Positions 1-36,775 of a stretch of DNA of 36,775 nucleotides are shown here, one piece after another. Source of the DNA: a virus; IMG/VR virus record IMGVR_UViG_3300018083_000073, positions 1-36,775 of that record, one strand, 5' to 3'. A program made the translations under genes and the position numbers. The notes under the pieces are model-generated. The model was given only the letters and a program-made list of their open reading frames with translations. It was not told the DNA's origin and ran no database searches. Numbering within the stretch: the stretch's first letter is position 1; each line of letters begins with the position of its first letter.

Positions 1-36
1 AGGATGAAAACGTGCCATGCGTTCATGTCCACTCCC

Positions 37-174
37 TCAGACCCACCGACGAAGACCGTCGTGGCGGGTCCAAGTCCACGCGCGGCCCAACAGCCATACA
101 CTCACGAACAGCCAGCCTCCGGGCAATCTTGCGACCCCAAGGTTGAACCAGTGGTTACAGCTACCCGCCGTCAC
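37..174 (-). CDS. Possible 45-aa Trp-rich membrane peptide
   Basis: A GTG codon at 174 lies inside the end of the upstream lipoprotein gene, and the frame runs 45 codons. The product has five tryptophans and one hydrophobic stretch (GGWLFVSVWLLG), so it could be a single-span membrane peptide co-translated with the lipoprotein. No clear Shine-Dalgarno sequence is seen and I recognise no family. In a GC-rich genome, frames of this length occur by chance, so this is a weak call. It is the only candidate gene in bases 1-160. Confidence 0.22.
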   Translation of the reverse strand: MTAGSCNHWFNLGVARLPGGWLFVSVWLLGRAWTWTRHDGLRRWV

Positions 175-1015
175 CCGGCGCACCGCCCGAGCAGTTGCCG
201 CCCGTCGCGCCAGCGGCCCCTGCACCACCGTTGCTGCCTTCGCCTGCCGCACCGCCCGTTCCGCCGTTTCCGCCCGCACAGGAACCTCCGTTGCCCACGT
301 TGTCGAAGGACGGCGAGTCGATGCGGTTGCCCGCGCCGACTACCGACCCGTCGTTGTGATCGCGCCCGGTCAGGTCGCCGCCGACCTGGGTGCCCGAGTT
401 CGCGGACCCCGTGTCGTGCGCGACGGCGTTGCCATCCCCGGTGATGTTATCTCCCACTTGTCCGGTGATGTAGTCGCCGCCTACGTCGATGCGTGGCCCC
501 GAGCCTGCCACGATGGTCGCGGCGTCGTTGTTCGACTGGATGATGCGTTCCAGCGTGCCGTAGAGCGCGATTTGCTGGTCCTTGTTGGCCTTGCTGGTAA
601 CGATGTTCTGGTAGGTGTTGGTGAGCGGCACCGCGATGGCCGTCAGTCCGAGCGCGACATCCCTGAATTTCTCCGCGCCGTCGCGCTCGCGCGCCGGGGG
701 CTGGATGTCGAGCTTGTGGCCGAGCGCATCGGCCATCGCGGCGACGGCGTTGAACCCGGCGACGGCCACCCCGCAGACGGAATCACCGCGCGCACACGAT
801 TCCTCCGGGGTGCGCTGGTTGTTGGCCTTGATCGCCTCGGACGCGGCGACGGCCTTGAGGGCGTCGGTATAAATGCCGTAGGTGGCGGCGCTGCCCTTGC
901 GCGTTTCCACGATGGGCGTGCCGTTGGGGGCTTGGTACGAGCGCGTGACCTCCGTGGTGGTGCCGCACGCGCCGACGAGCAGAACGATCAACGCTACTAC
1001 TGCGATCCTGAACAT
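161..1015 (-). CDS. Outer-membrane lipoprotein with Gly-rich C-terminal region
   Basis: 284 aa. The start is the ATG at 1015, preceded by GGAGAAACCC; the reading frame is open further upstream but the signal sequence begins here. Residues 1-17 form a lipoprotein signal peptide: a hydrophobic core ending in VGAC, with Cys17 as the predicted lipidation site. Gly follows at +2, so sorting to the outer membrane is expected. Residues 18-170 are mostly helical and polar. From about residue 185 the chain becomes a Gly/Asp/Asn-rich series of short G-x-x-I/V-x-G steps, and the last 45 residues are almost all Gly, Ala, Asn and Ser with two isolated cysteines. The gene is transcribed away from the terminase genes and stands alone, as phage cargo genes often do. 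A role in altering the host surface or excluding other phages is an inference; a structural or spanin role is not excluded. Confidence 0.75.
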   Translation of the reverse strand: MFRIAVVALIVLLVGACGTTTEVTRSYQAPNGTPIVETRKGSAATYGIYTDALKAVAASEAIKANNQRTPEESCARGDSVCGVAVAGFNAVAAMADALGHKLDIQPPARERDGAEKFRDVALGLTAIAVPLTNTYQNIVTSKANKDQQIALYGTLERIIQSNNDAATIVAGSGPRIDVGGDYITGQVGDNITGDGNAVAHDTGSANSGTQVGGDLTGRDHNDGSVVGAGNRIDSPSFDNVGNGGSCAGGNGGTGGAAGEGSNGGAGAAGATGGNCSGGAPGDGG

Positions 1016-1070
1016 GGGTTTCTCCCGTGGGGGCTGCGCGAGTCTACGCCGCAGTGGTAGCCTCCGCAGC

Positions 1071-1667
1071 ATGATCCCCCTTACCCCGCGCCTGTTCGAC
1101 GCCCTGGCGACCGTCCTGGGCGACGGCGAGTTGACCCCTGGCGACGAGGACACCCGGCTCGTCCAGGCGGTTCCTGGCCTCGCTCCGGTGGTCGCGCGGC
1201 TGTTGGCGCGCGACCTGAAGCAAGTGACGCTCGACCTCGCGGCGGAAAGCCGCTTGCTGTCCCAATGGCTCAAGGAACAGGGCGTGTCGCCTGGGTTGGG
1301 GTACATCCTGCTCAAGCGGTGGGTGGGCGACGATCAAGCGTTAGCCAACGCCTACTTCGCCATCAAGTCGGCGCTGCTGATGGAGCGCGACCAGTCGCTT
1401 TCGACCCTGGCCGAAGGCACCGAAAGCGTGGAAATTCGGACGGCGCGGCTGGCGCTGGAAGCGGGGCGGCTGGACCCGGACAAGGCGGATCGGATGCTGC
1501 CGCACGGCCCGCCCAAGGATGCTCCCATGACCGTTGGCCGCGTGACGCTCATCGACAAGCGTAAGACGGTGGTCATCAATGCACCCGAGTTCCAGAAACG
1601 CTACCTTGACCGCATGGGGATGAAGCGTGCCCTTGTCACCTACGATGACCACGCAGACATCGTTTGA
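1071..1667 (+). CDS. Terminase small subunit (putative)
   Basis: 198 aa. Called from its position: it is the first rightward gene, it overlaps the terminase large subunit gene by 41 bases, and its size fits. The N-terminal 110 residues are helical, with a segment around residues 45-75 (DLAAESRLLSQWLKEQG...) that could be a helix-turn-helix. Small terminase subunits bind the packaging start site and activate the large subunit. The start is the ATG at 1071, because the frame upstream of it runs back through the divergent lipoprotein gene. No strong Shine-Dalgarno is visible. The protein ends in Asp-Ile-Val, similar to a tail seen on several other proteins in this window. The family could not be confirmed by motif alone. 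Confidence 0.6.
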   Translation: MIPLTPRLFDALATVLGDGELTPGDEDTRLVQAVPGLAPVVARLLARDLKQVTLDLAAESRLLSQWLKEQGVSPGLGYILLKRWVGDDQALANAYFAIKSALLMERDQSLSTLAEGTESVEIRTARLALEAGRLDPDKADRMLPHGPPKDAPMTVGRVTLIDKRKTVVINAPEFQKRYLDRMGMKRALVTYDDHADIV

Positions 1668-3171
1668 CCCGATAGACGCGATTCTCGACGCGCTGCCCGC
1701 CTACGCGCGCGATCCGGCGCTGGCGGCGCGCGAACTGCTCGGGCTGGAACTCGACCCGTGGCAGGCGGATGTGCTGGATGCGGTGTTCCTCACACTGCGC
1801 GGGACCGATCCCTACCCCACTTACACCGCGCTGACCGGCATCGACGCCGTGCCGCGCTACATCACGGTGCGGTCAGGGCACGGGCCGGGAAAGACGGCGA
1901 CAGCGGCGATTGCCGCCGTGCTGGCGCTGGCCGTGCTGCCTGGGCAGGTCAAAATCGTGCTGACGGCACCGACCGCAGCGCAGATTTATGACGCGCTCTT
2001 TGCCGAAATAACCATGTGGTTCCGGCGACTGCCTGCCGAGTACCGCATCCTGTTCACGCTGCTCTCGGATCGCATCGAACTGGCGAGCGAGCCGGAACAA
2101 CGCTTCCTCACGGTGCGTACTTCCAGCCGCGAAAAGCCTGACGCGCTGCAAGGCATCCACGCCGAAACGGTTTTCCTCATTGTGGACGAAGCTCCCGGTG
2201 TGGATGAAGCCGTTTTCGAGGCGTCGGGCGGTTCGATGTCGGGCGAACGCGCGTGCATGTTGCTGCTCGGCAATCCGACGCGGAATAGCGGCTATTTTTG
2301 GGCGAGTCACAACCAACCGGGCTTTGCCGAGCGGTTCGTGAAGTTCCAAGTTAATTCGGAATTGGTGGCGCGCGTTAGCCGTGAGTTTATCGCCCACGTT
2401 GCTGCGATGTACGGCAAGGACAGCGACCAATATCGCGTTCGCATCAAGGGGGAGTTCCCACGGGGCGACGTAAACACACTGATTGCGCGGGACTTGGTGG
2501 TGTGGGCGCGCAAGCGCGACATCCAGACCAGTCCGAACGATGTGCGCGTGTGGGGCATCGACCCGGCGCGCTTCGGTGATGACGTTAACGGCTTCGTGGA
2601 GCGCACCGCCCGCGCCGTGCTGGAAGTCGAGGAATGGACCGGCCTGGACATGATGGAGTCCGTGGGCCGGATCAAGGCGAAGTGGGACGCACGGCCACCA
2701 AGCGAGCGGCCTGCTGAAATCCTCGTTGACGTTATCGGCCTGGGCGCGGGTGTAGCCGACCGGCTGCGCGAATTGGGCCTGCCCGTGCGCGATGTGAACG
2801 TGTCCGAAAGCCCCATGCACGCGAACGCCAAGGGCTACCGGCTGCGTGACGAGCTTTGGTGCAACGCCCGCGAGTGGTTCGCGGAGCGCCAGGGCACCCT
2901 CATCTATGTCGCGGGCGGGCTGTACGACAAGCTCGCTAATGAATTGGTTGCTCCGACCTACACGCACTCGTCCGATGGCCGGATTCGGCTCGAAACCAAG
3001 GACCAGATGCGGAAAAGGGGGATCAAGTCGCCCAACCTCGCTGACGCCTTCGTGCTGACCTTCCACGGGCACGCGCTGGCGAAAGTCGGCACGGCTGGCG
3101 GTTCTGCCTGGGGTGGCGTGCGCGTGCCGTGGGGGCAGAGTATTCAAAGGAACGTGGGTGCCGTGGTATAA
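1627..3171 (+). CDS. terL: Terminase large subunit (ATPase and nuclease)
   Basis: 514 aa from GTG 1627; an ATG at 1645 is an alternative start. This is the packaging motor that pumps DNA into the prohead and cuts it. Walker A is SGHGPGKT at residues 83-90 and Walker B with the catalytic Glu is FLIVDE at about 183-188. A coupling motif GNPTRNSG follows near residue 215. The RNase H-like nuclease domain starts at VWGIDPARFGDD (Asp312 and Asp318/319), continues with ILVDVIG, and ends with a third acidic motif in NLADAF near residue 485. All the expected motor and nuclease residues appear intact. The stop codon TAA lies inside a copy of the genome-wide octamer GTATAAAC (3166-3173), and the portal start follows 10 bases later. 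Confidence 0.95.
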   Translation: MPLSPTMTTQTSFDPIDAILDALPAYARDPALAARELLGLELDPWQADVLDAVFLTLRGTDPYPTYTALTGIDAVPRYITVRSGHGPGKTATAAIAAVLALAVLPGQVKIVLTAPTAAQIYDALFAEITMWFRRLPAEYRILFTLLSDRIELASEPEQRFLTVRTSSREKPDALQGIHAETVFLIVDEAPGVDEAVFEASGGSMSGERACMLLLGNPTRNSGYFWASHNQPGFAERFVKFQVNSELVARVSREFIAHVAAMYGKDSDQYRVRIKGEFPRGDVNTLIARDLVVWARKRDIQTSPNDVRVWGIDPARFGDDVNGFVERTARAVLEVEEWTGLDMMESVGRIKAKWDARPPSERPAEILVDVIGLGAGVADRLRELGLPVRDVNVSESPMHANAKGYRLRDELWCNAREWFAERQGTLIYVAGGLYDKLANELVAPTYTHSSDGRIRLETKDQMRKRGIKSPNLADAFVLTFHGHALAKVGTAGGSAWGGVRVPWGQSIQRNVGAVV

Positions 3172-3173
3172 AC
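3166..3173 (+). promoter_or_regulatory. GTATAAAC octamer overlapping the terL stop codon
   Basis: The TAA stop codon of terL is bases 3-5 of the octamer region (GTA TAA AC in the terL frame). The site fills the gap before the portal ATG at 3181. It is one of four copies placed exactly at junctions of rightward genes. Confidence 0.75.
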
Positions 3174-3180
3174 CCGCCTC

Positions 3181-5586
3181 ATGGCCGCCTACGACGCTCC
3201 TTCCGATTCTCCCGCCCCCGACGAGTCGGGGGAGTCGCCCACCGTCGCGAAGCCCGCGAAAAAGGGCAAGAAGCTGACGGACGAAGAAGTGGGGGAACTG
3301 GTCGTTGCACAACTGGACACCGCCATTGCGTACAGCGATGACGTTCTCGCTCCCGACCGTCTGCTCGCCTCGCAGATGTTCGACGGCAAAGACCCCAAGC
3401 TGAAGGACGAGAAAGGGCGGTCCTCCTACCAAGCGCGCGACGTTGCCGACACCATCAATGCGATGCTGCCGGGACTCATGCGGGTGTTTTTCGGCTCCGA
3501 CGAGGTAGTGGAGTACGAACCCGTGACCGAGGCGGATGTAGCAACCGCCAAGATCGCGACTGCCGCCGCGCACTACGCGCTTCGCCGGAACGATGGGTTC
3601 GACACCATTTACTCAGCCATCCACGACGCGCTCAAGCTGCGCCTGGGCGTGGTCAAGGTGTGGTGGGACGAAGATCAGCACGTTGAGTCGGTCCAGTACG
3701 AAGGGCTGACGCAGGACGAGTTCACGGCGCTGGTAGCGCCCGAGGACTTGCAGTCGCCCGGTGAAGCCCCGCCCAATCCGGCGCAAGGCAAAATCCAGAC
3801 GGTGCCTCTGGATGTCGAAACCGACCCGGAAACGGGCACCATCAATTGCACCATCAAAACGATTCGCACGACGGGGCGCATCCGTTTCGAGGCGATACCG
3901 CCCGAGGAACGTCTGTGCGACCCGAAGGCGCGTAAGTACCACAAGAGCCGCTTCTACGCCCATCGCTGCGTCAAGACCCTGGGCGAACTGGTGGAAATGG
4001 GGTACGAGTGGAAGGATGTCGAGGACATCGAAGGCACCGATGGCCTGGACGAAGATGACGAGGCGGCGAAGCGCACGCCCGACAAGCAACCGCCCCCGGA
4101 GTCGGAAGCGGACGAGGAAAAAGACCCCACCACGCGCCGGGTGGTCTACTACGAGTGCTTCACCTATATCGACCGCGACGGCGACAAAATCCCCGAATAT
4201 CTGCGCGTCTGCCTCGCGGGCACCGACCGCACGGTTCTCAACGTCGCGGAGTGGGCCGATGGGTTCATGTTCGCGGAGTTCTGCACGGAGCCGGTACCGC
4301 ACAGCGTCAACGGGAAGGGTATAAACGACAAGTTGGGCGATGTCCAACGTGTGCAATCCCAACTCGTTCGCGGCACGCTCGACTCGCTCGCGCAATCCAT
4401 CTTCCCGCAGCGCGGCTACCAAGACCTTGAAGTGAATCTTGAGGACTTGAAGAACACCGAGGCCGGTGCGCTCGTCCGCTGCAAGATTCCGCCCGCTGGC
4501 GCGGTGGTGGAGTGGAAGCGCGAGTTCGCGGGCCGCGACACCATGCCCGTCATCAACTACTTCGATTCGGTCAAGGAAGCGCGCACGGGGCAGAGCGCCG
4601 CGAGCAAGGGGCTGAATCCCGATGTCCTGCAATCCACCACCAAGGCGGCGGTGGACGCCACGGTGACGGCGGCGCAGGAACAGAAGGAACTCGCCGCTCG
4701 CGTGATGGCAGAGAACGGCATGAAAATGCTGTTCAAGATCATCCTGCGGTTGCTGGTCAAGCACCACGCCTACGCGGAAACGGTCAAGAATCCTGGCGGC
4801 GACTGGTTTGAGTTCGACCCGCGTGAGTGGAACGAGGACATGGACGTTACGGTGAACACCGGCTTGGGCCGGGGCACCGACCAAGAAAAGATTGGTGTCC
4901 TCGGCAACGTGATGAAGGACCAGAAGGAAATCATGGACAAGGCGGGGTTGGACAACCCGCTGGTATCCCCACAAGAAATGTTCAACACGCGCCGCCGCCT
5001 GTTGGAGCTTTCCGGGTTCAAGGACGTAGGCAACTTCTACAAGAACCCGAAAACCTCGCCGCCGCCCACGCCGAAGCCGCCGCCGCCCGATCCCAACATG
5101 CTGCTCGCACAGGCCGAGTTGAAGAAGGCCGAGGCGATGACTTCCAAGATCGCCGTGGACGCCCGCGTGGCCGTTTTCGAGGCAATCAGCAAGGCCGAAC
5201 ACGACAAGGACAAGTTGCTGATCGACGCCATGATGAAGGCGGCGGAACTGAGTGTGACCAGCGGCAAGAACATCAACACGGCATGGATCACCGAGGAATT
5301 GGAGCGCGACCGCAGCTACAAGAACTTCATCATCGACGTTCTCAAGGCGACCGCTCCCGAGGTTCAAGTACCCGGCGCGCAACCCGGCATGGAAGGCCCG
5401 CCCGGTGCGCCCGGTGCAGGCCCGCCCAAGTCGGTTGGCCCCGGTCCCAAACCCCCCGCCCCCGGTGGTCCCGGCGGGCCACCCGGAGCCTCCCCTGGAT
5501 TCGGGGGTGGTCCTGGCGCACCGCCGGGGGCAGGGGTTCACCGCGAACCGGGACAGCCGTTGCCGCCCGGTGGTCCACTGCAATAG
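3181..5586 (+). CDS. Portal protein, P22-like, with Pro/Gly-rich tail
   Basis: 801 aa. Forms the dodecameric ring through which DNA enters and leaves the head. The region around residues 82-115 (QARDVADTINAMLPGLMR, then VFFGSDEVVEYEP) and the later segments LGVVKVWWDED and GKGINDKLGDVQR are typical of P22/SU10-type portals. The middle holds charged helices and the long helical barrel-like part ends near residue 720. The last 65 residues are an unusual tract of Pro, Gly and Ala (PPGAPGAGPP, PGGPGGPPG), probably disordered. The gene lies between terL and the scaffold gene, as in P22-like phages. An octamer GTATAAAC at 4319 encodes Gly-Ile-Asn using the rare codon ATA. Confidence 0.88.
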   Translation: MAAYDAPSDSPAPDESGESPTVAKPAKKGKKLTDEEVGELVVAQLDTAIAYSDDVLAPDRLLASQMFDGKDPKLKDEKGRSSYQARDVADTINAMLPGLMRVFFGSDEVVEYEPVTEADVATAKIATAAAHYALRRNDGFDTIYSAIHDALKLRLGVVKVWWDEDQHVESVQYEGLTQDEFTALVAPEDLQSPGEAPPNPAQGKIQTVPLDVETDPETGTINCTIKTIRTTGRIRFEAIPPEERLCDPKARKYHKSRFYAHRCVKTLGELVEMGYEWKDVEDIEGTDGLDEDDEAAKRTPDKQPPPESEADEEKDPTTRRVVYYECFTYIDRDGDKIPEYLRVCLAGTDRTVLNVAEWADGFMFAEFCTEPVPHSVNGKGINDKLGDVQRVQSQLVRGTLDSLAQSIFPQRGYQDLEVNLEDLKNTEAGALVRCKIPPAGAVVEWKREFAGRDTMPVINYFDSVKEARTGQSAASKGLNPDVLQSTTKAAVDATVTAAQEQKELAARVMAENGMKMLFKIILRLLVKHHAYAETVKNPGGDWFEFDPREWNEDMDVTVNTGLGRGTDQEKIGVLGNVMKDQKEIMDKAGLDNPLVSPQEMFNTRRRLLELSGFKDVGNFYKNPKTSPPPTPKPPPPDPNMLLAQAELKKAEAMTSKIAVDARVAVFEAISKAEHDKDKLLIDAMMKAAELSVTSGKNINTAWITEELERDRSYKNFIIDVLKATAPEVQVPGAQPGMEGPPGAPGAGPPKSVGPGPKPPAPGGPGGPPGASPGFGGGPGAPPGAGVHREPGQPLPPGGPLQ

Positions 5587-5594
5587 GTATAAAC
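5587..5594 (+). promoter_or_regulatory. GTATAAAC octamer in the portal / small-gene gap
   Basis: Lies directly after the portal TAG stop (5584-5586) and 7 bases before the next start codon, in a 15-base gap. The arrangement octamer-CTCCACC-ATG is close to that at 18928-18955. Confidence 0.75.
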
Positions 5595-5601
5595 CTCCAC
5601 C

Positions 5602-5829
5602 ATGTCCAAACTCGACGCACACATCGCGCGCCAAGCGCACGCGCTCATCACCAACCCGGCGACGATCCAGGCTTTCGATGAACTGGAAGCCGACTACATC
5701 CGCCGCTGGCGCAACACCGCCCCCGAAGCCGTCCAGCAACGGGAACACTGGTACGCATCCCTGAAGGCAGTCGAGACAGTACGCGCTCGCCTGACCTCCT
5801 ACGCATCCGAGGCCGCTGAACATGCCTGA
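5602..5829 (+). CDS. Small helical protein of unknown function
   Basis: 75 aa, all predicted helix with many Ala, Arg and Glu residues and no recognisable motif. It sits between portal and scaffold and overlaps the scaffold start by 8 bases (its stop lies just after the scaffold ATG), so the two are probably translated together. The nearest ribosome-binding sequence is weak. Small genes at this place in podoviruses often encode assembly or minor head proteins, but nothing in the sequence proves that. Confidence 0.7.
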   Translation: MSKLDAHIARQAHALITNPATIQAFDELEADYIRRWRNTAPEAVQQREHWYASLKAVETVRARLTSYASEAAEHA

Positions 5830-7021
5830 AGCCGCTGCCGCTCCGACCGCCGCTCCTGCGGCGACTCCCGCGAGCGCCCCATCGTCCACCCCTTCCAGCG
5901 AACCCGCTGGCCTTTCCGTTGGCGATGCCGCTGGCCTGTTGGCGAAGCGTGCGCGGGGCGAGCCTTCGGATGTTCCTGGCGCAGCCCCCAAGCCCAAGCC
6001 CGTCGTTACCCAGGCACCCGCGCCGCGCGTGCGCGAAACGATCCTGGGGTTGGACGAAGGCCCGGATGACCAACCGCCGGATGACCCCGATGCCCCGGAC
6101 GAAAGTGACGAGGACGCCGATGACGCAACTGCGGGCGGCGCTGGCGAGGATGACGAGGCTTCCTTGGAAGCCGAAATCGCGGACGCCGAAGGCGTACTCG
6201 CTGCCGCCGATAAGTCCGAGCTTTCTATCCGTGCGCTGCCTGCGGAACGGCTCAACGAAAAATTCGTGCTGCGTGCTGACGGGCAAACGCTCGAAGTGCC
6301 GATGCGCGAATTGCTCCGGGGATTCGCGCGCAAGGTCGATTACACCAACAAGACCCAGGCGCTTGCACAGGAACGGGAAGCGACTACGGTAGAGCGTGGG
6401 CAGTACCAGACCATGCTCATGCACCTGGGGCAGCGCATCCAGGCCGACCTCGACGTTCAGCGCGGGCAGATGGAAGCGGTACGCGACACCGACCCGATCC
6501 GCTACCTCCAACTCAAGGACATGGTGGCCGAGCAGCAGCAACAGTTCGACCTCGCCAAGAGCGAGTACCAGCGGTCGAAGGCAATCGAACAGCAGCAGTT
6601 CGCGGCGCAGCTTCAAACGCATGTGGACGCGCAGATCGAAAAGCTCATCGAACAGGTGCCGCAGTTGTCCAAGCCCGAGGCGCGGGTAAAGTTCGCGAAG
6701 GCGCTGGTGACGGGGTTGGGGAAAGAGTACGGGCTGACCGAAAACGATGTGACCTCCATCACCGACCACCGCGCCTTGTTGATTTTCCACGATGCTCTGA
6801 GGTATCGTCAGATGGCGAAGAAGGGCCAAGCGGCAAGGTCCAAGGCGGTAGTAACCAAACTCCCGAGTCCGGCAGCGCCGGGACACTCGCGAACTCCCGT
6901 AGGTTCTACCGATAGCAAGGCGGTCAAGGCGGCACGCGGCGAACTGGAACATTCGGGTTCTGTGCGTAGTGCGGCGGCGTTGATCGCGGCGCGGAACCGG
7001 ATGCGTGGTCGTTCGGGGTAG
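5822..7021 (+). CDS. Scaffolding protein (putative)
   Basis: 399 aa. Guides capsid assembly and is normally lost before DNA packaging. Residues 1-70 are Ala/Pro-rich, residues about 80-125 are strongly acidic (runs of Asp and Glu), residues about 150-190 hold a compact part with FVLRADGQTLEVPM, and residues about 190-300 are Gln/Glu/Lys-rich coiled-coil-like helix (VAEQQQQFDLAKSEYQ). The C-terminus is basic, as in scaffolds that touch the capsid through a basic end. Position between portal and major capsid protein supports the call. Confidence 0.82.
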   Translation: MPEAAAAPTAAPAATPASAPSSTPSSEPAGLSVGDAAGLLAKRARGEPSDVPGAAPKPKPVVTQAPAPRVRETILGLDEGPDDQPPDDPDAPDESDEDADDATAGGAGEDDEASLEAEIADAEGVLAAADKSELSIRALPAERLNEKFVLRADGQTLEVPMRELLRGFARKVDYTNKTQALAQEREATTVERGQYQTMLMHLGQRIQADLDVQRGQMEAVRDTDPIRYLQLKDMVAEQQQQFDLAKSEYQRSKAIEQQQFAAQLQTHVDAQIEKLIEQVPQLSKPEARVKFAKALVTGLGKEYGLTENDVTSITDHRALLIFHDALRYRQMAKKGQAARSKAVVTKLPSPAAPGHSRTPVGSTDSKAVKAARGELEHSGSVRSAAALIAARNRMRGRSG

Positions 7022-7057
7022 TACCCTCCACACAGTCAACCTACGGGAGTAAGGATC

Positions 7058-8125
7058 ATGCCTTTCACTGGTGCAGTGTCCGCAACGGCGGGCGCAGCCC
7101 TTGGCGCTGGCGGCAATGCCGCGCCGGGTAACATCATCCGCGAGGACTTGAGCGACGTTTACAAGCTCCTGGCCGTCACGGAAACGCCCTTCATGTCGAA
7201 GTCGGGCGACAAGTCCGTGAACGCGGTGTTCGCGGAGTGGACCGAGGACTCGCTGGCCGCCCCCGCCGATTCGGCGGTGCTGGAAGGCAACGCGGGCGCT
7301 CGTACCGCCGTCGCGGTTCCGCTGCGGCTCAAGAACGTGTGCCAGATCAACGAGAAGATTCCCGAAGTCTCGGGAACCGGCGATGCCGTCGAACTCGCGG
7401 GCATCGACGATGCGATGGCCTGGGCCACGGCGAAGCGCACCAAGGAACTGAAGCGCGACATGGAGCAGCGTTCCACGCTCTCCTGTTGGGCGACGGCTGC
7501 GACCACGACGCCGGTCCTGCCTTCGGGCGCGCTGGTGCATCGCGGTGCCGCCATCGTCGGCAAGACGCGCTCGCTCGTCCACTTCCTCGCCTACGATCCC
7601 GACCGTGGCGACGGCCTGGGCGCGGCTCCGTGCCTGCTCTCGCTCCCGGCGACGGTGGCCGTGCTGCCCGCGTCCGAAACGGATGTCGGCACGCCCCCGA
7701 CCGCTGCGGTGCTGGTCCTCCTGACCCTCGCCCACATCAACACGGCGAAACAGAAGAACTACATCGCGGGCGGCAGTGCCAGCGTGTTGCTGGTGTCGCC
7801 CAACATCAAGGCGCTGATTTCGGGCCTGTACGGCAAGACGAATTACCAGCAGTCGAATGTGGACAAGCACACCCTGTCCACGAACATCACCATGATCGAA
7901 ACGCCCTTCGGTGACCTGAAGATCGTGCCGAACGTGCTGATGTCCGATCAGGTCCAGATCGGCCTCGACCCCGAGGCGTCGAACATCGGCTGGCTCCGCA
8001 AGGTGGCTTCGGTGCAACTCGCCAAGACCGGCGACACCGACGCGAAGCTCATCAACGCGGAGTGGTGCGTGCGGCCCGACGCGATCCGGGCGCATTTCGC
8101 CATCGTCGGCGCGAAGGCGTCCTAA
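7058..8125 (+). CDS. Major capsid protein, DUF5309 / SU10-like
   Basis: 355 aa. The N-terminal part, IIREDLSDVYKLLAVTETPF at residues about 26-45, matches the pattern of the DUF5309 (SU10-type) major head proteins, which have an HK97-like fold; this is recalled family knowledge, not a search. The protein follows the scaffold gene. Its upstream region has a good ribosome-binding site (AAGGATC-ATG), and the codon choice is strongly GC-rich as expected for a highly expressed gene. A hairpin follows the stop codon. Confidence 0.85.
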   Translation: MPFTGAVSATAGAALGAGGNAAPGNIIREDLSDVYKLLAVTETPFMSKSGDKSVNAVFAEWTEDSLAAPADSAVLEGNAGARTAVAVPLRLKNVCQINEKIPEVSGTGDAVELAGIDDAMAWATAKRTKELKRDMEQRSTLSCWATAATTTPVLPSGALVHRGAAIVGKTRSLVHFLAYDPDRGDGLGAAPCLLSLPATVAVLPASETDVGTPPTAAVLVLLTLAHINTAKQKNYIAGGSASVLLVSPNIKALISGLYGKTNYQQSNVDKHTLSTNITMIETPFGDLKIVPNVLMSDQVQIGLDPEASNIGWLRKVASVQLAKTGDTDAKLINAEWCVRPDAIRAHFAIVGAKAS

Positions 8126-8135
8126 CGCCGGGACT

Positions 8136-8170
8136 GACCGGGCGGCGCGACCAACGCGTGCCGCCCGGTC
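8136..8170 (+). terminator. GC-rich hairpin after the major capsid gene
   Basis: An 11-bp perfect stem, GACCGGGCGGC (8136-8146) with GCCGCCCGGTC (8160-8170), and a 13-base loop. It starts 10 bases after the capsid stop. No run of T follows, so it may be a partial terminator or a 3' end that protects the abundant capsid mRNA, rather than a full stop. Confidence 0.6.
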
Positions 8171-8189
8171 GCTTCACCGAGGGACGCAA

Positions 8190-8507
8190 GTGAAAGTCAC
8201 CTACCTCCGACGCGGCGGCTTGACCGAGACAGCCCACACCGACCGGGATCAACCGGGTGTGCTGTTCAACACCGTGTCCGAACAGATTCAACCGATCCGC
8301 GACCACGCGGAACTCCTACGCCACGCGCAAGAGCATCGCACCAAGGCGGAACTGGCCGGGTGCCGCGTGCGTGCCGTCATCCCCATGACCACCTATCTCG
8401 TTTCGCTGCGCGAGCAGTGGGACCAAAAGAAGTGGCGGAAGTGGTTGGGCGATCCCGACAACTCCCACTTGATCGTGAGTGGGTTCGTACCCCGGCACGG
8501 AGTCTGA
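8190..8507 (+). CDS. Unknown small virion-region protein
   Basis: 105 aa from GTG 8190, chosen because GAGGGACGCAA precedes it. No known motif was recognised. The first 40 residues are polar and strand-like; the centre (RDHAELLRHAQEH) is helical; the end has WDQKKWRKWLGDPDN. It lies after the capsid hairpin and before two probable decoration proteins. A minor head or head-completion role would fit the place but is a guess. Confidence 0.72.
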   Translation: MKVTYLRRGGLTETAHTDRDQPGVLFNTVSEQIQPIRDHAELLRHAQEHRTKAELAGCRVRAVIPMTTYLVSLREQWDQKKWRKWLGDPDNSHLIVSGFVPRHGV

Positions 8508-8511
8508 CCCC

Positions 8512-8790
8512 ATGCTCATCTACAACAAGCCTGCCGACCCCGCGACCAAGGACACGCCTTGGCCGATGGCGCGGTTCTCGGGCGAGGACCAGCGCATTTC
8601 GTTTTTCATCCTCGGCAGCGGCCTCGCGGGACCCGTCATCATTTCGGTCGCGCCCGCCGACAGCCCTGGCAACTTCGTACAGGTGAAGTCGAGCAACGCC
8701 AACGAGTTGTTCAACCTTGACGTTGCCGGTCCCGTCGTGATCCGCTGCGCCTTCAACGGCGCGGGATCGGGTCAGGTGTACGCGCAATGA
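8512..8790 (+). CDS. Small beta-rich virion protein A (decoration-like)
   Basis: 92 aa from ATG 8512, five bases after the previous stop, with GGAG upstream. The sequence is beta-strand-rich and low in charge. It aligns with the next gene's product: PVIISVAPADSP corresponds to PLVITMRPADAP, and VAGPVVIRC corresponds to VNGPVIFDI, with a shared end of the type GxGxVxxQ. The two are therefore probably tandem paralogues. Small beta-sandwich proteins next to the capsid gene often decorate the head, which is the likely but unproven role. The stop overlaps the next ATG (ATGA). Confidence 0.72.
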   Translation: MLIYNKPADPATKDTPWPMARFSGEDQRISFFILGSGLAGPVIISVAPADSPGNFVQVKSSNANELFNLDVAGPVVIRCAFNGAGSGQVYAQ

Positions 8791-9095
8791 TTTCCTATGA
8801 CAGCGCCGTGGCTCCCGGCACGCAGGCGCTTCCTATCGCGGTGGTGTCTCAGAACTCGCCGCGCTCGGGGCAGCGTCAAGTTGTGTCCATCTTCACCCAA
8901 TCCAGCGGCCCGCCCAATGCGCCGCTGGTCATCACCATGCGTCCCGCCGATGCGCCGCTGGCTGCGGCGGCTTCGCGCATCCCGGTGTCGAGCGGCAGCG
9001 TAGACGCGCTGATTACGCTGGTGGTCAACGGGCCGGTCATCTTCGACATCTACAGCCTGACCAGCGTGGGCGGCTACCGGGTGCAGATTCAGTGA
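8787..9095 (+). CDS. Small beta-rich virion protein B (paralogue of A)
   Basis: 102 aa. The start ATG at 8787 overlaps the upstream stop (ATGA), and its own TGA overlaps the next GTG start (GTGA), so three genes are translationally coupled. Paralogy with the preceding gene is described there; this copy carries a slightly longer loop after the PADAP segment. No enzyme motif is present. A decoration or minor head protein is likely from position and composition. Confidence 0.72.
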   Translation: MISYDSAVAPGTQALPIAVVSQNSPRSGQRQVVSIFTQSSGPPNAPLVITMRPADAPLAAAASRIPVSSGSVDALITLVVNGPVIFDIYSLTSVGGYRVQIQ

Positions 9096-9715
9096 GCCTC
9101 GCGAACAACACGGAACTTGTCGCCGCCGTCGCGGAGTGGTTGGACCGCACGGACCTGACTGCGCGCATCCCCGACTTCATCACGCTCTGCGAGGCGTGGC
9201 TGAATCGCAATCTGCGCGTGCAGGACATGACCGTGTACGTCAGCGGTCAGAGCGACCAGGGGCGCGTTGCGCTGCCGCTCGACTTCTTGGAAGCTCAGCG
9301 CGTGTCGGTCGGTATAAACGATTTGCGCTTTGTCGCCCTCACGGATGTTCCCGGCTTCCGCGAGTACGCGCGGCAGAACGGTATAAACGAGGTCCGGGGG
9401 TACACCATCCAGGGCAACGCACTGGAACTTGTACCCTCCCCCAATGGTGTAGCCACCATTGACATTGTTTACTACCAGAAGATTCCGCCGGTCGCAGCGG
9501 CACCGGGCGGCATCAACTGGTTGCTCACTGCCCATCCCGATGTGTACCTGTATGGCGCGCTCGCGCAGAGCGCCCCCTACCTGAAGGACCCGGAACGGAT
9601 TCAGCAGTGGAGCCAGCTTTTCGGGGCAGCGGTCGCCAGCGTGACCCAGGCGAGCGCGAAGGTGGCGCACAGCGGCAGCAAGCTCGGTACGCAAGCCCCG
9701 GTCACGTTCGGCTGA
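9092..9715 (+). CDS. Head-tail adaptor protein (putative)
   Basis: 207 aa from GTG 9092. The layout, an N-terminal helix with TELVAAVAEWLDR, then DFITLCEAWLNRNLR, then a beta-rich middle with LPLDFLEAQRVSV and a C-terminal DVYLYGALAQSAPYLKDPER, is typical of small adaptor proteins that sit below the portal in phages with DUF5309 capsids. Such proteins carry the tail hub. Two octamer copies lie only 69 bases apart here (9312 and 9381), each encoding Gly-Ile-Asn with an ATA codon, which is unusual for this GC-rich gene. Confidence 0.75.
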   Translation: MSLANNTELVAAVAEWLDRTDLTARIPDFITLCEAWLNRNLRVQDMTVYVSGQSDQGRVALPLDFLEAQRVSVGINDLRFVALTDVPGFREYARQNGINEVRGYTIQGNALELVPSPNGVATIDIVYYQKIPPVAAAPGGINWLLTAHPDVYLYGALAQSAPYLKDPERIQQWSQLFGAAVASVTQASAKVAHSGSKLGTQAPVTFG

Positions 9716-9721
9716 CCCGGC

Positions 9722-9997
9722 ATGTACCTCTACGCCGATCCCGGCAAGCTGTACGGCTATGGGGTGTTTGGTGGCCTGGACGGGACCGAATGGTGCCCGG
9801 TCCCTGCGGTGCGCGGTGCGGGCATGGCGATTGCCCCCGCGCAAGCCCTGTGGGCAACGAAGCCGCCCGCCCTTGGCGTGGGCCTGTCCCGCCCGCCTAG
9901 CTCGTCCCTGTGGGGCGCGCAGCCGCCCGCCGCCATGACTGGCGTGACGGGTGAGGAATTGGGTGCGCCGCTTCCCTGCATCGACCTGTCGCCGTGA
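9722..9997 (+). CDS. Unknown small Pro/Gly-rich protein
   Basis: 91 aa. Begins [18 protein letters not shown] and ends in a Pro/Ala-rich part with repeated Ser-Leu-Trp-Gly and Pro-Pro-Ala steps. No known family was recognised. The start is the ATG at 9722, six bases after the previous stop, without a strong ribosome-binding site. Its stop overlaps the next gene's GTG start (GTGA), tying it to the fibre gene. It may be a small tail or connector component. Confidence 0.65.
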
Positions 9998-11049
9998 GTA
10001 CCACCACCTTCAACTACAGCTTCGTCCTGCCGGAACCCGGCGGCGATGCGAACGTGTGGGCGAACTACCTCAACGGGAACTGGACGAAGCTCGACACGGT
10101 TCTCAAGACCATCGAAAACTCGGCAGGCTCGACCGGCCCCACGGGTCCGACCGGGCCGACTGGCCCGACCGGCCCCACGGGTCCAACCGGGCCGACTGGC
10201 GCGACCGGCGTGGGTGTGCCGGGTCCGACTGGCGCGACGGGTCCGACCGGAGCAACCGGGCCGACTGGCGCGACGGGTGTGGGCGGCACCGATGTCACCA
10301 CCAAGGGCGATTTGCAGGGCTACAGCAGCGTACCTGCGCGCGTGCCGGTTGCGGCGAACGACACGATGCTGGTGGCGAATAGCGCGCAGGCGCTTGGCGT
10401 CCAGTGGCAAACCCTCAGTACCGTGCTGGACAAGCTGGCGAGTGCGGCGCAGGGTGCGTTGCCGTTCCGTAGCAGTTCGGTGTGGGCGGCGTTGGCCGCT
10501 GGTGTGGCGGGCAAGTTGATGCAGACGCAGGGCGCGAGCAACAACCCGGTATGGGTTTCCGCGCTGGCGCTTCAGGCATCGGTCTTTCAAAGTGTGGCAG
10601 GCAACACACTGGCAGTCTCAGGGCTGGACCTCAACTCGCAGCGCGGCTACTTCTTCCATCTGCGGGTGCGGAACATCAACGCGGGTGCCACCGCGATCTA
10701 CATGAACTACAACGCGGACCTGACGCAGACCAACTACGACGCACAGGTGTTGAAGGGGGCGGCGGCAACGCCAACCGCCACGCGCGTCAACGACGGCTCG
10801 CTCGGTTCGCTGCTCGCGACCAACGCGGGCGACTTCGTGGGTTTCATCTTCCGGGGTGCGGATGGCATCGTTCACACCATTGTGGTCGCGCCGGGAGCGT
10901 ATTCAGTCAACGTCGAAGTGCGTGTGACCGCCCACACATGGCGCACACCCTCGGTGAACGTCACCGGCATCACGTTCTCGTCCAGTGTCGCCAACGGTAT
11001 CGACGCGAACAGTCAGGCGCAGATTTACAGCTTCGGGCCGAACACATGA
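9994..11049 (+). CDS. Tail fibre protein 1 with collagen-like repeats
   Basis: 351 aa from GTG 9994. Residues about 3-45 ([16 protein letters not shown], then [13 protein letters not shown]) form an N-terminal anchor shared with the second fibre gene at 11526. Residues about 47-93 are a Gly-Pro-Thr / Gly-Ala-Thr triplet repeat expected to form a collagen-like triple helix. Residues about 100-350 are beta-rich and likely form the trimeric receptor-binding part. Host adsorption is the probable job. The next gene starts at its stop codon (ATGA). Confidence 0.8.
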
Positions 11050-11522
11050 CACAAGTTGTCATCCAGTCCACCAACGCCGTCTTGTGGAGGGCCGCGCAAG
11101 CGCGCATGGCGGAAATCACCGCACGCATCGAATGGATCGCGGTGCGTGTGGTTGAAATCGACGGGTTGCTTGCGGGCATGGCACCGGGCGACCCCGAGCG
11201 CCTTCCGCTGGAAGCCGAGCAAGCTGCGCTCCTGTTGGAGCATCAAGACCTCTTGGCCGAGGAAGCGGCGCTCGACGGTTCGTGGTTGGAGGATGTCACT
11301 GTCGAAATGGACCCGCTGCCGATGTCGGAAGCGGACGCCATCGCGGCAGACGCCGCCGCAGCGGCGGCACTGGCGCAGCGCAAAATTACCTACGCCGCCA
11401 ACCGCACGTTGTTGGAAGATTGGAACAACAGCCCGCCCACCAGTCTGCCCGCGCTGCGTGCAGCGTTTGGTATCCTCGCACTCATCGTGCGCGAGAAAAT
11501 CTACGACGCCGACTTGGAGTAG
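11046..11522 (+). CDS. Helical protein between the fibre genes, possible fibre assembly factor
   Basis: 158 aa from ATG 11046, overlapping the previous stop. Strongly helical and coiled-coil-like: [22 protein letters not shown], then [22 protein letters not shown], then an Ala run. It ends with a compact [21 protein letters not shown]. Its place directly after a tail fibre gene is where fibre chaperones are often encoded, but no known chaperone motif is seen. It could equally be a tail-associated structural protein. Confidence 0.7.
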
Positions 11523-11525
11523 CGC

Positions 11526-12161
11526 ATGGGCACGCAAACCACCAACTACAGCTTCTACCTCCCGACCTCGGGCGGCGACACCGACACATGGGGCGAGTCG
11601 CCGGATGTGGGTGGTCTGCCCGCGAGTCTCAACGGCAACTTCCGCCTGCTCGACACCACGCTCAAAGCGATCAGCAACGTCGCCAACGCGGCGCTGCCGA
11701 AGGCGGGCGGTGCGATCACGGGCGCGATCACGCCGGGCGCGGGCGGGGCGATTGGCGGGGCGGCTGCGGGCGCTGCCATGCCGATCCACGCCAGCATCAT
11801 CCAACTGCGCTCCGCTGCGGGCGCGGTGCTGGCGACCTGGGCAGCGGACGGCACCATCACCGCGCCCAACGTCACCGCGACCTCCGACCTCGCGCTCAAG
11901 CGCGATTTGGAGTTCATCGACCCGACCGGGATGCTGGACGCGATCACACGGTTGCTCCCACGGAGCTTCGTGTGGAAGCACAGCGGCAAGCGGGCAATCG
12001 GACTGGTGGCGCAGGAAGTCGAGCAAGCCGCGCCGGAACTGGTCATGCTGTCCGCACGCGAGGGCAGCGAGGGGCCGCTTCGCAGCATCGACCTCTATGG
12101 AGTAATCGCCTACTTGATCGGTTCGGTGAAGGCACTCAAGGCGCAACTGGACGCTCGCTGA
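11526..12161 (+). CDS. Tail fibre protein 2 with S74 self-cleaving chaperone domain
   Basis: 211 aa. The N-terminal anchor (NYSFYLPTSGGDTDTW, then LNGNFRLLDTTLK) is homologous to that of fibre 1. Residues 60-115 are Gly/Ala-rich and beta-like. Residues about 118-211 form a peptidase S74 intramolecular chaperone: SDLALK gives Ser120 and Lys125 in the usual Ser-Asp-x-x-Leu-Lys catalytic layout, followed by GLVAQEVE (159-166) and the C-terminal helix DLYGVIAYLIGSVKALKAQL. Such domains trimerise the fibre and then cut themselves off. The short region between anchor and S74 domain suggests a short fibre. Confidence 0.87.
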   Translation: MGTQTTNYSFYLPTSGGDTDTWGESPDVGGLPASLNGNFRLLDTTLKAISNVANAALPKAGGAITGAITPGAGGAIGGAAAGAAMPIHASIIQLRSAAGAVLATWAADGTITAPNVTATSDLALKRDLEFIDPTGMLDAITRLLPRSFVWKHSGKRAIGLVAQEVEQAAPELVMLSAREGSEGPLRSIDLYGVIAYLIGSVKALKAQLDAR

Positions 12162-12162
12162 T

Positions 12163-13068
12163 ATGCCGCTTCCCTCATCCGGCACCATCACGTTGCAGCA
12201 GATTTACAACCAATTTGCTGCGCCGCTCGGCACGCCGTTCACGCAGATGGTGAAGGGCGGTTTATACGTCCCGAGCAACGTGCTGAACGGTGCCAACATC
12301 CCGACCGCGCCGCCGATCAAGCTCACGGACTTCTACGGCACGGCTCCATCCGCGTCGATGTCGGCGGCGTGGCTCAGTGCCAACAACGTTACGATGTCCG
12401 GTGCTACGGGCAACGGCACGATGAATCTGTCCGTGAACCTCACGCACGCGGACCAGTCGGGCGACACGTTCTCGCTGGTGGACAACATGGATGTGACGTT
12501 GCGCCTCACCGTGGCGGCGGCATCGGCGTCCAAGTTGGTGCTGCGTCCACAAGCCAACGGCATCGTCGGCCCGAACAACACCAGTCACTTCATCAACACG
12601 ACCCAAGGCTCGGGCCGACCGTCCGAGGCGGGCGCTGCGGGCACCCTGTTCTACGCCACCAGCGACGGGCGCACCTACTACTGCGACAATCCCGACTACT
12701 ACTATGGCGTGCCGGGTGGCACTCCTGGCATGGATGACATCGACGCCGAGCAGCGCATCGACTCCGCGTGCTTCACCACGGTACCTTGGAGCGGGTCGCC
12801 AACGGCAGGCGATGTGTTGTCCTCCAACGTGCAACCGGGCAACACCTTCGACCTGACTTTCAACCTGGGGCGGCGCGTGCTGCGCGCATTCATCGGCGGC
12901 AAGACGCCTGCCAACTACAACGTGAATTGGAGCGCCGGGGGTTTCGGGGCGACGTTCGGCTACAACTTGCTGTTCATCAACGGCAGCACGATAGTCCAGA
13001 CCGTGCCGTTGCAGGCCACAATCCGGCTGTACGGAAACCTCGCCGCGAAGGCTGTGATCTACCCATGA
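12163..13068 (+). CDS. Beta-rich tail or virion protein
   Basis: 301 aa. The N-terminus MPLPSSGTITLQQIYNQF, with a later PIKLTDFYGTA near residue 50, is a pattern often found at the start of phage tail and receptor-binding proteins (LPSSG-x-I ... L-x-D-F-Y-G). The rest is beta-rich with many Thr, Ser, Asn and Gly residues, and a Tyr/Asp cluster (YYCDNPDYYYG). It starts one base after the S74 fibre stop. A third adhesin or a tail tip protein is likely. An octamer in reverse orientation at 12260 encodes Gly-Leu-Tyr. Confidence 0.72.
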   Translation: MPLPSSGTITLQQIYNQFAAPLGTPFTQMVKGGLYVPSNVLNGANIPTAPPIKLTDFYGTAPSASMSAAWLSANNVTMSGATGNGTMNLSVNLTHADQSGDTFSLVDNMDVTLRLTVAAASASKLVLRPQANGIVGPNNTSHFINTTQGSGRPSEAGAAGTLFYATSDGRTYYCDNPDYYYGVPGGTPGMDDIDAEQRIDSACFTTVPWSGSPTAGDVLSSNVQPGNTFDLTFNLGRRVLRAFIGGKTPANYNVNWSAGGFGATFGYNLLFINGSTIVQTVPLQATIRLYGNLAAKAVIYP

Positions 13069-14930
13069 CCAGACCCGTTCCCGTTGACATTCCCGCTGGC
13101 GTCGTGCAGATGGGCACGGAGTACCAGACGCGCGAGTATTGGGCCGACAGCAACCTCATCCGCTTCGTGGGCAAGGCGGTGACGCCGCTCGGCGGGTGGG
13201 AAGCCATCGTTGGCGGTCCCGATATGGTGATGGGAGCCACACGCAGTTTCCATTCGTGGAGCGACAACTTCGGGCGCAAGTGGGTTGCCATCGGCACCAC
13301 GCAAGGACTGTGGGTCATGGACGCCTATGGCGCGACCCACAACATCACGCCGATTGGCTTCGTGCCGGGTGGCGAGTCGCCGGGGTCCGCGTTCGGCTAC
13401 GGCACCTACCACTTTGGCGTCGAGGACTACGACGAGCCGGTGGGCGACGAGTCCACCAGCACATCGTCGCAAGTCATCAACCTCATCTTCAACTACTGGC
13501 ACTTGGACAATTGGGGCGAGAACTTGGTCGCCTGCCAGGATGCCGATGGCAAACTGTATGAGTGGCCCCCCACCAACTTGTTTGCCAAGGCAACGCCCAT
13601 CGTGCCCGCCGCCACGCCTGCGGGCAACGCGCTGCCCATTTCGCCACGCGGCATGATCGTGACCGATGAGCGGTACATGATGGCGTTCGGCGCGAAGCGT
13701 GATGTGGCTGGCCCGCCGCAGCCGCGCCGGGTGCAGTGGTGCAACCAAGAGGACAACACCACTTGGAAGCCCGATCCGCTGAACTCCTGCGGCGACATCG
13801 ACCTCGCCAGCCCTGGCGCGTTCGTGCGGGCGGTGCGCTTCCATGAGGAAACGCTGGTCTTCACCACCAACGACGTACACCGGATGCGCTTCGTGGGCTA
13901 CCCCGATGTGTACGTTCCCGAGCGCATCGCGTCGAACTGCGGACTGGTCGCCCCCACCGCAATCGCCAAGAGCGCCGACAAGCTCATGTGGCTCTCGCCA
14001 CGCGGGTTGTACGTCTACGACGGGCAACAGGTCCAGCCGATGCAGGCACCCGTGGCGCAGAACTTCGCGGGCGACATCATGCAACACATCCTCGCCACGC
14101 GCACGGCGGCGCTTGGGCACAACGAACTGTTCAACGAGTTCATGGTGTTCTACCCGAGCATGGGCGTGAGCGAGCCTGACCTGTACGCGCAGTGGAGCTA
14201 CGTCAATGACTGGTGGGCGGTAGGCCGGATGCAGCGCACGGCCTGGGAGTCGGCTTTCGCGCTCGACCATCCGGTGTCGGCGCGCTACATCCCGAGCGGC
14301 GAAACGATGGTGACGTTCACCGGCATGTCCGCGACGTTCAACATCACCCCTGGCGCGATGGTCAACTTCGCCAAGAGCGGCACGCTGACCGGGCAGGCCA
14401 TCGTGGAATCCGTCACCTTCACGGATGCTCCTGCCAACACCGCCGGGTACGTCATCCTGTCCGATGTGCAGGGTGCGTTCTCCGTGGGGGCAGGCCATCA
14501 ACTTGTGGAGGGCGTCGAGTCTGCCGACATCGTAGCCCGCGCGGCGGTGCCGGGGCAGACGGTCCTGTATAAACACGAAGTCGGCTACGGCTACATCGAC
14601 TTGGTGGGCGAGCCTGCGGGGCAACCGCTGGCGCGTTCGGGTCCGGTGCAGTTGGGTGAAGGCGACCAGTTCGTGACCGCCGACCGCATGATGTACGACA
14701 TCGAAGTGAAGCCGCCGGGCGTCGAGTTCAAACTCGATTTCTGGTCGGCACCCAACGGGCACTTGATGAAGTCGGTGGGGTATCTTCCATGCAATGACGC
14801 GCGCGGCTACTCCGACTTCCGGGGTGTCGGGCGCTCGGTCATCATCACCTTCCGGGGCGTGGCCGGGAACACGGACTTCTGGCGCATGGGCCAGATGCGG
14901 TTCCACACGCAACCGGGCGAGGGGCGCTAA
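13065..14930 (+). CDS. Tail hub / nozzle protein (putative)
   Basis: 621 aa from ATG 13065 (ATGA overlap with the preceding stop; the frame is open further upstream but runs inside another gene). The N-terminal portion (IPAGVVQMGTEYQTREYWADSNLIRF and the Trp/Gly blades that follow) resembles the large beta-propeller-like proteins found near the portal end in several podoviruses, thought to play the part of P22 gp10. The resemblance is recalled, not searched. The protein is beta-rich throughout and has no membrane segment. It ends with a TAATG overlap on the next gene. Confidence 0.7.
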   Translation: MTRPVPVDIPAGVVQMGTEYQTREYWADSNLIRFVGKAVTPLGGWEAIVGGPDMVMGATRSFHSWSDNFGRKWVAIGTTQGLWVMDAYGATHNITPIGFVPGGESPGSAFGYGTYHFGVEDYDEPVGDESTSTSSQVINLIFNYWHLDNWGENLVACQDADGKLYEWPPTNLFAKATPIVPAATPAGNALPISPRGMIVTDERYMMAFGAKRDVAGPPQPRRVQWCNQEDNTTWKPDPLNSCGDIDLASPGAFVRAVRFHEETLVFTTNDVHRMRFVGYPDVYVPERIASNCGLVAPTAIAKSADKLMWLSPRGLYVYDGQQVQPMQAPVAQNFAGDIMQHILATRTAALGHNELFNEFMVFYPSMGVSEPDLYAQWSYVNDWWAVGRMQRTAWESAFALDHPVSARYIPSGETMVTFTGMSATFNITPGAMVNFAKSGTLTGQAIVESVTFTDAPANTAGYVILSDVQGAFSVGAGHQLVEGVESADIVARAAVPGQTVLYKHEVGYGYIDLVGEPAGQPLARSGPVQLGEGDQFVTADRMMYDIEVKPPGVEFKLDFWSAPNGHLMKSVGYLPCNDARGYSDFRGVGRSVIITFRGVAGNTDFWRMGQMRFHTQPGEGR

Positions 14931-15208
14931 TGGCTGGCCCGTTCAATCGTTCGCAGGGCGGTACTGCCGGTGGCGGCGGTAGCCCGTGGACCGCAATCAA
15001 CGACTTGCAGCGGCGGTTGGAGATTGCCGAGCGCAAGCTGGAAAGCGGCGTGTATGTGCGTGGGCGCGATGTCGAGATTGCGAAAATGCCTGACGCCGAG
15101 CGCCGCGCAAGGTTGATCCTGTACGCGCCCAACGGCGGGCGCTGGAACATCTTCGTGAGCAACGCGGGCGTGGTCACGACCGCTGCGCTTCCCCAGGTCC
15201 ACGGTTAA
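14930..15208 (+). CDS. Small coiled-coil virion-region protein
   Basis: 92 aa, starting at the ATG that overlaps the previous TAA (TAATG). A Gly-rich first 20 residues is followed by a helix (INDLQRRLEIAERKLESG) and a beta-rich second half with ARLILYAPNGGRWNIFVSN. No family recognised. Coupling to the tail hub gene suggests a tail component. Confidence 0.7.
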   Translation: MAGPFNRSQGGTAGGGGSPWTAINDLQRRLEIAERKLESGVYVRGRDVEIAKMPDAERRARLILYAPNGGRWNIFVSNAGVVTTAALPQVHG

Positions 15209-15288
15209 GTGCTAGGCTTGTTGAGTCAGCGGGCCTCCCCCTAGCGGCCCCCGCACCACTCGCGAGCGACAACGACGAGGCTGCGCTG

Positions 15289-16569
15289 ATGCCCGCCCAA
15301 GAAAACATTCCCAATGCCGATCCGAGTTGGTTCGGCAATCTCGGTGGACCTGTCCCGAGTTCGATGGGCAACCGCTCTGAAGGCAAGGGCGATGTCTGGT
15401 CCGACACCTACGGCACGCAAGTCTCCGAAATCCCCGCGTGGATGCGGCAAGCGGGACAGGACACCTACAACAACGCCGCCCGTTTGGCCGACCAGTGGCA
15501 AGACCCCGGTATAAACTCCACCTTCCAGGGAGCCATCGACAACGCCGGGGTCTACGGCGGGATCGTGCCTGGAATGTTGGGCGGCGCTGCCGACCGCTTC
15601 AACAACCTTCGCGGCAACGAAATGATGGAGTCCGCGAATCGCGGGATGTCCGATTTCGAGCGCGAGCTTGCGGGGCGGCAGTACGACCCGGAAACCATGC
15701 GGCGCATGTTCGGCGTCGGCTTCGGTGCGGGCGACAGCATCGGCATGACCTTCGGCGGTGGCGCTGCGCGTGGCACGCGCGATGCCAAGTGGGATGACCT
15801 CACCACGATGGACCGTGCCGCGTACACCAATCCGTACACCGGGGAAGTGGTGGATACGGCGTTGGGCGACATGGGGCGGCAGCAGCAGATTGCGGCGCTT
15901 CAGCGCGCGGGCGCTGCCACCAAGGCGGGTTCCTTCGGCGGTGCGCGCTACGGCGTGCAGGAAGGTGTGGCCGAGGGCGAGAACGCGCGGCAGATGGGTG
16001 GACTCTCCGCACAGTTGCGGGCGCAGGCGTTTGACGCCGCGACCAAGATGATGCAGGGCGACCAGCAAGGCCGGTTCAACGCCAGTTCGACCAACGCCCT
16101 GAAGGATGCCGACCTCGCCAAAGCGGAACTCATGGCGAACGCGCAGTTGTCGGCGTCGAGCAGCAGCAACCGCACGCAACTGCTCCTGGGGCAGATGGGG
16201 TTGCAGCAGAACGCCGACGCGAACCGCCGTGGACTTTTCGAGGCGATGATGACCGGCGGGAACAACCTGGGCACGATGGACACCAATCGCGGCATCGCGA
16301 TGGGCAACTTCGCCAACGCGGGCATCGACCAGCAGGAAGGGATCGGTGACACGCTGTACCAGAACCAGTTCCGCGCGTCGGGTATCCCGTTCGGGATGCA
16401 GCAGCAGTTGGGCGGCATCCTCGGCTCGCTGCCGCGCGACTCGCGGCAGACCAGCACGGAAATGAATCGTGGGCACGAACAGCCGCAGCAGCAACAGGGC
16501 GGCGGCAGCAGCGGCATTGGGTCGATTCTCGGAAGCGCCGTGGGCGCGGCGGCGATGTTCGGATTCTAA
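15289..16569 (+). CDS. Internal virion protein 1 (putative ejection protein)
   Basis: 426 aa from ATG 15289, with GAGG upstream. Rich in Ala, Gly, Gln, Asn and Met; low in Cys. It is largely helical (for example VDTALGDMGRQQQIAALQRA) and ends with a Gln/Gly/Ser-rich stretch and a hydrophobic Gly/Ala segment (SILGSAVGAAAMFGF) that could touch a membrane. It is the first of three large genes at the end of the virion operon, the usual place for proteins ejected into the host with the DNA in P22- and T7-like phages. That function is inferred from place and composition. It carries an octamer at 15509 (Gly-Ile-Asn-Ser). Confidence 0.68.
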   Translation: MPAQENIPNADPSWFGNLGGPVPSSMGNRSEGKGDVWSDTYGTQVSEIPAWMRQAGQDTYNNAARLADQWQDPGINSTFQGAIDNAGVYGGIVPGMLGGAADRFNNLRGNEMMESANRGMSDFERELAGRQYDPETMRRMFGVGFGAGDSIGMTFGGGAARGTRDAKWDDLTTMDRAAYTNPYTGEVVDTALGDMGRQQQIAALQRAGAATKAGSFGGARYGVQEGVAEGENARQMGGLSAQLRAQAFDAATKMMQGDQQGRFNASSTNALKDADLAKAELMANAQLSASSSSNRTQLLLGQMGLQQNADANRRGLFEAMMTGGNNLGTMDTNRGIAMGNFANAGIDQQEGIGDTLYQNQFRASGIPFGMQQQLGGILGSLPRDSRQTSTEMNRGHEQPQQQQGGGSSGIGSILGSAVGAAAMFGF

Positions 16570-16584
16570 ACGGAGGGTGGAGGC

Positions 16585-18933
16585 ATGAACGACTTCTTCA
16601 AGAGTGCCATCGGCGGGTTGATCCCCGCGCTCATCAATGGCGGCGTGGCGCGCTACCAGAATCGGGGCTTGCTCGGCAAGAACGCCGTCATCCCCGAGGA
16701 CATGGCGCGCTCGGCTGCGACGATGGGCGTGGACCCGCAGCAGATGTTCGCGCAGGCACAGAAGGACGCGCGTGCCGGGGGCTTCATGGGTGCGTTCACC
16801 GGGCAGAATGCGAGCCAGGGGATGCGTGGCGGTTTCGACCAGGGCATGAACCGCATGGCCGCAAACGAAAAGTCGCGCCTCGGCCTGTCGAACGCCTACC
16901 TGGGCAACGCCGATGCCGTCAACGACATGGGCAACCGCTACGCGATGGGGGATCGGCAGGCACCGCCCCCGTTGTTCCGCCCGCCGGGTTTGGGCGGTGG
17001 CGGGGGTGGCGGCGGCTCCCCCATGTTCCAGCCGCAGGGCGACGGCGGCGGCGGGTCGATCCCGCAGCAGATGGCGATGCCGGGGGGTCCTGGGGGTGCG
17101 CCACCCTACGGTGGCGGCGGGCTGTCTGGTGTGCAGCAGCAGTTGGTCCAGTCGATGCAGGGACCGCAGGGCATGACCGGCGGGGCCGGTCCACCCGGTC
17201 CACCCGGACAGATGGACGAAATGTCGCGCCGTCGCCGCATGATGGCGGGCGGTGGCGGATTCGCGGGCTTTGATTCGCCAACGGGCAATGGTGCGCCGTC
17301 CGTTGGCGGTGCATCCCCTGACGGCGCACCGGAACTGCCGATTGACCCGCTGGACCCGATGGAAAAGGTCTTTGCGGAGGACCCCTACGCTCGGCGTGCG
17401 GTCGCGACCAACCCGGCGCTCTTTCAGAAGATGGTCGAGAACCGGATGGAGGAACGCTACGGCGCGAGCAAGCGCAGCATGACAATGTGGGAAGCCATTC
17501 ACAAGGCGCAGAGTCGCGATCCCGATGTTGCTGCCGAGGGCAAGGCGGAACTGGACGAGTTCGTGAAATACACGGGCTTGGGCGAGCGCGCCAAGGACAA
17601 GACGCCCGAGCAGATTCAGAACGAAGCCCTTTCCACGGCGGAAGTGCCCAACTACGTCAAGTGGGTGGACGAATCACTTACCAAGGCCGAGGCGACGGGC
17701 AAGCTCGCGTATTCGATGAACGAAGCCGCTGCCGCGATGGGCGACAACCAGATGGCCCCGTTCATGCAGACGTTCGGCAAGGCGCTTGCCAACGTGGGCT
17801 TGCTGTCGAAGGACGGGCGTGAATCACTCGCGTCCGGGCTTCAGGGTAACGCGCTGGCGATGTCGCTCCTGGGCGACATCCGCAAGAACGGTCCCGCTGA
17901 CGCGACGTACTCCGAGCGCGATGCCCTCGACAACCAGCAGCAGTTGGCGAAGTTGGAGGACACTCCTGAGACTCGCCGGTTGATCGTCGCGCAGCTTCAG
18001 CGTGCGGCGGTTCGCGCGGGTACCTTCGCCACCCTTATCAGTCGCGGGCCGCAGACGCCCAACGAAGGGCCGATTGTGCGCGACATGCTGCGTGAACTGA
18101 AGTACGTTCACAACGCCGACGATTTGCAGGAAATCAACGCGACGGCGGAAAGCGGCGATTGGGATGGTGCGATGCGGATGCTGCACGAACGCGCCGCACC
18201 GGATCGCCAGTTGTTCACCGGACTGAAGCCCACGCCTTATCGTTCGCTGGCCGAGCTTGCCACCGCGCGCAAGCGTGGGGCGACCAGTGCCGCGCCTGCG
18301 GCTGCGCCCGCCCGCGCGCCTGCGGTTGCTCCACCGGACGCCACGCAGCAAGGCGAGCCGCCGCCGCTGCCGCGCGGCGTGTCGCGCAGTCCCGTCAACC
18401 GCTTCCCGGTGCCCGCCAACGCAGCGGAGTTGGAAGCCCAGGCACGGACTGGCGGTGCAGCGGGTGAAGCCGCTGCGCGTCAAGCGACGGCGCAGGCAGC
18501 GGCGCAAGAGGAAGAAGATGCACAGATGCGTGCGGGCGGCAGCATCTTCCCGGCGCAGGGCGTGAAGGCAGCGCCCGATCAAGGTGCGCCGCCGCCCATC
18601 GACCCGGCGGTGGAAGATTTCACCGTGAAGCCGATGACGGGTGCGGAGCGCGCCATCCAACAGGCGACCAAGGAAGTGCAATCGGGCTACCAAGGTATCC
18701 GCGAGGCGATGCAGCGGCGGCGGGATGCCGCTGAGAAAGAGCGGAAGGAAAAGGAAGCTGCGGCCAAAAAGGAAGGCGCTTCGCTGACACCGCAGGGCAA
18801 TGCCTATGACCTGTTTTCCCGTCGCCTGCCTGGACAGCCGACCCCCGAGGATGAGCGTATCGCGCGGCTCATGGGTTTCGACCGCAGCTACATGAATCCG
18901 ATGTTCGCGATGCCGCAGCGTCGGCGCGTATAA
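16585..18933 (+). CDS. Internal virion protein 2 (putative ejection protein)
   Basis: 782 aa. A strong ribosome-binding site (GGAGG with short spacing) precedes ATG 16585. Residues about 125-235 are a low-complexity Gly/Pro/Met/Gln region; the middle third is helical; residues about 570-600 are Ala/Pro-rich; the last 150 are Gln/Glu/Lys-rich helix. No lytic transglycosylase motif is visible. The codon composition resembles its neighbours. The stop codon TAA lies inside an octamer (18928-18935). Confidence 0.68.
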   Translation: MNDFFKSAIGGLIPALINGGVARYQNRGLLGKNAVIPEDMARSAATMGVDPQQMFAQAQKDARAGGFMGAFTGQNASQGMRGGFDQGMNRMAANEKSRLGLSNAYLGNADAVNDMGNRYAMGDRQAPPPLFRPPGLGGGGGGGGSPMFQPQGDGGGGSIPQQMAMPGGPGGAPPYGGGGLSGVQQQLVQSMQGPQGMTGGAGPPGPPGQMDEMSRRRRMMAGGGGFAGFDSPTGNGAPSVGGASPDGAPELPIDPLDPMEKVFAEDPYARRAVATNPALFQKMVENRMEERYGASKRSMTMWEAIHKAQSRDPDVAAEGKAELDEFVKYTGLGERAKDKTPEQIQNEALSTAEVPNYVKWVDESLTKAEATGKLAYSMNEAAAAMGDNQMAPFMQTFGKALANVGLLSKDGRESLASGLQGNALAMSLLGDIRKNGPADATYSERDALDNQQQLAKLEDTPETRRLIVAQLQRAAVRAGTFATLISRGPQTPNEGPIVRDMLRELKYVHNADDLQEINATAESGDWDGAMRMLHERAAPDRQLFTGLKPTPYRSLAELATARKRGATSAAPAAAPARAPAVAPPDATQQGEPPPLPRGVSRSPVNRFPVPANAAELEAQARTGGAAGEAAARQATAQAAAQEEEDAQMRAGGSIFPAQGVKAAPDQGAPPPIDPAVEDFTVKPMTGAERAIQQATKEVQSGYQGIREAMQRRRDAAEKERKEKEAAAKKEGASLTPQGNAYDLFSRRLPGQPTPEDERIARLMGFDRSYMNPMFAMPQRRRV

Positions 18934-18935
18934 AC
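18928..18935 (+). promoter_or_regulatory. GTATAAAC octamer overlapping a stop codon
   Basis: The TAA stop of the 782-aa virion gene is embedded in the octamer. The next start is 18 bases downstream, after GCGGAGCTATCTCCACC. Confidence 0.75.
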
Positions 18936-18952
18936 GCGGAGCTATCTCCACC

Positions 18953-21739
18953 ATGCCCACCAAGCCGTTTGAAACTCCCGTCGATTTGCTGCGCGCATTG
19001 CGCGACCGCATGGATGCACCCGGCGAGTTGCCGTCCGATGACGAAATCGACTGGATTTTGCAGGGGCACAAGCCCAACGTAGCCTTGGAGGAAGTGGAAC
19101 GGCTGCGTAAGCACTCCGTTGTCGGTTCGATGGTGGAAGGCGTGGCCGACATCGGCGGCTTCCAGGGCGGCGACGAGGCGCGCGGCTGGCTGGCCGACAA
19201 GCTCGACAGATACGGCGGGCGCATCGGCACTGCGCCCAATCCGACCGGGCGGCGTGGCGCACCCATCGAACAAATCGACCTCAACAAGCCGCAGCCGGGA
19301 CGCGAGGCGCAAGCGGACCTCACGGACGCCTACCGCCAGCAGACCGAGGATGCGCGCACGGCGCACCCCGCCGCGTTCTACGGCGCGGGCCTGTTGGCCG
19401 GTGGAGCATCCGGGGCGGGCACGCTGCGCGCTGGCGCAGCCCTGCCCGTGGTCGGTAAGGGGTTGGTCGCGCTGCGGCAAGCCAGCCGCGCCGTGACGCC
19501 CCTGTTGCGCGTGGGGGGTACGGCGGGCGAGGGGTCCATCCTGGGCGCGTTGGGCGGCTTCGGCTCGGGCGAGGGTGGGGTGACGGATCGCCTTCAGCCC
19601 ACGCTTGCGGGCGCTGCGTTGGGCGCGACGGTTCCCGCCGCTGTGACCGGCCTGGGCATCGGCGCGAAAGCGATCATCCCTGGCGCAGCGTGGGGCACCG
19701 AAAAACTCGGGTCCATCGGCAACTGGTTGGGCAGCAAGGAAGTGGGCGGGCAGGGGCTTGGTGCGCGCACCATCGGTCCCATCGAAGAACGCGCCATGCA
19801 AGCCTTGAATCAGCAGTTGGGCGAAACGGCTGGCCCGGTGGTGCCGAAGGCACCGGGCATCCTGGCAGCGATGAAGCGCGGCGTGCAGGGCTTGGTGCCG
19901 GGGATGAAGACGCGCCTCGGCGGACTCACGGGCGATGAAGGCACGCTCGGCACGCTGCCCGGTTCTGCGGGCAAGGGCGCAACTGTGGGTGACATTCTCC
20001 CCGATGAAATGCTCGGGTCCGATCAGATGGCGATTACCCCGCGCGACATCATCGCCAATGTCGCGCCGCAAAAGCGGGCGGGCTTGGATGCGCTGCGCCA
20101 GTTGGCCGAGCGCGGCGCGGGCCGCGCGAAGCGGTTGGTAGGGGATACCGCCAAAGCCCTTGGCGTGTCGCCCCATCAACCGCTGGTCGATACGCAAGCC
20201 GCCGCCCAGGCGTTGCGCGCCGAGGGCAGCGCGGCAGCGAACCCGCTCTACACCGCAGAGTTGAAGGGAGCCACGCCGCTGCCGCAGCACAAAATCGTGA
20301 GCGCGGCGGTGGACAACCCGCGTATCGCGAGTGAAGTGGACAGCATCGTGGGGCAGTCGGTCGATCCCGTCGAGCGGTTCACTTCCGGCAACTTGCAGGA
20401 TGTCGCGGACTCGCTGGCGCAGAAGGCGACCGCAGCGAAAACTGAACTCAGTGATTTGGTCAACACCTTCCGTGGGCGGAACGCGCAGTTCAACGCTACG
20501 TTGGGCGGCAGCACGCTCGCCAAGAGTACGGTGCGGGAGTTGAAGCAACACGCGCGCACCGTGAAGAACGAGTTGACCGCGCTACAGAAGGCGCAGCAGC
20601 AGGCGCAGGACGCCGCCGACTTCCTGGGCGTGGCCGATCCGCTCACGCAGAAGACCGCGCAAATCCGGCATTGGATCAACAGCACGCGCGCAGGCAAGGC
20701 GCTGTGGGGCGAAGTGGGCGGCGAGTCGGGTGTCGCGGGAGAACTGACCCCGAAGGCGCTGGAACGGATGGCGCAGCAAATCAACTCGCAAGGCTTCCTG
20801 ACGAAGCACGGGTTCGATCCCGGCGATGCCGACTTGCTCAAGCTGCGGACGATGATGCAGGACGCCGTGGACACATCGACCAGCGGCGGGATGAAGGTGC
20901 CGCGCGAACTCGCGCGCGAGGGCTACACCCGGTCGGATGCGTTTGAGCTTGGCGCGACCCGCCCGCAAGTCGGCGGGCCGGTCCTGGGCGAAGAACTGTC
21001 CCGGCTGGCGCAGACCGGCAACAAGGCGACCGGGTTGCCGCTGGCCCCCGGCGTAGACATGGAAATGCAGCGCGGTGTCGCCGCACGGTTGCTCCCTGCA
21101 ATCGCAGCGGACACCAGCGAGACTGGTGCGCGGGCGCTGACTACCGCCCGGAGCGGCGCGCGGGGTATGGAACTGCATGGACTGTTCCCCACCATGCAGG
21201 GACGCGGGCAGAAATTGGTGCAGCAGATCGGGGCCGAGCATACCCTGGCCCGGAACGAGCGGGACTTGTCCGCGTTGATCCGCCAGCCGCCCAAGTCGCC
21301 GCCGTTCCTGGCGCGGCTCACTTCCGCCGTCGCGGCGCAGAATCCGACCGGCGGCATTCAGCACGGCATCGGCTGGCTGGCGCAGCGGTACATGCGGATG
21401 CCGCAGAAGGTCAGTGACGCCTATCTCAAGACGCTGATGCGTCCGAGCGCGGATCGCGCGACGTTGCTGCGCGAACTCGCGAAGGTCCGCAACATGGGGC
21501 GCATCGGTGACGCTACCCGCGCCCGTATGGCCGAACAGTATTTCGCGGAATACAACAAGAAGAACCCGAGCGAGGGGATTCAGGACTTCTACGATCAAGT
21601 GGGTATAAACGCCCCCCGTCTGTACGATCCGGTGAAGGCGCATTACCAGAAGGCCGAGCGGGACAAGCAACGCCGGAATGAGCTTGAGGCGAAGTTTGGC
21701 GCTGGTGGTCGCGGCCTGCGGGTGTCTCCGAAACCGTAG
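18953..21739 (+). CDS. Internal virion protein 3, largest (putative ejection protein)
   Basis: 928 aa, the largest product in the window and last of the rightward virion operon. Ala/Gly/Arg-rich and mostly helical, with a Gly/Ala-rich hydrophobic section around residues 145-260 (AGLLAGGASGAGTLRAGAA, LAGAALGATVPAAVTGLGIG) that could insert into or cross a membrane. Residues about 480-560 are coiled-coil-like. The C-terminus is basic (RDKQRRNELEAKFG). No enzymatic motif was seen. Size and position match the large T7 gp16-like or P22 gp16-like ejection proteins, without sequence proof. Its 3' end overlaps a leftward reading frame by 227 bases. Confidence 0.7.
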   Translation: MPTKPFETPVDLLRALRDRMDAPGELPSDDEIDWILQGHKPNVALEEVERLRKHSVVGSMVEGVADIGGFQGGDEARGWLADKLDRYGGRIGTAPNPTGRRGAPIEQIDLNKPQPGREAQADLTDAYRQQTEDARTAHPAAFYGAGLLAGGASGAGTLRAGAALPVVGKGLVALRQASRAVTPLLRVGGTAGEGSILGALGGFGSGEGGVTDRLQPTLAGAALGATVPAAVTGLGIGAKAIIPGAAWGTEKLGSIGNWLGSKEVGGQGLGARTIGPIEERAMQALNQQLGETAGPVVPKAPGILAAMKRGVQGLVPGMKTRLGGLTGDEGTLGTLPGSAGKGATVGDILPDEMLGSDQMAITPRDIIANVAPQKRAGLDALRQLAERGAGRAKRLVGDTAKALGVSPHQPLVDTQAAAQALRAEGSAAANPLYTAELKGATPLPQHKIVSAAVDNPRIASEVDSIVGQSVDPVERFTSGNLQDVADSLAQKATAAKTELSDLVNTFRGRNAQFNATLGGSTLAKSTVRELKQHARTVKNELTALQKAQQQAQDAADFLGVADPLTQKTAQIRHWINSTRAGKALWGEVGGESGVAGELTPKALERMAQQINSQGFLTKHGFDPGDADLLKLRTMMQDAVDTSTSGGMKVPRELAREGYTRSDAFELGATRPQVGGPVLGEELSRLAQTGNKATGLPLAPGVDMEMQRGVAARLLPAIAADTSETGARALTTARSGARGMELHGLFPTMQGRGQKLVQQIGAEHTLARNERDLSALIRQPPKSPPFLARLTSAVAAQNPTGGIQHGIGWLAQRYMRMPQKVSDAYLKTLMRPSADRATLLRELAKVRNMGRIGDATRARMAEQYFAEYNKKNPSEGIQDFYDQVGINAPRLYDPVKAHYQKAERDKQRRNELEAKFGAGGRGLRVSPKP

Positions 21740-21950
21740 CCTCGACGTTCCGCTTGAACCGCCGGATGTCGGTCAGGAAGTTCGCGCGGTGCCGGTCGGT
21801 ATCGGCACGGCCCAGGATCAACAACGTCTGCACGCCTCGGTAGCTCACCCACGCCTTCCAGTGTCGGCCACCCCGCTTGAGCCTTAGCAGTTCGATGCCC
21901 TCATGGTCGAGCGCCGTTAGGCGCTCGCGGATGCCCTTGCGCCCGGTCAT
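21513..21950 (-). CDS. Small unknown protein at the end of the lysis operon
   Basis: 145 aa from ATG 21950, which overlaps the holin stop (ATGA). The first 90 residues look protein-like: a basic helix (GRKGIRERLTALDHEGIELLR), then WKAWVSYRGVQTLLILG, then another helix. The remainder is Pro/Arg/Ser-rich and runs 227 bases into the opposite-strand virion gene, so the true C-terminal part may be unstructured. Its place after endolysin and holin is where a spanin could lie, but it has no signal peptide, lipobox or membrane segment, so I do not call it one. Confidence 0.5.
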   Translation of the reverse strand: MTGRKGIRERLTALDHEGIELLRLKRGGRHWKAWVSYRGVQTLLILGRADTDRHRANFLTDIRRFKRNVEATVSETPAGRDHQRQTSPQAHSGVACPARPSGNAPSPDRTDGGRLYPLDRRSPESPRSGSSCCIPRNTVRPYGRG

Positions 21951-22174
21951 GCTCGCGTACTCCACACCATGAACCAGAACATGCAGAGCATCCCGATGGG
22001 GATACCCACAGTCAGTCCAAGGCTGAAGCCTGCACTCTGAATGAGCGCGCGGCGGGTCCAGGCCATCGCCGCGATCCCGTCACGGCACCCGTCGTTGTAC
22101 GCCTTGCTGCGGACCCTGCCGACCAGTTCCATCCAGTCCGTGAAGCTCATCTTGTTGGGCATGATGGCGTCCAT
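21947..22174 (-). CDS. Holin (putative)
   Basis: 75 aa. The start overlaps the endolysin stop (TAATG), so expression is coupled. Residues 1-40 are polar and partly basic; residues about 45-71 form a hydrophobic span (SAGFSLGLTVGIPIGMLCMFWFMVW), possibly broken by Gly and Pro into two short segments. Small size, membrane segment and adjacency to a cell-wall hydrolase support holin, the protein that opens or depolarises the inner membrane at lysis time. Another small membrane protein is encoded upstream at 23111, which is an alternative or partner. Confidence 0.7.
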   Translation of the reverse strand: MDAIMPNKMSFTDWMELVGRVRSKAYNDGCRDGIAAMAWTRRALIQSAGFSLGLTVGIPIGMLCMFWFMVWSTRA

Positions 22175-22611
22175 TAAGGTTGTTCCTCGTAAAAGGTGTG
22201 TTGACCCACAGTGCAGAGGGGTACTAGACTCGCCCCGCGTTTATACTTGGAGGATCGAAAATGCGTGGCCTTACGGCAACTCTCGGGAACCTGGGAACCG
22301 CCGTCGTAGAGAACATTCGCGGCGGCAGCGCGGGCACTGGCCCAGGCGCTTCCTTGCGGCTCGTTCCTGCCAAGCCGCGCATTCAACCCGGTGAACTGGC
22401 CCGGTGCGAACGCCTCGGTGCAGGCATCGGTCGGGTGGCCTTTGTCCCACGCTCGGGCTACCCGGTTCTGAAGGACTTGGGCGACGGCGACCTGACCGGC
22501 GAAGGGTTCGCCCCGTGCTTCGTGGAACACGACTAGGCTCATGCAGTCCCAGGCGAAGTCCCTTTCGCCTGGGGCTGCGATGAGCAGCGCGGTGAGTGCG
22601 AGCGCGAGCAT
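22174..22611 (-). CDS. Endolysin, SleB-type cell-wall hydrolase with export signal
   Basis: 145 aa. Matches the Hydrolase_2 (SleB) family: VFHEARGEPFAGQVAVAQVLQNR at residues 28-50 has the catalytic Glu31 in the E-A-R-G-E signature; later blocks APGQF, ATHFRS and the C-terminal VGQHTFY complete it. These enzymes cut the peptidoglycan sugar backbone. Residues 1-14 (MLALALTALLIAAP) are a short hydrophobic leader, so the enzyme may travel through Sec rather than wait for a large holin lesion. Four cysteines (23, 64, 112, 133) could form disulfides after export. It begins three bases after the upstream stop and has only a weak ribosome-binding site. An octamer (22239) encodes Lys-Tyr-Lys. Confidence 0.9.
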   Translation of the reverse strand: MLALALTALLIAAPGERDFAWDCMSLVVFHEARGEPFAGQVAVAQVLQNRVARAWDKGHPTDACTEAFAPGQFTGLNARLGRNEPQGSAWASARAAAANVLYDGGSQVPESCRKATHFRSSKYKRGASLVPLCTVGQHTFYEEQP

Positions 22612-22614
22612 GGC

Positions 22615-23124
22615 CTAGATCAGATCGGCGTTGGGATCAGCCTCGACAGGCGGCGGTGTGGGTGCGCCAAGCACTTCGTTCGCCGTCTGCACCGTCCGCA
22701 CCATCGTTTCGCCGTCCCACGGCACGCCCACCACGACGGAATGACCCGACTCGAAAGTGATGCAGGCCACCACGCGGGCAACGCAAACGTCCTGTTGCCC
22801 GCAGTCCGAACACGCCATCAACATCTGCAACGTGAGCGCGAGGTCGAGCAGCGCCACGCAACCCTCGACGGACGCGACGGGGAAAGGCTTGTCGCGCGGC
22901 GGGAGATTGGGCGGCAGGCCCGCGTCCACAATCTCCGACAGCGCCGCGTGGATGGGAGACTTCTTCAGGATGTACGCCAGCAGTTCCTTTACGGTGGGCT
23001 GGCGCACATGGGTGAAATCGTCCAGGGCTTCGGTCACGCGGGCGTGGCGCTCGGTGAGTTCCGAGAACCGCATCATCATGTCGAGCCGTGCGGCTCCCAG
23101 GTAGTCGAGTTCAGGGGTTTCCAT
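22615..23124 (-). CDS. Unknown protein P1, paralogue of the 23290 gene product
   Basis: 169 aa from ATG 23124, selected because GGGGAG stands before it and it overlaps the membrane-protein gene by 14 bases. It aligns along its length with the product starting at 23787: a helical first part with EL-T and then QPT/EPT-(x)6-ILKKSPI / VLSESPF, IVDAG / AVNAAG, LDLALTLQMLMACSD / LELAFVGQVMLTCSE, and SGHSVVVGV / SGASIGLGV. The shared hydrophobic middle is probably buried rather than spanning. It has four cysteines in the middle not present in the partner. It ends in Asp-Leu-Ile. No function can be assigned. Confidence 0.75.
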   Translation of the reverse strand: METPELDYLGAARLDMMMRFSELTERHARVTEALDDFTHVRQPTVKELLAYILKKSPIHAALSEIVDAGLPPNLPPRDKPFPVASVEGCVALLDLALTLQMLMACSDCGQQDVCVARVVACITFESGHSVVVGVPWDGETMVRTVQTANEVLGAPTPPPVEADPNADLI

Positions 23125-23293
23125 GCTTCGACTCCCCGAGCGCCATGACAACGTGTATAAACAACCACACGGGCCACAGCGCCGCCGCGAGGAACGGATG
23201 CTTGATGGTCGGGTCGGCGGTGTAGGACGGCAGCAGCAGGCCCATCACCAGCGCGTGCAAGAGCGCGTAGTAGAACAGGAAGGCGGTCATCAT
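23111..23293 (-). CDS. Small two-span membrane protein
   Basis: 60 aa. The start ATG at 23293 overlaps the stop of the upstream gene (ATGA). Two hydrophobic segments, FLFYYALLHALVMGLLL (residues 5-21) and FLAAALWPVWLFIHVVMAL (34-52), are joined by a polar loop with Asp and Lys, giving a two-span hairpin. That size and shape fit a class II holin or an accessory (anti)holin; endolysin lies two genes downstream. The gene is wedged between two paralogous unknown genes. The octamer at 23155 falls in the second span and forces an ATA isoleucine codon. Confidence 0.7.
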   Translation of the reverse strand: MMTAFLFYYALLHALVMGLLLPSYTADPTIKHPFLAAALWPVWLFIHVVMALGESKHGNP

Positions 23294-23922
23294 CCGCGCG
23301 ATGCTCCCTCGGGTGCCGTGCCGTCGCCGCCCATGAGGTCGATGCCCTGCTCGCCCATGAGCTTCACCAGCGCGTCGGGATCGGGCGACACGCCCAGGCC
23401 GATGCTCGCGCCGCTCTGAAGCGTGAGCGTGGCGGTGAGCGCGGAACAGACCATGCGGTAGTTCGCGAACTCGGAACAGGTCAGCATGACCTGACCCACG
23501 AACGCGAGTTCCAGCATCCCGATCACGCCCATTACCATCGTGTCGGGCATCGCCTCGGTGTAGGGCTGCGGGTTCCCGGCGGCGTTGACCGCATCGGCAA
23601 TCGCATCGCGGAAGGGCGATTCGGACAACACAATGTCCAGCACTTCGATCAGCGTTGGCTCGCGGCCCAACGACTGCAAGAAACGCTGTGCCCTCAGGTG
23701 GCGGTTGCGGAGGCCGGTAAGCTCCTGGGACAGCACCCAACGCAACTGTGCGCTGTCTCGGGGGTGGGCGGCGGCGGGATCGTTCATGGGTTCTCCTTGC
23801 AGTGCGCGACAGCGCGTGGGGTCAGGGCAGTGGATGTGTCGGATGGTCTTGTCGGGTGCGGGGCACCGGCACTGTGAGTGGACGGTCCCGTATTCGCAGA
23901 TGGCTTTGTAGTGCTGGCTCAC
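23290..23922 (-). CDS. Cys-rich domain fused to unknown protein P2, with internal start
   Basis: 210 aa from GTG 23922, chosen for the upstream AAGGGAG; a GTG at 23940 overlapping the polymerase stop (GTGA) is possible. Residues 1-45 are a Cys/His-rich mini-domain with Cys at 9, 18, 20, 32 and 38, resembling small probable zinc-binding proteins common in phages. No stop separates it from P2, the paralogue of the 22615 gene. Inside the frame, ATG 23787 has an excellent ribosome-binding site (AGGAGAACCC), so a 165-aa P2 alone is probably also made. Whether the long form is a real fusion, or two genes that happen to be in one open frame, cannot be settled here. Function unknown. Confidence 0.68.
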   Translation of the reverse strand: MSQHYKAICEYGTVHSQCRCPAPDKTIRHIHCPDPTRCRALQGEPMNDPAAAHPRDSAQLRWVLSQELTGLRNRHLRAQRFLQSLGREPTLIEVLDIVLSESPFRDAIADAVNAAGNPQPYTEAMPDTMVMGVIGMLELAFVGQVMLTCSEFANYRMVCSALTATLTLQSGASIGLGVSPDPDALVKLMGEQGIDLMGGDGTAPEGASRG

Positions 23923-23936
23923 GGTTGCTCCCTTGG

Positions 23937-25856
23937 TCACTTGCGGTAGCGGCGGGTTTCAAACCCTTCAGCCTTGACCGGCAGGCCGGGGGCGAAGGAT
24001 GGTTGCACGGTCATGTAGTGGGTCAGGATGTTGAGCATACCGGGTGGGGTTTCGCACACAATCTCGTCATGCACGCGGAGTATCGGGTTAAACCGATTCG
24101 CACGCAAGCGCAGTACGCCCCCCATGAACACATCCCGCGCAACTGCCTGGGTGATGTTCTCCGCGAGCAGTCCGCCGTATAAACGACCGTACTTGAACCT
24201 TCCCCCGTAGATCAGTTCCTTGGTGGGGAGGTCTTCAGGCTTTTCCGGTGGGATCGTGACCACGCGCGGATTGAGATACCACAGCGCCCGCCCGGATGGC
24301 AGGATTGCGCGGACCCACGGGCCGGTGCGCTGGAACAGGATCGGCCCCGCTCGCGCGGTGTCCTGGCCGTAGACGGCGACGGCCCATATCGCTTCGTTGA
24401 GTTGCGCCCACCAGCGCACAATGTCAGGGTTGCTGTCCCGATAGGCGTAGATGATTTGCTTGGCGTCTTCCTCGGTGAGCATTACCCCACTCGCCTTGCA
24501 GAACGCCCGGAACTTCTTCCAGCCGCAGCCGTAGCCGCCCGACAGCACGCACACCTTTCCTACGGTGCGCTGGTTCTTGGTGATAGCCTCGGGGGCGATG
24601 TTGTAGATCGCGCTCGCCTGGATGCGGTACACATCCACGCCACGCCGGAAACCGTCGAGCAACACAGTCTCCCCGGCCAACCAAGCCAGCACCCGCGCCT
24701 CAATCTGCGACAGGTCGATGACGGTCAGCACCTTGCCCGGTGGAGCAACCAGCATGGGCCGCACCAAGGCGCTGTAGGTGGTCATGGGCGACCCATCGAC
24801 CAGGGCGATGAGTTCCGGGTCGGAGAGCATGTCCAGCCGGTCAGCCAGCGCGTCAACGTCGTTCACCAGCACGCCGCGCGGAAGGTTGCCTAGCTGCATC
24901 CTGGGGTGCGTGTCGCGCCCGGTGTGCGCGCCGTGGTAGATCAACTGCCCACGCACGCGGCCATCCCCTACGGAGCCATCACGCAGGGCGGCAAACTTGG
25001 ATGTGCTGGACTTCGCCAGTTCCAGCCGGATTTCGGCCACCCGGCGGGCGGGGCCGGTGAAGTCATCTAGCCGGTCTTCTAGCGTCTGTTTGGTGAGGTC
25101 ATCAAGTTCTTCACCCGCGTCGATGGCGAACCAGTCGCCCAACTTCTGTACCTGGGTGGAGTTTATACCGTTGGTGAGGGCGCGGATTTCCGTGCCGAGG
25201 TCGGTGGTGTGCTTGCCTAGTCCACGGATCGCGGCGAGTACCGCCAGCCGGTCCACCAGAATGCCCTCGTCGTTGGCTTCCTCGGTCGCTTCCCAAATCG
25301 CCTGTTCGGCGCGGGCCAGTTCCTTCAGGGGTAGCGCGTCGAGTAGTTCTTGCTCCACGCGAACGTCCTGGCCGCAGTAGTCGCCAAGGCGCACTAGCTC
25401 ATCGTGGGTAGGGGTGGGCAAGACCCCCTTCTTGTCGGGCTTGCAGAGCCGCATCATCAAGCGGTAGCCCTCGCTGTCCTTGTTCAGCGCGATCCGCATG
25501 TCCTTCGCCATCTGGTCGAGGCCGCCACGCAGACCGTGTGCGCGGCCCAAGGCGGCAGTGCAGCGCCAGCGGCTTAGGGGCGGGCAGGGGGGCAGGCCGA
25601 TGGTGTGGCCTAGCACCGTCCACATCACGCGCTCAAAGCCAGCGTTGAAGGCGTGGAAGGTGGTGCCGGGGAGCAGCGTGCCGGTATCGTCCAACCAGGG
25701 GGCGCGATGGTGCCGATCCCACTCGTAGGGCGGTGCGCCGTTTATACTGAGGCGGCACCGGAGAATCTTTGTGGAGGGGTCAGCAGCGTATACATGGACC
25801 CCGCATCGCTTTAGGTCCACACGGCTTTGAGACTCTAGGTCCAGGGACACTCGCAT
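23937..25856 (-). CDS. DNA polymerase, family A, with 3'-5' exonuclease domain
   Basis: 639 aa from ATG 25856 (GGAGAACCCC upstream; the frame opens 17 codons earlier). Copies the phage genome. The N-terminal exonuclease has SLDLES (Asp6, Glu8), HAFNAGFE near residue 68, and YCGQD (Tyr160, Asp164), so proofreading looks intact. Polymerase motifs: HTGRDTHPRMQLGNLPRG near 311-328, motif A DLSQIEAR with Asp381, motif B running from Arg430 through Lys434 to Tyr442-Gly443, and motif C VHDEIV with His596-Asp597-Glu598. No 5'-3' exonuclease domain is present. Three octamers lie in the gene (24177, 25161, 25740). A long structured gap separates it from the upstream DUF2815 gene. Confidence 0.95.
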   Translation of the reverse strand: MRVSLDLESQSRVDLKRCGVHVYAADPSTKILRCRLSINGAPPYEWDRHHRAPWLDDTGTLLPGTTFHAFNAGFERVMWTVLGHTIGLPPCPPLSRWRCTAALGRAHGLRGGLDQMAKDMRIALNKDSEGYRLMMRLCKPDKKGVLPTPTHDELVRLGDYCGQDVRVEQELLDALPLKELARAEQAIWEATEEANDEGILVDRLAVLAAIRGLGKHTTDLGTEIRALTNGINSTQVQKLGDWFAIDAGEELDDLTKQTLEDRLDDFTGPARRVAEIRLELAKSSTSKFAALRDGSVGDGRVRGQLIYHGAHTGRDTHPRMQLGNLPRGVLVNDVDALADRLDMLSDPELIALVDGSPMTTYSALVRPMLVAPPGKVLTVIDLSQIEARVLAWLAGETVLLDGFRRGVDVYRIQASAIYNIAPEAITKNQRTVGKVCVLSGGYGCGWKKFRAFCKASGVMLTEEDAKQIIYAYRDSNPDIVRWWAQLNEAIWAVAVYGQDTARAGPILFQRTGPWVRAILPSGRALWYLNPRVVTIPPEKPEDLPTKELIYGGRFKYGRLYGGLLAENITQAVARDVFMGGVLRLRANRFNPILRVHDEIVCETPPGMLNILTHYMTVQPSFAPGLPVKAEGFETRRYRK

Positions 25857-25955
25857 GGGGTTCTCCGAAAGCGGCGCGGAGGGTGGGTGCGCCGGTCGGG
25901 TCGGCACCTGAGAGAGCCGCCCGAATCCTTACCCACCCCCCGCACCTAGAAAAGA

Positions 25956-26031
25956 CCCCTAGCGGGCATCGCCCCGCGACCCCGATGCGGTCGGGGAACA
26001 TGCGCGGAGCGAGCCGCCTTCCCGCTAGGGG
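25956..26031 (-). repeat. Structured element 1: long inverted repeat with inner hairpins
   Basis: An outer 11-bp stem pairs CCCCTAGCGGG (25956-25966) with CCCGCTAGGGG (26021-26031). Inside are CCCCGA/TCGGGG (25980-25985 with 25991-25996, five-base loop), a possible CCGCG/CGCGG (25974-25978 with 26003-26007) and, as an alternative to the last, GCGG/CCGC (26004-26007 with 26014-26017). The pattern suggests a branched RNA in the leader of the polymerase gene, or a DNA site such as a replication origin. No coding frame in this gap looks real. Confidence 0.6.
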
Positions 26032-26046
26032 CACTACCTGTGCGGA

Positions 26047-26114
26047 GTGCCAGGGGGCACCTATCGCGGTCCCGTGTAGCGGTCCACCGCGATAGGGCTA
26101 CATCCCCCTGGCAC
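26047..26114 (-). repeat. Structured element 2: two-step hairpin with possible pseudoknot
   Basis: GTGCCAGGGGG (26047-26057) pairs with CCCCCTGGCAC (26104-26114), and inside it CCTATCGCGG (26060-26069) pairs with CCGCGATAGG (26087-26096). The 17-base apical loop contains TGTAGC (26075-26080), complementary to GCTACA (26097-26102) in the internal bulge, so a loop-bulge interaction is possible. It begins 11 bases after the DUF2815 stop in the direction of transcription. No T-run follows, so it is not an ordinary terminator. Confidence 0.65.
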
Positions 26115-26124
26115 CCCTGTTCGG

Positions 26125-26730
26125 CTAGATGAGGTCCGTTTCGTCGGTCGGCGTGCCTGCCGCCGCGCCGTCGCCCGAAAGGTCCACATCCTCGGGAGCG
26201 AGTTCGATTTTCTCGAAAGCGATGTTCGCCCCACCCTGGATCGGTTTGCCCCGGCCCCAACGCTGCACGCCGTTGATGCCGATGCCGACGCCCGTGTTGC
26301 CCGCCTTCTGGTAGGGGAACAGGGCGCAGAACACGCGAGCGTAGTCGCCGCTGGTGAAGTCCTCGGGGTTCGTGATTTCGCGCGTGGACTCGTCCACCAA
26401 GCGCGGCTTGCGACCGGCACGACCGTTGCAGAAGAAGTGCCCCGCGAAGTCCTCGTTGCCCTCGCGTTCCACATCGCCGTCACGCAGCGGATTGCGGATG
26501 CGACCGGCCTTGATGAGCGCCACCGCGTTGTCGCCCCAACGGGACTTGGCGCAGTCGATGATGGCTTGCTTCAGCACCTTGATGCCTTCCACATCCGTTT
26601 TCGGGATGAGGATGCAAGCGGAGTAGTGCGGTTCCCCCTGCCCGTTCATGGGCGCACGCGGGGTCAGGAGGTAGGGGTACGCGAGCCGCACGCGCCCCGT
26701 GGTTACGTCGATGTATTTGGCTTCCGACAT
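26125..26730 (-). CDS. DUF2815 protein, putative ssDNA-binding protein
   Basis: 201 aa. The start has a clear AAGGAACC upstream. The N-terminal VTTGRVRLAYPYLLTPRAPMNGQGEPHYSACILIPK pattern, with later IIDCAKSRWGD and LRDGD, is that of DUF2815, a phage family with an OB-like fold thought to bind single-stranded DNA. The C-terminus is acidic (DVDLSGDG ... TDETDLI), as is common for ssDNA-binding proteins that recruit partners through their tail. It sits between a nuclease and the polymerase, consistent with replication or recombination. Confidence 0.87.
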   Translation of the reverse strand: MSEAKYIDVTTGRVRLAYPYLLTPRAPMNGQGEPHYSACILIPKTDVEGIKVLKQAIIDCAKSRWGDNAVALIKAGRIRNPLRDGDVEREGNEDFAGHFFCNGRAGRKPRLVDESTREITNPEDFTSGDYARVFCALFPYQKAGNTGVGIGINGVQRWGRGKPIQGGANIAFEKIELAPEDVDLSGDGAAAGTPTDETDLI

Positions 26731-26791
26731 TAGCGTTGGTTCCTTCGTGATTGAAGTGGCGGCGGGTGATGCCCCGTCCGCAATGTGGAGA

Positions 26792-26974
26792 CTACAACGG
26801 GCTTTTCAGGATTGCAATAGCCCAACGAGACTTGTGCGAAGCGAAGCGACGGCCACCCCGCTTCTTGGTGCAGTGCGAGTTCGGTGATGCGCCACACTCG
26901 GGGCAAGTCACGGCGCGCACGGCATAGCGTTTATACCGTGCGCGTGCGCTGCCGCTGTGTTTATGCCCGCTCAC
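26792..26974 (-). CDS. Small zinc-ribbon-like protein
   Basis: 60 aa from GTG 26974, overlapping the DUF2800 stop (GTGA). Very basic. Contains VTCPECGASPNSHCTKKRGG, a Cys-x2-Cys-x7-Cys layout with a following Arg-rich stretch and His, resembling small zinc fingers found in phages next to nucleases. It probably binds DNA or RNA. An octamer at 26929 encodes Arg-Tyr-Lys-Arg, and a one-base variant, GTTTATGC, lies at 26959. Confidence 0.72.
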   Translation of the reverse strand: MSGHKHSGSARARYKRYAVRAVTCPECGASPNSHCTKKRGGRRFASHKSRWAIAILKSPL

Positions 26975-28104
26975 ACAAGGTCGCTCGGCAAGTCGAGCGG
27001 TTGGAAGTCGAGCAACGGCGGTCCCTTGTCGAGCGGCCCCGGATCGTTGAACTTGATGGCCCGCGAGGTCGGTACGTCGATGGTCACACCGGGCGGCAAC
27101 TTGGTGATTTTCTCCGCATCCGTGATCGACACCGGGCGCACCAACTTTATGCCGATTTCGGGTGGGAACGATGTGGCGATCCATTGAATCGCAGCGTCGT
27201 TGACCCATTCGCGCTTGGTCGGGTTGGGCTTGCCCATGAGGGTGCAACCGGGAATGGATGCTCCCAACTCCAACCGCGTGCGGACTTCAGCCTTGATCTT
27301 GTCGGCCCACGCTTCAAACGCCTTGAGCGAGCGGAACAGCACCGCGAGGTCCGTGTCCTCAAGCTCATGCAGCACCAGCGGTTGCACGGGCGGCATCAAG
27401 GCCATATCGCTAGCCCCAATCGCGTACTGCAACGGACAGATGGAACGCGCGGGACACCACTTGCATTGCGACCCCACGACCAGCGGCGCATCGGGGGCGC
27501 GGGCTTCAAGCGCGTGCTGGTGGTAGAACTCGGCCAGGGCGCGGAAGGCGTCTACGTCATCCCATTCTTCCCAATGAATGTCCGGGCTACTGAGGGGTTG
27601 CATGATGCCCAGGCGCACGCCGGTCACGCGCTCGACCAGTTCGATTGCGAGCAGCACGCCGAGTCCGTATAAACGCAGTTGATGGTTCCCCTTCGCGTAT
27701 ACGGGGGTAGCTCCACTCTTGTAGTCGATGACGGTCAGGATGCCGGTCTTGGGGTCGAAGTGGGTGAAGTCGATGGTGCCGAAACACCCGTCCTCTACGA
27801 AGGGCAGCGGGATGAGCCGTTCCGCCTCGTACCAGTTCGGGTCGGTGGTGTAGGGCATGAGGGCCGCAAGGTACGTCGATACGTTCGTGCGGTCATCCAC
27901 GGTGTAGACGTATCCCTCATGTTCGATCTTCTTCGCCATGCTGCCGCCCCGCAGCACATGATCGGCTAGGGCATGGTTGGCTTGGCCTGCCGTTGCCGCA
28001 GCACCCCCCTCGTCGGGGGGTGCCTTGGCAACGAGCGCGACGGAGCCGGGACAGTGGACCCAACGGTGTGCGCTGGACGGTCCAAGTTCGGCGTGCGCGC
28101 CCAT
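26971..28104 (-). CDS. DUF2800 nuclease, PD-(D/E)XK with Fe-S cysteines
   Basis: 377 aa. A RecB/Cas4-like nuclease. The core is visible: GTIDF with Asp112, then VIDYKSG with Asp127 and Lys129, then QLRLY with Gln142 and Tyr146. Cys18 in an early WVHCPGS and Cys214, Cys217 and Cys223 in CKWCPARSICP form the four-cysteine iron-sulfur staple seen in AddB/Cas4-type enzymes. In phages these proteins accompany DUF2815 and polymerase genes and probably process DNA ends for recombination. It starts three bases after the helicase stop. The octamer at 27667 lies over codons of the QLRLY motif. Confidence 0.9.
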   Translation of the reverse strand: MGAHAELGPSSAHRWVHCPGSVALVAKAPPDEGGAAATAGQANHALADHVLRGGSMAKKIEHEGYVYTVDDRTNVSTYLAALMPYTTDPNWYEAERLIPLPFVEDGCFGTIDFTHFDPKTGILTVIDYKSGATPVYAKGNHQLRLYGLGVLLAIELVERVTGVRLGIMQPLSSPDIHWEEWDDVDAFRALAEFYHQHALEARAPDAPLVVGSQCKWCPARSICPLQYAIGASDMALMPPVQPLVLHELEDTDLAVLFRSLKAFEAWADKIKAEVRTRLELGASIPGCTLMGKPNPTKREWVNDAAIQWIATSFPPEIGIKLVRPVSITDAEKITKLPPGVTIDVPTSRAIKFNDPGPLDKGPPLLDFQPLDLPSDLV

Positions 28105-28107
28105 GCC

Positions 28108-29910
28108 TTACTCCATCGCCGCGTTGATGGCTTCGATGGCCTCGGGGTAACGCTCCGGTGCCAGTTCGTTGCCGTGGGACACCTTGAGCGCATCCCACAC
28201 GCCCAGGAGCGAAGCGCGGCCACGCTTGGCGATCAGCGCCGTGGCAGCCGAGCGCACCGCGTCATAGGCCACGGTGGGAGCCGCAGCGCCGTTGCTGGCC
28301 TGGGCGACGGGAGCCGGGGGTGCGGCAGCAGGCGCAGGGGCCGCAGCAGCAGCGGGCGGGGTAGCGGCGGGCGGGGTCGCCTGGGGCGTTGCGGCCTTGC
28401 GCGGGCCACGGGGCGCACGCGGAGGCGCGGCAGGCTTGGGGGCCGCAGGGGTGGCAGCGGGGGCGACTTCGGGCGCGGCAGCGGGGGCCGGTGCCGGGGC
28501 GACCGCTGGTGTGGAGGCACCCACAGGCAGCAGGGGAACCTCGGTATAAACGCCTTCGGGGTCCAGCGTCTTGAGACAGTGGCCCACCTGACCCATGAGG
28601 ATGTGCAGCACATCCATCATGCCGCTGAGTCGGGCCAGCGCGTACACAGTTGCGGAATCGTCTTTCATATCGTGGTTTTCCTTGATGACTTGGGTGATGT
28701 TGCCTTGCTTGAAAAAGTTCGCTTCGATAACACGGTGGTCAATGCTCCCATTGATTGCAAGTATATCCGCAATCACGGGCCTTGTCGCTCCGATGCGGTG
28801 GCACCGATCAATCGCCTGCTCCATGCGGGCGGGTGTCCACTCGCCTTCTACGATGATAACGTGCCTCGCGGCGGTGAGTGTGATGACCTCCCCGGCTGCG
28901 GACGTTTGCCCCAGGAACACGCGCACCGTGGGGTCGCGCTGGAACCTATCTACCACAGTTTGACGCATCCGCGAAGAAACGGACCCGTCGATGCGAACGG
29001 GTTTATACGCGAGCAAGCCAGCTTCCAGCCCGTCGAGGACGCTCAAGTGGTGTGCGAATACCACCACCTTGTCAGACCCTTCCTCCAACTGGTCGATGAT
29101 GTAGCGCACGGCGGCGGGTATCTTCGCCTCGCCGCTCAGCTTCATCAGCGTGGACAGCCCTTCAAAGGCTACGGCGCTGCGATTCTTCGCGATTTGACTC
29201 GGGTCATAGATGCGCTCGCGCTCGTCCACGGGAAGGTCGAGCAGGATGAGCCGCTTCATCTTCGGCGGCAGATCAAGCACTGTGTCCTTCTCCACCCGGA
29301 ACATCCAGGGCGTGAGCAGTTCGCGCAGTTCATCCAGGCGGCTCGCGCCCGTGTAGTCCCACCCCCACTTGGAGAGCCACCCCGCTGCATAGCGCATCCC
29401 GAACTCATGCCGGTTGAGTCTGGTTGCTCCCAACGTGTGCAGCATGGGCCACAGTTCGATGGGGCGATTCGGCATGGGTGTGCCGCTCAACAGTAGGGCG
29501 CGATCCACACGCGGAATGAGCTTCATCGCGAACTTGCTGCGCTTGGTGTTGTGCCCCTTCAGGTAGTGGGATTCGTCAAAGATCACTGAGCCGAAGCGTT
29601 TATACTTGTCCGGGTGCAGCAGTGACCCGTAGCTCACGATCAGCACGTTGCCAGCGGGTAGGTCGAGTAGATGCTGGTGACGGCCCCCGCGCGCGATGTG
29701 CGTGGTAATCTCCGGTCGCCAAATCGCGAACTCGCGCTGCCAGTGGTATAGCGCGCTCGCAGGGACCACGACGAGGCCAGGGCGTGCGGACACATCAGCA
29801 TCGACGCACGACACGATGGTTTTGCCGGTGCCCTGCTCCATCGCGAGATAGGCTTTGGGCTTGGGCTTGCGCCAGCGAACCGCCTCGCCCTGGAACTTGT
29901 AAAGTGGCAT
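28108..29910 (-). CDS. SNF2-type helicase with long Ala/Pro linker and extra C-terminal domain
   Basis: 600 aa. An ATP-driven DNA translocase of the SNF2/SF2 type. Motif I is EQGTGKT (Thr31), motif II DESH (112-115), motif III SGTPMPNRP (142-150), and motif VI AIDRCHRIG (366-374). After the helicase core (ending about residue 410) comes a helical part, then about 85 residues of Ala and Pro with basic spots (about 448-532), and a terminal helical domain of about 55 residues (SAATALIAKRGRASLLGVWDALK). The last looks like the small C-terminal module often added to phage recombination proteins. Three octamers lie within. Its start faces the regulator gene across 47 bases. Confidence 0.9.
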   Translation of the reverse strand: MPLYKFQGEAVRWRKPKPKAYLAMEQGTGKTIVSCVDADVSARPGLVVVPASALYHWQREFAIWRPEITTHIARGGRHQHLLDLPAGNVLIVSYGSLLHPDKYKRFGSVIFDESHYLKGHNTKRSKFAMKLIPRVDRALLLSGTPMPNRPIELWPMLHTLGATRLNRHEFGMRYAAGWLSKWGWDYTGASRLDELRELLTPWMFRVEKDTVLDLPPKMKRLILLDLPVDERERIYDPSQIAKNRSAVAFEGLSTLMKLSGEAKIPAAVRYIIDQLEEGSDKVVVFAHHLSVLDGLEAGLLAYKPVRIDGSVSSRMRQTVVDRFQRDPTVRVFLGQTSAAGEVITLTAARHVIIVEGEWTPARMEQAIDRCHRIGATRPVIADILAINGSIDHRVIEANFFKQGNITQVIKENHDMKDDSATVYALARLSGMMDVLHILMGQVGHCLKTLDPEGVYTEVPLLPVGASTPAVAPAPAPAAAPEVAPAATPAAPKPAAPPRAPRGPRKAATPQATPPAATPPAAAAAPAPAAAPPAPVAQASNGAAAPTVAYDAVRSAATALIAKRGRASLLGVWDALKVSHGNELAPERYPEAIEAINAAME

Positions 29911-29957
29911 CGTCTGTCTTAGAGTGTGGACCCGCCTTCAATTAGAGCCGCTTTCAC
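29911..29957. promoter_or_regulatory. Divergent intergenic region, helicase / regulator
   Basis: A 47-base gap between two divergent start codons, so at least one promoter should lie in or near it. It contains an AT-rich CTTCAATTAGAG, the least GC-rich spot in the neighbourhood, but no convincing -35/-10 pair on either strand and no octamer. It is the natural place for control by the adjacent HTH protein. Confidence 0.45.
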
Positions 29958-30341
29958 ATGCCGAAGTCAAGCACCCCCATTACACTGCAAGACCGGGCGC
30001 AATCCATCCTCGCGGTGGAAGCCTGTATAAACAAACTCGGCGTGCGTGGCCTCGCCCGCGCGCTCAACACAACGACCGATGAGGTATACCGCTGGCGCAA
30101 ACTCGGCATCACGGTGATGGCGGCGATCCGTGCGGACGTTGTTGGTGTCTGCCCTAAGGAAACGCTGCGTCCCGATGTGTCGGTAGTTGGGTGGCAGCGT
30201 GAAATCTATCTGGCCCTGGCTGACGGCTCATTGACCGTTACCGGCGAGGGCGATTTGCGCCTCGGTACCTCCGCTGCGAAGCTCGCCGCACGCGAGCGTA
30301 TGCGCGAGCGCCGGGAAAGGATACGCAGTGACGAAGCCTAA
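29958..30341 (+). CDS. YdaS/Cro-like HTH regulator
   Basis: 127 aa. Residues about 17-50 (AVEACINKLGVRGLARALNTTTDEVYRW) form a helix-turn-helix, and the following CPKETLRPDV resembles the YdaS/Cro-type pattern, where a Leu-Arg-Pro-Asp step closes the domain. The C-terminal third is basic and helical. It is divergent from the helicase and overlaps the PrimPol start, so it probably controls the switch between the two replication operons. It is the only clear sequence-specific DNA-binding candidate for the genome-wide octamer, though that link is inference. Its own gene has an octamer at 30025, within the HTH coding region. Confidence 0.8.
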   Translation: MPKSSTPITLQDRAQSILAVEACINKLGVRGLARALNTTTDEVYRWRKLGITVMAAIRADVVGVCPKETLRPDVSVVGWQREIYLALADGSLTVTGEGDLRLGTSAAKLAARERMRERRERIRSDEA

Positions 30342-32646
30342 AGGTGCCCCTATGAGTCCTGCCGATGTAGCCCAAGCCTATCGCAACACCTTGGGGTTCG
30401 CAGTCATCCCGCTCATCCCGAACACGAAGAAACCGGCGATCAGCACCCGCGACTTCGTTGACGGGTTGGCGGCTCCGATGTGGGGCGCGGATAGTGGTGT
30501 CGGTGTGATGCACGCGCTGTCGGGAACGTGCGCGGTGGACGCCGATAACCTTCCGCGTGTGGTCGAGGGGTTTATACGCCTTGGCTTGGACTTCTACACC
30601 TTGATGAAGGGTGCGCCTCGGATCAACGGCTGGCCGGGTCGAGGCAAGTGGTTGTTCCGCGTCCCTGCCGGGATGGACCTGACGCTACGAACGTGGACAC
30701 AGGTGTTGGAGTTGCGTGCGGGCGGGCTGACCTACGACTGTCTGCCGCCCACGATCCATCCCAAGACCGGGCGGGCATTCCAGTGGGAAGGCGACACGGC
30801 CCCGGCCACGCGCGATGACATTCCCGTGCTGCCTGCGGAACTGGTCGAGTTGTGGCAGCACTTCGATGCGCTCATGCCCGAACTCACGGGCGATGTGAGC
30901 TACCTCAAGGCGGCTCCCTCACGCGATCCCAACGAACCGCTGCCGCCTGACGTAGAGGCGTACAACGCTCGGGTGGCCTGCGCTGACGTACTGGTGGCGG
31001 CGGGCTATATCGAAGCGCCGGGGAACCGCTGGCTTCCGCCCGGTTCGACTTCGGGTATGCCAGGAACAATCATCTTCACCGATGCCGATGGGGTCGAGCG
31101 CATCTGGTCGCACAACAATTCCAGCGCCCTGTGTGACGGCAAGCCGCATGATGCCTTCGACGCCATGCGTATCTTGGAGTGCGACGGCGTGTGGGGCGTG
31201 GCTTTCGAGCGCGCGGCCATTGCGTTAGCGCCCGCGCTGGTGGGCGATTTTGGCGAGCTTGCTGAAGCGGGCGAGTGGTCCGTGCGCGAGGGCCATTCGA
31301 TGCGTGTCACAGTGGATTCGGGAAGCGGGACCAGTGTGACCCGTATAAACGACAGCGACCCGCTGGCCCTTGAACTGCCTGTGTTCGATGTGCGGTCGCT
31401 GCGTGAGTTGGTCGCGCTGCCGCGTGCCGCCACGCCCCGCTTCCACATCGAACGCCTCATCCCCCGTTCCGACGATGACGAGGGCGGAATGCTCACGGCC
31501 CTGACCGGCCCCTCGGGCCTGGGCAAGTCCTGGGTTGCCCTGCACACGGCAATAGAGTGTGTGCTTGGCCGCAATATCTTCGCCCACGAAGAACTGGAAG
31601 TTGTCGAGCCGTGCGGAGTGATCGTGCTGCCGCTGGAAATGGATCAGCGCACCATGCAGGATCGGGTCGAGGAAATGTGCCGCAACATGACCCTGACCCA
31701 AGCCCAACTGGACCTGTTGGCCGACAACCTCCACTTCATCACGCCAAGGCCACCAAGCGATCCGGCTGCGGGGTACTTTGAATCGTACTACCCGCTCGTC
31801 ACCACCGAGTACGGCATCGCGACCCCAAACACCCGGTTGATCCAACCGCTCGCGGACGCCTTGATGGAGTGCAAGCGGGCGGCGGGTATAAACGGCATGG
31901 CCGTGCGGTTGGTGGTGCTGGACTCACAAAGCTCCATGCACGGGGTAGGGGAAAACGACAACGCGGCGGCTACCGTCGTGGTCAACACGATCCGCGCCAT
32001 GCTGCGGCGCGCGGGCCTGGACGGGTTGATGATCGCCCACACGGCCAAGCACGAAACCAAGAACACCGAGCGCGATGCGATGGGGTCGGTGCGTGGTGCG
32101 GGTGCCTTCGGAGCATCCTATCGCAGCATCGTCACCCTGGCCCCCTTGTCCGACAAGGAACTTGCCGAGCGCCAAATCGAACGCCGCCACCGCAGCCGCT
32201 TTATCAAGGTGTTTATACCCGGCAAGAACTTCCGCCGCCCGAACCGCTACGAATTTGTGGTTCACCTGTTTGGCGGGGTATACCCACAGATCGTGAGCGA
32301 CGATGCCGCCGCGATCATGGCTGGCGCGAACGCTGCCGGGGTGCCGGTGGCTGTCGCCCCCTGCTCTGCGGCGACCCTGCTCGCCGTGCTGTCTGCGGTC
32401 TACGCCACGGGTCCGGTCAGCGGTAACGCCCTGCGCCAGCGGCGCGGGTTGCGGCCTCGGGACTTGGAGTGGGGCACCATGCGGGCGGCTATCGAATGGC
32501 TGTGCGAGCGCCAGTTGATCGTGTCGAATGGCCTGGACGGCAACCTGAAAAACATCGAACTGGACCGGAGCAGTCACGCACTCGACGTTGCTGCCGAAAT
32601 GGTGCGGCAAGCCTTGGGGTTGAACGATGACAGTGACTTGGTGTAG
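30328..32646 (+). CDS. Fused PrimPol primase and RepA-like helicase
   Basis: 772 aa from GTG 30328; ATG 30352, with AAGG upstream, is an alternative. Residues about 14-160 are a bifunctional primase-polymerase: GFAVIPLIPNTKKP, VDAD (70-73), GRGKWLFRVP (104-113), and LRAGG...PPTIHPKTGR with His144. Residues about 385-640 are a RecA-like AAA ATPase of the RepA type: Walker A GPSGLGKS (394-401) and Walker B LVVLD (528-532). The C-terminal 100 residues look like a winged helix. The protein should prime and unwind DNA for the family A polymerase. It ends in Asp-Leu-Val. Four octamers lie inside (30570, 31343, 31886, 32211), the densest use in any gene. Confidence 0.92.
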   Translation: MTKPKGAPMSPADVAQAYRNTLGFAVIPLIPNTKKPAISTRDFVDGLAAPMWGADSGVGVMHALSGTCAVDADNLPRVVEGFIRLGLDFYTLMKGAPRINGWPGRGKWLFRVPAGMDLTLRTWTQVLELRAGGLTYDCLPPTIHPKTGRAFQWEGDTAPATRDDIPVLPAELVELWQHFDALMPELTGDVSYLKAAPSRDPNEPLPPDVEAYNARVACADVLVAAGYIEAPGNRWLPPGSTSGMPGTIIFTDADGVERIWSHNNSSALCDGKPHDAFDAMRILECDGVWGVAFERAAIALAPALVGDFGELAEAGEWSVREGHSMRVTVDSGSGTSVTRINDSDPLALELPVFDVRSLRELVALPRAATPRFHIERLIPRSDDDEGGMLTALTGPSGLGKSWVALHTAIECVLGRNIFAHEELEVVEPCGVIVLPLEMDQRTMQDRVEEMCRNMTLTQAQLDLLADNLHFITPRPPSDPAAGYFESYYPLVTTEYGIATPNTRLIQPLADALMECKRAAGINGMAVRLVVLDSQSSMHGVGENDNAAATVVVNTIRAMLRRAGLDGLMIAHTAKHETKNTERDAMGSVRGAGAFGASYRSIVTLAPLSDKELAERQIERRHRSRFIKVFIPGKNFRRPNRYEFVVHLFGGVYPQIVSDDAAAIMAGANAAGVPVAVAPCSAATLLAVLSAVYATGPVSGNALRQRRGLRPRDLEWGTMRAAIEWLCERQLIVSNGLDGNLKNIELDRSSHALDVAAEMVRQALGLNDDSDLV

Positions 32647-32679
32647 AGTGCAGCACTCCACAACAGGAGTACCCTACAC
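32641..32679 (+). promoter_or_regulatory. Nested palindromes at the PrimPol / small-gene junction
   Basis: GAGTGC-A-GCACTC (32646-32658) is a perfect 6-bp palindrome with a one-base centre, overlapping the PrimPol stop. GTGTAG (32641-32646) and CTACAC (32674-32679) flank it as an outer inverted repeat, enclosing the AGGAG ribosome-binding site of the next gene. It may be an operator or an RNA hairpin that limits ribosome access. Confidence 0.45.
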
Positions 32680-32680
32680 C

Positions 32681-33076
32681 ATGCACCAGAGACAACCAGA
32701 AGGCGGCTCCCTTGGACGCCCCGAAATGAGCGACATGGGCCTCGGCTACGGCCCCGGCGCGGAATACATCGCGGGCAGCACGGGCCGCTCCGCACCGCCC
32801 CCGCTCCGCACCGCCGCACAGGAGCGCGACAACAGTGCCATCCGGGTCGAACTGAACTCCCTGGCCCGCTCGACCGAACACCTGACCCGCCTTACCGGCG
32901 TGCTGGCCGAGCGCCTTCAGCCGGTGATGAACCCGGCTCCGTTTCACGGCACGGGCAAGCGCGAGCAGGAACCGGCTCCGGTTGTTCCCCTCGCTGGCGA
33001 ACTGGCAGAGTATCGCCTTCGGGTGGAACTCGCCAGCGTGACGCTCAACACCATCCTGCAAGCCCTGGAAGTATAA
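32681..33076 (+). CDS. Unknown small protein with coiled-coil centre
   Basis: 131 aa from ATG 32681, after AGGAG; the frame is open upstream but runs into PrimPol. The first 45 residues are polar and Gly/Pro-rich. Residues about 50-80 (RDNSAIRVELNSLARSTEHLTRLTGVLAERLQPV) are amphipathic helix, and the C-terminal 30 residues (ELAEYRLRVELASVTLNTILQALEV) form a second helix. The pattern is familiar from phage early regions but has no known function. Its TAA stop is embedded in an octamer (33071-33078), five bases before the next start. Confidence 0.72.
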   Translation: MHQRQPEGGSLGRPEMSDMGLGYGPGAEYIAGSTGRSAPPPLRTAAQERDNSAIRVELNSLARSTEHLTRLTGVLAERLQPVMNPAPFHGTGKREQEPAPVVPLAGELAEYRLRVELASVTLNTILQALEV

Positions 33077-33078
33077 AC
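33071..33078 (+). promoter_or_regulatory. GTATAAAC octamer overlapping a stop codon
   Basis: The stop TAA of the upstream gene is inside the octamer and the next ATG follows after ACC. The site leaves almost no room for a ribosome-binding sequence. Confidence 0.75.
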
Positions 33079-33081
33079 ACC

Positions 33082-33429
33082 ATGAGCGCACCCAACAGCA
33101 ATCTCACCTATCGCGGGCCGGTGGACTACTACCTCGCCTTCGTCCGCTACTACCTCTCGCACGGCAAACAGCCGGTGCGGGCCTGCGACCTCGCCCGCGA
33201 CACGGGACCGTTCCGCGAAATGCACGCGGTCACGAAGGTCACGGCGATGCTGAACCTCTTGGCCTCCGGTGGTCTGGTCAAGGTGGTCAGCACCACTAAG
33301 CACGGCACCGAGTTGTACGGTGTCGGCAAGCTCGCGATCCCGCTGCGCTACATCGAACTGGAAGCGCCCACGAAGGGGCCGAGCGAGCAGCTTCGCGCCT
33401 GGATGCCCGAATTGGAGAGTCTGGTATGA
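33082..33429 (+). CDS. Small winged-helix-like protein
   Basis: 115 aa. Residues about 15-75 (YYLAFVRYYLSHGKQPVRACDLARDTG ... AVTKVTAMLNLLASGGLVKVV) look like a winged helix, a small DNA-binding fold. The end is polar and finishes Ser-Leu-Val. It overlaps the next gene by four bases (ATGA). A regulator or replication accessory is possible; no family was identified. Confidence 0.68.
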   Translation: MSAPNSNLTYRGPVDYYLAFVRYYLSHGKQPVRACDLARDTGPFREMHAVTKVTAMLNLLASGGLVKVVSTTKHGTELYGVGKLAIPLRYIELEAPTKGPSEQLRAWMPELESLV

Positions 33430-33869
33430 GCCGCATGAAGATCGACGGACGCACCTATCTCTCCGCGAGCGAAGTGTTTCAGTACGCGGTGAAGAAGCGC
33501 AAGTTCAAAGGCAACATCGCGACGATCCGGCGACGGCTCTCGCGCGGCGTGCGCGCATGGCCCGAACTGCTGGAAGCGTTGCGCCCCTACGGTGCCAAGC
33601 GCCGGGACGCCAAGGCGGTCAAGGCTGCGGCCATTACGCTGAAGGCGGAAATGGCTGCGCTCGCGGCGATCCGTCCTGGCAGCACGGTCACGAAGGCGAA
33701 GCCCAAGCCGAAGCCCAAGCCCAAGCCCAAGCCCAAGCCGAAGGCCACCCCGCAGAAGGCCAAGCCGGTGAAGAAGACCAAGGCCAAGGCCACCCCGCAG
33801 AAGGCCAAGCCCAAGGCCACCCCGCAGAAGGCGGCGGTGGTCGCGCAGACGGATGGCTCGCTGGTCTAG
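33426..33869 (+). CDS. Basic DNA-binding-like protein with Lys-Pro repeat tail
   Basis: 147 aa. The first 60 residues (YLSASEVFQYAVKKRKFKGNIATIRRRLSRG) are basic and helical. The C-terminal 60 residues begin with alternating Lys and Pro, then three copies of KATPQKA joined by Lys-rich linkers, like the tails of bacterial histone H1-like proteins. It should be strongly positively charged and bind nucleic acid loosely. At DNA level the 20-base unit AAGGCCACCCCGCAGAAGGC recurs exactly at 33741, 33786 and 33813. Such tails often vary in length through slippage. It ends in Ser-Leu-Val, just before a strong hairpin. Confidence 0.75.
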   Translation: MSRMKIDGRTYLSASEVFQYAVKKRKFKGNIATIRRRLSRGVRAWPELLEALRPYGAKRRDAKAVKAAAITLKAEMAALAAIRPGSTVTKAKPKPKPKPKPKPKPKATPQKAKPVKKTKAKATPQKAKPKATPQKAAVVAQTDGSLV

Positions 33870-33879
33870 GTGGACAAAC

Positions 33880-33919
33880 CCCCGCCCTGTGAATTTGTGG
33901 AGTGATTCACAGGGCGGGG
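33880..33919. terminator. Bidirectional hairpin between convergent genes
   Basis: A perfect 15-bp stem, CCCCGCCCTGTGAAT (33880-33894) with ATTCACAGGGCGGGG (33905-33919), and a 10-base loop. It lies between converging genes and can stop transcription from both sides, although no clear T-run follows on either strand. An octamer begins four bases to its right (33923). Confidence 0.85.
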
Positions 33920-33922
33920 CGC

Positions 33923-33930
33923 GTATAAAC
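33923..33930 (+). promoter_or_regulatory. GTATAAAC octamer beside the convergent hairpin
   Basis: Intergenic copy, between the hairpin and the stop codon (33932) of the leftward gene. It is one of the few copies with GTATAAAC on the strand opposite to the nearest gene. Confidence 0.7.
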
Positions 33931-33931
33931 G

Positions 33932-34213
33932 CTAATCGTCCTTGTCCTTGCCCTTCTTGCTCTTGCCGTTGATCGGGGTCGCTTCCTCGTAGACGGTGTA
34001 GGCGAACAACGGCACGCCGTTCTCCATCGCCTGCCCGGTGCGGTCGTTCTGCTCCGCGACCCAATCGGAGCCGAAGGTGTCGGCATCCTTCTCGTCCTTG
34101 AACCCGCTCACGACGGCGACGATGGGCAACTCGCCCAACCCCGCCTGCGCCTGCAACACCACCACCAGACCGCCCGTGGCTTTCAGCTTCGGCTTTGTGT
34201 GATCGCGCAGCAT
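33932..34213 (-). CDS. Unknown small protein
   Basis: 93 aa from ATG 34213, after GGAGGGCACGG; the frame extends upstream without a start supported by a ribosome-binding site. Predicted alpha/beta: GGLVVVLQAQAG, ELPIVAVVSGFKDEKDADTFGSDWVAEQNDR, VPLFAYTVYEE. The C-terminus is a short Lys/Asp tail (GKSKKGKDKDD). No motif identified. It is the last gene of the right-end leftward operon. Confidence 0.7.
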   Translation of the reverse strand: MLRDHTKPKLKATGGLVVVLQAQAGLGELPIVAVVSGFKDEKDADTFGSDWVAEQNDRTGQAMENGVPLFAYTVYEEATPINGKSKKGKDKDD

Positions 34214-34259
34214 TTCCGTGCCCTCCGTTGTGGAGGCGCGAGGGTAGCGACGGGCGGCT

Positions 34260-34267
34260 GTATAAAC
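34260..34267 (+). promoter_or_regulatory. GTATAAAC octamer between two leftward genes
   Basis: Located in the 65-base gap between the VRR-NUC stop and the next leftward start. Orientation is opposite to transcription. Confidence 0.7.
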
Positions 34268-34278
34268 GCTGAGTGCGG

Positions 34279-34704
34279 TCAGACCGTCACGGGGAACACA
34301 TCGGGGTACGCGGCGGCAAGTTCGCGCACCGCCTCTTTCCAGCCGTAGCACACCACGACGCGCCAGCCCTGCGTGTGCAACATCAAGTGCTTCTCGCCCT
34401 GCGCCTGGGTCACGCCGTAGCTCCCTATGAGGCGCTTCAGTTCGATGGCAAGTCCACACTCTCCGCTCGCCAGGGGCCGGAAGAACATCAAATCCGGCCA
34501 GCCCGGTTCCAGCCCTTGTTGCTTGGCGTGGCTCGCGCTGCGGGGGTCCAAGGCCACCCCGCTAAGGGACGCGAGCATGTGGGGCGTGAGGACGCCTGGG
34601 GGTGTGCCGAGGAAGCGCACCGCGTTGACCACCTTGGCTTGGTCGGTGCGCTCTCGGGTGTTGTGATCCGGGTTGTACGCGGAGGGTCGGCGGCTAGATG
34701 TCAT
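34279..34704 (-). CDS. VRR-NUC domain nuclease
   Basis: 141 aa, the normal size for stand-alone phage VRR-NUC proteins, which cut branched DNA such as replication or recombination intermediates. Motifs: QQGLEPGWPDLMFF with catalytic Asp71, LAIELKR with Glu88 and Lys90, Gln100/Gln102, and the closing GWRVVVCYGWKEAV. The ATG at 34704 has no visible ribosome-binding site; an octamer (34709-34716) lies immediately upstream of it instead. Confidence 0.9.
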   Translation of the reverse strand: MTSSRRPSAYNPDHNTRERTDQAKVVNAVRFLGTPPGVLTPHMLASLSGVALDPRSASHAKQQGLEPGWPDLMFFRPLASGECGLAIELKRLIGSYGVTQAQGEKHLMLHTQGWRVVVCYGWKEAVRELAAAYPDVFPVTV

Positions 34705-34708
34705 GCGT

Positions 34709-34768
34709 GTTTATACCCCAATGGTGGACATCTGTACCACTTGCTCGGTACTTGCTCGGTGTTTATAC
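34709..34768 (-). promoter_or_regulatory. Two octamers and a tandem 11-bp repeat upstream of VRR-NUC
   Basis: The 69-base gap before the VRR-NUC gene contains GTTTATAC at 34709-34716 and at 34761-34768. Between them, ACTTGCTCGGT occurs twice in perfect tandem (34739-34749, 34750-34760), the second directly abutting the octamer. This is the densest control-like cluster in the right-end operon. No good promoter hexamers were seen. Confidence 0.65.
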
Positions 34769-34773
34769 ACCCG

Positions 34774-35334
34774 TCACGGATAGTCGATGCTGACCGCCTG
34801 AAATTCTTCCAACTTTTCCTGCCAGTATTCTTCGACCTTGCGCGCGATGAAATCCTCACGGCTCTCGTCGGGTTCCTCGTCCTCGTCGTTGTCCTCGTTG
34901 TCGCTGTCCCACTCCTGGCCGAACTCATCTTCATCGGGTTCGTCAAGTTCCAGGGCTTCAAACTCTTGAACCGCCCCGTCGAGCGCATCATACCGCTCTT
35001 GCAGCATGGTCCCGGTGTCGCTGTCCTGCAACTGCTCGGGCATGTTGTCGCGCTTTTCCTCGCACTCGTCGCGGATTTCCTCAAGCTGCGACACTACATC
35101 GTCGCGCACGCCGGGAAGGCTGTCGTTGGCTTCGGCGCTGCCGATCACATCGTCCTCAAGGTCGTACATGCGCGAGTAGAAGTCCGATTGCGTCAACTGC
35201 GAACGCTTGGGGCGTTCCTTGCTGTAGTGCTTCCCACCATGCCGGAACTTCCACCAGTAGTACGAATCGCCCACGGCGATTCCGGCATCGGGTACCGCTC
35301 GGCGGGCTTTCTTCACGAAGGTTGCGCGTGCCAT
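34774..35334 (-). CDS. Acidic phage protein of unknown function
   Basis: 186 aa. A strong AGGAGAAC lies upstream. Begins basic (MARATFVKKARRAVPDAG), then YYWWKFRHGGKHYSKERPKRSQLTQSDFY, and becomes very acidic in the second half (DEPDEDEFGQEWDSDNEDNDEDEEPDESRED). I have seen this type of protein in other phages without a known role. The acidic stretch could mimic DNA, but there is no sign of a specific target. Confidence 0.75.
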   Translation of the reverse strand: MARATFVKKARRAVPDAGIAVGDSYYWWKFRHGGKHYSKERPKRSQLTQSDFYSRMYDLEDDVIGSAEANDSLPGVRDDVVSQLEEIRDECEEKRDNMPEQLQDSDTGTMLQERYDALDGAVQEFEALELDEPDEDEFGQEWDSDNEDNDEDEEPDESREDFIARKVEEYWQEKLEEFQAVSIDYP

Positions 35335-35338
35335 GACT

Positions 35339-35605
35339 CTAGTTCTCCTTGGCTTGTTTATACGGGTGAATCAACCATTGGCCCAAGGGCCAACTCTGGT
35401 TTTCGGAATGACAGTGCTTGCGGTGGTAGGGATTGTGTGGAGGGAATAGCGTGTTGTCGTACCATTCTTGGTCGCTGCGGTACTGCGGCGCGTAGAACAT
35501 GCCGTTAGACGCTGGCTCGCTGGCCCACTGCGGTACATGCTCCAACGTGAAACGGTGGGGGTACCGCCCCTTGGCGTGGGTGAGGGTCATGCGCTCGCGC
35601 TTCAT
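35339..35605 (-). CDS. Unknown small protein rich in His, Tyr and Trp
   Basis: 88 aa from ATG 35605, overlapping the upstream stop (ATGA). Contains FTLEHVPQWASEPASNGMFYAPQYRSDQEWYDN and a later HNPYHRKHCHSENQSWPLGQWL, rich in aromatic and His residues. No family recognised. An octamer at 35356 encodes Pro-Tyr-Lys near the C-terminus. Confidence 0.7.
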   Translation of the reverse strand: MKRERMTLTHAKGRYPHRFTLEHVPQWASEPASNGMFYAPQYRSDQEWYDNTLFPPHNPYHRKHCHSENQSWPLGQWLIHPYKQAKEN

Positions 35606-36027
35606 TCCAGACCCCACGGAGCCGAGTCATAGCCTGACAGATTCGCCTCGTCGGCATCCGCGCCCAGGCCAAGCAACTTCAAGAGCGCGGCACGCAAGCG
35701 GCTAATGTAGTCGGCGGCGGGCGTCTCGTCCCAATCGTCGGATTCGCATGACTGGTAGGCATAGCACGCGCACGCCTTGAGTAGCACAACCGGATCGCGG
35801 AAAGTCGAGGGGCGCGGTTTATACCCGTTGGGCAAACCCGCCTCGTACATTTCGTGCGCGTCACCGGGGTAGCGCGTGTGCAAGCTGCGGATGTTCTGCT
35901 GCGCCAGCATCCGTCCAATCTCAAAATCGGGTTTGGGCGGATCGAACCCACCCCCCAAGGCCGGGACTAACGAGCGTGCGCCCACTAGCGCGTCGATGTG
36001 CGCGTTCGACACCATCCACGCGCTCAT
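35602..36027 (-). CDS. Conserved phage protein of unknown function (MSAWMVS type)
   Basis: 141 aa. Begins MSAWMVSNAHIDALVGA, a start common to many phage and prophage proteins of unknown function. The middle contains IGRMLAQQNIRSLHTRYPG, and the later CACYAYQSCESDDWDETPA holds three cysteines. Starts on the stop of the upstream gene (ATGA). Expressed with the early right-end operon. The octamer at 35817 encodes Tyr-Lys-Pro. Confidence 0.78.
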   Translation of the reverse strand: MSAWMVSNAHIDALVGARSLVPALGGGFDPPKPDFEIGRMLAQQNIRSLHTRYPGDAHEMYEAGLPNGYKPRPSTFRDPVVLLKACACYAYQSCESDDWDETPAADYISRLRAALLKLLGLGADADEANLSGYDSAPWGLE

Positions 36028-36437
36028 ACCAGATCGTCCTCGGAGCCGTGACCGTGGTGCGGCTGGCCGAACAGCCGATCCCGCGCCTCGTCCTCGCTCT
36101 TGCGCTCGGCTTCATCGTCGGGGGTGGCCACGCGCGGCTGGATGTGACCGAACGCGATGTGCGCGCGACTGGTCCCGGCATCGGCTACCAAGGTCCAGCG
36201 GTCGCCGCCCTCGCGCCGCGCCTTGCCGAGTGCTTCACGCGGCTGCGTCGTGGCGAACGTCGCCAGGATCGTCGCGGCGTGCAGGCCAGAAGGCGACTCG
36301 TCGTAGAGCGTGTAGGTGGTGGGTTGATCGGTGGTGGGCGGCGGCTCCGCTCCGCACATCACGCACGGAAGGTCCATATCCTCGGGCGCTACGGGGGAGA
36401 AACATTTCGGGCATTCGCCCGCGTGGGTGCTGGTCAT
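36024..36437 (-). CDS. Unknown zinc-ribbon protein, first gene of the right-end operon
   Basis: 137 aa from ATG 36437, preceded by AAGGAACAACC. Residues 9-28 hold two Cys-x2-Cys knuckles (CPKC and CVMC), a zinc ribbon. The middle is a small alpha/beta domain (TYTLYDESPSGLHAATILATF, RWTLVADAG) and the end is polar and acidic, finishing Asp-Asp-Leu-Val. It is the gene nearest to the predicted early promoter, so it should be made first in this operon. Function unknown. Confidence 0.75.
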   Translation of the reverse strand: MTSTHAGECPKCFSPVAPEDMDLPCVMCGAEPPPTTDQPTTYTLYDESPSGLHAATILATFATTQPREALGKARREGGDRWTLVADAGTSRAHIAFGHIQPRVATPDDEAERKSEDEARDRLFGQPHHGHGSEDDLV

Positions 36438-36468
36438 GGTTGTTCCTTCTGGTGGTGGGTGCTTCGCT

Positions 36469-36498
36469 AGTGTAGGCCACCCCACACTGTCAAGTCAA
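36469..36498 (-). promoter_or_regulatory. Predicted sigma70-type promoter for the right-end operon
   Basis: On the minus strand, TTGACT (36498-36493) and TACACT (36474-36469) are separated by 18 bases. Transcription would begin near 36461, leaving a leader of about 25 bases before ATG 36437. An overlapping TTGACA (36493-36488) has poor spacing. One TAGGCCA repeat (36473-36487) falls between the two hexamers, so a repeat-binding protein would block this promoter. Confidence 0.6.
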
Positions 36499-36559
36499 GG
36501 CCAGATAGCTTAGGCCATCCCGCTTGGTAGGCCAAGTCGCGGATAGGCCAGATCGCTTA
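36473..36559 (+). repeat. TAGGCCA repeat cluster, left group (five copies)
   Basis: Copies start at 36473, 36497, 36511, 36528 and 36544. The best form is TAGGCCATCCCGCTTG (36511); others keep AGGCCA and vary after it. Spacing of the last four is 14, 17 and 16 bases, close to a helical repeat and a half, as in iteron arrays. Confidence 0.75.
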
Positions 36560-36580
36560 GGGAGGGAACAACCGAAGCCC

Positions 36581-36613
36581 CGGCAATCGCCGCCGGGTTG
36601 GTGGCAATTGCCG
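36581..36613. repeat. Inverted repeat in the right-end region
   Basis: CGGCAATCGCC (36581-36591) pairs with GGCAATTGCCG (36603-36613) with one mismatch and an 11-base loop. An octamer within a longer palindrome, GCGTTTATACGC (36615-36626), follows two bases later. Confidence 0.6.
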
Positions 36614-36718
36614 TGCGTTTATACGCGACATGAACCCGGCGGTGGGCTGGCTCGAAGGTCCGGCGGCATGTCGTGTTTATACCTGGGGCAGCGTTCGAGC
36701 CTACGGGTGTTGGTGGGG

Positions 36719-36767
36719 AAGGCCATCCCGCTAGTAGGCCATCCCGCTTAGTAGGCCACCCCGCTTA
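36719..36767 (+). repeat. TAGGCCA repeat cluster, right group (three copies)
   Basis: Copies at 36719 (AAGGCCATCCCGCTAG), 36735 (TAGGCCATCCCGCTTA) and 36752 (TAGGCCACCCCGCTTA), spaced 16 and 17 bases. These three are the most uniform in the array and abut the end of the window. Confidence 0.8.
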
Positions 36768-36775
36768 AACGCGCA

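Follow-up and report, generated by a model that had tools for sequence, protein, structure and literature searches.

The genome of a metagenomic short-tailed phage carries 34 exact copies of an asymmetric octamer, GTATAAAC, distributed from position 3166 to 36682 with 19 on the plus and 15 on the minus strand, and maintained by selection that acts on the DNA. The window analysed here is the entire record of 36,775 bases. We tentatively suggest that the octamers may be all-or-none recognition sites of a nickase-like DNA-processing enzyme, in a variant that uses both strands. Genome-wide exact words are rare among phages, and in a scan of loci of at least 12 kb, mostly distant relatives and control phages, GTATAAAC stood far above all other words. 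What localized nicks do in T5-, phiKMV- and tf-like phages has been a standing question since the 1960s (PMC3517423), and a two-strand, evenly spaced word that is kept against protein conservation would place strong constraints on that function. Were the octamer a host tag, it would represent a new uptake or self-recognition word of a bacterium with a probably high GC content.

The phage and its relatives

The genome is podovirus-like, with terminase, portal, scaffold, capsid, tail and virion genes on the left in plus orientation, and on the right side genes for an endolysin, DNA polymerase A, a Gp2.5-like single-strand binding protein, a PD-(D/E)XK nuclease, an SNF2-type helicase, an HTH/Cro-like protein, a prim-pol with an AAA domain and a VRR-NUC nuclease. 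Gene calls are our own, made from codon usage and homology. Ordinary -10 boxes are scarce in the window. The nearest known kin are the Manatee Spring phages and Sinorhizobium phage phiM5 (terminase about 43%, portal 32-37%); tf and LUZ24 are more distant, sharing the portal, scaffold, capsid and a tail protein at 26-28% identity (portal 26-27%, capsid 27-28%). No close DNA relative was found among the phage records searched, in a search that may leave out very near records, and searches of viral contigs with the portal, DNA polymerase, capsid, prim-pol and a 928-aa protein returned only relatives at about 28-38% or none. None of these relatives has the octamer above background, and other dispersed-looking words in relatives are tandem repeats or start-associated sequences. 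Octamer pairs were also sought in viral contigs by two low-power pattern scans, which brought up repeat-protein genes and small groups of conserved copies but no dispersed case.

Copy number and exactness

GTATAAAC is by far the most over-represented 8-mer in the window, with 34 copies against 0.05 expected under an order-2 Markov model; the next unrelated 8-mer has 12 against 1.3, so that no other comes close. In 100 dinucleotide shuffles of the window the octamer averaged 0.16 copies, with a maximum of 2, which agrees with the estimate in an earlier note on this DNA (34 exact copies against about 0.2). That note had also remarked on the near-absence of one-base variants, and just two one-mismatch copies are present where about 3 are expected: GTATAAAT at 867-874, inside the first 3.1 kb that is otherwise without octamers, and GCATAAAC at 26,959. 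Windows with two mismatches number 102, made up of the octamers' own 34 reverse complements and 68 others, against 67 expected. Since both classes of near-match occur at chance, GTATAAAC is all-or-none, with no surrounding set of weaker sites. Neither of the two perfect palindromes one base away from it, GTATATAC and GTTTAAAC, has a single copy; hence the two asymmetric positions matter and asymmetry belongs to the signal, and the earlier suggestion that a near-palindrome suits a dimeric binding protein is not supported. The earlier note did not recognise the octamer as a described one, and the open literature searched yielded chance hits only.

Three trivial origins were rejected. An artefact or 8-bp insertion is contradicted by reading frames that run through the octamers and by a gap-free alignment of homologues across the octamer in the portal gene. 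A tripeptide (GIN) repeat is contradicted by octamers in noncoding DNA and in five reading frames, namely two sense and all three antisense ones, and an RNA element by the lack of any match in Rfam and by antisense copies that are equally exact.

Distribution along the genome

Ten copies lie at 3.1-21.7 kb and 24 from 22,239 onward, with none before 3,166, exactly as the earlier note had it; the imbalance is significant (P=2.4e-4), the right (replication/early) arm, which makes up 40% of the genome, holding 24 of the 34 copies. The 19 copies between 22.2 and 34.7 kb are separated by gaps of 325-1189 bp (CV 0.36), and 0 of 20,000 simulations were as even; the right-arm sites are much more evenly spaced than random. 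Three pairs of copies lie less than 300 bp apart (52, 58 and 69 bp), all of them same-strand, and neighbours on opposite strands are at least 325 bp apart. Apart from a weak preference for G/A and then C after the word, no other base is conserved in the flanks.

In the left arm, the first copy (3166..3173, +) gives the TAA stop of the terminase large subunit gene, the second (4319..4326, +) lies in the portal gene, where it imposes G380 and N382, and the third (5587..5594, +) falls between the portal gene and the following gene. Copies at 9312..9319, 9381..9388, 15509..15516 and 21603..21610, all on the plus strand, encode Gly-Ile-Asn, and that at 14567..14574 (+) encodes Tyr-Lys; 12260..12267 (-) is antisense to gene 12163-13068, with a TTA codon, and 18928..18935 (+) gives the TAA stop of gene 16585-18933.

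In the right arm, coding copies on the minus strand occur in the endolysin gene (22239..22246), in the DNA polymerase gene (25161..25168, and 25740..25747 close to the gene start), in the SNF2-type helicase gene (29001..29008 and 29598..29605) and at 35817..35824. Plus-strand copies are antisense to gene 23111-23293 (23155..23162), to the DNA polymerase gene (24177..24184; TTA codon, consensus residues kept), to the PD-(D/E)XK nuclease gene (27667..27674; TTA codon) and to the SNF2-type helicase gene (28544..28551). The prim-pol gene holds two plus-strand coding copies (31343..31350 and 31886..31893) and two minus-strand antisense copies (30570..30577 and 32211..32218), one copy (30025..30032, +) is within the HTH-regulator gene, and another (33071..33078, +) gives the TAA stop of gene 32627-33076. 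The copy at 26929..26936 (-) is intergenic; 33923..33930 (+) lies 3 bp beyond a bidirectional hairpin between convergent operons, and 34260..34267 (+) is intergenic and opposed to transcription. The VRR-NUC gene start has a copy 4 nt upstream (34709..34716, -), followed 52 bp further on by an intergenic one (34761..34768, -), and 35356..35363 (-) lies upstream of gene 34774-35334. The last two (36617..36624 and 36675..36682, both -, 58 bp apart) occupy the noncoding right end.

Selection on DNA rather than protein

Genes fully contain 23 copies, three more supply a TAA stop codon and eight are intergenic; noncoding DNA makes up 4.8% of the genome, yet is touched by 11 copies (P=3e-7). The rarest codons of the genome are concentrated in octamers, which account for 13 of 25 ATA and 3 of 6 TTA codons. 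Portal residues 380 and 382 are mostly Ser/Ala in about 135 homologues, and are here Gly/Asn, seen in none of them; at other sites, among them an Arg-Leu-Tyr in the DNA polymerase, a rare codon fits the octamer to conserved residues. Because of these rare codons and the portal residues we conclude that selection acts on DNA. The word is letter-perfect even at a cost to protein, and therefore some protein must read it, all-or-none, genome-wide.

Orientation is less straightforward. Transcription is co-directional with 26 of the 34 copies (P=0.0015) and opposed to eight, where the direction of intergenic copies was assigned by us. Inside genes the sense bias is 16:7, for which the null P is 0.03-0.35 in amino-acid-constraint models that allow substitutions and 0.004 if synonymous placements alone are counted, of which there are just ten. 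Where substitutions are allowed, amino-acid constraint by itself could thus yield such a coding bias, and we place no weight on it.

Comparison with nick sites, uptake words and stoperators

As a statistic for comparison with control genomes we took the number of one-mismatch copies above expectation, divided by the number of exact copies. It is -0.02 in the window, where 2 near-matches stand against 2.6 expected, -0.13 for the tf nick 9-mer, -0.37 for the homologous 9-mer of LUZ24 and 0.11 for the HP1 uptake word, against 2.66 for CTGTCAG in phiM5 and 0.5-0.8 for the stoperator core of Peaches, where it is significant (P 0.006-0.02). By exactness the octamer falls together with nick sites and uptake words and apart from stoperators; by strand use it falls apart from nick sites and together with uptake words. 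High density in the early arm is common to the window, tf and Peaches but not HP1, and even spacing to the window, HP1 and the dense part of tf but not Peaches. Positions inside genes account for 10 of 14 sites in tf, 15 of 17 in HP1 and 23 of 34 in the window, and for fewer (7 of 17) in Peaches. No known family agrees with the octamer in every test applied.

In tf, 14 nicks have been mapped at TACT/RTGMC, 11 of them at one exact 9-mer (PMC3517423). We counted 11 exact and 6 one-mismatch copies of this 9-mer against 7.4 expected of the latter, making 17 with every one-mismatch form; the first ten nick sites are evenly spaced (CV 0.37, P=0.003), over a range chosen after looking. The nick sites of tf and LUZ24 (TACTGTGAC and TACTATGAC) resemble the octamer in being short asymmetric words without a near-match excess, mostly inside genes with some on gene boundaries, and denser in the early/replication half, in phages with distantly related head genes. 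They differ in sequence, in copy number (9-14) and in strand, 14/14 sites in tf and 9/9 in LUZ24 being on the top strand, and the nicks of tf are experimentally shown whereas the octamer is known here from sequence alone. With nick-site systems (tf/LUZ24, phiKMV, T5) the octamer has in common that it is an exact short word whose near-matches are not enriched, but it lacks their restriction to one strand, and because this feature was tested and found absent, we keep it out of the nick-site family.

Haemophilus phage HP1 carries its host's uptake tag, AAGTGCGGT. There are 17 exact copies, 11 and 6 by strand and 15 in genes, with 9 one-mismatch copies against 7.1 expected, and their spacing is even (CV 0.51, P=0.004). 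Like the octamer, this word is exact, on both strands, evenly spaced and mostly in genes, with near-matches at chance, and with exactness, strands and spacing taken together no other system matches as closely; unlike the octamer, it is the known word of a competent host, has 17 copies and shows no early-arm concentration. GTATAAAC differs both from AAGTGCGGT and from the Neisseria uptake word, and no paper describing it as a known uptake word was found in the open literature searched. Uptake signals are placed on two strands, dispersed, more even than random and frequent in noncoding DNA, and all of these features are seen in the octamer.

The earlier note had likened the octamers to the stoperators of Cluster A phages, for which Peaches served as control genome and L5 was taken from the literature. 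The stoperators of both are likewise dispersed, asymmetric, denser in the right arm and inclined to be co-directional. They are, unlike the octamer, 13 bp long, degenerate, nearly fixed in orientation, mostly outside genes and bound by a known repressor: in Peaches the core has 13 near-matches against 5.7 expected (P=0.006) and 15 of 17 sites have the same orientation relative to transcription, and a reversed stoperator no longer functions (PMC9283540). Cluster A stoperators have a cognate two-domain immunity repressor; the candidate counterpart in the window is one 127-aa HTH/Cro-like gene. The octamer is exact, opposed to transcription in 8 of 34 cases, and shows no confinement to short intergenic spaces, given the 23 copies fully inside genes. 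The analogy stands as far as a dispersed-site system under DNA-level selection is concerned, and is not supported as a close one.

The distant relative phiM5 (terminase 43%, portal 32%) has a dispersed word on both strands, CTGTCAG, which is a different word and strongly degenerate, with 355 one-mismatch copies against 131 expected. Its whole genome has 186 copies of CTGTCA (32 expected) and 84 of CTGTCAG, apparently a second, degenerate dispersed-word system.

What might read the octamer

A nickase-like mechanism seems to us the likeliest because kinship with the LUZ24 group in the head genes is accompanied by a common signature. In LUZ24-group phages, a putative nickase interrupts single strands locally, at an exact 9-mer. 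By analogy, GTATAAAC would be a short, asymmetric, all-or-none site, and its reader a sequence-specific DNA-processing enzyme acting on the whole phage genome, not on particular genes; it would cut or mark one strand per octamer, at intervals of about 0.4-1 kb in the early/replication arm and at wider intervals in the structural arm. That palindromic variants are missing agrees with an asymmetric reader, and the strand arrangement of close pairs and of opposite-strand neighbours is weakly consistent with the avoidance of double-strand breaks. Copy number, exactness, DNA-level selection, spacing, density and strand use are observed; that the reader may be an enzyme, that it may nick, and which proteins could be involved we infer. 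A candidate reader is the 127-aa HTH/Cro-like protein (29958..30341, +), which has a weak family match, a low-confidence structural model (pLDDT 67) and no match among phage proteins; its gene stands at a divergent operon junction and has one octamer inside. Putative processing enzymes are the VRR-NUC/Holliday-junction-resolvase-like nuclease (34279..34704, -) and the PD-(D/E)XK nuclease (DUF2800; 26971..28104, -). Against the nickase-like reading, every described nick system is one-strand, three relatives closer than tf and LUZ24 (ctjtQ328, ctvy9321 and ctyzp037) have no such word, that of phiM5 is degenerate, and no nickase gene was identified in the phage. We regard it as a serious possibility, if short of probable, that the octamer belongs to no described system, being either a site-specific system for processing or marking DNA on two strands that is confined to this phage lineage, or else the first uptake or self tag of a third competent bacterial lineage, observed by way of its phage.

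The octamer could also be a host-specific 'self' word common to phage and bacterium, most like the uptake signal of a competent host, whose copies would accumulate through biased uptake and recombination while the phage is in, or recombining with, host DNA. This fits the bare statistics better than a nickase-like enzyme does, given the match with HP1 and the behaviour of H. influenzae uptake words, 65% of which lie in reading frames, with numbers above expectation in noncoding DNA and no orientation bias (PMC1939737). It is nevertheless unlikely: sampled Armatimonadota genomes are not enriched in GTATAAAC (Armatimonadota may not be the host lineage), the words of HP1 show no preference for the early arm, the genes recognised in the window include no integrase, and a new host lineage would be required. 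We know of no lineage with GTATAAAC as its uptake word.

Even spacing and greater density over the replication arm, where the PD-(D/E)XK nuclease and SNF2-type helicase genes are neighbours and a prim-pol gene is present, would suit a replication or recombination signal, such as a Chi-like helicase-nuclease stop, a prim-pol priming site or a compaction-protein site at regular intervals. The strand pattern fits neither one nor two replication forks, a RecBCD-type Chi would be expected in opposite orientation near both ends, which counts against it, and the same three genes are common in relatives without the octamer, making such a signal distinctly unlikely.

Silencing of the stoperator type, with octamers bound by a phage repressor (perhaps the 29958-30341 HTH protein) that halts elongation of transcripts, would account for the co-directional majority and the early-arm enrichment, and a Cro/HTH-like gene with an octamer inside it does lie at the divergent operon junction. 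We consider it improbable, since known stoperators are degenerate, nearly all in one orientation and mostly outside genes, many octamers are antisense or deep inside genes, and amino-acid constraint can explain the 16:7 sense bias.

All-or-none exactness is typical of modifying enzymes and the site is asymmetric, which might indicate self-marking by a methyltransferase or other DNA-modifying enzyme; this is very improbable, because Pfam or PHROGs scans brought up no methyltransferase among the proteins covered and modification alone gives no reason for multiplied, evenly spaced sites. That the octamers are TATAAA-based phage promoters on the model of T4 late promoters is scarcely credible. They are the only TATAAA-type element in the genome (34 of 35 TATAAA, with TATAAT at 0 copies), and several lie just upstream of start codons. 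Against this, none stands close upstream of the major capsid or terminase gene, the divergent promoter region 29911-29957 holds none, two thirds of the copies fall within genes, eight are opposed to transcription, and there is no single sense element upstream of late genes as in T4-like phages.

Additional observations

The hairpin between the convergent operons (33880-33919, CCCCGCCCTGTGAAT/ATTCACAGGGCGGGG) appears perfect and is probably a two-way terminator. In the noncoding right end (36472-36775), four to five TAGGCCATCCCGCTT-like repeats, spaced at 16-17 bp in 36719-36775, stand beside two octamers, and this region is a possible origin, promoter or terminal region. Among the other loci, L018 has a AACCGAGGACCCGACCATG-type sequence repeated directly upstream of start codons at 3.6-18.1 kb, resembling start-associated sequences of other phages, and L048, a 22 kb viral contig of 58% GC, has about eight dispersed palindromes GAAGTWACTTC over 14 kb that look like repressor operators.
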